NCBI RefSeq assembly: GCF_002240355.1
Contig: NZ_CP016353.1
Coordinates: forward strand, 3,274,501-3,338,500
Source: Prauserella marina
GTDB lineage: Bacteria; Actinomycetota; Actinomycetes; Mycobacteriales; Pseudonocardiaceae
Direction: 5' to 3'
DNA: 64,000 nt
Shown here: positions 1 to 64,000 of the stretch, piece by piece
Position numbering within the stretch: position 1 is the stretch's first letter
Layout: each line of letters starts with the position of its first letter
Made by a program: the position numbers and the translations under genes
Notes under the pieces: generated by a model
Seen by the model: only the letters and a program-made list of their open reading frames with translations
What the model was told of the DNA's origin: nothing
Database searches by the model: none

Positions 1-462
1 GTGCCGACGATCGCCGCCGTGCACGGGCCCGCGGTGGGAGCGGGCCTGAACCTCGCCATGGTGTGCGACGTGCGGATCGCGGGACCGCGTGCCTCGTTCG
101 CGGCGACGTTCACCAAGATCGGTCTGCACCCCGGCGGTGGCTGCACCTACTTCCTCGTCGAAGCTCTCGGCAAGCAGCGGGCACTGGCGATGTTGCTCGA
201 CGGTGGCGCGCTCGACGGGGCAGCGGCCGTCGACGCGGGACTCGCGCTCGAACTGGCCGACGATCCGGTCGCCGCGGCGCACGAGCGGGCGGCGGCGTGG
301 GCGGCGCTCGATCCCGCGCTGGTCGCCGACATCAAGACCGCGGTGGGTATCGCGGGGCGCGGTGACTTCGCGGCCAGCCTGGAATTCGAGTCGTGGGCAC
401 AGGCGAGCACGGCCACCGGGCCGGCCATTCAGCAGGCGGTCGCCCGGTTCCGCAGGTCATGA
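1..462 (+). CDS. Enoyl-CoA hydratase/isomerase (crotonase fold), 5' end outside window
   Basis: C-terminal 153 residues of a crotonase-family protein, which hydrates or isomerises acyl-CoA thioesters in the cytoplasm. The oxyanion-hole stretch [15 protein letters not shown] is at visible residues 9-23, followed by [16 protein letters not shown], the second loop typical of actinobacterial enoyl-CoA hydratases. At the position where classical crotonases carry the catalytic Glu of a PEI motif this protein has TKI, so a plain hydratase reaction is uncertain. The family is normally about 250-260 residues, so roughly 100 are missing off the window edge and the GTG at base 1 is probably internal. 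The stop codon overlaps the convergent LysR gene by 6 bp. Confidence 0.85.
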
Positions 463-1386
463 ACCCGTCGCGGCAGGTGTCTCGGCGGCGAGTTCGGCCA
501 CCGAGGCCAGGCATTGGCGTAACCACTGGTGGCCCGCGTCCCGTTCGTGCACCGGATGCCAAACCGCCGACTCGACGAACCTGGTCGGCTCGCCCCGCAG
601 TTCGACGATCCTGACCTCGCCCGAGCCGGTCAGCCGGTCGGCGACCCCGCGCGGAACCAGTCCCGCCCTGTTCGTGCCGCGAACCAGCAACGGGACGGAA
701 AGAAACGACTCCACCGTCGCGGCGATCAGCGGAACCGTCTCCGCCGCGCGAAGCCCCAGCGCGGGTACCTCGTCGACCGAGGAGCCTCCCGCCACCACCC
801 ACGGCAGCGCCGACAGTTCGGCGACGGTCGCGCTGCCGCCGACCACCTGCCGGTCGGCGTCCACGACGGCGACCCACTCGTCCACCAACAGGTCCTGTGA
901 GGGCAGCCCGGTGACAACGCCCTTGCGCAGTACCAGCGCGTCGACGGTGCGCAGGCACTCGTCGACCCTGTCGATCGTGCCGGGCGGACATGACAGCAGC
1001 CGAAGCCGGACGTTCGGCGCCCGTTCCGCGATGATCCGGTGCAACCAGGGGCCCGCGGTGGCCATACCGTAGTCGGAGGCGAGAACCGTGAACTCGCGTT
1101 CGGCCGTGGCCGGATCGAAGTCGGGCATGCTGGTGAACACTCGCTCCGCTCCCGCGAGCGCGGTGCCGAGCAGCGGACGCAAATGCTCGGCGAGCGGGGT
1201 GAGCTCGTACTGGTTGCCTCGGCGCACGAGCAGATCGTCGGCGAAATGCCTGCGAAGCCGGCCCAGCGCGGTGGACATCGTCGGCTGGCTCAGGCCGATC
1301 CGGTGGGCGGCTTTGGTGACACTCTTCTCGGCGAGCAACGCATCCAGCAGCACCATCAGATTGAGGTCGAGGCCGCGCGGATGCAC
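457..1386 (-). CDS. LysR-family transcriptional regulator
   Basis: 309-residue LysR-type regulator. The winged HTH fills the first ~65 residues ([20 protein letters not shown], then [16 protein letters not shown] and DDLLVRRG), a pattern typical of the NodD/LinR-like subgroup; the rest is the periplasmic-binding-like effector domain. An upstream ATG at 1431 is in frame, but I chose GTG 1386 because a T-N11-A dyad (1395-1415) lies just upstream and would otherwise be inside the gene. It is divergent from the haem N-demethylase/reductase operon, which it probably controls in response to an unknown amine or aromatic effector. Confidence 0.88.
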
Positions 1387-1394
1387 CGGCACAG

Positions 1395-1415
1395 GGTATC
1401 GGAGCGCCCAATACC
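1395..1415. promoter_or_regulatory. LysR box (T-N11-A dyad)
   Basis: GGTAT-N11-ATACC, a perfect 5-bp-arm dyad with the T-N11-A spacing typical of LysR regulators. It sits between the LysR start (1386) and the divergent reductase start (1479), consistent with autoregulation and control of the neighbouring operon. Confidence 0.6.
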
Positions 1416-1478
1416 GGGCAGGGTGCAGCATGATGAACCCGATGTGCCCGTGCGCCTGACGAGCCGAGGGAGGTGTCC

Positions 1479-2420
1479 ATGACCGGGTTCGAGCTGCGGT
1501 TGCGGATCACCGGCGCTGACTCGCGGCCAGGGGACGTCCGCTCGCTGCGGCTGCGCGACGACGGCGGCGGCCGGCTTCCCGGCTTTACCCCCGGCAGTCA
1601 CCTCGTGCTCGACTGCGCTGGGCGGCGCAACGCCTACTCGCTCACCGGCCCCGCCATGGCGCCTGAGGAGTATCACCTGTCGGTGCTGCTGCGTTCCTCG
1701 GGCAATGGTGGGTCCGCCTACCTGCACGGTCTCGACGTCGGTTCCGTCGTCCGGTCCTCGCGGCCCCGCAGCGCCTTCCCTCCGGTCGCGACGGCACGAC
1801 ATCATCTCTTCGTCGCGGGCGGTATCGGGATCACCCCCATGCTCGCGCACGTACGGGAAGCGCTGCGCTGGGACCGTTCGTTCACCCTCGTCTACGTGTA
1901 CCGGCGTGGCCGAGGCGCCCACCTTCCCGAACTCAGGGCACTGTGCGGCGACCGGCTGTCCGAGCCGCGCGGCCGCGACGAGACCAGAGCCGTGCTCGGC
2001 GACCTGCTCACGTCGCGGCCACTCGGCACGCACCTCTATCTCTGCGGGCCCGGCTCGCTCACCGACATGGTCACCACGGCCGCCACGGCGGCGGGCTGGC
2101 CGGGGCAGCGGGTGCACACCGAGCGGTTCTCCGCCGCCGACCACGCCCCCGGAAACCCGTTCACCGCCATCATCGCCGGTTCGGGCGAGACCGTCGCGGT
2201 CGGAGGAGACGAGAGTCTGCTCAGCGCGCTCCGGCGCGCCGGCCATGCCGTACCCAGCCTGTGCGAGCAGGGAGTGTGCGGCGAATGCAGGGTCGGCGTC
2301 CTCTCCGGAACGCCGCAGCACAGGGACCATTACCTCACGCCAGCCGAACGCGCTTCGGGTGAGGCCGTCATGTGCTGCGTGTCAAGGGCCGGTGACGAAG
2401 GGCTGGTGCTCGACCTGTGA
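1479..2420 (+). CDS. PDR/VanB-type oxidoreductase (flavin, NAD(P)H, C-terminal 2Fe-2S)
   Basis: 313-residue phthalate-dioxygenase-reductase-like protein that passes electrons from NAD(P)H through flavin to a [2Fe-2S] cluster. Flavin domain first (NAYSL near residue 50), then a nucleotide-binding domain (GGIGITPML and LYLCGPGSL), then a plant-type ferredoxin domain with cysteines at 262, 267, 270 and 299/300 (CEQGVCGEC...CC). ATG 1479 is preceded by GGGAGG at 1468-1473; the GTG two codons earlier lies inside this RBS. The stop overlaps the next start (GTGA), so it is translationally coupled to the DUF3445 haem protein and is most likely its reductase. Confidence 0.9.
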   Translation: MTGFELRLRITGADSRPGDVRSLRLRDDGGGRLPGFTPGSHLVLDCAGRRNAYSLTGPAMAPEEYHLSVLLRSSGNGGSAYLHGLDVGSVVRSSRPRSAFPPVATARHHLFVAGGIGITPMLAHVREALRWDRSFTLVYVYRRGRGAHLPELRALCGDRLSEPRGRDETRAVLGDLLTSRPLGTHLYLCGPGSLTDMVTTAATAAGWPGQRVHTERFSAADHAPGNPFTAIIAGSGETVAVGGDESLLSALRRAGHAVPSLCEQGVCGECRVGVLSGTPQHRDHYLTPAERASGEAVMCCVSRAGDEGLVLDL

Positions 2421-3382
2421 CACTGACCCGCTTTCCCTTCCCTCTCACCTCGGACCGCTTCCAGTACCGCACCAACGTCGAACCGGCCCGCGGGTTCGTC
2501 GAAACGGAAACCGGCGGCTGGGGCGGCACCGTGTTCGACATCGACGCCGACTACGCGACGGCGCTCGCCGAGCGCGAGCGCATCCTGCTCGCCGACCCCA
2601 GTCGCTGCGTCCGGCCACCCCACATGCGAGCCGCCGCGTGGGACACGCTGCTCACCGTGCTCGGGGAACTCGCGGCGGAATTCCCGCGGCACATGCGGCT
2701 CGACCGCGACGCGAGCACCTACCGCTGGCACAACGCGCTGCTCGGAGTGACCCAGGAATTCGAACTCGGCGACGAGGCGTCCCTGCCGTGTGATCCGCTG
2801 CGCTTCGCCGCGAGCCAGGTGCAGGACGACCTCGTGCTGCTCGACCAGCGCGAAGACACCCTGTGGGTGGACGCCGGACTGGTCACCTTCGCGGCGGGCT
2901 GGTCACTCGGCTTCGACGCGGGGATGCGGTTCGGCGAGATCCACGGGCCCGTTCCGAGACTGCGCGAGGAAGGCGTCGTCGAGAGGTCGGAGCGGTTCCT
3001 GCTGCGGCTGCGCGCCGGCTTGGATTTCCGGCGTACCAACTGGTCCATGACCGTGGGACGGCGGCTGGACACCTCTATCGAGAGCCGACCGGACTGGAAA
3101 CCGGACTGGTATGGCATCGCCATCGACGAACTCCTGCCATGGCGGCTGCACCTGCGCGTCGAGGTGCAGCACCTGATCCGGCTCAGTACCTCGGGCGCCA
3201 TCCTGTTCACGATCCGCACCTACCTCGCCTCACTCGCCGAGATCGCCGAAGTACCGGCGTGGCGGCGACGGCTGGCCGCCGTACTCGCCGATCTGCCTCC
3301 CGACGTCGCCGAGTACAAGGGGCTCACCGAATGCCTTCCCGCCGCGGTGCGGTGGCTGCGTTCTGGGGCCTCGGCGTCGTGA
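2417..3382 (+). CDS. DUF3445 protein, haem-dependent oxidative N-demethylase alpha-like
   Basis: 321-residue protein matching the DUF3445 family, whose characterised members are the haem-binding PAS-fold subunit of oxidative N-demethylase/dimethylamine monooxygenase. Recognisable segments are an N-terminal FQYRTNVEPARGF-like region, FAASQVQDDLVLLDQRED in the middle, FAAGWSLGFDAGM, the HGPVP turn, and RTNWSM followed by LRVEVQHLIRL near residue 250. The GTG start overlaps the reductase stop, so the two form an operon. Only one reductase-like partner is present, whereas known enzymes are multi-subunit. The substrate (a methylated amine?) is inferred from the family. The GTG has no separate RBS, as expected for coupling. 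Confidence 0.82.
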   Translation: MTLTRFPFPLTSDRFQYRTNVEPARGFVETETGGWGGTVFDIDADYATALAERERILLADPSRCVRPPHMRAAAWDTLLTVLGELAAEFPRHMRLDRDASTYRWHNALLGVTQEFELGDEASLPCDPLRFAASQVQDDLVLLDQREDTLWVDAGLVTFAAGWSLGFDAGMRFGEIHGPVPRLREEGVVERSERFLLRLRAGLDFRRTNWSMTVGRRLDTSIESRPDWKPDWYGIAIDELLPWRLHLRVEVQHLIRLSTSGAILFTIRTYLASLAEIAEVPAWRRRLAAVLADLPPDVAEYKGLTECLPAAVRWLRSGASAS

Positions 3383-3426
3383 GCAGGGCAAACGCGTAGC
3401 GCGCCGGAAAATGTCGGTGGCCGATG

Positions 3427-3440
3427 CGAACATATGTTCG
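3427..3440. promoter_or_regulatory. LexA (SOS) box overlapping the dinB start codon
   Basis: CGAACATATGTTCG is a perfect dyad matching the actinobacterial SOS consensus CGAAC-N4-GTTCG. The dinB ATG (3434-3436) is inside the operator. Confidence 0.85.
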
Positions 3441-4633
3441 TGTCGATCGAAGGGTCCATCCTGCACGCCGACCTCGACGCGTTCTACGCGTCGGTGGAGC
3501 AGCGCGACAACCCGAGGTTGCGGGCACGGCCCGTGATCGTCGGCGGGGGAGTGGTGCTCGCGGCCAGCTATGAAGCCAAAGCGCGGGGTGTCCGCACGGC
3601 GATGGGCGGAACGCGGGCGCGGCGACTGTGTCCCGACGCCGTCGTCGTGCCGCCGCGGATGTCGGCGTACGCGCAGGCGAGCAAGGCGGTGTTCGAGATC
3701 TTCCGCGAAACCTCACCTGTCGTCGAAGGCATCTCCATCGACGAAGCGTTTCTCGACGTCGGCGGGCTGTGGCGCTTGGCGGGCCCCGCTCGCGGCATCG
3801 CCGAGCGGCTACGCCGCACCGTCGCCGAACGCGTCGGGCTTCCCATCACCGTGGGTGTCGCGCGCACCAAGTTCCTCGCCAAGGTCGCCAGCGGCGTCGC
3901 GAAACCGGACGGCCTGCTCGTCGTACCCTCCGACGGCGAGCTGGCGTTCCTGCATCCGCTGCCCGTCGAGCGACTGTGGGGCGTCGGCAAGGTCACCGCG
4001 GCCAAGCTGCACGCGAAGGGCTTGCTGACCGTCGGTCATGTCGCCGCGCTTCCCGAGCCGGATCTCGTGAGGCTGCTCGGTGTCGCCTCAGGGCGGCATC
4101 TGCACGCGCTCGCCCACAATCGCGATCCGCGTCCAGTACGGGCCGGGCGCAGGCGCAGGTCCATGGGCTCTCAGCGGGCGCTCGGTAGCAGAAGACGCCG
4201 TACGCCGGAGGAACTGGACGCCATGCTCGCCGGGCTCGTCGACCGGCTGGGCCGGAGGCTGCGCGCCGCGGGCAGGGTGTGCGGAACCGTGGTGCTTCGC
4301 CTTCGGTTCGCCGACTTCACCATGGTGACCAGATCGCACACCCTGCCCGAGGCCACCGCGCACACCGAAACTATCCTCGCCGCCGCACGCGTGCTGCTCG
4401 CGGCGGCGGCGCCGGTCATCGCCCGCGACGGCATCACCCTCATCGGGGTCTCACTGTCCAATCTGGACAATGACGACGCGGTACAGCTCGTTTTGCCTTT
4501 CGGTGAACAGGACGGCCCCGCGCTCGACTCCGCCCTCGACGTCGTGCGCGACCGGTTCGGCTCCTCCGCGATCACCAGGGCCGCGCTCCTCGGCAGAGAA
4601 CAAGGACCCTCCGTACCGCTGCTACCCGATTAG
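3434..4633 (+). CDS. dinB: DNA polymerase IV (Y family)
   Basis: 399-residue Y-family translesion polymerase. Palm motifs DLDAFYASVE (residues 13-22) and SIDEAFLD (Asp103/Glu104) supply the metal-binding carboxylates. The HhH segment VERLWGVGKVTAAKLHAKGL, the little-finger domain and a beta-clamp motif QLVLPF near the C-terminus follow in the usual order. No inactivating change is seen. ATG 3434 lies within a LexA box and has no RBS. An in-frame GTG at 3440 would also start the protein without losing the palm, so the true start is uncertain by two codons. Expected to be SOS-induced. It converges on a second LexA-box gene. Confidence 0.93.
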   Translation: MFVSIEGSILHADLDAFYASVEQRDNPRLRARPVIVGGGVVLAASYEAKARGVRTAMGGTRARRLCPDAVVVPPRMSAYAQASKAVFEIFRETSPVVEGISIDEAFLDVGGLWRLAGPARGIAERLRRTVAERVGLPITVGVARTKFLAKVASGVAKPDGLLVVPSDGELAFLHPLPVERLWGVGKVTAAKLHAKGLLTVGHVAALPEPDLVRLLGVASGRHLHALAHNRDPRPVRAGRRRRSMGSQRALGSRRRRTPEELDAMLAGLVDRLGRRLRAAGRVCGTVVLRLRFADFTMVTRSHTLPEATAHTETILAAARVLLAAAAPVIARDGITLIGVSLSNLDNDDAVQLVLPFGEQDGPALDSALDVVRDRFGSSAITRAALLGREQGPSVPLLPD

Positions 4634-4846
4634 CCGTGAGGAGTGTGGTCGTGATGTCGTGGCCTGATCTGCGGCTGGACCGGGCCTGGTGATCCTCTGC
4701 CGTGCCAGCGGGGATCAGCGTGGTTCCTCGCAAGGCCGTGCCGGACAGGGAAGCCCGGGCTTTCCCGCAATGCCGCGAGGGCCGTGCTGGTCTCGCAGGC
4801 CCCTTGCCACGGGCAACGGGATTCGCGGCACGCCAGGCGTGGCTGT

Positions 4847-5224
4847 TCAGCCGGGTGGGTGGCGGGAATCGTGGCGGATCACATGCTGGGGCACGAACGC
4901 CGTGACGACGGTGCGCCACTGAAGGTCGGCGGTCAGCAGCTGATAACTCACGACGCCAAGCGGCCCGCCATCGACGGCGGGTATCCAGCCGCGCAGCAAG
5001 CCCTTCGCCTCGTACCGGTACTGCATGCCGCCTGGTGCCTCGTCGTAAAACGCGAACGGGTCGCGGCGCAACGAACCGCGCAGGTCGACCCACACCCAGC
5101 GAGGCGGATCCACCGGCCGGAACAACTCCGGCGGCCGATCCGAGGGCGTCCACACCGGGCGAGTGGGCGTCGAACTGACGTCCCTCCGCCACCAACGGAA
5201 GGCCGCCTGCGGTAGTTGATTCAC
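4847..5224 (-). CDS. LexA-controlled protein of unknown function
   Basis: 125-residue protein with no family I recognise. It is rich in Trp, Arg and Pro, with FRWWRRD near the N-terminus, then WTPSDRPPELFRPVDPPRWV, a mid-region PFAFYDEAPGGMQYRYEAKG, and WRTVVTAFVPQHVIRHD at the end; no membrane segment. GTG 5224 is preceded by GGGGAG at a good distance, and 27 bp further upstream is a perfect SOS box (5251-5266). It is convergent with dinB, so the two form a small damage-response locus. A DNA-repair or mutagenesis accessory role is inferred only from regulation. An upstream in-frame extension exists but has no RBS and would run through the LexA box. Confidence 0.65.
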   Translation of the reverse strand: MNQLPQAAFRWWRRDVSSTPTRPVWTPSDRPPELFRPVDPPRWVWVDLRGSLRRDPFAFYDEAPGGMQYRYEAKGLLRGWIPAVDGGPLGVVSYQLLTADLQWRTVVTAFVPQHVIRHDSRHPPG

Positions 5225-5250
5225 ATGTACTCCCCTGACTCGCCACTGAT

Positions 5251-5266
5251 TCGAACAAAGGTTCGA
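5251..5266. promoter_or_regulatory. LexA (SOS) box
   Basis: TCGAACAAAGGTTCGA matches the full actinobacterial/mycobacterial SOS consensus TCGAAC-N4-GTTCGA with perfect arms. It lies 27 bp upstream of the minus-strand gene starting at 5224. No plus-strand gene lies nearby, so that gene is the likely target. Confidence 0.88.
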
Positions 5267-5310
5267 AACATGTGTCAAGGGGCCTGTCGCGGTGGTCACC
5301 GCGCTCCCGC

Positions 5311-5414
5311 GAGTCCCCCGCCAGGACACCGAGATCCGCACTCCGGCCGCCGACATCCGCGTCCAGGACGACGAGTTCGGCGCCCAGGACCACGAGTTGC
5401 CCACTCGGCCCGAA
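5311..5414 (+). repeat. 21-bp tandem repeat array A
   Basis: Five degenerate units (20, 21, 21, 21, 21 bp), each beginning GAG or GAC and four carrying a GA(G/C)(A/T)T(C/G) start; the best-kept core is GAGATCCGC. This is the same family as arrays B, C and D. Here the GAGATCCGC strand is plus, opposite to array B on the other side of the crotonase gene. Confidence 0.75.
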
Positions 5415-5643
5415 GCGACCGGTGCGAATGGACGCGGACCTCCGGAGGAAGCCCCCGGTCGACCAACACGGGCATCTACCAGGCACCGCATGGAACTGCG
5501 GCATTCGGCAAAAAGCCGTGGTGCGGCTGGAAAGCCGACTCGCCGGACGAGGCAGCACGCGATCCATTCCACCCAGCGTCCGGCTTCCTACCGCCCTCGG
5601 AGGCGTCCGCCACCAGCCCGGAGCCGCCCCGCCACCGGGGCGA

Positions 5644-5709
5644 ACCAAGCCGCCACAGGTCCGGAACCGTCCCCACCGCCAGGGTCGCCCGCCACCAAGC
5701 CGCCACAGG
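5644..5709. repeat. 16-bp direct repeat pair
   Basis: ACCAAGCCGCCACAGG occurs exactly at 5644-5659 and 5694-5709 (50-bp period) within GC-rich non-coding DNA. Its function is unknown. Confidence 0.7.
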
Positions 5710-5794
5710 CGGAAACCATCTCGGTCACCGGAATCGCTCGCCACGGGGCCGCCACCGGGGTGGCTGCCCCCGGGAGGGGGCCGGAGGTGTCGCG

Positions 5795-6562
5795 TCACTC
5801 GCCTCGCCACACAGGTGCGCGTTTTTCCTTGAAGGCCAGGGCACCTTCCCGTGCGTCGGCTGACGAGCGCACCGGCTCCGCGAATTCGTCCTGCTTGGTG
5901 AATGCCTCGTCGGCGGCCCAGTCCCTCGACGCCGTGATGATCGCCTTGCTGGCCCGTACCGCGAGTGGACCGTTTCGCGCTATGAGGCGTGCCAGTTCGA
6001 TCGCGGTTTCCTTCGCCGCGCCGGGTTTGGTGAGCCGGTTGACGAGGTGAACCTCGGCGGCGACGGCCGCGGACACGAACTCACCGGTCAGCGCCCACTC
6101 CACGGCCAGGTGGTACGGAACTCGTTCCCGCAGCCGCAGCAAGCCACCACCCGCCGCGACAAGACCGCGCCTGACCTCAGGCAGTCCGAAGACGGCATTG
6201 TCGGCCGCGACGATCAGGTCACAGGCAAGCACGACCTCGAAGCCGCCCGCGATCGCATGCCCCTCGACGGCGGCGATCAACGGTTTCACGGGTGGTTGCC
6301 GGACGATCCCCGCGAACCCGCGCTCCCGCACCGAAGGACGCTCACCGGCGAGGAACGCCTTGAGATCCATCCCGGCGCAGAACGTCGATCCCGCTCCGGT
6401 GACGACACCCGCGACGAGATCGTCGTCGGCGTCGAGTTCGCTCATGGCGGCCGCGATACCTTCGGCGGCCTCGGTGTTGATCGCATTGCGTGCTTCGGGC
6501 CGGTTGATGGTCACGACAAGGACGCCGTCGATCCGTTCGGTCAGGACGGGGGAGTCGGTCAC
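5795..6562 (-). CDS. Enoyl-CoA hydratase/isomerase family protein
   Basis: 255-residue full-length crotonase. The oxyanion-hole segments are STFCAGMDLKAFLAG (residues ~60-75) and EGHAIAGGFEVVLACDLIVA (~105-125). FGLPEVRRGLVAAGGGLLRL carries the Glu of the PE(V/I) motif, so the usual acid/base residue is present, unlike the crotonase at the left edge. GTG 6562 has GAGGAG about six bases upstream; the longer open frame to 6874 reads through repeat array B and is rejected. It acts on an acyl-CoA ester in lipid or side-chain breakdown; the substrate cannot be told. It is flanked by inverted 21-bp repeat arrays A and B. Confidence 0.88.
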   Translation of the reverse strand: MTDSPVLTERIDGVLVVTINRPEARNAINTEAAEGIAAAMSELDADDDLVAGVVTGAGSTFCAGMDLKAFLAGERPSVRERGFAGIVRQPPVKPLIAAVEGHAIAGGFEVVLACDLIVAADNAVFGLPEVRRGLVAAGGGLLRLRERVPYHLAVEWALTGEFVSAAVAAEVHLVNRLTKPGAAKETAIELARLIARNGPLAVRASKAIITASRDWAADEAFTKQDEFAEPVRSSADAREGALAFKEKRAPVWRGE

Positions 6563-6629
6563 GGTCTGCTCCTCACTGCCGGGTTCAGCTCGATCATCGT
6601 CGGTGATGCGAGCGGCCGGAGGGAATGCC

Positions 6630-6734
6630 TGAGCGCGCATCTCGCCGTCCTGGGTGCGGATCTCGGCGTCCCCGACGCGCAACTCGGCGGCCTGAGTGCG
6701 GAACTCGCGCTCCTGAGCGGGGGACTCGCACGGG
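6630..6734 (-). repeat. 21-bp tandem repeat array B
   Basis: Five consecutive 21-bp units at 6630-6650, 6651-6671, 6672-6692, 6693-6713 and 6714-6734. Consensus on the plus strand is TGAGTGCGGATCTCGGCGTC plus C, i.e. GAGATCCGC on the minus strand. It lies 68 bp upstream of the crotonase start and before the divergent EthD gene. Confidence 0.85.
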
Positions 6735-6827
6735 GCGTTCCTCCTCGGGCGCTCGGCGGCTACCGTGAACCGGTCTCGACAAGTCGCCGCCCGGTTCGCT
6801 GCCAAGCGAGGCCAGAAGGGACCCGCC

Positions 6828-7136
6828 GTGTACCGCATGATCGTCCAGTACACCCACCCCGCCGACCCTGACAAGTTCCTCGCCTACTACCGCGACGTGC
6901 ACGCCCCGCTCGCCGCCGGGCTGCCCGGCCTCGTCTCGCTCGACTGGGTGGCCTGCGAAACCCTCGACGGCTCGCGCGCACCCCACTTCCTCATCGCGAC
7001 ACTCACCTGGAACAGCAAGGCCGACGCACTCGCCGCGCTCGGCTCGCCGCAAGGAAAGGCCACGACCGCCGACCTCGCCAACTTCACCGATCCCGCGACC
7101 GTGGCGGTCGACTTCGGTGAGGTGAACCCCGGCTGA
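6828..7136 (+). CDS. EthD-domain protein
   Basis: 102-residue protein of the EthD dimeric alpha/beta-barrel family, small cytoplasmic proteins tied to degradation of ethers and other xenobiotics or to polyketide tailoring. It starts with YRMIVQYTHPADPDKFLAYY followed by RDVHAPLAAGLPGL, the HxP signature of the family, and ends with a predicted strand (ATVAVDFGEV). GTG 6828 has AGAAGGG a few bases upstream; an upstream ATG at 6765 would add 21 unrelated residues. It is divergent from the crotonase with array B between, so co-regulation is possible. It converges on the DUF3558 gene. Confidence 0.8.
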   Translation: MYRMIVQYTHPADPDKFLAYYRDVHAPLAAGLPGLVSLDWVACETLDGSRAPHFLIATLTWNSKADALAALGSPQGKATTADLANFTDPATVAVDFGEVNPG

Positions 7137-7162
7137 GCCCCACGGCCGGGCACCAGGCTCAG
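7133..7162. terminator. Bidirectional terminator-like dyad over convergent stop codons
   Basis: CTGAGCC (7133-7139) pairs with GGCTCAG (7156-7162). The EthD stop codon is in the left arm and the stop of the convergent lipoprotein gene is in the right arm. No T-tract follows. Confidence 0.45.
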
Positions 7163-8145
7163 AAGTCGGGCAGCTTCTCCGTGATCATGCGCACCGCCGC
7201 CTCGACACCCGCGCAGGACTTCGCCGGGTCGTAGTCACCGCCGGAGATGACCACCGACGAGGTGCTGGTGACGGAAAGCGTCGCCAGGCAGTCGGTGTCC
7301 GACTCGGCGTAAGGCGTGTAGACGTTCCAGGTGTGCCCGCGCGCGGTAATGGTGCGCTGGCCGGGTTCCTCCGCGTAGGGCCACCTTTCGGCCGCCTGCT
7401 CGGGTTCGACGTAGACCACCATCGCCTTCACGCCGTCATCGCCGTCGGTGGAACGCCACTCGCACCCGGTCCGCTCGCTGGTCACCTTTCCGTTCGCCGA
7501 CAGGGACAGCTCGCCGGTCTGCTCCGGAGTCAGCAACGAGCACGCGTCGACCCCGTCGAGCGGCGTCGGCGGCGGGGGAGTCGAAGGCGGAATGGTCGCC
7601 CGCTCCCCACCCGGCAGGTGCCCCGACACGTAGCGGGCCGCTTCCTTCGGCAGGTCACAGGAGGCCGAGGGGTTCTCGTAGTCGGTGTTCATCATCGCGA
7701 CGAACTTGTCATGGCCGAACTCGGTCCCGATGATGCAATCGCTGAGATCCTCGGCGATTGCATCATCGGGATAGCGGTGCCAGGTCAGCCCGCCGACCTC
7801 GAAGGAGTCGATCGGCTCCCGCCAGTTCATGTACTGGTCGAGGGAGAACTCCGTCCCGAGTGACACCGACAGCAGGCCGGTGGCCAGCTCGTCGGTCAAC
7901 GCCCAGTAACAGGTCGGCGGCAGCAGATTCCCGGGCTCGCCGGGAGTGAAGTCACCTTCGGCGACGAGACCAGCGGCCGTGGCCTCCTCGGCGGTGAGCA
8001 GATCGCACGGCTCCCCTGTGAGCGGGTTTGGCGCGCCCGGCGGTGAACCCGGTCGCGCGGAGCCCGAGGTGATACTGGTGCAACCAGCCATCATCACGAT
8101 CAGTAACAACATGAGACCGGCTCGCGACCATCCACGTCTGTGCAC
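7159..8145 (-). CDS. DUF3558-type lipoprotein
   Basis: 328-residue exported lipoprotein. An N-terminal RRGWSR stretch, a hydrophobic run and the lipobox MMAGC (Cys ~22) mark a lipid-anchored envelope protein. Two DUF3558-like modules follow, each with the CDLLTAEE or CSLLTPEQ opening and internal CYW or CEW pairs: roughly residues 45-175 and 200-328, separated by a Pro/Thr linker (PPSTPPPPTPLDG). Single-module members are about 180 residues, so this looks like a tandem duplication. Function is unknown for the family; it is common in actinomycete envelopes. A 14-bp perfect inverted repeat lies inside the first module. GTG 8145 lacks a strong RBS. Confidence 0.83.
   Translation of the reverse strand: MHRRGWSRAGLMLLLIVMMAGCTSITSGSARPGSPPGAPNPLTGEPCDLLTAEEATAAGLVAEGDFTPGEPGNLLPPTCYWALTDELATGLLSVSLGTEFSLDQYMNWREPIDSFEVGGLTWHRYPDDAIAEDLSDCIIGTEFGHDKFVAMMNTDYENPSASCDLPKEAARYVSGHLPGGERATIPPSTPPPPTPLDGVDACSLLTPEQTGELSLSANGKVTSERTGCEWRSTDGDDGVKAMVVYVEPEQAAERWPYAEEPGQRTITARGHTWNVYTPYAESDTDCLATLSVTSTSSVVISGGDYDPAKSCAGVEAAVRMITEKLPDF
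7729..7767. repeat. Perfect 14-bp inverted repeat inside a coding region
   Basis: GATGATGCAATCGC (7729-7742) and GCGATTGCATCATC (7754-7767) are exact reverse complements separated by 11 bp, within the DUF3558 lipoprotein gene. Confidence 0.9.
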
Positions 8146-8254
8146 TGTGCTCGTCCGCTTCCGCCCGTTCTGTCCTGACCTGCCTCGATGTCGCGTCGCG
8201 GCATCCGGTCAAGACCATCACACGGCTGAGTCAGCCGCGGCAGCGGGGGCGGTG

Positions 8255-8926
8255 TCAGCGGCGCTGCTCAGTACTGTCGGTGAGCAAGCCGTGCTGGAGC
8301 GCGCGCAACACGGCACGCGTGCGATCCCGTACCCCGAGCTTCGTCAGCAAGCTCGACACGTGATTCTTGACCGTGCCCTCGGCGAGGTGCAGCGCGGTGG
8401 CGATCTCCCGGTTGGCGAACCCGCCCGCCAGCAGCCGCAAGATCTCCTGTTCCCTGTCGGTCAGCGGCAACGGAGGCGGCAGGTCGTCGAAGTCGTCCGG
8501 TGTCGGAAGCTGGTCGGTGGCTTTCAACAGCCGGTCGGTCAGCGCGGGCTGCACCAGGCTCCCCCCGGCGGCCAGAACCCGGATCGCGTCGATCAACTGC
8601 TCAAGCGTGACGTCCTTGAGCAGGTAGCCCTTCGCTCCGGCGCGCAACGCCCGCAACACGAGTTCGTCGTCGTCGAACGTGGTCAGCACGAGTGTCGGGG
8701 TCGCGATGCCGGCCGCCCGCATCGCGTTGAGCGTGTCGATGCCGTCCTTGCCCGGCATGCGCAGATCCAACAGCAGCACGTCCGGGGTGTCCGAGGCCAG
8801 CATCGCCAGCGCCTCGTCCCCGTCGGCGGCCTCACCGATGACACTCACCTCTGGCGAGAGTTCGAGCAGGCTCCGGACCCCGTGCCGCACCAAGGTCTGG
8901 TCGTCGACGATTCCCACCCTGATCAT
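8255..8926 (-). CDS. NarL/LuxR-type response regulator
   Basis: 223-residue two-domain response regulator. The receiver domain has the acidic pair DD (8-9), phospho-acceptor Asp54 in LLLDLRMP, Thr82 region LVLTTFDDD and Lys104 region GYLLKD. A C-terminal LuxR HTH (LTDREQEILRLLAGG, then IATALHLAEGTVKNHVSSLL) ends the protein. The linker is Pro-rich. It is translationally coupled to the histidine kinase upstream (ATGA overlap). The divergent ABC exporter gene at 10191 is the obvious target, with a compound dyad between them. Confidence 0.93.
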   Translation of the reverse strand: MIRVGIVDDQTLVRHGVRSLLELSPEVSVIGEAADGDEALAMLASDTPDVLLLDLRMPGKDGIDTLNAMRAAGIATPTLVLTTFDDDELVLRALRAGAKGYLLKDVTLEQLIDAIRVLAAGGSLVQPALTDRLLKATDQLPTPDDFDDLPPPLPLTDREQEILRLLAGGFANREIATALHLAEGTVKNHVSSLLTKLGVRDRTRAVLRALQHGLLTDSTEQRR

Positions 8927-10053
8927 GCGGTGGGAACCTTCGCCTCGACCCTGAATCCGGCGTGCGGCCGGAAGTTCACCGCACCACCGAGTTGTTCGAC
9001 GCGTTCCCTGACCCCGGTCAGCCCATTGCCCAGCCGCAGCAATTCCGCTCCCTTACCGTCGTCGTGTGCGCTCAGTGTGATCTCACCGTCCTCGTTCTGT
9101 CCGATATGGATCCACAGGTTCTCCGCCTCCGAGTGCTTGATCGCGTTGGTGACCAGTTCCTGCACGCAGCGAATGAGCGTCGCCGCCCGAGTCTCGTCGG
9201 GCTCCACAGTGTCCTCGACGGTGACCTTCACCCTCGGATGCGGCAGGTCGGCCGTCATCTCGACCAGCGCCTCCCGCAGCCTGGCCGGTTTTGCCCGCAG
9301 CTCGCCCACCGCGACCCGCACGTCACCGAGCAGGTCCTTGGCCAGCCCCCTCGCCCGGGACACATGATCGCTCGCGCGTTGCCCCTCGGTCCGGGAAGCC
9401 ACCTCCAGTTCGAGGACGAGCGCGGTCAACTGGTGACCGAGCAGATCATGCAATTCCCTCGCGATGCGCAGGCGTTCGGCCGACCGGCTCGATTCGGCGA
9501 GCAGGGCGGTCGCCGTGCGCAGCTCCGTGTTGGCCACGGCCAGCCGCTCGCTGATCTTCTCGGTCCGCAACTGGCTGAACACCGCCCACACCGCGGTGGA
9601 CTGGAGCAGGCCGTAGATGAGGGCGCCCACGACCACCGAACCGGGGCTACCGCCCGCGAACGCCCCGGCGAGGGCGACGATGCCGGTGTTGACGACGAGC
9701 AGCGTCATGGTGGTCCGCCTGCTCGCCACATGCGCCGCGATGGCGGTGCTGAACACGAGCAGGATCGGTGTCCAGCCCGCGGCGGGCGCCAGCAGCACGG
9801 TCCCCGCGCCGCCGATGGTGACCAGCACGAACAGCGCGGGCACTCCGACGGCCTTCTGCATCTTCTCCGACAACACCAGCAGAAACGAGCCGAGCCACCC
9901 GAGGTAGGCCAGCAGCCACACCCAGAAGGGGCCGGTGGTGACGTCCTCGCCCCGAATCTCGCCGAGCAGCACGGGGGAGCCCACGAGCAGGCACACCAGC
10001 GCCAGGCTGGCCAGCCCGATCAGCTCCATGCGGGATTCGGTCGATTCGGTCAT
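8923..10053 (-). CDS. Sensor histidine kinase (HisKA_3/NarL partner)
   Basis: 376-residue membrane kinase. Residues 8-165 contain about five to six hydrophobic segments, with no sizeable extracytoplasmic sensor, so it probably senses the membrane or an exporter. The dimerisation helix with RIARELHDLLGHQLTAL carries the phosphorylated His. The ATPase domain has the N box (LVTNAIKHS) and a glycine-rich GNGLTGVRERVEQLGG. ATG 10053 is chosen because a TAACCT box ends 7 nt upstream, indicating a leaderless start; the longer frame to 10128 would read through the promoter. It resembles DesK/LiaS-type sensors beside antibiotic-responsive exporters. Confidence 0.9.
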   Translation of the reverse strand: MTESTESRMELIGLASLALVCLLVGSPVLLGEIRGEDVTTGPFWVWLLAYLGWLGSFLLVLSEKMQKAVGVPALFVLVTIGGAGTVLLAPAAGWTPILLVFSTAIAAHVASRRTTMTLLVVNTGIVALAGAFAGGSPGSVVVGALIYGLLQSTAVWAVFSQLRTEKISERLAVANTELRTATALLAESSRSAERLRIARELHDLLGHQLTALVLELEVASRTEGQRASDHVSRARGLAKDLLGDVRVAVGELRAKPARLREALVEMTADLPHPRVKVTVEDTVEPDETRAATLIRCVQELVTNAIKHSEAENLWIHIGQNEDGEITLSAHDDGKGAELLRLGNGLTGVRERVEQLGGAVNFRPHAGFRVEAKVPTA

Positions 10054-10060
10054 ACCCCGC

Positions 10061-10066
10061 AGGTTA
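10061..10066 (-). promoter_or_regulatory. -10 box, leaderless start of histidine kinase
   Basis: TAACCT on the minus strand, 7 nt before ATG 10053, with no RBS between. Confidence 0.55.
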
Positions 10067-10089
10067 CGTGGTCGCTCCTCGGCCCACCC

Positions 10090-10128
10090 GTGCCGGAAGT
10101 CATGGCCCGCATTCATGACCTCAGGCAC
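10090..10128. promoter_or_regulatory. Compound dyad operator between two-component system and ABC exporter
   Basis: GTGCC-N4-GTCATG-N9-CATGAC-N4-GGCAC: two nested perfect inverted repeats with identical spacers on both sides (39 bp). It lies in the divergent promoter region upstream of both the kinase (10053) and the ABC ATPase (10191). It suits a dimeric NarL-type regulator. Confidence 0.7.
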
Positions 10129-10190
10129 GCGATTTCCGCCGCGATGATCAATAGCGTTCCTGGCATCGGATACGACAAGTGGAGGTGACC

Positions 10191-11117
10191 ATGACCGTGA
10201 TCGCGGTCGACGCGCTATGCAAGAGCTACCGCGACACCGAGGTGCTGAGGGACATCAGTTTCGAGGTCGAGCGGGGCGAGATCTTCGGCATCCTCGGCCC
10301 CAACGGGGCGGGAAAAACCACGACCGTCGAGTGCCTTTCCGGGCTGCGCGTGCCCGACAGCGGGTCGGTCGACGTCCTCGGGCTCGATCCCCGCAAGGAC
10401 CGGGCGCGGCTGCGGCAGGTACTCGGAGTGCAGTTGCAGAACGGGATGCTCCCCGACGGGCTACAGGTCGTCGAGGCCGTCGAGCTGTACCGGTCGTTCT
10501 ATCGCACCGGAGCCGACCCCGGTGAGCTGATCTCCGGTCTCGGACTCACCGAGAAACGCAAGACCAGAATCTCCGATCTCTCCGGAGGGCAGTTCCAGCG
10601 CCTCGCCATCGCGCTCGCGCTGGTCGGAAGGCCACGGATCGCGATCCTCGACGAGCTGACGACCGGGCTCGATCCGCAAGCCCGAAGGGACACCTGGCGG
10701 TTCATCGAGAACATGCGCGACTCGGGCGTCACCGTGATCCTCGTGACGCACTTCCTCGAGGAAGCACAACGACTGTGCGACCGGGTCGCCGTCATTGACA
10801 AGGGCAGGATCGCCGCGCTCGACTCGCCACTCGACCTCATCAAGAAGGCAGGCGGGGAGCCACGGGTGACCTTCCGCACCGAACGGCCTTTCGACACAAC
10901 GGCTTTGCGCTCGGCCGACGGCGTGACCTCGGTCAAGACGCACGGCACCCAGAACCCGGAAACGGTCGTCACCGGAAGCGGCAACCTGCTGCTGACCGTC
11001 ACGACCGTGCTCGCGGCCCAGGGGATCGCCCCGCTGGAGACCCAGGTGCAAGCCGCCTCGCTCGACGACGCCTACTTCGCCCTCATCGGGCACGATGCCA
11101 AGGAGCTTCCCGCATGA
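10191..11117 (+). CDS. ABC exporter ATP-binding protein
   Basis: 308-residue DrrA/CcmA-type ATPase. Walker A GPNGAGKTT (near residue 40), signature LSGGQFQR, Walker B AILDELTTGLD, switch His in LVTHFLEEA, then a C-terminal extension of ~80 residues as in drug-export ATPases. The Walker B reads DEL rather than the common DEP. ATG 10191 has GGAGG at 10181-10185. It overlaps the permease gene by 4 bp (ATGA), forming a two-gene exporter divergent from the NarL two-component system, which fits induction by a membrane-active compound. The cargo (drug, lipid or peptide) is unknown. Confidence 0.93.
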   Translation: MTVIAVDALCKSYRDTEVLRDISFEVERGEIFGILGPNGAGKTTTVECLSGLRVPDSGSVDVLGLDPRKDRARLRQVLGVQLQNGMLPDGLQVVEAVELYRSFYRTGADPGELISGLGLTEKRKTRISDLSGGQFQRLAIALALVGRPRIAILDELTTGLDPQARRDTWRFIENMRDSGVTVILVTHFLEEAQRLCDRVAVIDKGRIAALDSPLDLIKKAGGEPRVTFRTERPFDTTALRSADGVTSVKTHGTQNPETVVTGSGNLLLTVTTVLAAQGIAPLETQVQAASLDDAYFALIGHDAKELPA

Positions 11118-11902
11118 CCACCACCATGGACAAGGCAGCCATGGCCAAGACCGGTGTCCCGCTGGCCGGATTCGGCAAACTCGTTGCCAGCGAGGGAAAA
11201 CTCGTCCTCAGGGACACCGCCGGAGTGGTCATTCCGATCGGGTTGCCGATGCTCATCATGCTGATGAACGGGATGGGTTCCGACGGCGAGCGCATACCCG
11301 AGTTCGGCGGGCTCCCGGTACTGGACGCCATCGTCGTCCCGATGACCATCGTCATGGTGGTGGCGCTCGTCGGCGTCGTCAACCTGCCGTCCTTTTTGGC
11401 CACCTACCGCAAAACCGGTGTGCTGAAACGGCTTTCGGTGACCCCGATGCCGCCCATGCTGGTGGTCGTCGCGCAAACGGTGGTCAGTTTCGTCCAGTCG
11501 CTCATCGGGGTGGGCCTCGCGATGCTGCTGGCCGTGCTGGCCTTCGACGTCTCCGCCCCGCGATCACCGCTGCTCGCGGTCGGGGTGTTCCTGTTGCTCG
11601 CCGCGACCATGTACGCCGTCGGCATGCTCGTGGCCGCGGTGTCGCCGACGCCGAACTCGTCCGTCGCGATCGGCCTCGTAGGGTTCTTCGCGATGATGGC
11701 CAGCGGCGGAGGTTTCGGTGGCAAGGAATCGCTTCCGGAATGGCTGGCCACCATCGGCGAGTACCTGCCCTACGGCGCCGGTATCGACGGGCTCAGCGCG
11801 GCGTGGATGGGCGTGGCACCTGATGCGCTCCCGTTGCTCGTCAGCGGTGGCATCGCGGTTCTCGCCGCGGGCGCCGCGATCATGGTCTTCCGCAAGAACT
11901 GA
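11114..11902 (+). CDS. ABC-2 type exporter permease
   Basis: 262-residue membrane subunit of the exporter encoded just upstream, overlapping it by 4 bp. About six hydrophobic segments: ~38-52, 68-88, 110-140, 153-175, 181-195 and 232-255. The conserved ABC-2 region FLATYRKTGVLKRLSVTPMP precedes the third helix and would contact the ATPase. The C-terminal end WLATIGEYLPYGAGIDGL is typical of DrrB-like permeases. One permease per ATPase implies a homodimeric transporter. The end of the gene forms a dyad with the stop of the convergent second exporter. Confidence 0.9.
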   Translation: MTTTMDKAAMAKTGVPLAGFGKLVASEGKLVLRDTAGVVIPIGLPMLIMLMNGMGSDGERIPEFGGLPVLDAIVVPMTIVMVVALVGVVNLPSFLATYRKTGVLKRLSVTPMPPMLVVVAQTVVSFVQSLIGVGLAMLLAVLAFDVSAPRSPLLAVGVFLLLAATMYAVGMLVAAVSPTPNSSVAIGLVGFFAMMASGGGFGGKESLPEWLATIGEYLPYGAGIDGLSAAWMGVAPDALPLLVSGGIAVLAAGAAIMVFRKN

Positions 11903-11930
11903 CCGTGATCGCGGCTCGCGGGGCGGTCAG
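11899..11930. terminator. Terminator-like dyad over convergent stop codons
   Basis: CTGACC (11899-11904) pairs with GGTCAG (11925-11930). The arms contain the stop codons of the two convergent ABC permease genes; the loop is GC-rich and can fold further. Confidence 0.4.
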
Positions 11931-12685
11931 ACCCCCGCCCTGCGAATGGCGCGGGTGCCGACGGCGAGACCGGCCGCCGCGACGAGGATCGCGGCGGCCA
12001 GTCCGCCTGCCACCGCCGAGGACATCAGTTCACCGCCGAACAACGCGCGCTGCGCTTCCACCACGTAGGTCAGCGGGTTGACCTGCGAGGCGATCCGCAG
12101 CCATGCCGGGCCGCCCTCGACGGGCAGCATCATCCCGGCGAGCAGCAACACGGGGAACAGCACCGTCTGCTGCACCGTCCAGAACAACCATTCCTTGTTC
12201 TTCGAAGCCAGCGCCAGCGTGTAGGACAGCGCGCCGATGCCCACCGAGAACACCCCGAGTATCACCAAGCCCAGCAGCGCGCCCGCCACGTTGAGCCGGA
12301 ACCCGAACGGCACCGCGACAAGCACGATGATCAGGGCTTGCGCGAACATGGGCACGATTTCCTTGAGCGCTCTGCCCACGATGAGCGCGGGCCTGCTCAA
12401 CGGCGAGACGAGCATCCGCTCGTGCGATCCGGTCTGGATCTCGAACAGCAGGTTCGCGCCGGTCGCCGAGGCGCCGAACAGGCACGACATCACCACGATG
12501 CTCGGTACGAACCATTGCAGAGCCGACCCGCCCACCACCGAGCCGGGGAGCAGGGGAGCGAACAGCGCGAGGAAGATCAACGGCTGCACCATGGAGAAGA
12601 TCACCGAGAACGGGTCCCGAAGGACAGGGCGCAGTTCGCGGCTGAACACCGCGCCGGTGTCGGAGACGAACGTCGACCCGCTCAT
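11927..12685 (-). CDS. ABC-2 type exporter permease (second system)
   Basis: 252-residue DrrB-like permease. Hydrophobic segments fall at ~27-48, 60-80, 110-135, 138-160, 170-190 and 225-245. LLFEIQTGSHERMLVSPLSR is the conserved cytoplasmic ABC-2 loop, and NPLTYVVEAQRALF is the usual C-terminal motif. Downstream of, and overlapping (ATGA), the ATPase gene. It is convergent with the first exporter and not a close copy of it. Likely exports a drug or lipid. Confidence 0.9.
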   Translation of the reverse strand: MSGSTFVSDTGAVFSRELRPVLRDPFSVIFSMVQPLIFLALFAPLLPGSVVGGSALQWFVPSIVVMSCLFGASATGANLLFEIQTGSHERMLVSPLSRPALIVGRALKEIVPMFAQALIIVLVAVPFGFRLNVAGALLGLVILGVFSVGIGALSYTLALASKNKEWLFWTVQQTVLFPVLLLAGMMLPVEGGPAWLRIASQVNPLTYVVEAQRALFGGELMSSAVAGGLAAAILVAAAGLAVGTRAIRRAGV

Positions 12686-13671
12686 GCCGCGACCTCCCCG
12701 GCGCCGGGCTCGCCTTCGCGCAGGCTGCGGCCGGTGAGCGACAGGAACACGTCGTCGAGCGTCGGCCTCGCGACCTCGACCCCGGCCACGGGAACGAGCG
12801 CGTCGTCGAGTGCCCTCAGCAGTTTCGGGGTGAGCTGGGCTCCGTCGGCCAGTTCGACCTCGACGCCGGAGCCGTGGTGCCGCAGCGGTGCCGTTCCGGC
12901 GAACGCGCCGATCGTGACCATGGCCTTCCGCGCGTCGTGATCGTGGTCGAACCACAGCTTCACCCGGTCACCCGCGTGCGCGGACTTGAGCGCGGCAGGG
13001 GTGTCGTCGGCGATGACGGTGCCGTGGTCGATGATCACCACCCGCTCGGCGAGCTGATCGGCCTCTTCGAGGTAGTGGGTGGTGAGCACCATGGTCGTGC
13101 CGCTGGCTTCGCGCAGGTCGCGCACGTGCTCAGCGAGATTCGCGCGGTTCTGCGGATCGAGGCCGGTAGAGGGCTCGTCGAGGAACAGCAGCGGTGGCGT
13201 GTGAATGAGGCCCATCGCGATGTCGAGTCTTCTGCGCTGGCCGCCCGACAGCGAGGACACGACCCTGCCGGCGACGGCGTCGAGGCCGAGGGTGCCGATC
13301 AGCTCCGCCGCCCTCGTCTTCGCTGTCGCCGTGGTCAGGCCGTAGGCCCTGCCCTGGCTGGTCAGTTCGTCGCTCGCGCGCTGACTGTGCGCGGCGCCGT
13401 TTCCCTGTCCTATGTAGCCGATCCTGCCCCGCACGGCCTTCGGTTCCGTACTGACGTCGTGCCCTGCCACGAGCGCGGTGCCCGAGGTGGGACGCAACAG
13501 GGTGGTCAACATGCGCAGAGTGGTCGACTTGCCCGCGCCGTTGGGGCCGAGCAGCGCCACCAGTTCGCCGTGCTCGACGTGAAGGTCGAGCCCGCTCACC
13601 GCCTCCACTTTCTCTTTCTTGACGTTGAAATGCCTGGTCAGTCCGCTGGCGCGGATCATCGTCGAGGTCAT
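12682..13671 (-). CDS. ABC exporter ATP-binding protein, DrrA-like (second system)
   Basis: 329-residue ATPase. Walker A GPNGAGKSTT, Q-loop IGYIGQGNG, signature LSGGQRRRLDIAMGL, Walker B LLFLDEPSTGLD, switch LTTHYLEEADQLAERV, and a long C-terminal domain ending in a VARPTLDDVFLSLTGRSLRE motif that is characteristic of daunorubicin-resistance-type ATPases. ATG 13671 is preferred over the GTG ten codons upstream because the intergenic region then contains a promoter-sized gap to the divergent WYL regulator. It is coupled to the permease downstream. Regulation by that WYL protein is inferred. Confidence 0.92.
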   Translation of the reverse strand: MTSTMIRASGLTRHFNVKKEKVEAVSGLDLHVEHGELVALLGPNGAGKSTTLRMLTTLLRPTSGTALVAGHDVSTEPKAVRGRIGYIGQGNGAAHSQRASDELTSQGRAYGLTTATAKTRAAELIGTLGLDAVAGRVVSSLSGGQRRRLDIAMGLIHTPPLLFLDEPSTGLDPQNRANLAEHVRDLREASGTTMVLTTHYLEEADQLAERVVIIDHGTVIADDTPAALKSAHAGDRVKLWFDHDHDARKAMVTIGAFAGTAPLRHHGSGVEVELADGAQLTPKLLRALDDALVPVAGVEVARPTLDDVFLSLTGRSLREGEPGAGEVAA

Positions 13672-13683
13672 GAGCACTACGCT

Positions 13684-13704
13684 AAAGTCGTCAACGGCCA
13701 CTTT
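13684..13704. promoter_or_regulatory. Weak dyad between ABC exporter and WYL regulator
   Basis: AAAGT-N11-ACTTT in the 62-bp divergent gap. Short arms; only a candidate operator. Confidence 0.3.
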
Positions 13705-13733
13705 CTGACCGCAATAGGAAGCAGTCTGGATTC

Positions 13734-14687
13734 ATGGCGAACACGAGCGCGCGCATGCTGCGATTACTGTCCCTGCTGCAAACCCACCGGTTCTGGCCTG
13801 GCGGCGAACTGGCTGACCGGCTCGACGTCAGCGAGCGCACGTTGCGCCGCGACATCGACCGGCTGCGGGAACTCGGATATCCCGTCGACGCCAACCGCGG
13901 GGTCGCGGGCGGCTACCAGCTGCGCTCGGGGGCCGCCATGCCACCGCTGCTGGTCGACGACGAGGAAGCCGTCGCGATCGCCGTCGGACTGCGGACGGCG
14001 GCAGGCGGAGCCATCGCCGGTATCGAGGAGATCTCGGTACGAGCGCTCACCAAGGTCATCCAGGTCATGCCGCCCCGGCTGCGGCGAAGGGTCGACGCGC
14101 TCCAGACCTACACCGTGCCCGCGGTAGCGGGCGGGGGCCCCACCGTGGAAGCAAGCGTGCTGACTGTGCTCGCCCAGGCATGCAGGGACGACGAACGACT
14201 GCGCTTCGACTACACCGCACGCGAGGGGGAACAGACTACGCGGCTGGTCGAGCCACACCGGCTCGTATCGCTGGGACGCCGCTGGTATCTGGTGGCCTGG
14301 GATGCCGAACGGCACGGCTGGCGCAGCTTCCGTGTCGACCGGCTGGCCGACCCCGTGCTCACCGGCGCCAGGTTCCGTCAGCGGGAACTGCCCGCCGCCG
14401 ACGCGGCCACCTACGTGCAGGAGCGGATCGCGTCCGTGCCCACCCGGTACCGGGTGCGGGTGACGGTGCGAGCGCCCTCGGACGTGGTCAAGCGGGCGGT
14501 GTGGGACTGGGGCACGGTCGAGCGCGATGGCGAGCACTCGTGCACGCTCGTGATGAACGTCGACACGTTCGAATGGCCTGCCTTCGTACTCGCCACGGTC
14601 GGTGCTGACTTCACCGTGATCGAGCCACCCGAGCTGCGGGACTACCTGCGCGCGACGGGCGAGCGGTTTCTCGACTGCGTCAAATGA
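13734..14687 (+). CDS. WYL-domain transcriptional regulator (YafY type)
   Basis: 317-residue regulator. An N-terminal winged HTH (residues ~6-60, LADRLDVSERTLRRDIDRLR) is followed by a WYL domain (~140-220, with RLVSLGRRWYLVAWD and WRSFRVDRL) that senses small molecules or nucleic acid ligands. It also carries the WCX-like C-terminal region (RVRVTVRAPSDVV). It is divergent from the second ABC exporter. Codon 11 is TTA (13764-13766), a very rare codon in such DNA; in Streptomyces TTA codons place a gene under bldA tRNA control. The 3' end overlaps the convergent DUF5703 gene by 8 bp. Confidence 0.9.
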   Translation: MANTSARMLRLLSLLQTHRFWPGGELADRLDVSERTLRRDIDRLRELGYPVDANRGVAGGYQLRSGAAMPPLLVDDEEAVAIAVGLRTAAGGAIAGIEEISVRALTKVIQVMPPRLRRRVDALQTYTVPAVAGGGPTVEASVLTVLAQACRDDERLRFDYTAREGEQTTRLVEPHRLVSLGRRWYLVAWDAERHGWRSFRVDRLADPVLTGARFRQRELPAADAATYVQERIASVPTRYRVRVTVRAPSDVVKRAVWDWGTVERDGEHSCTLVMNVDTFEWPAFVLATVGADFTVIEPPELRDYLRATGERFLDCVK

Positions 14688-14904
14688 TCATGCCGGGAAC
14701 CCCGGCCGCGGCCAGTGTTCGGCGCCTGCGCAGCCATACCTTGCGGGTTCCGTCGGAATAGAGGCGGACGTTCGACAACTCCCATCCCGAGTACTCGGCC
14801 TGGATGGAGAGCTGGACGGTGGCCGAAACGCGGGACACTCCGGGTGGCAACTGCACCCGGCGGTATTCCCAGTCCTCGTCGACCACCGCTTCCACATTCG
14901 TCAT
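14680..14904 (-). CDS. DUF5703 family protein
   Basis: 74-residue conserved actinobacterial protein: EDWEYRRVQLPPGVSRV, then SGWELSNVRLYSDGTRKVWLRRR. No membrane segment; mixed alpha/beta with a basic C-terminal half. Function unknown. It overlaps the lipoprotein gene upstream by 4 bp (ATGA), so it is co-translated with it. In mycobacteria the homologous small gene (Rv2137c) lies next to the uppP-like gene and a lipoprotein gene, matching the order seen here. Confidence 0.8.
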   Translation of the reverse strand: MTNVEAVVDEDWEYRRVQLPPGVSRVSATVQLSIQAEYSGWELSNVRLYSDGTRKVWLRRRRTLAAAGVPGMII

Positions 14905-15905
14905 GGAGTGACCACCTGGATCCCTTCTCCGGCCGCCGAGCCAACGACGACCTGTGACGTCTGTGGATCGACGGTAACCGAATTCGGCTGACGAACGGTC
15001 GGCAGACGGAACTTTTCTGTCGGTTCACCTCCCTGAACATCGAATCCGACCACCTCGTTGCTGCCGGTCAACGTCACCCACGCCAGGTGCCGCCGCTCGT
15101 CGTAGGCGATGTCGTAGATACCGCCCGGCACCGGGTACCGCTGACGCATCAACAGCGGATCCGTCGAGAACGCGAGCAGCGCGCCACCGCGCGTGTCGGC
15201 GACGAGCACCCTTCCGTAGGAATCGGTCACCGCGTTGGTGGCACCCATCCCGGCCCGCAGCCCCTCGTTGACCGTCCCCGCTTCGAGGTCCACATCGAAC
15301 ACCGCGGTGCGCAGCCGGTCCAGCACCACTGTCTTGTCCCCGCTGACCAGTACGTCGTCGGCGCTGTAGAGGTCGTCGGTGATCGTCTTGACCGTGCGGT
15401 CGCCCTCCAGCACCCCGATGCCCTTGCCGTCCCGCAACGCGACCAGGGTCTGACCGCCGCGCTCGGTGGCCGCGACCGGGCCGCCCTCGACGGCGACGGT
15501 AGCGACCTCGCCGGAAGGAAGGCTCACCCTTGCGATCTCGTCGGCCGCGCGCATGCTGATCAGCACGGCACCATCGGTCAGCGAAAGGTCGTCGGCGGCA
15601 GAGGGCAGTGCCACCGATTTCGGTGGCTCCGTGAGCGCGTCCAGGTCGTAGAGCAGAACCTGCGCGGGATCGGCCGTGGCGACCACGAGGGTGCGGCTCG
15701 CCGAGTCGGCAACCGTGGCCGTCACGTCCTCGCCAAGCGGCAGCACGGTGCCTGCCGGGGTGGCCTCCGGCTCAGGGGAGCGGGCGGCGACAGCGGCCGT
15801 CGGATCGGCCACGACCTGGAGCGCGTCACCTCCACCGCCGTCCTCCGACGAGCAGCCGCTGAGCAGGACGATAGAGACAGCCGCAACGGCGACAACCCGG
15901 CGCAC
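14901..15905 (-). CDS. Beta-propeller-like lipoprotein (possibly LppL-like)
   Basis: 334-residue secreted lipoprotein. Signal peptide with lipobox LLSGC (Cys ~18), an acidic/glycine spacer (SSEDGGGGD), then repeated four-stranded blade patterns (DPAQVLLYDLDAL, SLPSGEVATVAVEGG, GGALLAFSTDPLL, GSNEVVGFDVQGG, DPQTSQVVVGSAAGEG) typical of YVTN/PQQ-like seven-bladed propellers. GTG start preceded by a good GGAGG. It is probably an envelope binding or scaffold protein rather than an enzyme; no catalytic signature is visible. The position before DUF5703 and near uppP recalls mycobacterial lppL, but homology is inferred from context. Confidence 0.75.
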   Translation of the reverse strand: MRRVVAVAAVSIVLLSGCSSEDGGGGDALQVVADPTAAVAARSPEPEATPAGTVLPLGEDVTATVADSASRTLVVATADPAQVLLYDLDALTEPPKSVALPSAADDLSLTDGAVLISMRAADEIARVSLPSGEVATVAVEGGPVAATERGGQTLVALRDGKGIGVLEGDRTVKTITDDLYSADDVLVSGDKTVVLDRLRTAVFDVDLEAGTVNEGLRAGMGATNAVTDSYGRVLVADTRGGALLAFSTDPLLMRQRYPVPGGIYDIAYDERRHLAWVTLTGSNEVVGFDVQGGEPTEKFRLPTVRQPNSVTVDPQTSQVVVGSAAGEGIQVVTP

Positions 15906-15989
15906 AGGTCCTCCGGAAGTGAATGAGTGGTTACATCCCAGCTTCTACCAGGATGGAAGACGGCGTCACGCCGCTGTAAGCAGGGCCAT

Positions 15990-16955
15990 CTATTTCGGCC
16001 ACCGCTCCGGGTAGCCGAACTCGACGGCGCTCACGTCGTCGAGCGCCGCCTTGATCGCCACCGGCAGCCTCAGCTCCTCAGCCACCAGCGAGCCGGAAAG
16101 CTGGCCGGTGTCCCTGGCGCCGACGACGGGCGCGACGACTCCCGGCCGGTCCCGCACCCACGCCAGCGCCACGGCCAGCGGCGACGTGCCCAGCCCCTCG
16201 GCCGCGGTCACGACCGCCTCGACGATGCGCGCCGCGCGTTCGGTGCGGTGCTGCTCGACGTAGCCCGCGTAGGTGCTCGACGCGCCCCGGGAATCGGCCG
16301 GCGTCCCGGTGCGGTACTTGCCGGTGAGCACCCCCCTGCCGAGGGGTGCCCACGGCAGCAGGCCGATGCCGTGGTGGGCCGCCGATGGCACGACTTCCCT
16401 TTCCACGCCTCGCTCCAGCAGCGAGTACTCGACCTGGGTCGACACCAGCCGGTGATCGCGCAGGCCCATCGCCGCCGTGGCCAACTGCCAGCCCGCGTAG
16501 TTGGACACCCCCGCGTAGCGGACCTTGCCCGTGTTGATGGCGAAGTCGATCGCGCTCAGTGTCTCCTCGACCGGAACCGCGCCGTCCCACGCGTGCAGCT
16601 GCCACAGGTCGATGTGGTCGACGCCGAGCCTGCGCAATGAACCGTCCAGCGCCGAAAGCAGCGCGCCACGCGAAGCGCCCCCACCGAACGGCCCCTCCGT
16701 GCGCCTGGCGACGGCCTTGGTCGCCAGCACGATGTCCTCACGGGGCACGAGATCACCCAGCAGCGAACCCAGCAGCCGCTCGCATTCGCCCTCGGCGTAG
16801 ATGTCGGCGGTGTCGACGAGTGTTCCGCCTGCGTCGACGAACGCGACGAGCTGGTTTGCTGCCTCCTCGGCATCGGTCGCGGTCGCCCAGGACATGGTCC
16901 CCAGGGCCATTCTTGACACCTTCAGGCCGGAGGTGCCGAGCTGGCGGCTTTCCAT
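15990..16955 (-). CDS. Aldo/keto reductase
   Basis: 321-residue TIM-barrel NADPH-dependent oxidoreductase. Opening MESRQLGTSGLKVSRMALGT is classic for the family. The catalytic tetrad is Asp48 and Tyr53 (VDTADIYAEGE), Lys79 (LATKAV) and the His of DLWQLHAWD. The NADP-binding end has APVVGARDTGQLSGSL. ATG 16955 follows a TAGGGT box by 8 nt without an RBS, so the transcript is probably leaderless. It reduces an unknown aldehyde or ketone. Divergent from the F420-type oxidoreductase, and upstream of the lipoprotein/DUF5703 pair on the same strand with an 84-bp gap. Confidence 0.9.
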   Translation of the reverse strand: MESRQLGTSGLKVSRMALGTMSWATATDAEEAANQLVAFVDAGGTLVDTADIYAEGECERLLGSLLGDLVPREDIVLATKAVARRTEGPFGGGASRGALLSALDGSLRRLGVDHIDLWQLHAWDGAVPVEETLSAIDFAINTGKVRYAGVSNYAGWQLATAAMGLRDHRLVSTQVEYSLLERGVEREVVPSAAHHGIGLLPWAPLGRGVLTGKYRTGTPADSRGASSTYAGYVEQHRTERAARIVEAVVTAAEGLGTSPLAVALAWVRDRPGVVAPVVGARDTGQLSGSLVAEELRLPVAIKAALDDVSAVEFGYPERWPK

Positions 16956-16963
16956 GGGTAGCC

Positions 16964-16969
16964 ACCCTA
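16964..16969 (-). promoter_or_regulatory. -10 box, leaderless start of aldo/keto reductase
   Basis: TAGGGT on the minus strand, 8 nt before ATG 16955. Confidence 0.55.
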
Positions 16970-17027
16970 ACCGGCGGCGCGAGAGCGCTTAGCCGCAAGG
17001 CGAGTAAGGCCGCGATCATCCGCCCGA

Positions 17028-17033
17028 TAGTGT
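17028..17033 (+). promoter_or_regulatory. -10 box, leaderless start of LLM oxidoreductase
   Basis: TAGTGT, 8 nt before GTG 17042, with no RBS. Confidence 0.5.
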
Positions 17034-17041
17034 CGGCGCCC

Positions 17042-18093
<1,052 letters not shown>

Positions 18094-18094
<1 letters not shown>

Positions 18095-18933
18095 TGGGCT
18101 GGTTCGAAGCGCTCGTACTCGGTGTCGTGCAGGGACTCACCGAGTTCCTGCCGATCTCCTCAAGTGCCCACCTGCGCGTGACCGCCGCGTTCGCCGGCTG
18201 GGGCGACCCCGGCGCCGCGTTCACCGCGGTCACCCAGATCGGCACCGAGCTGGCCGTGCTGCTGTACTTCGGCAGGAAGATCGTGCGGATCATCAAGCAC
18301 TGGTTCTTCTCGCTGTACAAGAAGGAATACCGGCACGATCCGGACTCGCGGCTCGGCTGGCTGATCATCATCGGCTCGCTGCCCATCGCGGTACTCGGCC
18401 TGCTGTTCCAGGACCAGATCGAGCACGTGTTCCGCGACCTGCGGATCACCGCGACCACACTCATCGTGTTCGGCTTGCTGCTGTTGCTGGCCGACCGGAT
18501 CGGCAAGCAGGACCGCGACCTCGACCACCTGACCGTGCGTCACGGCCTCGGGTTCGGGTTCGCGCAGGCAATGGCGCTGATCCCCGGTGTCTCCCGCTCG
18601 GGCGGCACCATCACCGGTGGTCTGCTGCTGGGCTACAAGCGAGCCGACGCCGCCGAATACGCGTTCCTGCTGGCCGTTCCCGCTGTGCTGGCCTCGGGTC
18701 TCTACCAGCTCGTGAAGATCGGCGACGGCGAAGGGCCCGCGTGGGGCCCGACGATCCTGGCCACCGTCGTGGCCTTCGGAGTGGGGTACCTCGTCATCGC
18801 GTGGTTGATGTCCTACATCAAGAAGAACAGCTTCCTGCCGTTCGTGATCTACCGGGTCGCCCTGGGAGTGCTGCTGTTCGTGCTCGTGTTCACCGGTGTG
18901 CTCGACCCCAACGCGGGCCCGGTCGGCTCCTAG
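18094..18933 (+). CDS. uppP: Undecaprenyl-diphosphatase
   Basis: 279-residue integral membrane phosphatase that recycles undecaprenyl diphosphate to the monophosphate carrier for peptidoglycan and other envelope polymers; loss or excess alters bacitracin response. The family signatures [17 protein letters not shown] (residues ~14-30) and [16 protein letters not shown] (~165-180) hold the catalytic Glu, Ser and Arg residues. About eight hydrophobic helices; length is typical. ATG 18094 overlaps the preceding stop (TGATG); a GTG three bases earlier is possible. It is followed at once by a leaderless phosphatase gene, as in mycobacteria (Rv2136c-Rv2135c). Confidence 0.96.
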
Positions 18934-18938
18934 GCCCG

Positions 18939-18944
18939 TAGGGT
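18939..18944 (+). promoter_or_regulatory. -10 box, leaderless start of phosphatase gene
   Basis: TAGGGT, 6 nt before GTG 18951 and 6 nt after the uppP stop, suggesting an internal leaderless promoter. Confidence 0.5.
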
Positions 18945-18950
18945 GGCGGT

Positions 18951-19667
18951 GTGGCAACCGTCATTCTGCTCAGACACGGTCGCTCGACCGCCAATGGCTC
19001 GGGGGTGCTCGCGGGCCGTGCCTCCGGCGTCGGCCTCGACGAAACGGGCCGGTCGCAGGCACAGGATCTCGTGCGGCGGCTGACCGGCGTCCCGCTCGCG
19101 ACGCTCGTCAGCTCGCCACTGTTGCGCTGCAAACAGACGGTGGCTCCGCTGGCGGCGAGCGCGGGCCTCGCCGTCGGCACCGACCGCCGGTTGTCCGAAG
19201 TGGATTACGGGGACTGGACGGGCAAGGAGATCAAAGCGCTGGTCGGCGAACCGCTGTGGCGGGTCGTGCAGACCCACCCCTCCGCGGCCGTGTTCCCCGG
19301 AGGGGAAGGGCTGGCCTCGGTACAGACGCGAGCCGTCGCCGCCGTCCGCGAACACGACGGCGTGGTCACCGCGCGGCACGGTGACCACGCCGTGTGGCTC
19401 GTCTGTAGCCACGGCGACGTGATCAAGTCGATCCTCGCCGACGCCCTCGGCCAGCACCTCGACAGCTTCCAGCGCATCGTGGTCGATCCTGGTGCCCTTT
19501 CGGTCGTTCGCTACACCGAGACGCGGCCGTTCGTGTTGCGGGTCAACGACCACAGTGACGACCTCACCGGCGTCGTGCCCGCCCCGCCGGCCCGGCGGAA
19601 ACGGAAGAAGAAACTCTCCTCCGACGCCGACATCGGAGGCTCAACGGGACGAAAGGACCGGTCGTGA
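18951..19667 (+). CDS. Histidine phosphatase family protein (MSMEG_4193 type)
   Basis: 238-residue histidine-phosphatase-superfamily enzyme. The RHG motif with nucleophile His9 is in LLRHGRSTANG, the arginine of SSPLLRCKQT and the second catalytic His in VCSHGDVIKS are present, and Glu lies in the SEVDYGDWTG segment. The C-terminal tail is strongly basic (ARRKRKKK), unusual for the fold. This is the mycobacterial Rv2135c type, reported as a phosphatase of low-specificity kind; the true substrate is not settled. It follows uppP and overlaps the M3 peptidase start by 4 bp. Confidence 0.9.
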   Translation: MATVILLRHGRSTANGSGVLAGRASGVGLDETGRSQAQDLVRRLTGVPLATLVSSPLLRCKQTVAPLAASAGLAVGTDRRLSEVDYGDWTGKEIKALVGEPLWRVVQTHPSAAVFPGGEGLASVQTRAVAAVREHDGVVTARHGDHAVWLVCSHGDVIKSILADALGQHLDSFQRIVVDPGALSVVRYTETRPFVLRVNDHSDDLTGVVPAPPARRKRKKKLSSDADIGGSTGRKDRS

Positions 19668-21721
19668 CGCGCAAGGACATCAACCCGCTACTGGTGCCGA
19701 GCGAACTGCCCTACCAGTTGCCGCCCTTCGACCGCATCGGCGACGAGCACTTCCTGCCGGCCTTCGAAGTCGGCATGGTCGAGCACACCGCGGAGATCGC
19801 CGCCATCGCCGACGATCCCGAGCCGCCGACGTTCGAGAACACGATCGAAGCCATGGAGCGGGCCGGCGCGTTGCTCGGCAGGGTGTCCTCGGTGTTCTTC
19901 AACCTCGCCGCGGCCAACACCAACGACGCGCTCCGCGAGGTACAGGCGGAGATCGCCCCGAAGCTGGCCGCCCACACCGACGCGATCCACCTCAACCCCG
20001 CGCTCGCGGCGCGGGTCGAAGACCTCTACCAGCGCCGAGAGGAGCTGGAGCTCGACGCCGAATCGGCGTGGCTGTTGCGCCGCTACCACCTCGACTTCCA
20101 GCGGGCCGGGACCAACCTCGACGAGGACGGCCAGCGGCGGTTGCGCGCACTCAACGAGGAACTGTCCTCGTTGTCCACCACGTTCCAGGACCGGCTGCTC
20201 GCCGACACCAACGAGCTCGCGATCCTCCTCGACACCGAGGAGGAACTGGCGGGGCTGCCTGCCGACGCGATCGCCTCTGCCGCCGAAGCCGCCGCCGAGC
20301 GCGGCGAGGACGGCAAGTACCTGCTCAAGCTCAGCCTGCCGACCGCGCAGCCGGTGCTCGCGTCGCTGTCGAGGCGCGACGTGAGGGAACGGGTCTTCCG
20401 CGCCTCCACCTCGCGCGGCAACAACGACAACGACCACGACACCAAGGCGATCATCGCGAAAATCGCCGAGCTGAGGGCCCGCCGCGCCACGTTGCTCGGC
20501 CACCCGCACCACGCCTCCTACGTCATCGAGGACAACACGGCGCGGACCCCGGAAGCCGCGCTGGGGTTGCTGCACCGCCTCGTTCCGGCTGCCGTGGCCA
20601 ACGCCAAGGCCGAAGCGGCCGAACTACAGGCCGAGATCGACGCGGGCACCGAACCGGGATTCGCGCTTCAGCCGTGGGACTGGGCCTACTACGCCGAGCG
20701 GGTCCGCAAACGCCGCTACGACATCGACGATGCCGAGCTGCGGCCGTACTTCGAGCTGGAGCGGGTGCTCAAGGACGGCGTGTTCTTCGCCGCGACCCGG
20801 CTCTACGGCATCACCTTCACCGAGCGCACCGATCTGCCGCGCTATCACCCCGACGTCCGGATCTTCGAGGTCACCGACGCCGACGGCGGCGAACTGGGCC
20901 TGTTCCTCGGCGACTTCTACACGCGCGACGCCAAGCGCGGCGGGGCGTGGATGAACAGCTTCGTCGAGCAGTCCCGGCTGCTGGGCGAACGGCCGGTCGT
21001 CGTCAACAACCTCAACATCGCCAAACCCCCGGCAGGGGAGCCGGCCCTGCTGACCTACGACGAGGTCGTCACCGCCTTCCACGAGTTCGGCCACGCGTTG
21101 CACGGGCTACTTTCCGACGTGCGGTACCCGACGTTCTCCGGGCCGAGGGTCGCCTCCGACTTCGTCGAGTTCCCCTCACAGGTCAACGAGATGTGGGCGC
21201 TGTGGCCGGAGGTCCTCGCCAACTACGCGCGGCATCACCGCACCGGCGAGCCACTGCCAGGACGTCTGGTGACCAAACTGGAGGAATCCCGCGCCTACGG
21301 CGAGGGGTTCGCCACCACCGAGTATCTGGCTGCTTCGCTGCTCGATCTCGCGTGGCACACCATCGGCGTCGACGAGTCCATTGAAGATGCCCGGAACTTC
21401 GAGGCGCAGGCGCTGGAGAAGGCGGGAGTCGCCGTACCGGCCGTGCCGCCGCGCTACCGCTCGACCTACTTCGCGCACATCTTCACCAATGGTTACGCGG
21501 CCGGCTACTACTCCTACATCTGGAGCGAGGTGCTCGACGCCGACTCGGTGGAATGGTTCCGCGACAACGGCGGGCTCAGCAGAGCCAACGGAGACCACTA
21601 CCGCAGGGAACTGCTCGCGCGGGGAGGCAGCATCGACTCGATGGACGCCTTCCGTGCCTTCAGGGGCCGTGATCCCGAGATCGAACCGTTGCTTGCCCGA
21701 AGGGGGCTCGCCGGGGCCTGA
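19664..21721 (+). CDS. M3 family zinc metallopeptidase (oligopeptidase/dipeptidyl carboxypeptidase)
   Basis: 685-residue cytoplasmic oligopeptidase. The zinc motif HEFGH is at residues 473-477 and is followed downstream by the expected FVEFPSQVNEMWALWPE (third ligand Glu), and by the GYAAGYYSYIWSEVLDAD segment that recognises substrate. Length matches Dcp/thimet-type enzymes, which degrade short peptides. GTG 19664 overlaps the phosphatase stop and has a GAAAGGA stretch upstream. Which of Dcp or oligopeptidase A activity it has cannot be told from sequence alone. Confidence 0.92.
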   Translation: MTRKDINPLLVPSELPYQLPPFDRIGDEHFLPAFEVGMVEHTAEIAAIADDPEPPTFENTIEAMERAGALLGRVSSVFFNLAAANTNDALREVQAEIAPKLAAHTDAIHLNPALAARVEDLYQRREELELDAESAWLLRRYHLDFQRAGTNLDEDGQRRLRALNEELSSLSTTFQDRLLADTNELAILLDTEEELAGLPADAIASAAEAAAERGEDGKYLLKLSLPTAQPVLASLSRRDVRERVFRASTSRGNNDNDHDTKAIIAKIAELRARRATLLGHPHHASYVIEDNTARTPEAALGLLHRLVPAAVANAKAEAAELQAEIDAGTEPGFALQPWDWAYYAERVRKRRYDIDDAELRPYFELERVLKDGVFFAATRLYGITFTERTDLPRYHPDVRIFEVTDADGGELGLFLGDFYTRDAKRGGAWMNSFVEQSRLLGERPVVVNNLNIAKPPAGEPALLTYDEVVTAFHEFGHALHGLLSDVRYPTFSGPRVASDFVEFPSQVNEMWALWPEVLANYARHHRTGEPLPGRLVTKLEESRAYGEGFATTEYLAASLLDLAWHTIGVDESIEDARNFEAQALEKAGVAVPAVPPRYRSTYFAHIFTNGYAAGYYSYIWSEVLDADSVEWFRDNGGLSRANGDHYRRELLARGGSIDSMDAFRAFRGRDPEIEPLLARRGLAGA

Positions 21722-21736
21722 CCAGTAACGATCTTC

Positions 21737-21760
21737 GACAGTGGCGGTGTCGTCACTGTC
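21737..21760. terminator. Possible terminator after the M3 peptidase gene
   Basis: GACAGTG-N10-CACTGTC, a perfect 7-bp dyad 16 bp after the stop, followed by T-containing sequence. It could also be an operator for the lipoprotein downstream. Confidence 0.4.
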
Positions 21761-21843
21761 TGCTTTTGCAGTCTTCGTCACCTTTTTCGAGTAAAGCGTG
21801 CCTAAAGTCCAGGATGTACGTCGAACCGATGTCCGGCGTACAC

Positions 21844-21881
21844 CACGGACACCGACGGATATCTCGGATATCACGGACACC
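21844..21881 (+). repeat. Nested direct repeats before lipoprotein gene
   Basis: CACGGACACC at 21844-21853 and 21872-21881 flanks two copies of GGATATC (21857-21863 and 21866-21872). The set ends 17 bp before the GTG at 21899. Confidence 0.75.
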
Positions 21882-21898
21882 ACGGAAAGAAGAAGACT

Positions 21899-22546
21899 GT
21901 GCACAAGGGACGCATTACGTTCGCGGCCGCCATCGCCGCCGTCGCGCTGGGGCTTTCCGCTTGCGGTAGCGAGGAAGAGGGAACGCCCGCCGCGGGCGAG
22001 CCCACCACCGCCGCGAGTTCGGCCGAGGCCGAAGCGCCGGAGTCGTCGGAAGCCGACGTGCCTGCCGACAGCGAGGACAGCCCATCGGCCGAGGACGTCA
22101 CCGCGCCCGGCACCGAACTGAAGACCGGCGAGACCGCCGTACTCCCGTTCACCTACGGCACCGACAAGAGCGGCACCATCGGGGTGACCGTCACCGACAT
22201 CGAGCAGGGTGACTCCGCCGACCTCGCCGAGTTCGGCGACAGGGCCAAGGGTCTCGTGCCCTACTACGTCAAGATTTCCGTCGAGAACCTCGAAGGAACC
22301 GACCTCGCCTACTCGTCGGTGTCGCTGCGCGCGGTGACCGGCGACGGCCGCGGTACCGGCGTCGTCATCAGCGGTGACGTCGAAGGCAAGTGTGAGAGCG
22401 ACAGCGCCCCGCGGGAATTCACCTCCGCCGGTGCCACCTATGAGACCTGCGTCCTCCAGGCCGCGCAGGAAGGCGTCGACGTCGTCGGCGCCGAGTTCGA
22501 CGACGGTGACGCCTACCAGGACGAGCCCGTGACCTGGGTCAAGTAA
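21899..22546 (+). CDS. Secreted lipoprotein of unknown function
   Basis: 215-residue lipoprotein. Signal peptide HKGRITFAAAIAAVALG and lipobox LSAC place the acylated Cys at about 22; an acidic low-complexity Ala/Glu/Ser linker runs to about residue 75. The folded domain (ETAVLPFTYGTDKSGTIGVT, VTDIEQGDSADL, PYYVKISVENLEGTDLAYSS) resembles the DUF4352/immunoglobulin-like lipoproteins of actinomycetes, with two Cys (CESDS, YETCVLQ) likely disulfide-bonded. GTG 21899 has GGAAAGAAGAAG upstream. Unusual repeats lie in its leader. A strong terminator follows. Confidence 0.8.
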   Translation: MHKGRITFAAAIAAVALGLSACGSEEEGTPAAGEPTTAASSAEAEAPESSEADVPADSEDSPSAEDVTAPGTELKTGETAVLPFTYGTDKSGTIGVTVTDIEQGDSADLAEFGDRAKGLVPYYVKISVENLEGTDLAYSSVSLRAVTGDGRGTGVVISGDVEGKCESDSAPREFTSAGATYETCVLQAAQEGVDVVGAEFDDGDAYQDEPVTWVK

Positions 22547-22560
22547 AACCCCGCGAACGA

Positions 22561-22601
22561 CGAGAGGGCCGCAGGCACACTTGGTGCCCGCGGCCCTCTC
22601 G
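22561..22601. terminator. Strong hairpin terminator between convergent genes
   Basis: An 18-nt left arm (22561-22578, CGAGAGGGCCGC then A then GGCAC) pairs with 22584-22601 (GTGCC, C, GCGGCCCTCTCG) with one mismatch and a 5-nt loop. It lies between the lipoprotein and mdh stops and can serve both. Confidence 0.85.
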
Positions 22602-22616
22602 CGTGAACGGGGTGAC

Positions 22617-25779
<3,163 letters not shown>

Positions 25780-25783
<4 letters not shown>

Positions 25784-28700
25784 GCCAGCAGTTCCCACTG
25801 GGCGAGCCGCAGCCGCTGCCCAGTGCTCTCGGTGACCCGCAACCGGTGCCGCCGGAACGGGTGTGGCTCCGGCACCGCGAACGCGCGGGTCTGCTTGCGC
25901 CATACGAAGTTCTCGGCCGCCCTGCTGTCCAGCACCGTCCACGACAGACCGTCGTCGGAACCCTCCAGTACCCAGGCTTTCGGATCGTCACCGCGCGAGG
26001 CCGACGTCAGCGTGTACCCGCTCACCGTGCCTGCCGCGTAGTTCGCGGTGTGCTCGACGACGGGCGTCGCCGACCGGAACACGACCTCGGTCGCGGTCGT
26101 GTCGTCGAACAGCTTCCGCACGTCGGTACCGTCCGAGGACGTCGCCGTTCCCGCGAGGTCGCGCGGCGGCGACGGCCACACCGGCTGGACACTCGCCGTG
26201 GTGCCCCACGAGGAAGGTTCCGGCCCCATGTCGAAGTCGAGTACCGCTCCCTCGGCGAGGACGGAGTGGCCTATCCACGGCTGCTCGTGCGCGACCCCGT
26301 CGACTCGCAGGCCCTGTACGAACACGTTGTCGCGGCTGTTGTCCGGCGCGTTCACCACCAGGTCCGCTCCACCGTCGAGATGGACGACCGCGTGCCGGAA
26401 CAACGGAGAGCCGATCACGTACCACGGGCTGCCTACCGCGAGCGGGTAGAGCCCGAGCGCGCTCAGCACGTACCACGCCGACATCTCCCCGTTGTCCTCG
26501 TCGCCGGGATAGCCCTGCCCGAGGTCACTTCCCAGGTAGCAGCGGTCGAGCACCTCCCGCACGACGCGCTGGGTCTTCGCCGGTGCGCCGATCAGCGCGT
26601 AGAGGTAGGGAATGTGATGTGAAGGCTGATTGGAATGGCCGTACTGGCCGAGCCGGACCGCGGCGGCCTCGGTCATCTCGTGGATCACCTTGCGGTAGGA
26701 ACCCGTGCGGCGGCCCGTTTCCGGTGTGCTGAAGAACGTGTCCACAACGGACTCAAGAGCGGAGTTCCCGCCGTGCAGGGCGGACAATCCCGCGACATCG
26801 TGCGGAGCGCTGAACGCGGTGTTCCAGCCGTTGGTCTCGGTGTAGTCGTAACCCCACACCGTGGGGTCGTAGGAACGGGCGTCCCAGCGCCTGCCCCCGA
26901 GCGTCGTCCTGCCCTGGAAGAAACCGGTTTCCCGGTCGAAGTGATGCACGTACCGGGCCGCCCTGCCCCGGAAGTAGGCCGCGTCGTCGAGGTTGCCCAG
27001 TGCCAGCGCCCAGTTGGCGAGCCCGAAGTCGTTGACGCAGTTCTCCAACGCCCAGGAAAGTCCTTCTCGCGTCGATGTCGGCGTGTAGCCGAGGAAGATG
27101 GACTCGCCGAGTCCTGTCCTGCCGACATCGGCCCGGGGCGGGGTGACCGTGGCGTTCTTGACCGCGGCCTCGTAGGCCGCCTGGACGTCGAAACCGCGGA
27201 CCCCTTTGAGATAGGCGTCGGCGAACACCACATCCGAACCGGTACCCACCATCGCGTCGGCGTAGCCGGGGCACGACCAGCGGGAGATCCAGCCGCCTTC
27301 CTGGTACTGGCGGACGAAGCCGTCGAGCAACCGGCCCGCGAGGTCCGGCGCGAGCAGGGCGTAGGCGGGCCACGTGGTGCGGTAGGTGTCCCAGAACCCG
27401 TTGTTGACGCTCATGGTTCCGGGTCTGATCGCGGCACCGGTCCGTCTTCGGGTGCTCGGTCGTCGCGTGCGCAGCACGGGACTGGCGTGCCGGACGCCCT
27501 CCGGCGTGTCCTCGTGTCCCGAGTTAGGGTACAGGAACAACCGGTAGAGACACGAGTACAGCGTCACCAGCTCGTCGGTCGTCGCCCCGGTCACCTCGAC
27601 CCTGCCGAGCAGATCCCGCCACCGCTGCCGTGCCGCCTCGCGCACCTGTTCGAAGGTCAGCGGTGCCGCCACCTCGTTGTGCAGATTGCGCTTGGCCTGA
27701 TCAAGGCTCAGCAGCGACGTCGCGATGCGCATCGTCACGGTGGGGGAGGAGAAGCGGACGTATCCGGTGACGGCGCGCCTGCGCGAGGAGGTGAGCCTGC
27801 CTCCCTCGGCCGGTTGTTCGTCGAACGTCGCGTACACGTACATCCGCCGCGCGCCCGACGACGACCGGCTGCGCACCCACGTGTGCCCGGTGACGGCGCT
27901 GGTGGCGGTGTCGACGCGCAGGCCGCCCCTTGCGCGCGCGTTGTCGAACAGCACCCACCCTCCCTCGCTGGGAAAACCGAACCGGAAAACCGCGCCGTGA
28001 TCGGCAGGCGCGATGTCCGTGCTGATCCCGCCGTCGAACCGGACCCCGTAGTGGAAGGGAAGGCCGGTCTCCCGCTCGTGAGAGAACGGCAACGCTCTCG
28101 CCGCCCTGTCGGTGACCACCTCGCCCATGCCGGGCATCACCTGGAAGGTGTGCCGGTCGCCGACCCAAGGACTCGGCAAATGGCTCACCGCGAACGCCTG
28201 TAGCGCGTGATCCTGGTAGTGGTAAGGCCAGTCCAGCGCGCCCGCGTCGGTCACCGGCGTCCAGAAATTGAAACCGTTGGGCACCGCGGTCGCCGGAAAG
28301 CAGTTGCCCCGCGAGAAGTCCCTTCCGGAATGAGTTCCCCTCGTCGTGCGGACCAGATCGACGGGATCATCCGGCACCGGCGTGCGCGCGCCGACGCGAA
28401 GATCGTCGAGCCAGCCGCTGACTTCGTGCCCCTCAACGGGATTCGCCGTCGTGAGCACGATCGCGGTGATAGTGCGGCCCGCCGCGAGCTCCCCGACCGG
28501 CACCCGCACCAGGTTCCACTGATCGAGGTAAAGCTTCTTGCTCTCCCCGTTGGCCTTCGCCGTGGCGGAAGGGGAGAGGCCGGTGAGCGTGCCACCGTCG
28601 GCGAATTCGAGATCCACGGCGACGAAAGTGCTGTAATAGGTGGGTTCGGCGTCCGACTCCGGAAGAACCACATAGGACAGCTCGGTGTCTTCGGTCACCG

Positions 28701-28905
28701 GTATGTCCACAGTGAACAATCCGGCTCGCGCGGGGCCCTCAACGGTGGTCGTGTAATACAGGGCGCCGGTTCCGGTGCAGCCACGGCCCGCCCGCGCGGC
28801 GAGCGGCCTCGTAGGTCCCGCTCCGACGTGCACCCGCAGTCGCTGACCTGTGCCAGGTTGTGGATCGCCTTCCTCGAACGACGTGAAGAATTCGCTGGTC
28901 ACCAC
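25780..28905 (-). CDS. GH92 family alpha-mannosidase, no signal peptide
   Basis: 1041-residue glycoside hydrolase family 92 protein (calcium-dependent exo-alpha-mannosidases acting on mannans and N-glycans, with inversion). The signature GYPGDEDNGEMSAWYVLSALG is near residue 800. An N-terminal ~170-residue beta-rich carbohydrate-like domain, the TGTGALYYTTTVEG and WLDDLRVG strands, the NGFWDTYRTTWPAYALLAPD helix region, and a C-terminal F5/8-like domain (LEGSDDGLSWTVLDSR, HRLRV) follow. Start GTG 28905 sits 6 nt after TACAGT, a leaderless pattern, so no signal peptide is expected; most relatives are secreted. Overlaps the FUSC gene by 4 bp. Confidence 0.92.
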
Positions 28906-28911
28906 GCGGCC

Positions 28912-28917
28912 ACTGTA
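28912..28917 (-). promoter_or_regulatory. -10 box, leaderless start of GH92 gene
   Basis: TACAGT on the minus strand, 6 nt before GTG 28905, in the 24-bp gap after the DUF6069-like gene. Confidence 0.45.
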
Positions 28918-28929
28918 GCTTGTGAACGC

Positions 28930-29457
28930 TTACTGGTCGTAGTAACCGGGGTAGCCGGTTCCGCCGGGAGGATAAGGCGGCTGCTGGTGTTGCGGGCTTG
29001 TCTTGCGAGTCCGGAGCGCCCTCGTGGCCATGCCGCTGACCAGCGAGCCGATGGCGATTCCCATGACGAGGTATACCGCCGCGCTGGTCAGCCGCACGGT
29101 CAGGGTTTCGCTGACCGTGAAGGGCCACACCACGAAAACCACCGTGACCAGTGCGATGATCCAGCCGAAGAAGGCCATCGGCCGGGGTGCCACCAGCAGC
29201 AGCAAGTGGGCGAGGGCGGTGGCCAGCAGCGCGCCGACCGCGCCGAAGAGGGCCAGCCACACCGCACCGATGTAGTCGAGAGCTCCGTTCGTGTTGCCGG
29301 GCGCGATCACCGGCAAGCCGAAAACGCCGCGCAGTACCAGCACGGCCACAACACCGACAAGAGCGGCGACGAGAGCGGTCGCCAGCCCACCGGCCCACAA
29401 GGTGCGGCTGTCCACCGAGGGCCTGGCCTGCTCTTCTTCGTAACCGTAGTAGCTCAC
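28930..29457 (-). CDS. DUF6069-like small membrane protein
   Basis: 175-residue membrane protein with four hydrophobic helices (~20-45, 60-85, 95-115, 120-150) and a Pro/Gly/Tyr-rich C-terminal tail (PPYPPGGTGYPGYYDQ). Motifs LRGVFGLPVIAPG and APRPMAFFGWIIALVTVV look like the DUF6069 family of actinobacteria; function unknown. GTG 29457 is 8 nt after TATGGT, a leaderless pattern; the longer frames read into repeat array C and are rejected. GH92 follows after a 24-bp gap. Confidence 0.7.
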   Translation of the reverse strand: MSYYGYEEEQARPSVDSRTLWAGGLATALVAALVGVVAVLVLRGVFGLPVIAPGNTNGALDYIGAVWLALFGAVGALLATALAHLLLLVAPRPMAFFGWIIALVTVVFVVWPFTVSETLTVRLTSAAVYLVMGIAIGSLVSGMATRALRTRKTSPQHQQPPYPPGGTGYPGYYDQ

Positions 29458-29465
29458 CGTGTTGG

Positions 29466-29471
29466 ACCATA
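29466..29471 (-). promoter_or_regulatory. -10 box, leaderless start of DUF6069-like gene
   Basis: TATGGT on the minus strand, 8 nt before GTG 29457. Confidence 0.45.
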
Positions 29472-29518
29472 AGCGCAGTGGCCGGATCTCGCTCGGCGAA
29501 CCAGGCCGCCCCGCGCGC

Positions 29519-29749
29519 GAGTCCCCCATCCAGCCCACCGAGATCCGCGTCCAGGACGCCGAGATCCGCACTCGGACACGCGAGATCTGCGTCAGGGGCG
29601 CCGAGTCCTACATCCGGGCAGGCGAGCGCATTCGGCGCGGCGGCGACTTCCGCGTCTGGGCTGGCGAGTTCCGCACTCGGGCGCGCGAGTTCCGCGCTCG
29701 GGCAGGCGAGATGCGCATCCATGCCGGCGGGATCCGCGCTCAGGTTTCC
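29519..29749 (+). repeat. 21-bp tandem repeat array C1 (11 units)
   Basis: Eleven uninterrupted 21-bp units (29519-29539 to 29729-29749). All but the last start GAG or GAC (the last GGG), and most carry the GAGATCCGC or GAGTTCCGC core. The units diverge by substitutions only: not one insertion or deletion disturbs the 21-bp phase over 231 bp. Plus orientation, same as array A. Confidence 0.9.
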
Positions 29750-29813
29750 CGGTACGGCGGGTGGCCGGCCTGGATTCGGCGGCGTTACCGTCCCGCCCGG
29801 CTGTGCGCAGGCC

Positions 29814-29876
29814 GAACGCGGATGTCGCCAACCGGAACGCGGATCTCGCGCGCCTGGGTGCGGATCTCGGCGAGGC
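29814..29876 (-). repeat. 21-bp tandem repeat array C2 (3 units, inverted)
   Basis: Units 29814-29834, 29835-29855 and 29856-29876 carry GCGGATGTC/GCGGATCTC, the reverse complement of the C1 core. The array ends 5 bp before the M20 peptidase stop codon. It could pair with parts of C1 across the 64-bp spacer. Confidence 0.85.
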
Positions 29877-29881
29877 GCCGG

Positions 29882-31234
29882 TCAGATCGTGGCCAGCAGT
29901 CGTTCCAGCACGCGTGCCCCGAATCGCAGCCCCGCCACCGGAACCCGCTCGTCGACGCCGTGCGCCATCTCCCGGTACCGGAACCCCTCCGGCAACCACA
30001 ACGGTGCGAAGCCATAGCAGTCGATGCCCAGCGAGGCGAACGCCTTGGCGTCGGTCCCGCCGCCGAGGCAGTAGGGCACCACGACCGCGCCGGGATCCTC
30101 CGCCCGCAGCGCCGAGGCCATCGCATCGAACCACGGCGAATCCACCGGCGCCTCGACCGCGGCCTGATGGGCGACGAACTCCCGCTCCACCCCAGGCCCC
30201 AGCAGACCGTCGACGTCGGCGAGCAACGCCTTTTCCGTTCCCGGCAACACCCTGGTGTCCACCAGCGCGGTCGCCGTTCCGGGGATGACGTTGACCTTGT
30301 AACCGGCTTGCAGCATGGTCGGCGTGGTGCTGTTGCGCACCGTCGACTCGGCGAGCGAGGCCGCGGGCCCGAGTCTGGCGAGTGTTCCTTCGACGTCACC
30401 GAGATCGACCTCCACCCCCAGTGCTTCGCCGGTGCGCGACAGAAAAGCGCGAACCGACGGAGTGAGAGTAATCGGCCATTCGTGTGCCGCGAGCGCGTGC
30501 ACAGCGCCGATCAGCTTCACCACCGCGTTGTCCGGATTGCGGCGGGATCCGTGCCCAGCCCTTCCGTTCGCGGTGAGCCGCAGGTGCGCCGTGCCCCTCT
30601 CCGCCGTACCGACCGGATACAGCCGCACGGCCTGGCCCTCGACGTCCCGGACGTGATAGGTGTATCCGCCGGATTCACTGATCGCGACCGCGCAGCCGTC
30701 GAAAAGCCCGGGATGCGCCGCGACCAGCCAATGCGCCCCGAACTCGCCCTTGTCCTCCTCGTCGGCGACGAAGGCGAGCACGACATCCCTGCGGGGAGTC
30801 CTGCCATCGCGGGCCATCGCGTGCACGGCCGCGAGGACCATGGCGCAAAAATCCTTCATGTCGACGGCGCCTCGCCCCCACAGGAAGCCGTCCCGTACCT
30901 CGCCGGAGAACGGCGGCAGTCGCCACTCGGCCGGGTCGGCGGGCACGACGTCGAGGTGCCCCTGCACGAGCAGCGCCGACAGCGTGGGGTCGGAACCCGG
31001 GATTCGCGCGACGAGATTGGCCCGGCCAGGAGCGGACTCGTAAATCCGCGATTCGACACCGGCCGAGGCGAGCACCTCGCCCACGAATTCGGCGGCGTCG
31101 CGTTCGCCCTCCGATTGCCCTCCACCGAGATTGGTGGTGTCGAACCGGATCAACCGCGCGCACAAATCCACCACATCGGGTGCATCGGTCGGCCCGTTTC
31201 CTGTGGTATTGGGGAATTCGACGGGTTCAGCCAT
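29882..31234 (-). CDS. M20 family metallopeptidase (Rv2141c/DapE2-like)
   Basis: 450-residue dinuclear-zinc amidohydrolase of the M20 family. Zinc-site motifs are QGHLDVVPAD, WGRGAVDMKDFCAM and ADEEDKGEFGAHWL; the dimerisation lid domain lies mid-protein (GHGSRRNPDNAVVKL), and the last ligand is in the GGGTDAKAF region. Members cleave dipeptides or N-acyl amino acids; the mycobacterial Rv2141c type is annotated DapE2 without firm function. It overlaps the M55 D-aminopeptidase gene upstream by 8 bp, suggesting joint peptide processing. Its stop is followed by array C2. Confidence 0.9.
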   Translation of the reverse strand: MAEPVEFPNTTGNGPTDAPDVVDLCARLIRFDTTNLGGGQSEGERDAAEFVGEVLASAGVESRIYESAPGRANLVARIPGSDPTLSALLVQGHLDVVPADPAEWRLPPFSGEVRDGFLWGRGAVDMKDFCAMVLAAVHAMARDGRTPRRDVVLAFVADEEDKGEFGAHWLVAAHPGLFDGCAVAISESGGYTYHVRDVEGQAVRLYPVGTAERGTAHLRLTANGRAGHGSRRNPDNAVVKLIGAVHALAAHEWPITLTPSVRAFLSRTGEALGVEVDLGDVEGTLARLGPAASLAESTVRNSTTPTMLQAGYKVNVIPGTATALVDTRVLPGTEKALLADVDGLLGPGVEREFVAHQAAVEAPVDSPWFDAMASALRAEDPGAVVVPYCLGGGTDAKAFASLGIDCYGFAPLWLPEGFRYREMAHGVDERVPVAGLRFGARVLERLLATI

Positions 31235-32054
31235 ATTTGCCTTGCACGGCGCCGTCGGCGATGGCGGTGACGATTTTGAATGCCTTCATGGCCTCCGTCA
31301 TGTCCGGCGCGTCAAAACCGACGCTGCGGACACCGGTCTGTTCGACGGTCGGGATCACCGCGGCGGCCTGCGCGAGATGACTCGCGTCGAACTCCACCTC
31401 GATCCGGTGTTCACTGGTGAGCGGAGAACGCTGCCCCGCCTGGCGCATCCCGGTCGCCGCCGCTTCGGTCAGCCTCGCGTAGGCGACGGACGGTGCCAGG
31501 CACACGGCGGCATACCTGCTGACGCATTCCTTGACCGCGACCAATGTCGCGTCAGGGGCGTAGTCTTGCGCGTCCTCGCAGGTCTTGTCGTCGCCGCTGA
31601 CCATGAGCACCGGTACGCCGTACTCGGCGGCCAGTGCCGCGTTGAGTCTTCCCTCGCTGGCGAGCACTCCGTCGAGCCACACCCCGGTGATCTGGTTGGG
31701 CAGGTACGTGTGCGACAGCACGCCATCGCAACCGGCACCCGCGTGGTAGCCGAGAAAGACCACGCCGTCCACACCGGAGTCGATACCCTCCATCATGGAC
31801 AGCGGCTTGTGCCGTCCGGTCAGCATTCTCGCTCGTGGATCGAGATCCTCAAGCAGAAGATTGCGCTGGGAGGAATGTGCCTCGTTGACGAGAACGTCGT
31901 CGATGCCTGCTTCGGCGAGGCCGCTGATGGTCGCGTTGACGTCGCCGGTGAACAACCGGCGGAAGCGCTGCCATTGCTCCGTTCCGGGAACGACGTCGTC
32001 GGTCCAGGTGACGCCCGTCGCGCCTTCCATGTCCGCCGAGATCATGATCCGCAT
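31227..32054 (-). CDS. M55 family D-aminopeptidase (DppA type)
   Basis: 275-residue zinc D-aminopeptidase that releases N-terminal D-amino acids (D-Ala-D-Ala, D-Ala-Gly-Gly in Bacillus DppA). Metal and catalytic motifs are ISADMEG (Asp8, Glu10), NEAHSS, GYHAGAG followed by HTYLP, and EGRLNAA. Length and spacing match the family. ATG 32054 lies 6 nt after TAGGTT, so it is leaderless, and that box is inside a perfect 15-bp dyad. It is co-transcribed with the M20 peptidase and divergent from a dipeptide importer, a layout recalling B. subtilis dppABCDE: uptake and breakdown of D-peptides from cell wall. Confidence 0.94.
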   Translation of the reverse strand: MRIMISADMEGATGVTWTDDVVPGTEQWQRFRRLFTGDVNATISGLAEAGIDDVLVNEAHSSQRNLLLEDLDPRARMLTGRHKPLSMMEGIDSGVDGVVFLGYHAGAGCDGVLSHTYLPNQITGVWLDGVLASEGRLNAALAAEYGVPVLMVSGDDKTCEDAQDYAPDATLVAVKECVSRYAAVCLAPSVAYARLTEAAATGMRQAGQRSPLTSEHRIEVEFDASHLAQAAAVIPTVEQTGVRSVGFDAPDMTEAMKAFKIVTAIADGAVQGKYG

Positions 32055-32059
32055 AGCGT

Positions 32060-32074
32060 CAACCTAGTAGGTTG
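32060..32074. promoter_or_regulatory. Perfect dyad over the -10 of the D-aminopeptidase gene
   Basis: CAACCT-AGT-AGGTTG, a perfect 15-bp inverted repeat. It contains the minus-strand -10 box TAGGTT (32061-32066) of the gene starting at 32054, so a bound protein would block that promoter. Confidence 0.6.
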
Positions 32075-32105
32075 GTCACGGCTTGGCATTGGTCCAGTCG
32101 AATCG

Positions 32106-32136
32106 TTGACACCACGATCCGTCTGGTGGTTACTTT
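32106..32136 (+). promoter_or_regulatory. Candidate promoter of the Dpp-type operon
   Basis: TTGACA (32106-32111) is a consensus -35; TACTTT at 32131-32136 (19-bp spacer) or TTACTT one base earlier is a plausible -10. The start codon follows at 32176. Confidence 0.5.
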
Positions 32137-32175
32137 TCGGCTCCGGGATCTCCCAGACTGCAACGAGGTGTAACA

Positions 32176-33990
32176 GTGCTTTTCAGTCGTCTGCGGCGGG
32201 TCAGAGCCGCGTTCGCGGCACTTGCCGTGCCCTTGCTCATGCCGGTCGCCTTCGCTCAGCCCGCGCAGGCACAGTCCGACAACAGCGGCGTCCTCAGGGT
32301 GGCGCTGGTGCAGGAGATCGACCACCTGAATCCGTTCACGGCGAGCTTCGCCTCCAGCACGATGGTCGGCAGGTTCGCCTGGGAGTTCCTGACCCTGCCC
32401 TCAGCCGAGGACGCGACGCCGACCGGTGGCATCGCCGAGAGCTGGGAACCATCGCCGGACGGTCTCACCTGGACGTTCAAGATCCGTCCCGGAATGAAGT
32501 GGTCCGACGACCAGCCGATCACGGCGGCCGACGCGGCTTTCACGTTCAACCGCATCATGGACGACGAGAAAGCCGCTGAGGCCAACGGCAGCTACGTCGA
32601 GAACTTCGAGAGCGTCACCGCGCCCGACGAGAGCACGCTCGTCATCAAGATCAAAGAGCGACAGGCCAGCATGACGGCCCTCGACGTGCCGATCGTGCCA
32701 GAGCACATCTGGTCCGGCATCGAGGACATGGCCGACCCCCGAACCGACTCCGTCGAGGTCGTCGGCGTCGGCAGCGGCCCGTTCCTCATCACCGAGTACC
32801 GGCCCAACGAACTCGTCCGGCTCAAGGCCAACCCCGGCTATTGGCGAGGAAAATCGAAGGTCGAGGAATTGCAGTTCCTCAAGTTCGACAACTCCGAGGC
32901 CGCGGTCAACGCGCTGCGAAACGGCGAGGTCGACTTCGTCAACCGGCTGACCCAGGCCCAGTTCGACACCCTCAAGAACACCGACGACGTCGAGACCAAC
33001 CAGGCCAACGGCCGCCGTTACCGGGAACTGCTCATGAATCCCGGCGCGCAGAACATCGAACGCCAGCCCATCGGCGACGGCCATCCCGCGTTGCGGGACG
33101 TGCGCGTGCGCAAGGCCATCGCGAAGGCAATCGACCCGCAGGTGCTCGTCGACAGGGTGCTCGGCGGCTACGGGGAATTGCCAGGGGGACTCGTTCCCCC
33201 GATCTACGACAACTTCCACTACACACCGGCCGATGACGTCAAGTACACCTTCGATCCCGACGCGGCGAAACGCGAACTGGATGCGGCCGGCTACCGGGAA
33301 GGCCCAGGCGGCATCAGGGTCGGGCCTGATGGCAGGAAGCTCGAATTCCGGCTCACCGCCCGTTCGAGCGAGGACTACGGCCAGCGGGCCACCGACTACA
33401 TCGCGGGCTGGCTCAAGGACGTCGGCATCGGGGTGAAGAAGAACCTCGTGTCCGACAACGAGGTCGACGAGACGACGTCGTCGGGACACTACGACCTCGC
33501 GCTCTCGGGCTGGGGCACCAACCCGGACCCCGACTACATCCTCGCCAAGCAGACCTGCGCGAGCCTGCCCGCCAGCTCGGGAAGCAGCAGCAGCAACGCG
33601 TTCTTCTGCGACGAGGAGTACGACCGTCTCTACGCCCAGCAGGCAGCCGAAACCGACGAGGCCAAGCGCGGCGAGTACGCGAGGCAGGCGCAGGCGCGCT
33701 ACTACGACCAGGTGCCGAGCCTCGTGCTCGACTACGACAACGCGCTGGAGGCGTACCGCTCGGACCGCTTCACCAACTTCCAGCGCCAGCCGGTCGAGGA
33801 CGGCCAGATCATGGAGCAGACCGGCTACTGGGGCTTCTACAACGCCGAACCCGTCGCGGGCGGCGGAGACTCGGGCGGTGGGCTCTCCGCGGGAGCCTGG
33901 GTCGGGATCGGTGCCGGCGCCCTCGTCATCGTCGCCGGAGCCGCGACCGTGTTGCTGCGCCGGAGGGCGTCCACCGAGGACCGTGAGTAG
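32176..33990 (+). CDS. Peptide ABC importer substrate-binding protein, C-terminally anchored
   Basis: 604-residue family-5 extracellular solute-binding protein (DppA/OppA-like). Signal peptide residues 1-33 ending AQPAQA, no lipobox. The SBP domain runs from VALVQEIDHLNPFTA to about residue 550, with the family motif ANPGYWRGKSKVEELQF and LDVPIVPEHIW. A Gly/Ser linker then leads to a single C-terminal membrane helix (GAWVGIGAGALVIVAGAATV, ~575-597) and a basic tail. It thus appears tethered by a transmembrane helix instead of a lipid, which is less common. GTG 32176 has GAGGTG upstream. First of a five-domain importer divergent from the D-aminopeptidase. Confidence 0.9.
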   Translation: MLFSRLRRVRAAFAALAVPLLMPVAFAQPAQAQSDNSGVLRVALVQEIDHLNPFTASFASSTMVGRFAWEFLTLPSAEDATPTGGIAESWEPSPDGLTWTFKIRPGMKWSDDQPITAADAAFTFNRIMDDEKAAEANGSYVENFESVTAPDESTLVIKIKERQASMTALDVPIVPEHIWSGIEDMADPRTDSVEVVGVGSGPFLITEYRPNELVRLKANPGYWRGKSKVEELQFLKFDNSEAAVNALRNGEVDFVNRLTQAQFDTLKNTDDVETNQANGRRYRELLMNPGAQNIERQPIGDGHPALRDVRVRKAIAKAIDPQVLVDRVLGGYGELPGGLVPPIYDNFHYTPADDVKYTFDPDAAKRELDAAGYREGPGGIRVGPDGRKLEFRLTARSSEDYGQRATDYIAGWLKDVGIGVKKNLVSDNEVDETTSSGHYDLALSGWGTNPDPDYILAKQTCASLPASSGSSSSNAFFCDEEYDRLYAQQAAETDEAKRGEYARQAQARYYDQVPSLVLDYDNALEAYRSDRFTNFQRQPVEDGQIMEQTGYWGFYNAEPVAGGGDSGGGLSAGAWVGIGAGALVIVAGAATVLLRRRASTEDRE

Positions 33991-33996
33991 GAAACC

Positions 33997-35028
33997 TTGA
34001 CGACCAGCACGACCAGTACGACCGGCACGAACGCTGTCGCCGACCTTGACGAGCGGCGGAGCGGGACCTCCACCCCCCGGTTCCTGCTCGGCAAGATCGG
34101 CGGCGCACTGGCCAGCCTCGTGCTGGTCGTCGTGCTCGGATTCCTGTTGTTCCGGATGATTCCCGGCGACCCGGTCGCCACGATGACGCGGGACCGGCCC
34201 ACGAGTCCCCAGCAGCTTGCCGACCTCAGGGAGCGGCTGGGCGTCGACAAGCCGCTGTGGCAGCAGTTCGTCGATTACTTCGGCGGGCTGCTCCGTGGTG
34301 ACCTCGGCGAGTCCTACAGTTTCTCGCGACCGGTCGCCACGATGATCGGCGAACGGCTGTGGCCGACGATCCTGCTGGTCGGCACCGCGACCGTGCTGGC
34401 GGTGATTCTCGGGCTATGGCTCGGGGTCCGGGCCGCGTGGCGGCGCAACAGCGCGTTCGACAGAGTGCAGACCGGGATCGCGCTGACCCTGTGGTCGGTT
34501 CCGCAGTTCTGGCTCGGCCTGATTCTGCTCATCGCCACTCAGGGGCTGTTTCCCAGTAGGGGCATGCGATCGGCGGACGCGCCCGAACACTTCTTCGGGC
34601 AGGCACTCGACATTGCCTGGCATCTGACCCTGCCGTGCCTGACGCTGCTCGCGGTCATCTACGCGCAATACATGCTGGTGATGCGCTCCTCGCTGCTTGA
34701 GGAAATGGGCGCTGAATACCTGACCACGGCCAGAGCGAAGGGACTGCGGGACGACCTGGTCCGCAGGAGACACGCGGTGCCCAACGCGCTGCTGCCCACC
34801 GTGACGCTGGTGTTCCTCCAGTTCGGGATGGTGGTGTCGGGAACGGTCACCGTCGAGGCGGTCTTCTCGTGGCCAGGCTTGGGCCAGCTGACCTATCAGG
34901 CGCTGAGAGGGCCGGATCTGCCGCTGCTGCAAGGGGTGTTCATCGTGCTGGCCGGGTCGGTGATCGTGATGAACCTGCTCGCCGAGGTGCTGTACCGGGT
35001 ACTCGATCCGAGGGTGCGTGCGACATGA
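33997..35028 (+). CDS. Peptide ABC importer permease (DppB-like)
   Basis: 343-residue BPD-type permease of the DppB/OppB class. The first helix is LASLVLVVVLGFLLFRM; GDPVATMTRDRPTS follows, then DYFGGLLRGDLGESYSFSRPV, the hallmark of the class. The EAA loop (EYLTTARAKGLRDDLVRRRH) meets the ATPase. Five further helices complete the protein. The start is TTG 33997 with AGGAAA upstream. It overlaps the DppC-like gene by 4 bp. Confidence 0.92.
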   Translation: MTTSTTSTTGTNAVADLDERRSGTSTPRFLLGKIGGALASLVLVVVLGFLLFRMIPGDPVATMTRDRPTSPQQLADLRERLGVDKPLWQQFVDYFGGLLRGDLGESYSFSRPVATMIGERLWPTILLVGTATVLAVILGLWLGVRAAWRRNSAFDRVQTGIALTLWSVPQFWLGLILLIATQGLFPSRGMRSADAPEHFFGQALDIAWHLTLPCLTLLAVIYAQYMLVMRSSLLEEMGAEYLTTARAKGLRDDLVRRRHAVPNALLPTVTLVFLQFGMVVSGTVTVEAVFSWPGLGQLTYQALRGPDLPLLQGVFIVLAGSVIVMNLLAEVLYRVLDPRVRAT

Positions 35029-35909
35029 CCTCTCCCGTATGGCAGCGACGGCGCGCGGCCGTCGCGACGCTGTGGCAGGAGTTCAGCCGCAACAAGGGCG
35101 GGCTGATCGGGCTCGGGTTTCTCGTCGTCGTGGTGGTGCTCGCCGCGCTCGCGCCGGTAATCACCGACGAGAGCGGGCTCGACGTCATCACGGCGACCGG
35201 AACGCCGTTGCAGCCACCGAGCTGGGAGTACCTGCTCGGCACCGACGTGGACGGCAGGTCGGTTCTGCTGCTGACCTTCTGGGGCGCGAGAGTGTCGTTG
35301 CTGGTCGGGTTCGCCGCGACCGTGCTGTCGGTGTTCATCGGCACGCTCGTCGGCATCACCGCGGCCCACTTCGGCGGCTGGTTGTCGGCTGTGTTGCTGC
35401 GGTTCACCGACTTCTTCCTGGTGCTGCCCTCATTGGTGCTGGCCATCGCGCTGTCGAGCGTGCTGCCGAAGGGCATCGCGACGATCATCCTCGCCGTCGG
35501 GGTCACCTCGTGGCCGGCGACGGCGAGGCTGGTGCGCGCACAGACACTGACCATCGAGAGCAGGCCCTACATCGAGCGGGCGAAGGCACTGGGCGGAGGG
35601 CACGCCCACATCGTCGGCAAACACGTGCTGCCCGCCGTGCTCCCGCTCGTGCTCGCCAACACGACGCTCGTGGTCGGCAGCTCGATCATCGCGGAGTCGA
35701 CGCTGTCCTTCCTCGGTCTCGGCGACCCCACCGCGGTGTCGTGGGGCTCGATGCTGCAAACCGCGCTCGGCTCGGGTTCGGTCACCGCGGGCGCGTGGTG
35801 GTACCTGCTGCCGCCCGGCCTCGCGATCGTCGTCATCGTGCTGTCGTTCACACTGGTCGGCCGGGCGCTGGAGACCGTGCTGAACCCGCGGCTCAAGGGG
35901 GACCGGTGA
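35025..35909 (+). CDS. Peptide ABC importer permease (DppC-like)
   Basis: 294-residue second permease of the importer. An N-terminal helix (GLIGLGFLVVVVVLAALAPV) is followed by the typical LLGTDVDGRSVLLLTFWGARVS, then an EAA loop (YIERAKALGGGHAHIVGKHVLP) and helices through residue ~285. ATG 35025 overlaps the DppB-like stop (ATGA); the longer upstream frame is rejected. Only 2 bp separate it from the ATPase gene. It forms a heterodimer with the DppB-like protein. Confidence 0.93.
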   Translation: MTSPVWQRRRAAVATLWQEFSRNKGGLIGLGFLVVVVVLAALAPVITDESGLDVITATGTPLQPPSWEYLLGTDVDGRSVLLLTFWGARVSLLVGFAATVLSVFIGTLVGITAAHFGGWLSAVLLRFTDFFLVLPSLVLAIALSSVLPKGIATIILAVGVTSWPATARLVRAQTLTIESRPYIERAKALGGGHAHIVGKHVLPAVLPLVLANTTLVVGSSIIAESTLSFLGLGDPTAVSWGSMLQTALGSGSVTAGAWWYLLPPGLAIVVIVLSFTLVGRALETVLNPRLKGDR

Positions 35910-35911
35910 CC

Positions 35912-37567
35912 ATGACTTCACCACTGCTCGAACTGCGGGATCTCGGCGTCAGCTACCGAACAGGGGGCCAAAACGTGCCCGCCGTCAAAGGTGTTTCGCT
36001 GACCCTCGCGGCGGGGGAGACCCTCGGCATCGCGGGCGAGTCCGGCTCAGGCAAGTCGACGGTCGCCATGAGCGTGCTGCGCCTGCTGCCGCGCTCGGCG
36101 AAGATCACCGGGGAGATCCTGCTTGCCGGTGAGGACATCGGCGGCATGCGCTGGGGCCGGTTGCGGGCCGTGCGCTGGTCGGCCGCCTCGATCGTGTTCC
36201 AGGGCGCCATGCACGCGCTCAACCCGGTGCGCAAGGTGGGGGAGCAGATCGCGGAGCCGATTCGGCTGCACGGCGACGCCGAAACCGGCGCCGCCGGCGT
36301 TCGCGCACGGGTCGAAGACCTGCTGCGGCAGGTCGACCTTCCGGTGGGCAAGGCGAGTGCCTACCCGCACGAACTCTCCGGCGGCCAGAAGCAGCGCGTC
36401 ATGATCGCGATGGCGCTCGCCTGCCGTCCCGACCTGATCATCGCCGACGAACCGACCACGGCGCTGGACGTGATCGTGCAGGCCCAGGTGCTCGACCTGC
36501 TCGGCGACCTGGTGGCCGAGCGCGACATCGGGCTCATGCTCATCACCCACGACCTTTCGGTCCTCGCTTCCGCCTGCCGCCGCATCGCCGTGATGTACCA
36601 GGGCGAGATCGTGGAGGAAGGGCCGAGCGCCACGGTGATGGGCACGCCCCGGCACGCGCACACCAAGGCGCTGGCGGCGGCGTTCCCGACCGTCGGAGAT
36701 CCCCGGTCCCGATTCGCGCCAGCCACGGCCACGCCGCTCCCGCCGGAGCCGGACCGGGCTGCCGAACCGTCGGCGCTGCTGTCGGCCCGCGACCTGAGGG
36801 TGGTCTTCCGCGACCGGACCGGAACGAAGGTGTCGGCCGTCGACGGGGTCGGGCTCGACGTGTTCGAGAACGAGATCGTCGCACTCGTCGGGCAGTCGGG
36901 TTCGGGAAAGACGACGCTGGCGCGCACCCTGCTCGGCTTGCAGAGGCCCACGTCGGGGACGGTGAGCTATCAGGGCGAGGCCATGCCGACCGGTGGTGCG
37001 GGGCTGCGCGCCTACCGGCGCAGGGTGCAGCTCGTGCTGCAAGACCCGACGAGCGCGCTCAACCCGAGGCACACCGTGTACGAGGCCGTCGCGGAGGGCC
37101 CCCGCATCCACCGGCTTGGCGGCGTTGATGGCGACGAACACGCCATCGTGGTCGCGGCGCTCGAAGCCGCCGAACTGCGGCCTGCCGAGACCTACCTTTC
37201 CCGGTTGCCGCACGAGCTGTCCGGAGGACAGCGACAGCGGGTGGTCATCGCGGGCGCGCTCGCGCTCGACCCGAGCGTGCTGGTCGCCGACGAGCCGGTG
37301 GCTTCCCTCGACGCGTCGGTGCGCGGGGAGATACTCGGCCTGCTGTTGCGGTTGCGCAGGGAACTCGGTCTCGCGGGGCTGGTCATCACACACGACCTTG
37401 GGCTAGCGTGGAACATCGCCGACAGGGTCGCCGTCATGTACCGGGGAAAGCTTGTCGAGGTCGGCACCGTCGAACAGGTGTTGCTCGAACCTCGCCACGA
37501 GTACACGAAGTCCCTGCTCGCCGCGCTGCCCATGGGTACGGCGCGAGCGGCTGAACCCGGTGTGTAA
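35912..37567 (+). CDS. Peptide ABC importer ATPase, fused DppD-DppF
   Basis: 551-residue protein with two complete ATPase domains that energise peptide import. Domain 1 (residues ~5-255): Walker A GESGSGKST, LSGGQKQR, Walker B LIIADEPTTALD, ITHDLSV. Domain 2 (~290-540): GQSGSGKTT, LSGGQRQR, LVADEPVASLD, ITHDLGL. A Pro/Ala-rich linker (~265-285) joins them. Both DppD and DppF functions are in one chain, a common actinobacterial fusion. ATG 35912 follows GGGGG; a GTG two codons earlier is also possible. Confidence 0.93.
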   Translation: MTSPLLELRDLGVSYRTGGQNVPAVKGVSLTLAAGETLGIAGESGSGKSTVAMSVLRLLPRSAKITGEILLAGEDIGGMRWGRLRAVRWSAASIVFQGAMHALNPVRKVGEQIAEPIRLHGDAETGAAGVRARVEDLLRQVDLPVGKASAYPHELSGGQKQRVMIAMALACRPDLIIADEPTTALDVIVQAQVLDLLGDLVAERDIGLMLITHDLSVLASACRRIAVMYQGEIVEEGPSATVMGTPRHAHTKALAAAFPTVGDPRSRFAPATATPLPPEPDRAAEPSALLSARDLRVVFRDRTGTKVSAVDGVGLDVFENEIVALVGQSGSGKTTLARTLLGLQRPTSGTVSYQGEAMPTGGAGLRAYRRRVQLVLQDPTSALNPRHTVYEAVAEGPRIHRLGGVDGDEHAIVVAALEAAELRPAETYLSRLPHELSGGQRQRVVIAGALALDPSVLVADEPVASLDASVRGEILGLLLRLRRELGLAGLVITHDLGLAWNIADRVAVMYRGKLVEVGTVEQVLLEPRHEYTKSLLAALPMGTARAAEPGV

Positions 37568-37581
37568 CCTCGAAGCCCAGT

Positions 37582-39189
37582 ATGGCGACCACCACCGATC
37601 CCGCGCCGAACGCCGATTTCGCGGCGGAACGGCCTTCCGCGGCACAGACCGAGGTCTGCGTCGGCGATCAAGCGCGCTTTCCGTACCGCACCATCACGAT
37701 GGGCCTCATCGGCAGCATCGTGGTGCTACTCGCCTCGCTCGGCGCGGGCGGCATCCTCATCCGTGACCCGATCATCGGAACCGGGCCGCTGTCGTGGATG
37801 CGCTACGGCCACGGAAAAGCGCTCAGCACCGCGGTGCTCTATGTCGGTTTCGGACTGCTGGTGTGGGCGTGGGTGCGGCTCGGCCGCTACGCGCTCGCCG
37901 GCCGGATCGGCACCAAGCCCATCGTCATCGCCGCGCTGGCCTGGATGGCGCCGCTGTTGATCGCGCCGCCACTGTTCACCCGGGACGTTTTCTCCTACCT
38001 CGGCCAGGGCGCTCAGTTGCTGTACGGGCTGGACCCGTACTCCTACGGTCCCGCCGCGCTCGACGTGCTGCCCGACGTGGTGCAGAACGTGCACCCGCTG
38101 TGGCAGACCACCCCCGCGCCCTACGGCCCGTTGTTCCTGTTGATCGCCAAGGGCACCGTCGCGGTGACCGGCAACAACATGATCGCCGGTGTCATCGTCA
38201 CCAGGGTCATACTGCTGCTCGGGCTTGCCGGGATGCTCTGGGCGCTGCCCCGGCTGGTGAAGCACCTCGGCGGCAGGCTCCCCGTCACGATGTGGCTCGC
38301 CGTTGCCAGCCCGATGATGGTCATCCACCTCGTCGGCGGCCCGCACAACGACCTGTTGATGCTGGGGCTGCTGACCATCGGGGTGCTGGCCGCGCTGGAG
38401 CGGCATCACGCGGTCGCGATAGCGCTCGTCACGGTCGGGATGCTGATCAAACCCACGGCCGCCGTCGCGCTGCCGTTCCTGGTCTGGGTGTGGGCCAACC
38501 ATCTGCCAGAAGAGGAAAGCCTGCGCCGCAGGTTCTTCAAGGCGGTGACCCCTTCGCTGGGGATCTTCGGGGTCGTGTTCGTCGTCGGTACCTGGGTGTC
38601 ACTCGGCTCGTTCAATCTCGGCTGGGTCGGCGGTTTGCAGGCACCAGGGCTGATCGTCAACTGGCTGAACGCGCCAAGCGGTGTGGGCGAGCTCTTCTAC
38701 ACCCTGGTCAACGCCATCGTCGACGTGCAGCCTTCGCCGTTCATCACGGTCGCGAGGGCCATCGGCTGGGCGTTGCTCGCCGCGTTCCTCGTTCGGCAGT
38801 GGTGGCTCGCCCGGCGTGGCGGCAACGAGGCGATCCTGCGCATGGCCATGGCGTTGCTCGCCGTGGCGATCCTGGCGCCTCCCACCCTGCCCTGGTACCT
38901 GACCTGGGGCTTCGTGATCGCTTCCGCCTTCCCGTGGCGCCGCATCCACCTCGCGGGTGTCGTGGCGATCTCGATGGTGCTCGTGCTCGTGTACTACCCG
39001 ACGGGCGAGCAGAGCCTCTACGACTGGTGGTTCGTCGCCGGTGTCATCGCGGCCAGCCTCTACGGGGCGGCCTCGCTGCTCAAACCGGACCCACTCGGGC
39101 TCATCGCCGCGTGGCGGAGGCCGGCCAAGGACGAGAAACCCGAGCGCGAGAAACCCGAGGACGAGAAAGCCGACGTCCACAGTGGATGA
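37582..39189 (+). CDS. GT-C polyprenol-phosphomannose-dependent alpha-1,6-mannosyltransferase (MptB-like)
   Basis: 535-residue integral membrane glycosyltransferase with about 12-13 hydrophobic helices. Motif FTRDVFSYLGQGAQLLYGLD carries the Arg-Asp pair of the first extracytoplasmic loop, and GGPHNDLLMLGLLTIG is a signature of the MptB/GT87-like group. These enzymes extend mannan backbones of lipoarabinomannan-type glycans from polyprenyl-P-mannose. The charged C-terminal tail (KDEKPEREKPEDEK) is unusual. The start ATG 37582 has no RBS; TAACCT lies 11 nt upstream. The relation to the GH92 mannosidase nearby (both mannan-linked) is only suggestive. Confidence 0.85.
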   Translation: MATTTDPAPNADFAAERPSAAQTEVCVGDQARFPYRTITMGLIGSIVVLLASLGAGGILIRDPIIGTGPLSWMRYGHGKALSTAVLYVGFGLLVWAWVRLGRYALAGRIGTKPIVIAALAWMAPLLIAPPLFTRDVFSYLGQGAQLLYGLDPYSYGPAALDVLPDVVQNVHPLWQTTPAPYGPLFLLIAKGTVAVTGNNMIAGVIVTRVILLLGLAGMLWALPRLVKHLGGRLPVTMWLAVASPMMVIHLVGGPHNDLLMLGLLTIGVLAALERHHAVAIALVTVGMLIKPTAAVALPFLVWVWANHLPEEESLRRRFFKAVTPSLGIFGVVFVVGTWVSLGSFNLGWVGGLQAPGLIVNWLNAPSGVGELFYTLVNAIVDVQPSPFITVARAIGWALLAAFLVRQWWLARRGGNEAILRMAMALLAVAILAPPTLPWYLTWGFVIASAFPWRRIHLAGVVAISMVLVLVYYPTGEQSLYDWWFVAGVIAASLYGAASLLKPDPLGLIAAWRRPAKDEKPEREKPEDEKADVHSG

Positions 39190-39194
39190 CGCAA

Positions 39195-39225
39195 GGTGGA
39201 GGGATCGCGGATCCCTCCACCTTTT
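39195..39225 (+). terminator. Intrinsic terminator
   Basis: GGTGGAGGGATC (39195-39206), 3-nt loop, GATCCCTCCACC (39210-39221), then TTTT. It follows the MptB-like gene by 5 bp and faces the convergent VOC gene. Confidence 0.92.
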
Positions 39226-39236
39226 CCGTTGTCGCG

Positions 39237-39653
39237 TCAGCCGGTGACGTACTGCTGAGCGAACTCCGCCGTCGGCGCGATCGGAGTGATCACGTCGATC
39301 AGCACCCCGCTCGGGTCGGCGACGATGAAGTGCCGCTGCCCGAAGTCCTCGTCCCGTAGTTCGAGCTCGGGCGTGAGACCCTTCTCGCCGACCAGTCGCC
39401 GGTACTCGGCGTCGACGTCGGTGACCTCCAGGTTGAGCAACAGCCCGCGCACGGGGTGCCGGTATGCCTCAGGGAGGGTCGGGTGAGTGTGGTCGAGCAG
39501 CGCGAGTTCGTAGGCCGGCGGTCCCGGTCTGTGCAGGCTCACGTACCAGTCGGCTTCGAACACGATCTCGAACCCGAGCAGGTCCGTGTAGAACGCCGCG
39601 CTCTCTGCGAGCTTCGCGGTGCACACGACCGGGTAGAAGCTGGTCAACGTCAT
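39237..39653 (-). CDS. VOC-family (glyoxalase-fold) protein
   Basis: 138-residue vicinal-oxygen-chelate fold protein: two beta-alpha-beta modules ([40 protein letters not shown]), ending with the [12 protein letters not shown] strand that carries a metal-binding Asp/Val position. It could be a dioxygenase, isomerase or antibiotic-binding protein such as bleomycin-resistance type; the exact role is not visible. It is divergent from a TetR repressor, with two matching operator copies between the two starts, so it is very likely regulated by that protein. Confidence 0.85.
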
Positions 39654-39666
39654 GATGGATTCCCCT

Positions 39667-39689
39667 TTCGCGTACCATCGGTATGCGAA
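39667..39689. promoter_or_regulatory. TetR operator copy 1
   Basis: TTCGCGTACC-N3-GGTATGCGAA, an inverted repeat matching at 9 of 10 arm positions, in the VOC/TetR divergent region. Confidence 0.8.
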
Positions 39690-39700
39690 ACTGAGGCTAA

Positions 39701-39723
39701 TTCGCGTACCGGTGGTATGTCAA
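39701..39723. promoter_or_regulatory. TetR operator copy 2
   Basis: TTCGCGTACC-N3-GGTATGTCAA, 8 of 10 arm positions and the left arm identical to copy 1; centres 34 bp apart. The copy is just before the TetR start. Confidence 0.8.
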
Positions 39724-39734
39724 ATGGAGGGGTC

Positions 39735-40337
39735 ATGAAGCACGGCGTGCGAGCCGAGCAGCGCGAACAGACCCGTCGCACCCTGTTGGCACAGGGAAGG
39801 CGGCTGTTCGCGGAGAAAGGGTACGCCGACGTGGGGCTCGCCGAGATCGTCGCCGCCGCCGGTGTCACCAAGGGCGCCTTCTATCACCACTTCGACAGCA
39901 AGCTCGCGCTCTTCCGCGGCGTGCTGACCGCGGTGCAGGAGCAGGTGGGCGCTGAGGTGGCCGCCGCGGCCGACGCGGAAAAGGATCCGTGGCGGCAGCT
40001 CGTCACCGGCTGCCTCACCTTCCTCACGGCCACGGCGGCTCCCGACGTACAGCGCGTCATGCTCGTCGACGGCCCGGCCGTGCTCGGCTGGGCCGAATGG
40101 CGGGCACTGGACGAGGCGTCCTCGGCGCGGCATCTCGCGGAGGCACTGGAGGTATTGATCGGATCCGGTGTGCTCGCCCGTCAGCCGGTCGCGCCGCTGA
40201 CCCACCTGCTGTCCGGTGCGATGAACGAAGCCGCACTGTGGCTCGCCGGCTCGGCGGGGAACACCGACCTCGACGACACCAAGGCGGCGCTCACTAGGAT
40301 GCTCACCGCACTGCGGGCCGACAACGGCGTGCGCTGA
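39735..40337 (+). CDS. TetR/AcrR-family repressor
   Basis: 200-residue one-domain-plus-effector regulator. The HTH is in residues ~10-55 (LLAQGRRLFAEKGYADVGLA, then EIVAAAGVTKGAFYHHF), and the C-terminal effector-binding domain resembles the TetR_C of the NalD/PsrA-like set. ATG 39735 has GGAGGGG at 39726-39732. The protein probably binds the two matching operators at 39667-39723, so it should repress both itself and the divergent VOC gene until a ligand is present. The 3' end forms a dyad with the convergent F420-type gene. Confidence 0.92.
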   Translation: MKHGVRAEQREQTRRTLLAQGRRLFAEKGYADVGLAEIVAAAGVTKGAFYHHFDSKLALFRGVLTAVQEQVGAEVAAAADAEKDPWRQLVTGCLTFLTATAAPDVQRVMLVDGPAVLGWAEWRALDEASSARHLAEALEVLIGSGVLARQPVAPLTHLLSGAMNEAALWLAGSAGNTDLDDTKAALTRMLTALRADNGVR

Positions 40338-40355
40338 CCTTTCGTGTTCAGGCGC
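40331..40355. terminator. Terminator-like dyad over convergent stop codons
   Basis: GCGCTGA (40331-40337) faces TCA-G-GCGC (40348-40355), with one bulged base and a 10-nt loop. The arms contain the TetR TGA and the convergent gene's TCA. Confidence 0.35.
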
Positions 40356-40764
40356 TGGCCGTCCAGCCACGCCAGGTGGTCGCGGTGATGCTCACGACGG
40401 GACCGCGCGGCGGTTGCTCGGTGTACTGCCCGTACTTCGCGGTCAGCGCCGCGACGGGCTCGTCGCGACCCGAGTCGGTGAGCACCGTCGCCGTACCGTC
40501 GGCTCTCACCCACCACAGCAGGGACCAGTCCTCGTCGTAGTGGTCGGCGAGCACCGCGACCGCCGGATTCGCGGCGATGTTGCGGAGCCTGCGCAGGTTC
40601 GTCGTCGACTTCGGTTTCGCGTCGATCGCGAACACGATCCGGTTGCCGAGCACCGTGAAGGTCACCGGGACGAGATGGGGAAAGCCCTTCTCGTCCACGG
40701 TCGCCAGCCTCGCGACCCGAGCGGCGGCGAATCTGTCGCGAGCCTCCTGTTCGGACAGTCGCAT
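40348..40764 (-). CDS. PPOX-class F420-dependent oxidoreductase (TIGR03668-like)
   Basis: 138-residue pyridoxine-5'-phosphate-oxidase-fold protein: RLSEQEARDRFAAARVARLA with TVDEKGFPHLVPVTF early, KSTTNLRRLRNIAANPAVAVL mid, and WWVRADGTATVL. Such small proteins bind F420 or flavins and reduce unknown substrates. ATG 40764 shares a base with the S66 carboxypeptidase stop (TGATG), making a three-gene minus operon S9-S66-PPOX. Confidence 0.82.
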   Translation of the reverse strand: MRLSEQEARDRFAAARVARLATVDEKGFPHLVPVTFTVLGNRIVFAIDAKPKSTTNLRRLRNIAANPAVAVLADHYDEDWSLLWWVRADGTATVLTDSGRDEPVAALTAKYGQYTEQPPRGPVVSITATTWRGWTASA

Positions 40765-41648
40765 CAGAGCGGCCTCAACGTCGCGGCATCGGCGTCGAGT
40801 TCGGCCATGACACCCAGCGGCACCGTCAGCGAACCAGGGACGTGCCCGAAACCCAGCTCCCACACCACCGGGACCCCGAGCGGCGCGAGCCGATCGAGCA
40901 TCACCGCGCGGATCTCGCCCGCGTCGCCGCACTGGGCCCACGACCCGAGCGCGATCCCTTCGACACCGGCGAACCAGCCGGAACGCAGCAACTGCGTCAG
41001 CATCCGATCCAGCCGGTACGGTTCCTCGCTCACATCCTCCAGCAGCGCGATCCCGCCACGAGCACCGCGGTGTTCCGCTGTGCCGACACCGGCCGCCAGC
41101 AGGCTGAGGCTCCCGCCGACCGTACGCCCGCGTGCCGTTCCCGGCACCAGTGCCGAGGCGTGCTCACCACGCAACGTGCCCGAGGAACCGAACAGGGCCG
41201 CGCGCAGGCCCTCTGCCGCGACGGGATCGAAAAGGGCCGAGGCAGGCATCGGGCAGAACACCGTGGGCAGTCCAAGATGGACACCGACGGCCTCGTGCAG
41301 CGCGGTCGCGTCGCTCGACCCTGCGAACACTTTCGGCCCCGCGGCTCGCAATGCCCGCCAGTCCACGAGATCCAGCATCCGCTGACAGCCGTAGCCGCCC
41401 CGAGCCGCGAACACCCCTGCCACGTCGTCGGCCAGCCACGCTTGCTCGAATTCCTTCGCCCTGGACGCGTCGTCCCCTGCGAGGTAGCGAAACTCCGGGT
41501 GCCGGGCCAGTACGCCGGGCATGACCCTGACTCCGAGCCCCCATGACGTGAGCGTGCCGACGGCCGAGTCGAGCAGATCCTCGGTCACCGGCCCCGCCGG
41601 TGCGACGAGCGCGACCGTGTCCCCGGCCGCCAGCGGCAGTCCGGTCAC
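40764..41648 (-). CDS. S66 family peptidase (LD-carboxypeptidase/MccF type)
   Basis: 294-residue serine peptidase of the LD-carboxypeptidase A family: the nucleophile Ser is in FAGSSDATALHEAVG, with FAARGGYGCQRML upstream and the Glu/His regions in later helices (GIALLEDVSEEPYRLDRML; FGHVPGSLTVPLGV). The family cleaves the L,D-bond of tetrapeptides from murein, or inactivates microcin C-like adenylates. GTG 41648 overlaps the S9 peptidase stop (GTGA). Placement with other peptidases suits peptide or murein recycling. Confidence 0.87.
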   Translation of the reverse strand: MTGLPLAAGDTVALVAPAGPVTEDLLDSAVGTLTSWGLGVRVMPGVLARHPEFRYLAGDDASRAKEFEQAWLADDVAGVFAARGGYGCQRMLDLVDWRALRAAGPKVFAGSSDATALHEAVGVHLGLPTVFCPMPASALFDPVAAEGLRAALFGSSGTLRGEHASALVPGTARGRTVGGSLSLLAAGVGTAEHRGARGGIALLEDVSEEPYRLDRMLTQLLRSGWFAGVEGIALGSWAQCGDAGEIRAVMLDRLAPLGVPVVWELGFGHVPGSLTVPLGVMAELDADAATLRPL

Positions 41649-43576
41649 CGCGAGAGGTCCAGGCTCGGCACCCCGGGAGTGGGGAAACCGAAGACCGCGC
41701 CGTAGAAGGCCAGTTCGGCCTCCAGCGCGGCGACGATCGTGCTCGCCTTGCGGAAGCCGTGCTGTTCTCCCTCGAAGGTCAGGTGCGCGTGCGCAATGCC
41801 GCTTCCCGCGAGCGAGTCCACGAATCGCTGTGCTTGTTCGGGCGGGCAGATCTCGTCCTCCAGTCCCTGCAACAACAACACCGGCCCCGCGAGATCGCCG
41901 ATGTTGGTGATGGGGGAGCGCTCGACCCAGCGTTTCGCGGTGCCGGGAAGCGCTCCGATGAGTCCTTCGAGGTAGCGCGATTCGAAGTCGTGTGTCTCGC
42001 CGCCCGCTCCCGTCCACGGTTCGAGGTCGAGGATCGGGAACTTGATGGTCGCGGCGCGGTAGGTGCGCACGGTGGTCATCGAGGCCGCCGAGGTGAACCC
42101 GCCCGCGCTGCCACCCCTGATGGCAAGGCGGTCGGGGTCGGCGATGCCTTCGGCGACGAGAGCTTCCGCGACGGCGGCGCAGTCGCCGACGTCAACGACG
42201 CCCCATTGCTCCCGCAGGCGCTGCCTGAACCGCCGTCCGTATCCGGTGGAGCCGCCGTAGTCGACGGCGACGACCCCGATCCCTCTGCTGGTCAGGTAGG
42301 AGAAGTCGAGATCGAGTACCGGATAGTTGCGTCCGGTGGGGCCACCGTGGGCGTGCACGACGTACGGCGGCAAGTCGCCTTCCGGCGCGCGGAAATCCGG
42401 GTTGGCGGGCGGGTAGACGTAGGCGGGAACCGGTTCTCCTTCGGCGTCGTGGAACACCCGCTGTTCCGGAACGGACAGGTAGCCGGGATCGGGAAGCCCT
42501 GGTTGCGCGGTCAGCTCGGTGATGGCGCCGTCGGAGAGATCGACGTGGACGACGGCGGTCTCCCTGCGTGGCCCCGCCGCGATGCCGACGATTCCCCCGT
42601 CGCCCGCGACGGCGATGGACGGCGACCACGCGGTCAGTTCGGTGGCCACGTGCTCCAGCGAGCCGGTGGTCTCGTCGAGAACGGCCAGCTTTCCCGCGTC
42701 GATGACCGCATGCCTGCGCTCGCCGAGCGGCACCATCCATCGCGAGCCGATTTTCCACAGCGCGCCCCCAAGTTCGGCCCGCGCCTCGGCGAGGTTGGTC
42801 AGCTCACCGGAAAGGCTTATCCGGTGCGGGTTCCACCACCCGTTCGGATCGAGCAGCGCGAGCAGGTGCTCCTCGTCCTCCCAGTCGAGCTGGCACACGG
42901 CGACGTCGGGTCCGCCCGCGAGCACCCTGTGCGGCCCGAAGCTCCCGTCGTCCCGCACTTCGGCGACACACAGTTCGGTTCCGTCCCACGGCATCGCGGG
43001 ATGGTTCCAGCCGAGCCACGCGGCATGTGTTCCACCGGGGGAGAGCTGCGGCGCGGTGAGAAAGTGGTGGCTGGCCGCAAGTACCCGTGGCTCGCCACCC
43101 TCCGGGGAGATCGCGACGAGGTCTCGCGCGACGTCGGTGCGCTGTGGTCCCGTTTCGCGTTCGCGTACGGCCCACACCTGCGATCCCTTGCCCCGTCGCA
43201 GGTCGCCGTAGCGGATACTCTGCGGCGCCGGTGGTTCCGGGGTGCACGGCACCGTCGTTCCCGTGGCCAGATCGCGGACGTAGCCGCGCTGGTCGTCCCA
43301 GTTGGTGAACACGAGCGACGTCGCCGTGGCCAGCCACGGCCGCCCGCCGTACTCGTGCACCCTGTTGCGGGCGCTCCACGGCGCGGGCAGGACTTCCTCG
43401 ATCCCCTCACCGGTCGAGCGCACCACGGCGACCCTGCCCGCTTCGGCGGGCCGCGCCTCCGCCCACCAGACCTCGCCAGCAACGACGTCGAGCCACTGCG
43501 GGGTCACTCCGGCCGTGGCGACGTCGGCCGCCGCGATGGGTGATGTCCAGGAACCGAACGGCGCGATCTCAGGCAT
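41645..43576 (-). CDS. S9 family peptidase (acylaminoacyl-peptidase-like)
   Basis: 643-residue prolyl-oligopeptidase family protein: N-terminal beta-propeller (~residues 20-380) and C-terminal alpha/beta hydrolase (~390-640). The nucleophile Ser is in RGGSAGGFTSAAS; Asp in LEDEICPPEQAQRF; His in GEQHGFRKAS; GHGG-like oxyanion HAHGGPTGRN. The propeller gate restricts substrates to oligopeptides. ATG 43576 lies 6 nt after TAAGGT, so a leaderless start is possible, although AAGG might also act as an RBS. It begins a three-gene operon with S66 and PPOX genes. Confidence 0.92.
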   Translation of the reverse strand: MPEIAPFGSWTSPIAAADVATAGVTPQWLDVVAGEVWWAEARPAEAGRVAVVRSTGEGIEEVLPAPWSARNRVHEYGGRPWLATATSLVFTNWDDQRGYVRDLATGTTVPCTPEPPAPQSIRYGDLRRGKGSQVWAVRERETGPQRTDVARDLVAISPEGGEPRVLAASHHFLTAPQLSPGGTHAAWLGWNHPAMPWDGTELCVAEVRDDGSFGPHRVLAGGPDVAVCQLDWEDEEHLLALLDPNGWWNPHRISLSGELTNLAEARAELGGALWKIGSRWMVPLGERRHAVIDAGKLAVLDETTGSLEHVATELTAWSPSIAVAGDGGIVGIAAGPRRETAVVHVDLSDGAITELTAQPGLPDPGYLSVPEQRVFHDAEGEPVPAYVYPPANPDFRAPEGDLPPYVVHAHGGPTGRNYPVLDLDFSYLTSRGIGVVAVDYGGSTGYGRRFRQRLREQWGVVDVGDCAAVAEALVAEGIADPDRLAIRGGSAGGFTSAASMTTVRTYRAATIKFPILDLEPWTGAGGETHDFESRYLEGLIGALPGTAKRWVERSPITNIGDLAGPVLLLQGLEDEICPPEQAQRFVDSLAGSGIAHAHLTFEGEQHGFRKASTIVAALEAELAFYGAVFGFPTPGVPSLDLSR

Positions 43577-43582
43577 TCCGCC

Positions 43583-43588
43583 ACCTTA
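43583..43588 (-). promoter_or_regulatory. Candidate -10 box of S9 peptidase operon
   Basis: TAAGGT on the minus strand, 6 nt before ATG 43576; may overlap an RBS-like AAGG. Confidence 0.4.
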
Positions 43589-43689
43589 GAGGTCGCGTGG
43601 ATCACACGGCGGCATCGTGGTACCCGCGCTCTGCCGTGACATCGGTCAGAAGACCGCGCCCCGGGCGAGCCTGATCGTGGAAGTTGGCC

Positions 43690-43695
43690 TAGGGT
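43690..43695 (+). promoter_or_regulatory. -10 box of DUF3090 gene
   Basis: TAGGGT, 10 nt before ATG 43706, no RBS; short or absent leader expected. Confidence 0.5.
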
Positions 43696-43705
43696 CGTAT
43701 GTGCC

Positions 43706-44284
43706 ATGGCTCGTGTCATTCACGTATTCCGTCAACCCGACCGCTTCGTAGCCGGGACCGTCGGGGAACCCGGCGACCGCACTTTCTATCTACAGGCGGC
43801 GGAGAACTCCCGCGTCATCAGCGTGACCATCGAGAAGCAGCAGGTCGCCGTGCTCGCGGAACGACTCGGCTCGCTGCTTGAGGAAGTCGCGAGCCGGTTC
43901 GGGGCCGACGTTCCCGACGAGGTGTCCGACGACCTGCTCGACATGGAGCCGCTCCAGGTTCCGGTCGAGGAGGAATTCAAGGTCGGCACCATGGGACTCG
44001 GCTGGGACGCCGAAAGCAAGGCCGTCGTCGTCGAACTGCTCGCCATCACCGAGGGCGAGGTCGACGAGACGGTGGTGCTCGACGACACCGACGAGGGCCC
44101 TGACGCGGTCAGGGTGTTTCTCGACCCCTCGGCGGCCCGCGCGTTCGCCACGCGGGCCGACCGCGTCGTCAACGCGGGAAGGAAACCGTGCCCGCTGTGC
44201 GGTGAACCGCTCGATCCCGAGGGGCACATCTGCCCGAGGCAGAACGGCTACCGCCGCAATTCCGACCTCACCGAGGAAAGCTGA
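43706..44284 (+). CDS. DUF3090 protein (Rv2134c type) with zinc-ribbon C-terminus
   Basis: 192-residue conserved actinobacterial protein. It opens RVIHVFRQPDRFVAGTVGEP, then REF-like FYLQAAENSRVISVTIEKQQ, acidic mid-region, and ends with CPLCGEPLDPEGHICPRQNG, a probable zinc ribbon (Cys pairs plus His). Function unknown. With the SCO1664-type gene directly downstream it forms the conserved pair known in mycobacteria as Rv2134c-Rv2133c. Confidence 0.9.
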   Translation: MARVIHVFRQPDRFVAGTVGEPGDRTFYLQAAENSRVISVTIEKQQVAVLAERLGSLLEEVASRFGADVPDEVSDDLLDMEPLQVPVEEEFKVGTMGLGWDAESKAVVVELLAITEGEVDETVVLDDTDEGPDAVRVFLDPSAARAFATRADRVVNAGRKPCPLCGEPLDPEGHICPRQNGYRRNSDLTEES

Positions 44285-44291
44285 CGACACG

Positions 44292-45107
44292 GTGGCAGCC
44301 GACCACCTCGCCCCTGCCGACCCCGCCGATCCCGCCGCGAAGGAACTCGTCGAACACGGCAGGCTCGACGTCGAGGGCCGTCTCGTCGACGCGTCGAACG
44401 TGACGTTGTTCTGCACCATCGAACTGGATGGCGTCAGCGCGAACGCGGTGTACAAGCCGGTCTCCGGTGAGCGTCCGTTGTGGGACTTTCCCGACGGCAC
44501 GCTCGCGGGCAGGGAGGTCGCGACCTACCTCGTCGCCGAAGCCGCCGGACTCGGTGGCGTTCCGCCGACGGTGCTGCGCGAGGGCCCGTTCGGCGAGGGC
44601 ATGGTGCAGTTGTGGGTCGAGACGACCGGAGAGGAACTGGTCGAGGTGTGCGCGCCAGCCGATGTTCCGGACGGCTGGCGGGTCGTGCTGCACGCACACG
44701 ACAGGTCGGGTGCGCCCGCCGTGCTCGCGCACTCTTCGCACGAGGGCCTGCGCGACATCGCGGTGCTCGACGTGGTGGTCAACAACACCGACCGCAAGGG
44801 CGGGCACCTGCTCAGCGGTCCCCGCGACCGGATCTACGGCGTGGATCACGGAATCTGCCTGCACACCGATCCCAAGCTGCGGACCGTGCTGTGGGGCTGG
44901 GTCGGCGAACCGCTGCCGGATTCCGTGGTCGACAAACTGCGCAAGCTGCGTTGGTCGCTCGACCACGAACTGGGTGAGGCGCTCGGCGAGCACCTCACCC
45001 CAGCCGAGGTCACGGCATTGGGGGAGCGCACCGACATCCTGCTCGACGACGGTGTTTTTCCCGCGCCTGGCGATGATTGGCGTGCCATTCCCTGGCCGCT
45101 GTTCTAG
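44292..45107 (+). CDS. SCO1664-family protein (kinase-like fold)
   Basis: 271-residue protein of the SCO1664/Rv2133c family. The FCTIELDGVSANAVYKPVSG stretch with Lys and the GREVATYLVAEAAGL helix, then VVVNNTDRKGGHLL with Asn/Asp, and YGVDHGICLH with Asp (both motif types of lipid/HipA-like kinases), point to a PI3K/4K-like or HipA-like ATP-binding fold; catalysis is not shown. GTG 44292 lies 7 bp after the DUF3090 stop with GAGGAAAG upstream, so the two are an operon. Confidence 0.87.
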   Translation: MAADHLAPADPADPAAKELVEHGRLDVEGRLVDASNVTLFCTIELDGVSANAVYKPVSGERPLWDFPDGTLAGREVATYLVAEAAGLGGVPPTVLREGPFGEGMVQLWVETTGEELVEVCAPADVPDGWRVVLHAHDRSGAPAVLAHSSHEGLRDIAVLDVVVNNTDRKGGHLLSGPRDRIYGVDHGICLHTDPKLRTVLWGWVGEPLPDSVVDKLRKLRWSLDHELGEALGEHLTPAEVTALGERTDILLDDGVFPAPGDDWRAIPWPLF

Positions 45108-45121
45108 CGCGGCCCACCGGA

Positions 45122-45946
45122 TCAGCGGAAACGCTCCGCGTTCTGCTTGGCCCACTCCGCGTAGGTCGTGGCGCCGCGGCCGGTGAGCTGTTCGAATCCG
45201 GGCTCCGGCTCCATCCGCATCTCGTTGCCTCCGCTCAGTAGCCAGTCCGCGGTCTCCGAATCGACGCCCTGGTCGAGCCATGCTTGCTTGGCTTCCTCCC
45301 GGGTTTGCTCGATGTAGCGGACGTCGCGGCCGAGCGCGTCGGCGATCGCGGCGACCTGCTGCGGGATGGTGATCGCCTCGGGACCGCTCAACGGGTACTT
45401 CCGGTTGGCGTGCTTGTCGTCGAGCAGTGCGGCGGCAGCCGCGACGGCGATGTCCCGCATGGATATCGGTGTGTCGGTGGCGAGCGGGAACGGTGCGCGC
45501 ACCACGTTTTCGGCGCGGATCGAGACGGCCCAGTTGTCGGTGTTCTCCATGAAGGCGCCCGGACACAGGAACGTCCAGCCGAAACCGGCCTCGATGATCG
45601 CGCGCTCGATCGCCACGAACGAGAGCGCGTAGTCGTCGGCGGCGTCGTCGCCCGCCAATATCGAGGTCAGCGCGACCACGCGACGCACGCCCGCCTCTTT
45701 GGCCATCCGCGCGACGGTCTCGATCGTGCCGGGCATCGGCGCGAGGTACACCGTGTCGACGCCCTCCAGCGCCGAGGGCAATGTCTCCGGCTTACCGAGG
45801 TAGCCCCGCGCCACCTCCACGTCGCCGGGAAGCGCCGCCTTGGCCGGATTGGTGGTGAGCGCCCTGACCCGCTCACCGCTTCCGGCGAGTTCGTCGACGA
45901 CCATGCGGCCGATGTTGCCCGTCGCGCCGGTCACCAGAATCGTCAT
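45122..45946 (-). CDS. NmrA-like NAD(P)H-binding reductase
   Basis: 274-residue atypical short-chain dehydrogenase: MTILVTGATGNIGRMVVDEL Rossmann motif, no visible YxxxK catalytic pair (so more NmrA/HSCARG-like redox sensor or NAD(P)-binding than active SDR), and PYAEW-like C-terminal TYAEWAKQNAERF. ATG 45946 has GGGGAA upstream. It is divergent from a TetR-type repressor, with an operator-like dyad between. Confidence 0.85.
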   Translation of the reverse strand: MTILVTGATGNIGRMVVDELAGSGERVRALTTNPAKAALPGDVEVARGYLGKPETLPSALEGVDTVYLAPMPGTIETVARMAKEAGVRRVVALTSILAGDDAADDYALSFVAIERAIIEAGFGWTFLCPGAFMENTDNWAVSIRAENVVRAPFPLATDTPISMRDIAVAAAAALLDDKHANRKYPLSGPEAITIPQQVAAIADALGRDVRYIEQTREEAKQAWLDQGVDSETADWLLSGGNEMRMEPEPGFEQLTGRGATTYAEWAKQNAERFR

Positions 45947-45992
45947 CGAGTTCCCCAATTCGGTACATCGTACGTAATTACTGGGCCAGCAT

Positions 45993-46013
45993 ACTCCGTA
46001 CGCCGCACGGAGT
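45993..46013. promoter_or_regulatory. Operator-like dyad between NmrA-like and TetR genes
   Basis: ACTCCGT-N7-ACGGAGT, a perfect 7-bp-arm inverted repeat of 21 bp, ending 6 bp before the TetR start codon. Confidence 0.65.
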
Positions 46014-46019
46014 CATAGG

Positions 46020-46799
46020 ATGATGCCGATGACCGACGACGAAGGGCCGCGCGACTTCGAGCGCGGCATGCGGCTGCTCTGGCGCGTGCCCGGTGAACCC
46101 GAATCCACCGAATCCGGCTCCGCCGCGCGGCGGAGGGGACCGAAACCCGCGCTCAGCGTGGAGCAGATCGTGCGGGCCGCCATCGAGATCGCCGACATCG
46201 ACGGCCTCACCGGGTTGTCGATGCGCAAGGTCGCGGATTGGCTCGGGGTGGGCACGATGTCGCTCTACACCTATGTGCCGGGGAAAGCCGAGCTGGTGAG
46301 CCTGATGCTGGACGCGGTCGACGCGCGGGGAGAGCTGCCGCACACCGTCGACGGCGGGTGGCGCGAGCAGACGGCGGCATGGGCGAGGGAGGACTGGCTG
46401 CTGTATCAGCGGCACGAGTGGATGCTGCGGACGCCAGGAAGGCAGCCACTCGGTCCCAACACGATGCGCCGGTTCGACTCGGCCCTTCGCGCGCTGCGGG
46501 GAACGGGATTGCCGCAGGACGAGCTGGTGGCCGCCGCCGACGTGATCGACAGTTACACCAGGGGCATGGCCGCCCGCGCCGCGGACAGCAGGCAACTGGA
46601 ACGACGCACCGGCACGAGCGAGCGGACCTGGTGGGACGAGTACGGCCCGCTGCTCGATGCCCGCATCACCGAGGCGACCTATCCCGCCGTCCACCTCGCA
46701 CGGCGGTCGGGTGCTTTCGACAGCGACATCGACAGTTTCGAATACGGGCTACAGCGCATTCTCGACGGCATCGAGGGCCGCGTCACCGGTGAGCACTGA
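46020..46799 (+). CDS. TetR-family regulator with TetR_C_1-type domain
   Basis: 259-residue TetR protein: HTH at residues ~45-90 (IVRAAIEIADIDGLTGLSMR, KVADWLGVGTMSLYTYVPGK) and a C-terminal domain of the tetracycline-repressor-like class. A charged ~35-residue N-terminal extension (DFERGMRLLWRVPGEPEST) precedes the HTH. It probably regulates the divergent NmrA-like reductase through the dyad at 45993-46013. ATG 46020 follows GGAG 9 nt upstream; ATG/ATG at 46020 and 46023 cannot be separated. Confidence 0.88.
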   Translation: MMPMTDDEGPRDFERGMRLLWRVPGEPESTESGSAARRRGPKPALSVEQIVRAAIEIADIDGLTGLSMRKVADWLGVGTMSLYTYVPGKAELVSLMLDAVDARGELPHTVDGGWREQTAAWAREDWLLYQRHEWMLRTPGRQPLGPNTMRRFDSALRALRGTGLPQDELVAAADVIDSYTRGMAARAADSRQLERRTGTSERTWWDEYGPLLDARITEATYPAVHLARRSGAFDSDIDSFEYGLQRILDGIEGRVTGEH

Positions 46800-46836
46800 C
46801 CGGCGTGGCGCGGGGCCGCCCCGGGGTGCCTGCCGC

Positions 46837-46842
46837 TAGGTT
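46837..46842 (+). promoter_or_regulatory. -10 box, leaderless start of DUF3097 gene
   Basis: TAGGTT, 8 nt before GTG 46851, no RBS. Confidence 0.5.
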
Positions 46843-46850
46843 CTGCTCCC

Positions 46851-47657
46851 GTGCGCTCCCATTCCTATGACGACGTGCTGAGTGGACCTCGTAAACGCAA
46901 GGTGCCGGAGGTGCCCGCCGAACCGGGTCTCGTCGTGGAGGATCCCGCGAGCGGGTTCTGCGGCGCGCTGGTGAAGCTCGAATACGGCAACGCCGTACTG
47001 GAGGATCGCAAGGGCAGGCACCGCGTCTTCCCGCTGGGGCCCGCTGCCTTCCTCCTTGAGGGCAAGCCGGTGACGCTCGTGCCGGTACGCGAGAAGCCGG
47101 CCGCGGTGACGACGAGGTCGGCCTCCGGCTCGGTCAAGGTGACCGGGCTGAAGGCGAGGGTCGCCCGTGACTCCAGAATCTGGGTGGAAGGCAAGCACGA
47201 CGCCGAACTCGTCGAGCGGGTGTGGGGTCACGACCTGCGCGTCGAGGGCGTCGTGGTGGAACCGCTCGATGGCGTCGACTCGCTCGCCGATCGGATCGCC
47301 GAGTTCGGCACCGGTCCCGGCCGCAGGCTCGGGGTGCTCGTCGACCACCTCGTGCCGGGAACAAAGGAGGCCCGGATCGTCGAGACGATCCGGGACGAGA
47401 ACGTGCTGGTGACCGGGCACCCCTACGTCGATGTGTGGCAGGCGGTGAAGCCGGGCGCCGTCGGCATCAAGGCATGGCCGGTGGTCCCGAAGGGCATCGA
47501 GTGGAAGCAGGGCATCTGCGCCGCGCTCGGCTGGGGAGAACCCTACGAAGGATGGCAACGGGTGCTGAGCGGAGTCGGCGGTTTCCGCGACCTGGAGACT
47601 CCGTTGCTGGGCGCGGTCGAACGGCTGATCGACTTCGTCACCACCGAACAGGGCTGA
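46851..47657 (+). CDS. DUF3097 protein with TOPRIM-like motif
   Basis: 268-residue conserved actinobacterial protein. N-terminal ~90 residues are beta-rich (CGALVKLEYGNAVLEDRKGR, HRVFPLGPAAFLLEGKPVTL). Residues ~105-230 start RIWVEGKHDAELVERVWG and later have GVLVDHLVPGTKEARI and GHPYVDVW, a pattern like TOPRIM proteins (VEGKxDA, Asp pair) such as RNase M5; this reading is inference. Function unknown. GTG 46851 is leaderless by its TAGGTT box. Confidence 0.82.
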   Translation: MRSHSYDDVLSGPRKRKVPEVPAEPGLVVEDPASGFCGALVKLEYGNAVLEDRKGRHRVFPLGPAAFLLEGKPVTLVPVREKPAAVTTRSASGSVKVTGLKARVARDSRIWVEGKHDAELVERVWGHDLRVEGVVVEPLDGVDSLADRIAEFGTGPGRRLGVLVDHLVPGTKEARIVETIRDENVLVTGHPYVDVWQAVKPGAVGIKAWPVVPKGIEWKQGICAALGWGEPYEGWQRVLSGVGGFRDLETPLLGAVERLIDFVTTEQG

Positions 47658-47710
47658 TCGGCGCCCTGGTGGCGCGCGAGAGCGAATCATCCACTGACAA
47701 GGTCACGCGT

Positions 47711-47729
47711 AGATCACTTCCTGTGATCT
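47711..47729. promoter_or_regulatory. Perfect dyad upstream of nfeD-like gene
   Basis: AGATCAC-N5-GTGATCT, 19 bp with perfect 7-bp arms, 38 bp before ATG 47768. Regulator unknown. Confidence 0.65.
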
Positions 47730-47767
47730 TCTCGGTGGAAGCCGACACTATCTGAGAGCATGGCGGC

Positions 47768-48199
47768 ATGACAGCGGCGCTCATCTGGCTCATCGTCGGG
47801 GTCGGCCTGGTGGTTGCGGAAGTCCTTTCCGGGGACTTCGTCCTCCTCATGCTCGGACTCGGCGCGTTGTTCGGAGCGGGCTCCGCCGCGCTCACGGGCA
47901 ACCCGATCATCGACGTGATCGTTTTCGCGGTGGCTTCGGCGGGCTTGCTCGTACTGGCGAGACCCGCGCTGAAGCGGAAGTTCCTCTCGGGGCCGGGAGT
48001 GAAAACCAACGCCGACGCACTGGTCGGTGCCGCCGCTGTCACGTTGTCTATTGTGGATGCCCACAGTGGTCAGGTGAAGCTGGCCGGTGATGTCTGGTCC
48101 GCCCGCAGTATCGCGGAAGGACACGTCATCGAGCCGGGTACTACGGTGACCGTCGTCGAAATCGCCGGGGCGACAGCGGTCGTCTCCGCGGAACCATGA
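47768..48199 (+). CDS. NfeD-family membrane protein
   Basis: 143-residue short NfeD: three hydrophobic helices (TAALIWLIVGVGLVVAEVLS, FVLLMLGLGALFGAGS, VIVFAVASAGLLVLA) then a C-terminal OB-fold domain (ALVGAAAVTLSIVDAHSGQV, VIEPGTTVTVVEIAGATAVV). NfeD partners work with the SPFH/stomatin protein just downstream in membrane-microdomain quality control. ATG 47768 stands alone; a dyad operator is upstream. Gap of 56 bp to the stomatin gene. Confidence 0.92.
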   Translation: MTAALIWLIVGVGLVVAEVLSGDFVLLMLGLGALFGAGSAALTGNPIIDVIVFAVASAGLLVLARPALKRKFLSGPGVKTNADALVGAAAVTLSIVDAHSGQVKLAGDVWSARSIAEGHVIEPGTTVTVVEIAGATAVVSAEP

Positions 48200-48255
48200 T
48201 GGCCGGGACGCCAAAGCCGGGAAACCCCGGCTGAGCTGGAGAAGAGGAGCAAGTT

Positions 48256-49665
48256 TTGTCGGCAGCAGGATGGATTGTTGTCGCTATCCTCGCGCTCTTC
48301 GTGATCGTCACGGTCGCGAAGGCGCTCATGGTGGTGCCACAAGCCCAATCGGCGGTGATCGAACGTCTCGGCCGGTTCAAGACGGTCGCGTCCCCCGGCC
48401 TCAATTTCCTGGTTCCCTTCCTTGACAAGGTCAGGGCGAGGGTCGACCTCAGGGAACAGGTCGTTTCGTTTCCGCCGCAACCCGTGATCACCCAGGACAA
48501 CCTGACGGTGTCCATCGACACGGTCGTGTACTTCCAGGTCACCGACTCGCGTGCCGCGGTGTACGAGATCTCGAACTACATCGTCGGTGTCGAACAATTG
48601 ACCACGACGACACTGAGGAACGTCGTGGGTGGCATGTCCCTTGAGGACACGCTGACCTCGCGTGACCAGATCAACCAGCAGTTGCGTGGTGTTCTCGACG
48701 AGGCCACCGGTCGCTGGGGGATCAGGGTCGCCAGGGTCGAGCTGAAGGCGATCGATCCTCCACCGTCCATTCAGGACTCGATGGAGAAGCAGATGCGCGC
48801 GGACAGGGAGAAGCGCGCGATGATCCTGACCGCCGAAGGTCAGCGGGAATCGGCCATCAAGACGGCGGAAGGCCAGAAGCAGAGCCAGATCCTCGCGGCG
48901 GAAGGCTCCAAGCAAGCGGCGATCCTGGCCGCGGAAGCCGAGCGGCAGTCGCGCATCCTGCGGGCGCAGGGTGAACGTGCCGCGAGGTACCTGCAAGCTC
49001 AGGGGCAGGCGAAAGCCATCGAGAAGGTGTTCGCCTCGATCAAGGCCAGCAAGCCGACCCCCGAGGTGCTTGCCTACCAGTACTTGCAGACGTTGCCGCA
49101 GATGGCTCAGGGCGACGCCAACAAGGTGTGGCTGGTGCCGAGCGACTACGGCAAGGCTCTGGAAGGCTTTGCCCGCAGCCTCGGCGCGAAGGGCGACGAC
49201 GGCGTGTTCCGCTACGAGCCGCCGAAGGACGACAACGTCGAGATGCCGCCTCTGGACGACGAGGAGGTCGCGAGCTGGTTCGACACGGCCTCCGACCCGC
49301 ACGTCGCGCAGGCCGTGCGCGAGGCGGAAGCCGTCGCGCGGCAGGAGGTTCCCGGGCCGCTGTCCACGCCTTCCCGGCCGGCGACCCCGCCGCCCGCGGT
49401 GTCGGCGCTGAAGGGCAGCAACCCGCCCGAGGCCGCACCGGAGCCGAAGGAGGAGCAGGCTCCGCAGCTTCCGCCGTCGTCGACGGAGGCACCGCAGTCG
49501 ACACCTCCGCCGCCGCCTCCGCCAGCGCCGCCGCAGGCGCAGCAGCCTCCCTACGGTGGTGCGCCGCGTCCGCAGCAGCCGGGACCGTTCACCCCGCCGC
49601 CGCAGCAGGGTGGGCAGTATCCGCCGCAGGGGCCGCCGTTCGGTGGTCCTCCGCGTCAGCAGTAG
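48256..49665 (+). CDS. SPFH/Band 7 (stomatin/paraslipin-type) protein
   Basis: 469-residue membrane-microdomain scaffold: N-terminal helix (AGWIVVAILALFVIVTVAKA), Band 7 domain residues ~30-215, then coiled coil rich in Ala/Glu/Lys/Gln (residues ~175-260, QKQSQILAAEGSKQAAILAA). The C-terminal ~130 residues are a proline/glutamine-rich tail (QSTPPPPPPPAPPQAQQPPY), a feature of actinobacterial versions (Rv1488-like). It starts with TTG 48256, with a clear GAGGAG at a good distance. Together with NfeD it forms a two-gene operon ended by a strong terminator. Confidence 0.93.
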   Translation: MSAAGWIVVAILALFVIVTVAKALMVVPQAQSAVIERLGRFKTVASPGLNFLVPFLDKVRARVDLREQVVSFPPQPVITQDNLTVSIDTVVYFQVTDSRAAVYEISNYIVGVEQLTTTTLRNVVGGMSLEDTLTSRDQINQQLRGVLDEATGRWGIRVARVELKAIDPPPSIQDSMEKQMRADREKRAMILTAEGQRESAIKTAEGQKQSQILAAEGSKQAAILAAEAERQSRILRAQGERAARYLQAQGQAKAIEKVFASIKASKPTPEVLAYQYLQTLPQMAQGDANKVWLVPSDYGKALEGFARSLGAKGDDGVFRYEPPKDDNVEMPPLDDEEVASWFDTASDPHVAQAVREAEAVARQEVPGPLSTPSRPATPPPAVSALKGSNPPEAAPEPKEEQAPQLPPSSTEAPQSTPPPPPPPAPPQAQQPPYGGAPRPQQPGPFTPPPQQGGQYPPQGPPFGGPPRQQ

Positions 49666-49674
49666 TGAACAGGG

Positions 49675-49712
49675 AAAAGGGCGCTCGCACGACACCGTGC
49701 GGGCGCCCTTTT
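49675..49712. terminator. Bidirectional intrinsic terminator
   Basis: AAAAGGGCGC-T-CGCACG pairs with CGTGCG-G-GCGCCCTTTT (49675-49691 and 49696-49712), 4-nt loop. A- and T-tracts serve both the stomatin gene and the convergent MFS gene. Confidence 0.93.
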
Positions 49713-49713
49713 C

Positions 49714-51084
49714 TCAGCTGGACGTCCGGTGCTTTCCCGGTGTGCGCGCGTAGACGTTGTCGTCGGTGATGTCGGCTCGTGAACGGTCGGGCAACACGAT
49801 CACACACACCACCGTGACCACCGCCGAGAACACGATGTAGGCGGAAATGGAGAACGGGGTGCCGGTGGAGTGCAGCAGCCAGGTCGCCAGCAGCGGTGCG
49901 GGTCCTCCCGCGAACACCGAGGCGAGCTGGTAGCCGAGCCCGGCGCCGCCGTAGCGGAGATGGGTGGGGAAGCTTTCGCCGATCAGCGCGGCCTGCGGTC
50001 CGTATTGCATGGCGTGCGGGATCATCGAGGCGATCACGATCAGGAAGATCGCCAGCGCGCTCCCGTCCTTGAGCACGGCGAAATACGGGAAGGCGAGTGC
50101 CCCGACGAGAATCGCGCCGCTGAGGTAGACGCGCTTTCGCCCGATGCTGTCGGAAAGCCGGGAGAACAGTGGGATGGTGGCGAGTTCGATGGCCGCGGCG
50201 ACGAGTACCGCGTTGAGCACGAACGTCTTGCTCAGGTCGCGTTCCTCCACCGCGTACACGAGCACGAAGCTGGTGAACAGGTAGAACGGCATCTGCTCGC
50301 TGAACCGCAGTCCCGCCGAGAGCAGGATTTCGCGCCAGTGGTGCTTGACCGCGTCGGTGACGGGCTTCGACGATGTTCGCCGCTCGGCCACGACAGCGGC
50401 GAACATCGGCGTTTCGAGTATGCGCAGCCGGATGACGAGACCGACCGCGACGAGCACGAGGCTCGCGAGGAACGGGATGCGCCAGCCCCACGAAGTGAAG
50501 GATTCGGCGGGCAGCAGCGCCGAGAGCAGGGTCATCCCTCCGGTGCCCAGCACGAGGCCCATCGGAACGCCCATCTGGGCGAAGCTCGCCAGCAGGCCGC
50601 GTTTGCGCTGGTCGCCCCATTCCATGGCGAGCAGTACCGACCCGCTCCACTCGCCGCCGACCGCGATGCCCTGGATGAGCCGCAGCACGACCAGCATGAT
50701 CGGGGCGACGATGCCGATGGAGTCGGTTCCCGGCAGCACGCCGATGACGCCGGAGGCGATGCCCATCAGCAGCAGCGTGATGATGAGTGTGGTTTTGCGG
50801 CCGATCCGGTCGCCCCAGTAGCCGAAGATGGCCGCGCCGACGGGCCGCGCCGCGAACCCGACGGCGTAGGTCGCGAAGGACTGCATCGCGCCCGCGTAGC
50901 TGCTCGACTCGGGGAAGAACACGGCGGGGAAGATCAACGCGGCCGCGGTGTTGTAGAGGAAGAAGTCGTACCACTCGATGGTCGTTCCGATAACGCTGGC
51001 CGCGGCGGCTCTGCGGGCCTGGGTTCCTCGCTGGCCGTGTTGCGCTCGCAATGCCTTGTTCGCTTCGTCGCGCCCGAGAATCAT
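49714..51084 (-). CDS. MFS transporter, metabolite:H+ symporter (MHS) type
   Basis: 456-residue 12-helix carrier of the MHS group (proline/betaine, citrate, alpha-ketoglutarate, shikimate importers). Characteristic motifs are AAAASVIGTTIEWYDFFLYN at the first helix, GYWGDRIGRK between helices 2-3, and IQGIAVGGEWSGSVLLAMEW around helix 5, plus RLSDSIGRKRVYL in the second half. ATG 51084 has GGGAG upstream. The substrate, an organic acid or osmolyte, is inferred. Its stop adjoins the bidirectional terminator. Confidence 0.92.
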   Translation of the reverse strand: MILGRDEANKALRAQHGQRGTQARRAAAASVIGTTIEWYDFFLYNTAAALIFPAVFFPESSSYAGAMQSFATYAVGFAARPVGAAIFGYWGDRIGRKTTLIITLLLMGIASGVIGVLPGTDSIGIVAPIMLVVLRLIQGIAVGGEWSGSVLLAMEWGDQRKRGLLASFAQMGVPMGLVLGTGGMTLLSALLPAESFTSWGWRIPFLASLVLVAVGLVIRLRILETPMFAAVVAERRTSSKPVTDAVKHHWREILLSAGLRFSEQMPFYLFTSFVLVYAVEERDLSKTFVLNAVLVAAAIELATIPLFSRLSDSIGRKRVYLSGAILVGALAFPYFAVLKDGSALAIFLIVIASMIPHAMQYGPQAALIGESFPTHLRYGGAGLGYQLASVFAGGPAPLLATWLLHSTGTPFSISAYIVFSAVVTVVCVIVLPDRSRADITDDNVYARTPGKHRTSS

Positions 51085-51212
51085 GGTGCCACTCCCTGCC
51101 TCGGCGGAATACCGTATACATCAGGCGACTGATCCGGTAGAGGTTCAATCGGCCGAACGGTGGTTCTCGCCTCGACGGTGGGTGACTTGCTCACCCCGGC
51201 GGCGGGCCATGC

Positions 51213-52028
51213 TCAGCGAACGGGGTCGCGCTCCGGTGTCACCGGGGCCAGCTCGGGCCGCTTGGCGGTGACCGCGTCGCCGGAGGATTCACCGCGAAGC
51301 CGTCTGCCGATCCACGGCAGCGCGTGCTCACGTGCCCAGCGCAGGTTCTGCGTACGCGCGTCGCGTGGAGCCGGTGGGACGGCGGGAGGCAGGACGGGAG
51401 CAGCGATGCCGTGCCTGACGCCGAGCGCGTCGAGTGTGGCCACGGCGATGAGGGTGTGGCCGAGCGTGTTGAGGTGGATGCGGTCGGGCGACCACAGTCG
51501 CCGGTCCCGCAGCGCGGTCATGGCCCACATGTCCACGAGCAGCGTGTCGTGCTTGGCCGCGATGAGCCGGACGTGCTCGTTGTAGATCGCGGTGCGGCCG
51601 CGCATCTTGCGAAACAGCGGGTCGGCGACGCCGTCGACTCCGGTGAACAGCACCACCGTCGCCCCGGCCGCGGCGAGCATGCCCACCGCGGCGTCGTAGC
51701 TCGCGGCGAGACCGTCGATGTCGATCTTCGGGCGCATCAGGTCGTTGCCGCCCGCGTAGAGGGTGACCAGCTCCGGCCGCATCGCCACGGCGCGTTCGAG
51801 TTGCTCGTCGAGTACCTGCCGCAGGAGCCTGCCGCGCACGGCGAGGTTGGCGTAGCCGAGGGCGGGCGAATGCGCGGCGAGCTGCCCGGCGACGCGGTCG
51901 GCCCAGCCGCGAACACCGTTGGGGGCGGCGGGATCGTCGTCGCCGACTCCTTCGGTGAAGGAATCACCGATGGCGACGAACCTGGTTACCCATTCCGCCG
52001 GTATCCCGGCTCCCGTGCGGTCGATCAT
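51213..52028 (-). CDS. SGNH/GDSL-type hydrolase
   Basis: 271-residue single-domain esterase/lipase-like protein. Block I GDSFTEGVG (Ser), block III YAGGNDL (Asn) and block V SPDRIHLNTLGH (Asp and His) complete the SGNH tetrad. No signal peptide; the C-terminal tail is Pro/Arg-rich. ATG 52028 lies 7 nt after TAGAGT, a leaderless pattern; the GTG three codons upstream overlaps that box. Likely a cytoplasmic ester or thioester hydrolase. Confidence 0.9.
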   Translation of the reverse strand: MIDRTGAGIPAEWVTRFVAIGDSFTEGVGDDDPAAPNGVRGWADRVAGQLAAHSPALGYANLAVRGRLLRQVLDEQLERAVAMRPELVTLYAGGNDLMRPKIDIDGLAASYDAAVGMLAAAGATVVLFTGVDGVADPLFRKMRGRTAIYNEHVRLIAAKHDTLLVDMWAMTALRDRRLWSPDRIHLNTLGHTLIAVATLDALGVRHGIAAPVLPPAVPPAPRDARTQNLRWAREHALPWIGRRLRGESSGDAVTAKRPELAPVTPERDPVR

Positions 52029-52035
52029 GTGTCGC

Positions 52036-52041
52036 ACTCTA
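52036..52041 (-). promoter_or_regulatory. -10 box, leaderless start of SGNH hydrolase
   Basis: TAGAGT on the minus strand, 7 nt before ATG 52028. Confidence 0.5.
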
Positions 52042-52077
52042 ACGACGGTCCGACCGTGACCGGGCTCGCGGTCCGGC

Positions 52078-52596
52078 TCAGGACTGGCCGCGTTCGCGAT
52101 GCTGGGCGACGTGCACCCGGGTCGCGCAGCGGGTCGAACAGTAGCGACGCCTTCCGTTGCGTGAGGTGTCGACGAACACGACGTGGCAGCCTTCCCGCTC
52201 GCACCGGCCCATTCGCCCCGGTTCCTCGCAGATGAGGTGGGCGAGGCCGCCCGCGGTGTAGGCCCTGATCCTGCGCAGCGGGTCGGAGTCGTTTTCGGCG
52301 GAGTAGTGCAGATGTGGTGGTTTGCCGTCGTGCCTGGCGATGTGTGGCCTGCACGCCGAGTCGGCCAGCAGCGAGTTGACGAGATCGACGCGGACGTCCT
52401 TGTCCGGTTCGGCGAACACGTCGCGCAGGCGTGCCGTCCACTCTCGAACTCCGTCCGCCTGCCCTGAATCGAGGTCGCCGACGATCATGTTCTCCGATCG
52501 GACGACGGCGGTGAGCGCTTCGGCCGTCGTCTCGGTGGTATTGACCAGCGCGACCGCGACGCGCGCCGCCCTGCCTCCGTAAGGGTTGAACTCCAC
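52078..52596 (-). CDS. CGNR zinc-finger/ABATE-domain protein
   Basis: 172-residue regulator-like protein: N-terminal ABATE domain (VALVNTTETTAEALTA to about residue 115), then a C-terminal zinc finger RCEREGCHVVFVDTSRNGRR and RYCSTRCATRVHVAQHR. The usual CGNR becomes CATR, but the Cys spacing is intact. These proteins are believed to be stress-linked transcription regulators. GTG 52596 is chosen for its fit with the family start; the longer frame overlaps the divergent small gene. Confidence 0.87.
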   Translation of the reverse strand: MEFNPYGGRAARVAVALVNTTETTAEALTAVVRSENMIVGDLDSGQADGVREWTARLRDVFAEPDKDVRVDLVNSLLADSACRPHIARHDGKPPHLHYSAENDSDPLRRIRAYTAGGLAHLICEEPGRMGRCEREGCHVVFVDTSRNGRRRYCSTRCATRVHVAQHRERGQS

Positions 52597-52621
52597 TGAC
52601 CCATTACAGCACGCTGGGGGC

Positions 52622-52798
52622 ATGAATGACCAACGCTGCCCCCGGTGCGGGTGGCCCGTGCGTGAACTGCCCCCTTCGGCGGGATCGGCCCATCCCATGT
52701 CCGACGGCTACGCCAGCTATCGGCGCTGTGTGTGCGGAAGCTGGCTGTTGCAGGTCAACGGGGTCGTCATCGGCGCGACCGGCGCAAGCCGGTCATGA
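52622..52798 (+). CDS. Small zinc-ribbon protein
   Basis: 58-residue protein with two Cys knuckles, CPRCGWPV at the N-terminus and RRCVCGSWL near the middle, typical of a treble-clef/zinc-ribbon mini protein. The linker RELPPSAGSAHPMSDGYASY is conserved-looking. ATG 52622 has CTGGGGGC upstream; an ATG at 52586 is possible but overlaps the divergent CGNR gene. It is too small to assign a function; nucleic-acid or protein binding is likely. Its end makes a hairpin with the convergent integrase end. Confidence 0.6.
   Translation: MNDQRCPRCGWPVRELPPSAGSAHPMSDGYASYRRCVCGSWLLQVNGVVIGATGASRS
52777..52794. terminator. GNRA-loop hairpin at convergent gene ends
   Basis: GACCGGC-GCAA-GCCGGTC (52777-52794): a perfect 7-bp stem with a GCAA tetraloop, just at the overlapping ends of the zinc-ribbon and recombinase genes. 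Confidence 0.55.
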
Positions 52799-53890
52799 GC
52801 CTTCCCTGTGCTCGGCAAGGATCTGAGCGAGCGTGTGGGTCGGCGAGCTGTCGAGTTTGTGCCGGTGCGCGTCGTACCGGTCGCGGGTGGTGCGGATGTC
52901 GGCATGGCCGAGCAGGTCCTGCACCTTCTGCACCGGAACGTTGTGCGCCAGCAGCAACGTGCCCGTCGTCCGGCGCGCGGTGTGCGGCGAGATGCTGTCG
53001 GCCGAGGCGAGCCCCGCGGCCTTGGCGAATCTGCGCAGGGTCTGCCACACGTCGCGCTGCGTGAGCGCCTTGCCGCCAGGCTTCCGGGGATCGTGCGGGT
53101 GCGGTGTCGTCGCCAGCAGCGGACCTTCCAGTTGCTGCGCGGGCACTCCTGTCCGGTCGGCGCGGACGGCGAGATAGCGCCCGAGCGGGCGCAACGCGGG
53201 CGCCACGACCGGGACGAAGTCACGCTGACCGCCCTTGCTGGTGTAGCGAAGAATGGTGTGCCCGGCGTCGATGCCCAGATCGGACACCGAAGCCGAGGTG
53301 ATGCCGGAAACCCGCAGCCCGGTGTAGAACAGCAGCGCCACCAGCGCGGCATCCCGCCACGAGGCTTCCGTGTCGTTGCCCTGCGCTCTCGTTTCGACGT
53401 AGTCGAGCAGGGTGGCGGTGGAGCGCTCGTCCAGCGCGGGCAACGGCGATGCCTTCGCGCGTTTCGGCCGGGTCACCGCACCGATCGGATTGGTGTCGGT
53501 GACGTCGTTGGACTGCAAGTACCGGTACCAGCTCGACACCCCGGCCAGCGTGCGGGCGATCGTCGAAGGCGCCGCGGGTCGCGCGACGCCGTCGCGGCCC
53601 TTGACCGTCAGTGTGGACTTCCACGCGTCGACGTCGGCCCTGCGCGCGCGCAGCGGGTCGAGGCCCGACCTGTCGCACCAGGACAGCCAGGCGGCGAGGT
53701 CGGCGAAGTAGGCGCGCCGGGTGTGGTCGCTCTTGTCCGCGCCGAGCCACAACACCGTGACCGCTCTGACCGAGTAGCGGTCGTTCGGGTCGGGCACACC
53801 CAGCGCGGGCAGTAACGCGACGGCGGTGGTGAGGTCGCCCGCCGTCGCCCTGGCGCTGGTGAGATCGGTGGAACCGGGAATGTCGATCAT
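52793..53890 (-). CDS. Tyrosine recombinase (XerC/D-like), solitary
   Basis: 365-residue site-specific recombinase. SAM-like core-binding domain at residues ~45-140 (LGADKSDHTRRAYFADLAAW) and catalytic domain ~165-360 with Arg in YTGLRVSGI, Lys in YTSKGGQRDF, HTARR (His-x-x-Arg), GHADI and nucleophile Tyr in DRYDAHRHK: all catalytic residues are present. No excisionase, att-like repeats, tRNA or phage genes are nearby, so it is a stand-alone recombinase or an island remnant. ATG 53890 has no clear RBS; the longer frame to 54466 is in another gene's antisense. It converges on the zinc-ribbon gene. Confidence 0.9.
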   Translation of the reverse strand: MIDIPGSTDLTSARATAGDLTTAVALLPALGVPDPNDRYSVRAVTVLWLGADKSDHTRRAYFADLAAWLSWCDRSGLDPLRARRADVDAWKSTLTVKGRDGVARPAAPSTIARTLAGVSSWYRYLQSNDVTDTNPIGAVTRPKRAKASPLPALDERSTATLLDYVETRAQGNDTEASWRDAALVALLFYTGLRVSGITSASVSDLGIDAGHTILRYTSKGGQRDFVPVVAPALRPLGRYLAVRADRTGVPAQQLEGPLLATTPHPHDPRKPGGKALTQRDVWQTLRRFAKAAGLASADSISPHTARRTTGTLLLAHNVPVQKVQDLLGHADIRTTRDRYDAHRHKLDSSPTHTLAQILAEHREGS

Positions 53891-53947
53891 GGTGCCGACG
53901 ATTGTGCCCTCTTCCGGAGGGAAGCCGGGGAAAAGTCCGTCGCGTCG

Positions 53948-53974
53948 TGTCGAATTCCGCGATCGTTGTTCGAC
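53948..53974 (+). promoter_or_regulatory. ECF42-type promoter before the DGPF gene
   Basis: TGTCGA (53948-53953), 17-bp spacer, CGAC (53971-53974). This matches the -35 TGTCGA / -10 CGA-C pattern reported for ECF42 sigma factors; the DGPF gene starts 70 bp downstream and the sigma gene follows. Confidence 0.65.
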
Positions 53975-54043
53975 GCACTGACGACACTGATGACCCGGCG
54001 GGACCGAGGCGGTCCGGCCACCAGCACACGAGGAGAGCGCGCC

Positions 54044-54472
54044 ATGCGTTTCATGATGATCGTCAAGAGCACGCCCGAGTCCGAGAAGGGCGGCCTGCCG
54101 ACCACCGAAGAGCTCACCGCGATGGGCAAGTACAACGAGGAGCTGGTCAAGGCCGGTGTGATGCTCGACGGCAACGGTCTCGCCCCGAGCTCGCAGGGAG
54201 CGAGGGTCACCTTCGCCGACCAGGGCAAGACCACCGTCACCGACGGCCCGTTCGCCGAGTCCAAGGAACTCATCGCCGGCTACTGGATCCTCGACGTGAA
54301 GTCCAGGGAGGAAGCCATCGAGTGGGCGCGGCGGGTGCCGTTCGGCAGCGGTGGCGTGCTGGAGATCCGGAAAGTCGCCGAAGCCGAGGATTTCGGTGAC
54401 AACTTCACCCCTGAACTGCGGGAGGCCGAGGATGCGCTGAACGAGGAGGTCGCCAAGCGCAGGCAAGGCTGA
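54044..54472 (+). CDS. YCII-related DGPF-domain protein
   Basis: 142-residue DGPF protein: MRFMMIVKSTPESE start, TVTDGPFAESKELIAGYWIL carrying the DGPF motif and WAR-rich helix, LEIRKVAEAEDFGD end. DGPF proteins are dimeric ferredoxin-fold proteins encoded beside ECF42 sigma factors; function unknown, perhaps cofactor or stress related. ATG 54044 has GAGGAG at a good distance. Upstream lies an ECF42-like promoter, so the sigma factor gene downstream probably controls this pair. Confidence 0.92.
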   Translation: MRFMMIVKSTPESEKGGLPTTEELTAMGKYNEELVKAGVMLDGNGLAPSSQGARVTFADQGKTTVTDGPFAESKELIAGYWILDVKSREEAIEWARRVPFGSGGVLEIRKVAEAEDFGDNFTPELREAEDALNEEVAKRRQG

Positions 54473-54522
54473 ACCACCCGGCCCCGCTTGCCGGGCTGGC
54501 GCGTCTTTGCTGAGATGCGCTG

Positions 54523-55785
54523 GTGACGGTCACCGACACCCGGCAAGCCATCGACGCGGTATGGCGCATCGAATCGGCGCGGTTGATCGCGGGTCTGGCC
54601 CGCATGGTGCGCGATGTGGGCGTTGCCGAGGAACTTGCCCAGGACGCGCTGGTCGCGGCCCTTGAGCAATGGCCGGGGTCAGGTGTTCCGGACAACCCGG
54701 GCGCCTGGCTCATGGCCGTGGCCAAGCGCAGGGCCATCGACCAGTTCCGCAGGCAGGAACGGCTTGAGCGCAAGGTCACCGAGCTGGGCCGCGACCTGGA
54801 GACCAGCGCCGCCGCCGACCAGCCCGATCTCGTCGATGTCGACGACGACATCGGTGACGACCTGCTGCGCTTGGTGTTCACCGCGTGCCATCCCGTGCTG
54901 TCGACGGAAGCCAAGGTCGCGTTGACGCTGCGCCTGCTCGGCGGGCTCACCACCGACGAGATCGCCCGCGCCTTCCTCGTGCCGGAATCCACGATGGCCC
55001 AGCGGATCGTGCGGGCGAAGCGGACTCTGGCGAAGAAGAAGGTGCCGTTCGAGGTGCCGAGGGGCGCCGAGCTCGCGCAGCGGCTCTCGGCCGTGCTCGA
55101 AGTGCTCTACCTGATCTTCAACGAAGGCTACTCGGCAACCGCCGGTGACGACCTGATGCGACCCGAGCTGTGTGCCGAGGCGCAACGGCTCGGTCGAATC
55201 GTCGCGGCGCTCCGCCCGGAAGAACCGGAGGTGCACGGTCTCGTCGCGCTGATGGAGATCCAGGCGTCACGGTCCGGCGCCAGGGTGGATGCCGGGGGCG
55301 AACCCATCCTGCTGCTCGATCAGGACCGGTCGAGGTGGGACCGCTTGCTGATCCGGCGTGGCCTCGCGGCGCTTGCCAAAGCCCAAGGGCTGAGCGAGAG
55401 TTCCGGACCCTACACCGTGCAGGCCGCCATCGCGGCCTGTCATGCCCGTGCCACGACGGCGGAGCACACCGACTGGGGCGAGATCGCCCGGCTCTACGCC
55501 GAGCTCGCCGCGCTTACCGGGTCACCCGTCGTGGAACTCAACAGGGCGGTCGCGGTGGCGATGGCCTCCGGCCCGGCGGCCGGTCTCGAACTCGTCGACC
55601 AGCTCGCCGACGAACCCAGCCTGGCGCGCTACCACCTGCTGCCGAGCGTGCGCGGTGACCTGCTGAGCAAACTCGACAGGCAGGCCGAAGCCCGTGCCGA
55701 GTTCGAGAAGGCGGCCGCGATGACCCGCAACGCGCGGGAACGCGCCATCCTGCTCGACCGCGCGGCGAAGTGTGAAACCGGCTGA
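54523..55785 (+). CDS. ECF sigma factor of ECF42 type (C-terminal TPR-like extension)
   Basis: 420-residue extracytoplasmic-function sigma factor. Region 2 residues ~15-80 (VWRIESARLIAGLARMVRDV, GAWLMAVAKRRAIDQFR) and region 4 ~115-175 (LTTDEIARAFLVPESTMAQR) are followed by a ~220-residue helical extension (LFN-like YLIFNEGYSATAGDDLMRPE, then repeated helices to the end) that replaces an anti-sigma factor and may control activity itself. Found next to a DGPF gene, as in the ECF42 group. GTG 54523 has no strong RBS. Converges on the second response regulator. Confidence 0.93.
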   Translation: MTVTDTRQAIDAVWRIESARLIAGLARMVRDVGVAEELAQDALVAALEQWPGSGVPDNPGAWLMAVAKRRAIDQFRRQERLERKVTELGRDLETSAAADQPDLVDVDDDIGDDLLRLVFTACHPVLSTEAKVALTLRLLGGLTTDEIARAFLVPESTMAQRIVRAKRTLAKKKVPFEVPRGAELAQRLSAVLEVLYLIFNEGYSATAGDDLMRPELCAEAQRLGRIVAALRPEEPEVHGLVALMEIQASRSGARVDAGGEPILLLDQDRSRWDRLLIRRGLAALAKAQGLSESSGPYTVQAAIAACHARATTAEHTDWGEIARLYAELAALTGSPVVELNRAVAVAMASGPAAGLELVDQLADEPSLARYHLLPSVRGDLLSKLDRQAEARAEFEKAAAMTRNARERAILLDRAAKCETG

Positions 55786-55796
55786 ACCTCAGCCGG
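55778..55796. terminator. Dyad over convergent stop codons
   Basis: CCGGCTGA-acc-TCAGCCGG: a perfect 8-bp stem, 3-nt loop, whose arms hold the sigma gene TGA (55783-55785) and the response-regulator stop (55789-55791). Confidence 0.6.
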
Positions 55797-56445
55797 CACC
55801 TGGCAGGCCCGCGCTCGCCGCGAGCACGGCCAGCCGCACCCTGTTCGAGGAACCCGTCTTCGTCATCAGACTCGCGACGTGCGTCTTGACCGTCGTCACG
55901 CCGATGTGCAGCCGTTGCGCGATGTCGGCGTTGGACAGTCCCTCACCGACGAGAGCCAGCACGTCGCGCTCTCTGCCGGTCAGCTCAGGAAGCGCGGAGG
56001 CACCCGGTGGCACCGCGTTTTCCCTCGCGTTGACGGCGGTGCTGACCAGCCTGCGCAGCACGGTCCTGCTGAACGGCGCGTCACCAGCCGCGACCCTGCG
56101 CACGGCGTCGAGTACTTCCTCGGGCGCCGCGTCCTTGGCGAGGAAACCGTGCGCGCCAGCGGCCAGAGCGGGGTAGAGATGTTCGTCGTCGTCGAACGTC
56201 GTCAGCACCAGCACCCTCGTGGAGGGGCGGGAGGCCAGAATCCGCGCCGTGGCGGTGATGCCGTCGACGCCGGGCATCCTGAGGTCCATGAGCACCACGT
56301 CGGGCAATGTCTGCGCGACCAGTGTGGTGGCCTGATGGCCGTTGTCGGCCTCACCGACGACCTCGATGTCGTCGGTGGCCCCGCACAACATGCGCAGGCC
56401 CGCTCGCACGAGGTGCTGATCGTCGACCAGCAGCACTCTGATCAT
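55789..56445 (-). CDS. NarL/LuxR-type response regulator (second system)
   Basis: 218-residue response regulator with receiver Asp54 (VLMDLRMP), acidic pair DD (8-9), Lys in GFLAKDAA, and LuxR HTH at the end (LTGRERDVLALVGEGLSNAD, then IAQRLHIGVTTVKTHVASLM). Overlaps the histidine kinase gene by 4 bp (ATGA), so coupled. Targets are not visible; the divergent methyltransferase/VTT-type genes are candidates. Confidence 0.93.
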   Translation of the reverse strand: MIRVLLVDDQHLVRAGLRMLCGATDDIEVVGEADNGHQATTLVAQTLPDVVLMDLRMPGVDGITATARILASRPSTRVLVLTTFDDDEHLYPALAAGAHGFLAKDAAPEEVLDAVRRVAAGDAPFSRTVLRRLVSTAVNARENAVPPGASALPELTGRERDVLALVGEGLSNADIAQRLHIGVTTVKTHVASLMTKTGSSNRVRLAVLAASAGLPGAG

Positions 56446-57602
56446 CGGATGTTCTCCTCGGCGTTGTTCGGCATCCAGGCGGCGAGCCGCCAACCGTCCT
56501 GTCCCGGCTCGCTGCGGAGTCCGCCGCCGAGCAGTTCGACGCGCTCGCGCAGGCCGACGAGCCCGAAGCCCGTGTTGTCGTCCGAGGTGGGCGCGGGGTG
56601 GGCGCCGTTGTCGGCGATCTCGATGTGGACCTCCTCCGGCGTCGTCGACACCCGCAACCGGGCTGTCGCGGACCTTCCGGCGTGCTTGATCACGTTGGTG
56701 AGCCCTTCCTGTACCACCCGCAGCACCGCGAGGCGACGCATCGAGTCGAGTGTGGTGATTCCCTTATCGACGTCGGCGTCGATGATCAGACCGGAGTTCC
56801 TCGCCCGTTCCACCGTGCCCGCCAGCGCGCCGGTGAACCCGTCGTCGCCGATCAGCGCCGTGCCCGCTTCCTCGTTGATGCTGGCCGGATCCCGCAGCGT
56901 GGCCACGAGTTTGCGCAGATCGGTCAGTGCCGTGCTCGTCGTGGTGTGCACATCGGACAGTGCGGTCGCGACGGCGGGTTCTCGTTCGCCGAGTGCGATC
57001 CTCGCGGCGCCGACTCCCATCGCCACCGAAGCCAGGTAGTGCGCGACGAGATCGTGCAGTTCCCGCGCGATCGCCGTGCGTTCGGCCGCCCTCGCCTCCC
57101 TGACCGCGATCTCCCGCTGCCTGCGGTCCTTGACCCCGCGCTGCAGTACCGAACGGATGTAGGCGCCGAGCACGATGGGGGGCACGGTCGCCAGCGCGAT
57201 CGTGAACGGCGTGAGCAGGGGGTGGAACGCCGGTGCGTAGACGATGAACTGCGCGGCGAGGTAGCCGGCGATGCCGGTCCAGCACTGCCAGCCGGTCCTG
57301 CGCATCGCCAGCTCCCCGAGCGCGATGGCGGCCAGCGCGAAGATCACCGCGTTGGCGACCACCGCGTCGAGCACGACGATGGCAAGCACGGTGAGTGCCG
57401 ACTGGATGAGTGTCACCGCGAGCGGAAACCTGCCGCCGACGACGGTGCACGCCGCGGAGATCAGCGCCAGTACCCAGTCCCAGCCATGGGGTGGGACTGG
57501 GCCGTGTGACAAAGCCACATAGGTAATCGCGGCGACCATCGGCGTGAACCGGACGGGCGCCCAGACGAGCGTCGGGAACCGCTGGAGGATCCGGGAGAGC
57601 AC
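56442..57602 (-). CDS. Sensor histidine kinase (second system)
   Basis: 386-residue NarL-partner kinase with four to five hydrophobic segments in residues 20-155 and little extracytoplasmic sequence. The phospho-His lies in RTAIARELHDLVAHYLASVA, with N-box LTNVIKHAG and GFGLVGLRERVELLGG in the ATPase domain. GTG 57602 lies 6 nt after TAGGGT, a leaderless pattern. Paired overlappingly with the response regulator. Sensing at the membrane is likely; the ligand is unknown. Confidence 0.9.
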   Translation of the reverse strand: MLSRILQRFPTLVWAPVRFTPMVAAITYVALSHGPVPPHGWDWVLALISAACTVVGGRFPLAVTLIQSALTVLAIVVLDAVVANAVIFALAAIALGELAMRRTGWQCWTGIAGYLAAQFIVYAPAFHPLLTPFTIALATVPPIVLGAYIRSVLQRGVKDRRQREIAVREARAAERTAIARELHDLVAHYLASVAMGVGAARIALGEREPAVATALSDVHTTTSTALTDLRKLVATLRDPASINEEAGTALIGDDGFTGALAGTVERARNSGLIIDADVDKGITTLDSMRRLAVLRVVQEGLTNVIKHAGRSATARLRVSTTPEEVHIEIADNGAHPAPTSDDNTGFGLVGLRERVELLGGGLRSEPGQDGWRLAAWMPNNAEENIR

Positions 57603-57608
57603 CGTTCG

Positions 57609-57614
57609 ACCCTA
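57609..57614 (-). promoter_or_regulatory. -10 box, leaderless start of second histidine kinase
   Basis: TAGGGT on the minus strand, 6 nt before GTG 57602. Confidence 0.5.
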
Positions 57615-57632
57615 GGGAACAACCCCACGACT

Positions 57633-57670
57633 CGCCTCCTGCCGGAGGAGGAGGCGGTCTCGTCCGGCAG
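57633..57670. promoter_or_regulatory. Overlapping inverted repeats in a divergent promoter region
   Basis: CGCCTCCT-N8-AGGAGGCG (57633-57656) overlaps CTGCCGGA-N16-TCCGGCAG (57639-57670); both have perfect 8-bp arms and they cannot form fully together. Located between the second kinase and the methyltransferase gene. Confidence 0.55.
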
Positions 57671-57730
57671 GCCGGGAGTGCGGCCCGCAAGCGGAGGTGC
57701 AGGGGGTGGGTGCGCTGCGACGGTCGAGGC

Positions 57731-58387
57731 ATGAACCCGATCACCTCACCGGACGCGCCCGCGACCGCCCCGGTCCCTGACAGTTCCCTTTCGGTCTTTC
57801 TCAGTGCGGCGCTCCGGCGGCCACGGATCGTCGGCGGAGTGGCGCCCAGTTCGCGGGAACTGACCGAGGTCCTCGCTTCCGTCGTGCCCAGCAGGGGTGA
57901 ACCCACCGTCGTCGAGCTCGGCCCGGGCACCGGTGCCACGACCTCGACGATCGCGCGCAGGCTTCCCGAGAGCGGCAGGCAGCTCGCCGTCGAGATCGAC
58001 CCGGTGATGGCGGCACATCTCGCGAACTCCTATCCAGGGGTCACCGTGCTCCAGGGCGACGCCGCCGAGCTCGGCGCTCTGCTCGCACGCGAGGGACAGG
58101 ACACCGCCGACGCGATCGTGAGCGGGCTGCCCTGGTCGCTGTTCCCGGGGCACGTGCAACGGGCCGTGCTGAGGCAGGTGTGTTCGGCGCTGACCCCGGC
58201 CGGTGCGTTCAGCACGTTCGCCTACCGGCACGCGGCGCGCCTTGAGGGAGCCCGCCGGTTCAGGGGACTGCTCGACGAGTACTTCGACGAGGTCGTCGTG
58301 ACCAGGACCGTGTGGCGCAACCTCCCTCCTGCCAGGGTGTTCGTGTGCCGCAGGCCGCGATCGTTCGCTTCCGCTCGTCATGGTTGA
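57731..58387 (+). CDS. SAM-dependent methyltransferase (phospholipid N-methyltransferase-like)
   Basis: 218-residue class I methyltransferase: SAM motif VVELGPGTGATTSTIARRL (residues ~57-75), acidic VEIDPVMAAHLA, DADAIVSGLPWSLFP where rRNA-dimethylases have NPPY and PmtA-like lipid enzymes have a SGLP motif. The resemblance to phosphatidylethanolamine N-methyltransferases is suggestive; rRNA-type action cannot be ruled out. The 8-bp overlap with the downstream DedA-like gene points to membrane-lipid work. Confidence 0.82.
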   Translation: MNPITSPDAPATAPVPDSSLSVFLSAALRRPRIVGGVAPSSRELTEVLASVVPSRGEPTVVELGPGTGATTSTIARRLPESGRQLAVEIDPVMAAHLANSYPGVTVLQGDAAELGALLAREGQDTADAIVSGLPWSLFPGHVQRAVLRQVCSALTPAGAFSTFAYRHAARLEGARRFRGLLDEYFDEVVVTRTVWRNLPPARVFVCRRPRSFASARHG

Positions 58388-59024
58388 CCTGCTCGGCTGG
58401 TTGCGGGCCCTTCCCCAGCCGTTGCTGCTGCTCGCCGTCGCCGCGACCATCGTCGCCGAGGCGGGGTTGCTGATCGGCGTCTTTCTGCCCGGCGCCAGCG
58501 CGGCCATCGCGCTCGGCGTCATCGCGCGAGCGGGAACGGTCAACCCGGCACTCGCGGCAGGCACGGTCGCACTCGCCGCCGTCGCTGGCACCCACTTCGC
58601 CTACCTGCGGGGCAGGGCGGGAGCGCTGCCCACTCCCCGGCGGCTCGCCGGGCCAAGGGAACACGCGGTCCGGTTGCTGCGCCGCTCCGGTCCGCTGGCC
58701 CTGTGCTTCGCGCAGTGGCTGGTCGCGGTCAGGACGCTCACCCCGAGGCTGGCCGGTTTCGCGGGGCTCGGCTACCGGCGGTTCGCGATGGCGAGCGTGC
58801 CCTCGGGCCTGACGTGGGGCGTCGTGCTGACCACGCTCGGTCACCTCGCGGCCGGTGCCTACGAGTCGTTGACCCAGGTTTTCGGATTCGGCGCCGCCGG
58901 TGTCGTCGCGGTACTCGCCCTCGCCTGGTTGCTCGCGCGCCGCACCGTGTCCGCGCGGACGACGCGGCGAGACCGGAGTGACCCCGGCGGGCAGACCTCG
59001 GAGTGCGTGGCAGGCCCCGCGTAA
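58380..59024 (+). CDS. DedA-like (VTT/SNARE-associated) membrane protein
   Basis: 214-residue membrane protein with the VTT-type core: AAATIVAEAGLLIGVFLPGA (re-entrant motif with Glu and Gly/Pro), HFAYLRGRAGALPT, FAQWLVAVRTLTPRLAGFAG (Arg-rich motif), and four to five helices overall. DedA/VTT proteins scramble or flip lipids such as undecaprenyl phosphate or PE. ATG 58380 lies inside the methyltransferase 3' end. A Thr/Arg-rich tail follows the last helix. Confidence 0.86.
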   Translation: MVDLLGWLRALPQPLLLLAVAATIVAEAGLLIGVFLPGASAAIALGVIARAGTVNPALAAGTVALAAVAGTHFAYLRGRAGALPTPRRLAGPREHAVRLLRRSGPLALCFAQWLVAVRTLTPRLAGFAGLGYRRFAMASVPSGLTWGVVLTTLGHLAAGAYESLTQVFGFGAAGVVAVLALAWLLARRTVSARTTRRDRSDPGGQTSECVAGPA

Positions 59025-59085
59025 GCTTTCCAGCCGAAAGGCCGTTCGCGGCACGAAGCCGACCGGGAACGGAGCACAGGAGCTG

Positions 59086-59928
59086 GTGGCCACGCGCGAC
59101 GACGACGCCTTCGTATTGCCGCTGGCCGAGGTACGCCACGGACTGCGGGCCGATTGCGGGCGCTGCTTCGCGTTGTGCTGCGCCGCGCTGCCGTTCACGG
59201 CCTCAAGCGACTTCGCCTTCGACAAGCCGGCCGGTGTGGCCTGTGGGCATCTCGGTGAGGATTTCGGCTGCACGATTCACGCTTCGCTGCGGGAGCGGGG
59301 ATTCGCGGGCTGCGTGGTCTTCGACTGTTTCGGCGCCGGACAGCACGTCGCACAGCACACCTACGGCGGGACGGACTGGCGCCAGGCACCGGAAACCGCG
59401 CGGGACATGTTCGAGGTCTTCCCGGTCGTGCGGGTACTGCACGAACTGCTCTGGTACCTGACCGAGGCCGAGGCACTGCCCTCGGCGCGGTCCATGCGAG
59501 CCCAGCTGGCCGCCGCCGTCACCGAGACCGAACGCCTCGCCAGGCTCAGCCCGCCCGAGCTGCTGGCACTGGACGTGGAGGCTCATCGGGCGAACGGCAA
59601 CGCGTTGCTGGTGAAGGCAAGCGAACTCGCGCGAGCGGCGGTACCCGGCAGGGCCGACCATCGGGGCGCGGACCTCATCGGCAAGAACCTGGCCGGTGCC
59701 GATCTTTCCGGCGCGAGCCTGCGCGGAGCCCAGCTCGTCGGTGCCGACCTGCGCGGAGCGAAGCTCAGGCTCGCGGACCTCACCGGCGCCGACACGCGTG
59801 GCGCCGACCTCAGCGGTGCTCAGCTTGAGCACGGCCTCTTCCTGACGCGGCCACAGCTCACCGCCGCGCGCGGTGACGCGGCGACGACGTTGCCGCCTTG
59901 GCTGGAGCGCCCTTCGCACTGGGCTTGA
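59086..59928 (+). CDS. Cys-rich N-terminus fused to pentapeptide repeats
   Basis: 280-residue protein in two parts. Residues ~18-85 contain CGRCFALCC, FDKPAGVACGHLGEDFGC and GFAGCVVFDCFGAGQH, a Cys/His cluster resembling YkgJ/zinc- or iron-cluster modules. Residues ~195-250 are pentapeptide repeats (ADLIGKNLAGADLSGASLRG, GADLRGAKLRLADLTGAD, GADLSGAQL), a right-handed beta-helix of about ten repeats. Function unknown; pentapeptide proteins may bind DNA gyrase or partners. GTG 59086 has AGGAG a few bases upstream. Confidence 0.82.
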   Translation: MATRDDDAFVLPLAEVRHGLRADCGRCFALCCAALPFTASSDFAFDKPAGVACGHLGEDFGCTIHASLRERGFAGCVVFDCFGAGQHVAQHTYGGTDWRQAPETARDMFEVFPVVRVLHELLWYLTEAEALPSARSMRAQLAAAVTETERLARLSPPELLALDVEAHRANGNALLVKASELARAAVPGRADHRGADLIGKNLAGADLSGASLRGAQLVGADLRGAKLRLADLTGADTRGADLSGAQLEHGLFLTRPQLTAARGDAATTLPPWLERPSHWA

Positions 59929-59984
59929 GTCCTGAGCCGCGCGCTCACGCCGAGCGGGCGCTAGCGTCGGAGCGGGAGGGAAAC

Positions 59985-60329
59985 ATGACGATCGACACCG
60001 AGCCGCGTTTGTACGAGGTCAGGATCGGCGGATTCGGCGACGACGAGGGCGCGCTCGCCCTGACCGAACCCATCGCGAGACTGCTATGCCCCGACGAATG
60101 GCACGAGGGCCCCTGCGAAGTGCCGTGGGGATTCAGTCTGGCCGGTACCGATGGCGCCGAACTCGTCGTCGGGATCTACACGACGGAAAGCACGGCGGCC
60201 GAGATCCTCGCGCGAGTGCGCGCGCTCGCCGGACCAGACCACCCCTCGGCCCTCACCACTGGCGATCCGGGGTTGTTCCCCGACGTGATCACCCAGTACG
60301 AGATCGAGCACGGCACCGCGCCACAGTGA
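59985..60329 (+). CDS. Small conserved-looking protein of unknown function
   Basis: 114-residue protein, alpha/beta-like: YEVRIGGFGDDEGALALTEP, IARLLCPDEWHEGPCEVPWG, FSLAGTDGAELVVGIYTTES, ending YEIEHGTAPQ. No known family is recognised. Acidic, no membrane segment. ATG 59985 has an excellent GGGAGGG upstream, so it is real. It stands between the pentapeptide protein and the gamma-glutamyltransferase. Confidence 0.6.
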   Translation: MTIDTEPRLYEVRIGGFGDDEGALALTEPIARLLCPDEWHEGPCEVPWGFSLAGTDGAELVVGIYTTESTAAEILARVRALAGPDHPSALTTGDPGLFPDVITQYEIEHGTAPQ

Positions 60330-60468
60330 TCGCCGTCGCAACGCACGCGGGGCCATGTCCGATACCTTGCTTGGTCGGGCCGGTGCTTTTCCGCACGGAT
60401 CGGCCGGTCCGGGCAGCAGACGACATCCGGGCAGCAGGCGCGGAAGGCCGAGTGAGGAGCGCGCGTTC

Positions 60469-62244
60469 TTGTTCACGACCAGACCGACCCTGCAAGGCAC
60501 CCACGGGATGGCTGCCAGTACCCACTGGCTCGCCTCCGCCACGGCGATGGCAGTGCTGGAGGACGACGGCAACGCCTTCGACGCGGCCGTCGCGGCGGGG
60601 TTCGTACTCCAGGTCGTCGAACCGCACCTCAACGGGCCTGCCGGTGAGGTGCCGATCATCTTCGCGCCAAAGGGCGGAAAACCCACCGTGCTGTGCGGCC
60701 AGGGCCCCGCTCCCGCCGGCGCGACCATCGAGCACTACACGTCGCTCGGCCTCGACCTCGTGCCTGGCACGGGACCGCTGGCCGCGGCCGTGCCGGGCGC
60801 CTTCGACGCGTGGCTGCTGCTGTTGCGCGACCACGGCACCAAACGCCTCGCCGAAGTGCTGTCCTACGCCATCGGTTACGCCGCCAAGGGCCACCCCGCC
60901 GTCGACCGCGTCGGCGCCACCGTCGAAACCGTGCGGGAGTTGTTCGAAACCGAATGGCCCACCTCGGCCGAGGTGTACCTGCGGGAAGGCGGCGCACCGA
61001 AGCCGGGCGCGCTGCTGCGCAACCCCGCGCTCGCCGAAACCTGGCGGCGGGTCATCAGGGAGGCCGAGGCGGCCGGTCCCGGAAGGGAAACCCAGATCGA
61101 CGCGGCACGGCGCGTCTGGCGGGAAGGTTTCATCGCCGAAGAACTCGCCGCCGCCTCGGCGAAGCCCACGATGGACACGTCGGGACAACGGCACGCGGGC
61201 ACCCTCACCGCACAGGACATCGCCACGTTCTCCGCGACCTACGAAGACCCCGTCGGCTTCGAATGGAACGGCTGGACCGTGTGCAAGGTGGGTGCGTGGA
61301 GCCAGGGGCCCGCGTTCCTGCAACAACTCGCGCTGCTGCCGGACGAACTCGACTACGGCAGCCCCGGCTACGTGCACACCCTGATCGAAGGCGCCAAGCT
61401 CGCCATGGCCGACAGGGAGGCGTGGTATGGCGACACTCCCGACGTGCCGCTGACGGACTTGCTCTCGGCTGAGTACAACGCGGAACGCAGAAAGCTGATC
61501 GGCGAGCGAGCATCGTGGGAACTGCGGCCGGGCAGTCCAGGCGGCCGTGAGCCGGTGCTCGGCAAGTACGCGCTGGGCACGGCCGACGTGCCGCTCGCGG
61601 CCGGCTCCGGTGAGCCGACGGTCGCCAAGGACGGCGCCACCCGCGGCGACACCTGCCACGTCGACGTCGTCGACCGGCACGGCAACATGGTGGCAGCCAC
61701 CCCGAGCGGAGGCTGGCTGCACTCCAACCCGGTGGTGCCCGCGCTCGGTTTCCCGCTCGGAACCCGGTTGCAGATGACGTGGCTCGAACATGGACTGCCC
61801 AACGCGCTCACTCCCGGCCGCAGGCCGAGGACGACGCTCACCCCGTCGCTTGCGCTGCGCGGCGGGCAGCCCGTCATGGCCTTCGGCACGCCGGGCGGTG
61901 ATCAGCAGGACCAGTGGAGCCTGCACTTCTTCCTCGCCGTCGCGTTGCGGGAATCCGTGCGCTCCGGGCTCGACCTCCAGGGCGCGATCGATGCCCCCAA
62001 CTGGCACAACGAGAGCTTCACCGGCTCGTTCTATCCGAGGGCGATGCGGCCTGGCAGCGTGACGATCGAGTCGAGGATCGGCGAGCGGGTGCTCGGCGAG
62101 CTGCGGCGAAGGGGACACGACGTGACGGTGGGGGAGCCGTGGTCGGAAGGCCGCCTGTGCGCGGTCGCCAGGGATCCCGAAACCGGGGTGCTCTCCGCGG
62201 GGGCCAACCCGCGCGGCATGCAGGGGTACGCGGCGGGGCGGTGA
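60469..62244 (+). CDS. Gamma-glutamyltransferase family protein (Ntn hydrolase)
   Basis: 591-residue gamma-glutamyltransferase/cephalosporin-acylase-like protein: FTTRPTLQGTHGMAASTHWL start, VLEDDGNAFDAAVAAGFVLQ with VEPHLNGPAGEVPII, autoprocessing site GDTCHVDVVD whose Thr becomes the N-terminal nucleophile of the small subunit (after ~residue 390), then GNMVAATPSGGW and TPGGDQQDQW. No signal peptide is visible, so probably cytoplasmic. TTG 60469 is chosen: GAGGAG lies at 60454-60459, and relatives begin right there; the ATG at 60355 adds a low-complexity Arg/Gly tail. Confidence 0.85.
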   Translation: MFTTRPTLQGTHGMAASTHWLASATAMAVLEDDGNAFDAAVAAGFVLQVVEPHLNGPAGEVPIIFAPKGGKPTVLCGQGPAPAGATIEHYTSLGLDLVPGTGPLAAAVPGAFDAWLLLLRDHGTKRLAEVLSYAIGYAAKGHPAVDRVGATVETVRELFETEWPTSAEVYLREGGAPKPGALLRNPALAETWRRVIREAEAAGPGRETQIDAARRVWREGFIAEELAAASAKPTMDTSGQRHAGTLTAQDIATFSATYEDPVGFEWNGWTVCKVGAWSQGPAFLQQLALLPDELDYGSPGYVHTLIEGAKLAMADREAWYGDTPDVPLTDLLSAEYNAERRKLIGERASWELRPGSPGGREPVLGKYALGTADVPLAAGSGEPTVAKDGATRGDTCHVDVVDRHGNMVAATPSGGWLHSNPVVPALGFPLGTRLQMTWLEHGLPNALTPGRRPRTTLTPSLALRGGQPVMAFGTPGGDQQDQWSLHFFLAVALRESVRSGLDLQGAIDAPNWHNESFTGSFYPRAMRPGSVTIESRIGERVLGELRRRGHDVTVGEPWSEGRLCAVARDPETGVLSAGANPRGMQGYAAGR

Positions 62245-62305
62245 CCCCCGTGGTGGTGTGACCGGCGACGGGGGCTGTCGCGGTGTGGCGGTTCCGTTGG
62301 CGTCC

Positions 62306-62368
62306 CGAGTGCGGATCTCGATGTCCTGGGCGCGGAACTCGGTGTTCTGAGTGCGGATCTCGGCGTCG
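62306..62368 (-). repeat. 21-bp tandem repeat array D (3 units)
   Basis: Units 62306-62326, 62327-62347 and 62348-62368 share GCGG(A)(T/A)CTCG(A/G)(T/G)GT, same orientation as arrays B and C2. The array ends 8 bp before the TauD-like stop codon, between convergent genes. Confidence 0.8.
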
Positions 62369-62376
62369 TCGGCCGG

Positions 62377-63132
62377 TCATGGATGGGTGGCCGCGGCCGG
62401 TACGGTCCCGGTGAACGTCGACCTGCTCACCACGGCGCGGGATTGCGCTCCGGCACCGGAAACCCGGTGCCAGACCTGCCGGTTGTCCCACCACACCACC
62501 GTTCCCGGCTCGCCGCGCAGCCGCACGCCGAAGCCGGGGTCCGCCGCGTGCGCGAACAGGAACCGCAGCAGTCCCGCGCTTTCGGCCCGCGTCCAGCCCT
62601 CGAACCTGGTGGTGTAGACCGGGTTGACGAACAACACGCCGCGGCCGGTGACCGGATGGCGCGTCACGACGGGGTGGACCGCCTCGGCTTCGTTGCCGGA
62701 TTCCGCCCGGTGCACGGCCCGCAGCCCGCTCAGCGTCCGCCGCAGACCGGGCGAGAGGGCGTCGTGGGCCGCGGTCATGCTCTGCCACGACAGGTCGCAG
62801 GCGCTTGCCGTGCTGTGGACGCTGAGCAGGGTCGCTGCCGGCGGAGCCCGCTCATAGCTCGTCTCCACCCGCCAGCCGCGCGCGACGAGTTCCTCACTGG
62901 CTCGCCGCACGAGCGCGACGTCACCGATCCTCCTGCTGAGCGCTTCGTGCTGGGTGTGCGTGAGTCGTTGATCCCCGGCGACGAGGACACCGAAAGCGCT
63001 CAGCGCCGCCCTGAGCTTTTCGTAGCCGGCATCCGGTTGCGGCGCGGCGAGGTCGATCTCGCGGATCTGCGCGCCGATCGGGCCGCGCACGCCGTCGAGC
63101 GCGGTGATGGTCAGGCCCGCCGCCTTGGTCAT
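62377..63132 (-). CDS. TauD/TfdA-fold protein lacking the iron HxD motif
   Basis: 251-residue protein with clear TauD/TfdA-dioxygenase sequence: RAALSAFGVLVAGDQ, LTHTQHEALSRRIGD, SWQSMTAAHDALSPGLRRTL, VVTRHPVTGRGVLFVNPVYT, WDNRQVWH(His222) and SRAVVSRSTFTG (co-substrate Arg region). But where the family has WHTD (His and Asp iron ligands) it reads W87-R-V-E90, so two of three iron ligands are missing; the Glu might replace Asp. A short deletion precedes this point. Activity as a 2-oxoglutarate dioxygenase is doubtful. ATG 63132 has GGGGAGG eight bases before it. Confidence 0.85.
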   Translation of the reverse strand: MTKAAGLTITALDGVRGPIGAQIREIDLAAPQPDAGYEKLRAALSAFGVLVAGDQRLTHTQHEALSRRIGDVALVRRASEELVARGWRVETSYERAPPAATLLSVHSTASACDLSWQSMTAAHDALSPGLRRTLSGLRAVHRAESGNEAEAVHPVVTRHPVTGRGVLFVNPVYTTRFEGWTRAESAGLLRFLFAHAADPGFGVRLRGEPGTVVWWDNRQVWHRVSGAGAQSRAVVSRSTFTGTVPAAATHP

Positions 63133-63244
63133 TCGGTGTACCTCCCCGAGATCGACGCCGTCGAGGGCGGTGAAACCGTGACACAACCTAGCCGAGCGCG
63201 GGGCCGCCGGGTGCCGGGCGCGGCTCCGCGGGCAAGGTGGTCCG

Positions 63245-64000
63245 GTGCGAAGACAGCTCCGGCGCCGCGTCACCGTTTCGGCCGTCCTCGGTTGTGTCCT
63301 CGCGGCGTGCTCACCCGCTCCCGCCCCCGACAACGACGTACCTGGCCCCGCGTTTCCGGCTGGTGCGCCGTTCGACTATCAGCTCGGCGGCGGATATCGT
63401 CCGGCGCCAGCCGTGCGGCTGGTCGTGCGGGACAGCACGGCCGAGCCGGCGCCGAATGTCTACAACGTGTGCTACGTCAACGGTTTCCAGACCCAGCCCG
63501 CGCACCGGTCGCTGTGGCTTCGTGAGCATGCCGACCTGGTACTTCGGGACCGGCTCGGCGCACCGGTCGCCGATCCGGAATGGCCGGGCGAACTCGTGCT
63601 CGACACCTCGGGGGAGGACAAGCGGCAGCGCATCGCCACGGTGATCGGCGAGGTCATCGCGGGCTGCGCGCGAGCCGGTTTCGACGCCGTCGAACTGGAC
63701 AACCTGGATTCCTTCACCCGCTCGGCAGGACGATTGAGCGCGGCTGACAACCTCGCGCTCGCCGCCGGTCTGGTGCGCACCGCACACGCCAACGGCCTGC
63801 TCGCCGGGCAGAAGAACGCCGCCGAGCTGAGCGACAGGGCACGCGAAGAAGCGGGGTTCGACTTCGCCGTCGCCGAGGAATGCCTCGCCTACCGGGAATG
63901 CGCCGCCTACACCGAGGTCTACGGCGACCGGGTGATCGACATCGAGTATCCGGACACCCTCGCGGAGCCGTTCGCCGAAGCGTGCGCGCGGGACGACGCC
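63245..64000 (+). CDS. GH114-like (endo-alpha-1,4-polygalactosaminidase) lipoprotein, 3' end outside window
   Basis: First 252 codons, still open at the window edge. Lipoprotein signal peptide RQLRRRVTVSAVLGCVLAAC with lipobox LAAC (Cys22). Then a TIM-barrel protein: FDYQLGGGYRPAPAVRLVVR, YNVCYVNGFQTQP, ELVLDTSGEDKRQRIATVIG, CARAGFDAVELDNLDSF (Asp/Glu pair of the family) and AVAEECLAYRECAAYTEVYG, as in GH114/TM1410-type proteins that cut galactosaminogalactan-like polymers. The 3' end is not seen. GTG 63245 has only a weak RBS. Confidence 0.82.
   Translation, partial: MRRQLRRRVTVSAVLGCVLAACSPAPAPDNDVPGPAFPAGAPFDYQLGGGYRPAPAVRLVVRDSTAEPAPNVYNVCYVNGFQTQPAHRSLWLREHADLVLRDRLGAPVADPEWPGELVLDTSGEDKRQRIATVIGEVIAGCARAGFDAVELDNLDSFTRSAGRLSAADNLALAAGLVRTAHANGLLAGQKNAAELSDRAREEAGFDFAVAEECLAYRECAAYTEVYGDRVIDIEYPDTLAEPFAEACARDDA

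What the first reader, a model, noticed from the sequence alone, without database searches (positions are those of the whole stretch)
5311..62368. Dispersed 21-bp tandem repeat family in four intergenic regions
Arrays at 5311-5414 (5 units), 6630-6734 (5), 29519-29749 plus 29814-29876 (11 + 3) and 62306-62368 (3) share a core GAGATCCGC / GCGGATCTC with an exact 21-bp period. Units differ from each other at many bases but hardly ever by indels, so length and phase are under constraint. They sit only between genes. 21 bp equals two helical turns, so repeats lie on one DNA face, fitting a protein array or RNA structures. They read as heptapeptide repeats in all frames, which explains spurious predicted proteins. 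I know of no named family for this.
Basis: partly seen in the sequence, partly recalled or inferred. Interest (0 to 1): 0.8.

Follow-up and report, generated by a model that had tools for sequence, protein, structure and literature searches.

The report
Capped 21-bp repeat arrays between genes
Some actinobacteria carry up to a couple of hundred short tandem-repeat arrays between their genes, built on one strict 21-letter plan with a special end unit and a core word that varies between lineages; they may be docking sites that mark where genes end, and no matching description turned up in the papers searched.

Summary
The core GAGWTCCGCRYYCRGG (≤1 mismatch) occurs 828 times in this 6.99-Mb genome, against 8 for the reversed pattern; sampling suggests about 230 arrays. 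(1) Arrays are polar: the first unit is a distinct cap, typically GCGAGTCCC(C/G)C. (2) Here 26 of 26 neighbouring opposite arrays face inward. (3) The scaffold, CGAG(T/A)-N5-RYYC every 21 bp, recurs patchily in the family with different predominant words; 395 sampled genomes outside it gave at most 2 hits each. Between two species 92% alike, 15 of 16 arrays keep place and strand, while unit number differs in 13 of 15. In genera g1, g44, g45 arrays often start within 20 bp behind a stop codon, in its sense; in g26 and g15 they mostly do not. Length changes per substitution are about 15-fold rarer than in ordinary intergenic DNA. In this genome no RAYT, coding frame, RNA fold or arm pairing explains them. 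Best reading: phased binding sites of an unknown factor marking gene ends. Structure is shown; function is inferred.

The parts
5309..5412 (+). array of 5 units; cap GCGAGTCCCCC at 5309-5328 (20 bp, read by eye), then 4 units of 21 bp
6625..6729 (-). array of 5 units, cap at the 6729 end; faces the array at 5309 across the gene 5795-6562
5795..6562 (-). enoyl-CoA hydratase gene lying between two facing arrays (start codon ambiguous: another run of my caller put it at 6853)
   Evidence: Pfam PF00378
29517..29747 (+). array of 10 scored units plus one irregular, cap at 29517
29808..29870 (-). array of 3 units facing the previous one across a 60-bp spacer; its outer end is 11 bp from the stop of the - strand gene 29882-31174
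28930..29457 (-). DUF6069 gene; with the array pair it lies in a segment of about 950-970 bp that has no counterpart at the syntenic place in three congeneric genomes
62301..62363 (-). array of 3 units, no recognisable cap, 13 bp after the stop of the TauD-like gene 62377-63132 (- strand)

Best explanation
These are phased arrays of binding sites for a sequence-specific factor, not yet identified, that marks the boundaries of transcription units, chiefly gene 3' ends. Shown: a 21-bp unit with conserved CGAG and RYYC half-sites about 9 bp apart, fixed period, a distinct first unit (cap), intergenic location, frequent start within 20 bp behind a stop codon in the gene's sense in three genera, stable position but labile copy number between close species, a constant scaffold with different predominant words in different genomes. 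Inferred: (a) the factor binds DNA, since a two-turn period is kept, the unit is a quasi-dyad and the orientation of pairs flips between lineages; (b) bound arrays act as roadblock or insulator for transcription entering the intergenic space, which fits the inward-facing pairs and the preference for gene ends; (c) the word changes together with the factor; (d) copies are gained and lost by tandem duplication inside the array while cap and often the distal unit stay put.
For: Period: 280 of 306 spacings exactly 21 bp. Length changes 0.0082 vs 0.125 per substitution. Cap: the second base of the word is C in 51 of 67 first units vs 23 of 355 later units in own; 16 of 16 vs 24 of 61 in G046 (one of the 16 is a finder artefact); 15 of 15 vs 17 of 46 in G078; 6 of 6 vs 20 of 55 in G002; 8 of 8 vs 30 of 90 in G213. 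Facing: own 26 of 26, G046 4 of 4, G078 4 of 4, G001 3 of 3, G002 3 of 3, G227 1 of 1, G200 1 of 1; 7 of the own 26 lie in stretches not picked for repeats, my count from the rows. Gene ends: cap within 20 bp of a same-sense stop in 26 of 34 arrays (G046+G078) against 6 of 34 with an opposing stop at the distal end; 6 of 6 vs 0 of 6 in G002; 5 of 9 vs 2 of 9 in G001; 17 of 69 vs 1 of 69 in own, 42 vs 13 within 150 bp. Convergent 3' ends with a gap of 60 bp or more carry a sense array in 8 of 28 (G046) and 8 of 26 (G078), tandem ones in 4 of 43 and 5 of 61. Orthologous positions 15 of 16. Constant scaffold with varying words. Adjacent own units (identity 0.697) are no more alike than non-adjacent units of the same array (0.710), so the consensus is not just fresh duplication.
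Against: No factor is known and none was sought systematically. Orientation is not universal: pairs in g26 and g15 are mostly back-to-back (G256 2 of 3, G197 1 of 1, G145 1 of 1, G213 2 of 3, G253 6 of 8), and there the cap is not nearer a same-sense stop (within 20 bp: G256 3 vs 5 of 8, G197 3 vs 3 of 6, G145 2 vs 3 of 5, G213 0 vs 2 of 8, G253 0 vs 0 of 16, G238 0 vs 0 of 2). In own 25 of 69 arrays have no same-sense stop within 400 bp of the cap, five facing pairs lie between divergent genes. The cap contrast is weak where most units carry C (G256 8 of 8 vs 16 of 25, G227 3 of 4 vs 13 of 19, G238 2 of 2 vs 10 of 12, G001 8 of 9 vs 34 of 60; G253 7 of 13 vs 11 of 33). Words are not unique to species: TCCCAC recurs in G213, G197 and G145, TCCCCC caps in own, G001, G002, G046 and G078. 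Spacers between facing arms show no helical phase (period 10.5: R 0.27, p about 0.15; period 21: R 0.02). Conserved position at 92% identity is expected for most intergenic DNA. Against congeneric genomes none of 6 own arrays in 120 kb lies inside an aligned block, though two abut one. The indel comparison uses another genus, and chaining tolerated only steps of 19-23 and 42. Many family genomes lack the pattern, so the function would be dispensable.
Confidence: 0.4

Rival explanations
1. Non-functional minisatellite family: a 21-bp unit was seeded behind many genes and spreads and drifts by slippage and recombination; period, cap and facing arrangement are relics of its origin.
For: Unit number differs in 13 of 15 orthologous arrays of G046/G078 and inner units are homogenised per array; none of 6 own arrays lies inside a block alignable to congeneric genomes; most of 297 family genomes have no more than a stray hit.
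Against: About 15-fold depletion of length changes; cap kept first in several genera; same scaffold with different words in different genera; own units keep the consensus although adjacent units are only 70% alike.
Confidence: 0.28
2. RNA-level 3'-UTR element: the sense transcript of the array is recognised just behind the stop codon, for instance as a Rho-loading (C-rich, unstructured) tract or as small hairpins, and ends or stabilises the mRNA.
For: Sense orientation and starts within 20 bp of the stop codon in many arrays of g1, g44, g45; sense strand richer in C than G in g44 (C-G +0.12 and +0.18); outside own most units keep U-R and G-Y compatible bases at the stem positions (e.g. pair 5-11 unpaired in 6 of 77 G046 and 2 of 63 G078 units); mean fold z is mildly negative in G213, G253, G001, G002 and G200 (-0.58 to -1.53) and -4.37 in two P. 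endophytica stretches that span both arms.
Against: Own arrays have C-G of only +0.03, and G256, G145 and G003 are slightly negative; mean fold z is +0.41 in own, +0.37 in G046, -0.14 in G078; in own, A at position 5 does not change the purine at 11; antisense arrays and arrays between divergent genes exist; an exact 21-nt period has no obvious use in RNA.
Confidence: 0.2
3. REP/BIME-like mobile extragenic element spread by a transposase.
For: Dispersed, intergenic, lineage-dependent sequence with a constant motif, inverted pairs, enriched at convergent gene ends.
Against: Y1 transposase PF01797 absent from own and found in only 1 of 18 array-rich genomes (3 of 15 array-poor ones); no shared spacer or target duplication seen by eye in the 24 pairs printed; no match of one 19-unit own array in phage or plasmid records.
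Confidence: 0.07

Closest known systems
BIME/REP elements of enterobacteria and pseudomonads (recalled)
   Same: Dispersed extragenic inverted-pair elements, enriched at gene ends, lineage-dependent sequence on a constant motif
   Different: Here 21-bp abutting units in arrays of 2 to 36, a distinct cap unit, no stable unit hairpin in own, no RAYT in own
MIRU / intergenic VNTR minisatellites of mycobacteria (recalled)
   Same: Intergenic tandem repeats whose copy number varies between relatives
   Different: Period 21, polar capped arrays, facing pairs, about 230 loci in this genome by extrapolation, family-level scaffold with varying words
TAACTGA direct repeats of Beggiatoaceae and cyanobacteria (PMC4679880; abstract and outline seen)
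   Same: Many sets of dispersed intergenic direct repeats (169 sets in one genome), proposed binding sites of an unidentified regulator
   Different: Heptamer repeats, in that genome mostly just upstream of start codons, found in several phyla; here 21 bp, often behind stop codons, seen only in one family
Non-coding satellite families (survey PMC6749651; passages and part 1 of 5 seen)
   Same: Dispersed non-coding tandem arrays
   Different: The survey reports dispersed non-coding families with long repeats only in Leptospira interrogans and Methanocella conradii; Amycolatopsis mediterranei is listed with 23 satellites and no such family is named in the parts seen

Membership tests
REP/RAYT (BIME) | A RAYT (Y1 transposase) gene in the genome | tested here: not met
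   PF01797: none in own; 1 of 18 array-rich genomes
REP/RAYT (BIME) | Stable palindromic hairpin unit | tested here: not met
   Own: stem pairs broken in 226 and 183 of 426 units, mean fold z +0.41 in 14 of 69 arrays; no arm-arm co-variation. Outside own the stem is mostly kept
Minisatellite / VNTR | Copy number varies at orthologous loci | tested here: met
   13 of 15 orthologous arrays differ in scored unit number
Minisatellite / VNTR | Unit sequence and length free to drift, no fixed end unit | tested here: not met
   Cap unit kept first; depletion of length changes
Rho-dependent terminator | C-rich, G-poor sense strand over about 80 nt (definition recalled) | tested here: inconclusive
   C-G +0.18 and +0.12 in g44, +0.03 in own, slightly negative in G256, G145, G003
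Rho-dependent terminator | Loss of termination when Rho is inhibited | not testable with these tools
   needs RNA
Protein-coding repeats | Length changes in multiples of 3 | tested here: not met
   Of 16 spacings not a multiple of 21, 13 are not multiples of 3; no 18 or 24
MITE / transposon ends | Target-site duplication and conserved terminal or internal sequence | tested here: inconclusive
   Spacers and 60-bp flanks of 24 pairs printed and read by eye only: nothing shared seen
Known structured RNA | Match to an Rfam model | tested here: not met
   No match in window 28700-30000 at E up to 1 nor at gathering score in L168, L042, L131, L047

The most novel reading that the evidence does not exclude
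An undescribed genome-wide boundary system of Pseudonocardiaceae: capped, helically phased arrays read by an unknown DNA-binding factor whose specificity shifts between lineages together with the arrays' internal word, insulating transcription units at their ends.
Probability: 0.25. Interest if true: 0.85.

Novelty: new variant of a known kind. Interest (0 to 1): 0.62.

Why it matters
Dispersed non-coding tandem-repeat families are reported as rare in prokaryotes (PMC6749651, parts seen). This one has of the order of hundreds of loci in a genome, obeys rules (period, cap, orientation within a lineage) and changes its predominant word between lineages, which makes a search for a co-evolving reader directly testable. 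It also bears on how GC-rich actinomycetes end transcripts, and ORFs drawn through such arrays would give spurious heptapeptide-repeat proteins.

Tried and rejected
RNA hairpin within a unit and long hairpin between arms: rejected for own; outside own most units keep G-Y and U-R compatible bases, told as counter-evidence. Facing as mere by-product of convergent genes: not enough for own, since divergent and tandem contexts face as well. Facing as universal: rejected, g26 and g15 are mostly back-to-back. One word per species: too strong; some words are shared between genomes, and the odds of the novel case were lowered from 0.28 to 0.25 for that. Cassette idea: G046 has a gene of 265 codons between a facing pair that is missing in G078, where the + array and, by eye, a two-unit remnant of the - array remain; this fits gene gain or loss beside arrays as well as cassettes, so not pursued. 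Helical phase between arms: none. Spread on phages or plasmids: no match for one own array. A strand asymmetry along the chromosome seemed visible in the pattern listings, but those are truncated, so dropped. One search failed (file name) and was not repeated in that form; TRF and the printed sequence were used instead. One search stopped half-way on masked bases, and its re-estimated model blurred strand, so one search replaced it. Gene positions come from my own codon-usage caller, not from annotation; start codons are uncertain. Own stretches L031-L050 were chosen because they held several matches; only the window, L011-L030 and L063-L068 count as unselected. One search left out L016; the fold test used at most the first 16 arrays per genome and only those of 55-420 bp. 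Unit counts come from the finder; for the array at 60149 two of its seven units look spurious by eye.
Full report
Check of the observation. All five arrays are in the window. The unit is GCGAGWTCCGCRYYCRGGNCG; '+' arrays read GAGATCCGC and '-' arrays are the reverse complement. The 16-base core occurs 828 times in the own genome with up to one mismatch, against 8 for the reversed pattern, and 341 against 0 exactly. A weight matrix over the window and 40 own stretches gave 429 units against 6 in reversed or complemented controls at a score of 12. In the 20 evenly spaced 20-kb stretches I count 13 arrays of two or more units, which extrapolates to about 230 in the genome. Without any chaining rule 280 of 306 consecutive spacings are exactly 21 bp (L016 left out).

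Anatomy. Among 69 own arrays (426 units) the word behind CGAG is TCCCCC in 32 of 69 first units and in 6 of 357 later ones; later units are mostly ATCCGC (142), TTCCGC (65) and TTCTGC (39). The first unit is thus a distinct cap. Neighbouring opposite arrays within 800 bp face each other, caps outward, in 26 of 26 cases (24 of 24 in the first set); 7 of these 26 come from stretches not chosen for repeats (my count). Spacers of the pairs range from an overlap of 13 bp to 526 bp, share no sequence that I could see by eye and have no phase. Arms of one locus are no more alike than arms of different loci (0.655 against 0.662; 281 of 300 shuffles reach the observed value), so the two arms look independent.

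Constraint. Adjacent own units differ at 2307 positions over 357 steps, yet only 19 steps are neither 21 nor 42 bp: 0.0082 length changes per difference. In intergenic DNA outside arrays of the pair G046/G078 the ratio is 168 indel events to 1346 substitutions, 0.125; in coding DNA 0.0056. A reading frame is not what is preserved: of 16 unrestricted spacings that are not multiples of 21, 13 are not multiples of 3 and none is 18 or 24. Caveats: the intergenic ratio is from another genus, and the chaining behind the 19 steps allowed only 19-23 and 42; the unrestricted spacing count points the same way.

Distribution. With a pattern fitted to the own unit (two mismatches), several of 297 family genomes stand far above the reversed control. 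With the cap-plus-next-unit pattern all four genomes searched of the own genus are rich (129, 271, 266, 410), as are G043 (143), G046 (193), G078 (236), G129 (214) and G256 (116), and more weakly G197 (50), G253 (37), G059 (33), G022 and G213 (28 each), G145 (19), G238 and G227 (14 each), G191 and G161 (10 each) and G200 (7); 102 of 297 have at least one hit, many of them single hits, with a control of at most 2 per genome and strand. Of 396 genomes across the phylum (own included, the other 395 outside the family) none but own has more than 2. Predominant words in the constant scaffold differ: TCCAAC in G227, TTCCAC and TCCCAC in G213, TCCCAC in G197 and G145, TCGTCC in G238, TTCTGC and TCGTAC in G253, TCCGAC in G256, TCCCCC in G001 and G002; some words are shared between genomes. 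Because the patterns depend on the word, genomes counted as poor could hide other words; a tandem-repeat count in four pattern-poor genomes (400 kb) found one array of period 21, of unrelated sequence, and none of period 42, against 10 of 15 non-coding arrays of period 21 or 42 in the 20 even own stretches, 14 of 18 in G046 and 15 of 20 in G078. Density is uneven: 190 kb of G001 and of G003, both rich genomes, held one array each, 70 kb of G002 none.

Evolution. G046 and G078 align at about 92% over 200 kb. Of 16 arrays in G046, 15 have an array at the same place and strand in G078; for the sixteenth a two-unit remnant is visible by eye. One of 16 arrays of G078, near the end of its stretch, has no partner in the stretch compared. 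Unit numbers (G046/G078) are 3/4, 7/5, 6/8, 4/3, 4/4, 7/3, 6/3, 7/3, 4/3, 4/4, 3/5, 4/6, 4/3, 4/3, 5/4: 13 of 15 differ. Cap units are kept; inner units are homogenised within arrays; the last unit is often recognisable as the same. A second 160-kb stretch has one array in each, at the same place, with 4 against 7 units. Most intergenic DNA is conserved at this distance, so shared position alone does not prove selection. At the next distance (own against G001-G003, blocks of about 68-82% identity) none of six own arrays in 120 kb lies inside an aligned block, where 40-53% of that stretch is aligned (only 70 kb of G002 was held); the array at 29808 abuts a block by 2-8 bp and that at 6625 lies 90 bp from one in G002 and G003. 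The pair at 29517-29870 and the DUF6069 gene lie in a segment of about 950-970 bp missing in all three, which have 7, 27 and 14 bp there.

Position relative to genes. In G046+G078 the cap lies within 20 bp of a same-sense stop codon in 26 of 34 arrays (6 of 34 for an opposing stop at the distal end); in G002 6 of 6 against 0 of 6; in G001 5 of 9 against 2 of 9; in G227 and G200 together 6 of 12 against 0 of 12; in own 17 of 69 against 1 of 69, and 42 against 13 within 150 bp. Convergent 3' ends with room (gap of 60 bp or more) carry a sense array more often than tandem ones: 8 of 28 against 4 of 43 in G046, 8 of 26 against 5 of 61 in G078. Genera g26 and g15 do not follow the sense rule (G256 3 against 5 of 8, G197 3 against 3 of 6, G145 2 against 3 of 5, G213 0 against 2 of 8, G253 and G238 none within 20 bp): pairs in G256, G197 and G145 are mostly back to back, 9-20 bp apart, and G253 has mosaics. 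In own, 25 of 69 arrays lack a same-sense stop within 400 bp, and five facing pairs lie between divergent genes.

What it is not. No Y1 transposase in own and in only 1 of 18 array-rich genomes, against 3 of 15 array-poor ones; no Rfam match in the parts tested; no phage or plasmid match for one own array; no fold signal in own, G046 or G078, mildly negative values in several others; no coding constraint.

Mechanism. A kept two-turn period, a quasi-dyad unit (GAGT-N5-RYTC), an orientation that flips between lineages and the lack of an RNA signature in own favour a DNA-bound factor; sense bias and starts right behind stop codons in three genera favour a role at transcript ends. I therefore prefer a boundary or roadblock array (0.40) over a drifting minisatellite (0.28), an RNA-level 3' element such as a Rho-loading tract (0.20) and a mobile REP-like element (0.07). 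Only anatomy, distribution and evolution are shown; binding and function are inferred.

Literature. Nine searches of the open-licence PMC set showed no description of this family; only 15 of 102 papers were listed, and most subscription papers are not covered. The nearest are the TAACTGA repeats (PMC4679880, abstract and outline seen) and a survey of prokaryotic satellites (PMC6749651, passages and part 1 of 5 seen). Statements on REP/BIME, MIRU and Rho are recalled.

Noticed in passing
L171 5305-6696 (G046) against the joined, reversed G078 stretch at about 30843-31240: A gene of 265 codons (5684-6481) sits between facing arrays in G046 and is missing in G078, where the + array and a two-unit remnant of the - array (by eye) lie under 300 bp apart; a hint that genes are gained or lost between facing arrays.
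   Followed up: partly
L126-L130 (G253), about 3500-4800: Intergenic mosaics where the 21-bp units are mixed with another palindromic repeat of the type GTGAAGG...CCTTCAC; blocks of up to 341 bp in this region are shared between loci.
   Followed up: partly
window 28919-29871: DUF6069 gene plus array pair absent from the syntenic place in three congeneric genomes.
   Followed up: partly
G046 C1:240001-400000 against 1180001-1380000: Array density differs about 13-fold between two stretches of one genome (1 in 160 kb, 16 in 200 kb).
   Followed up: no
window 48863-48937: 33-bp tandem repeat inside a predicted coding region (48301-49665).
   Followed up: no
G200 C1:3353181-3353546 (L161): The only one of 18 array-rich genomes with a Y1 transposase gene.
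   Followed up: no
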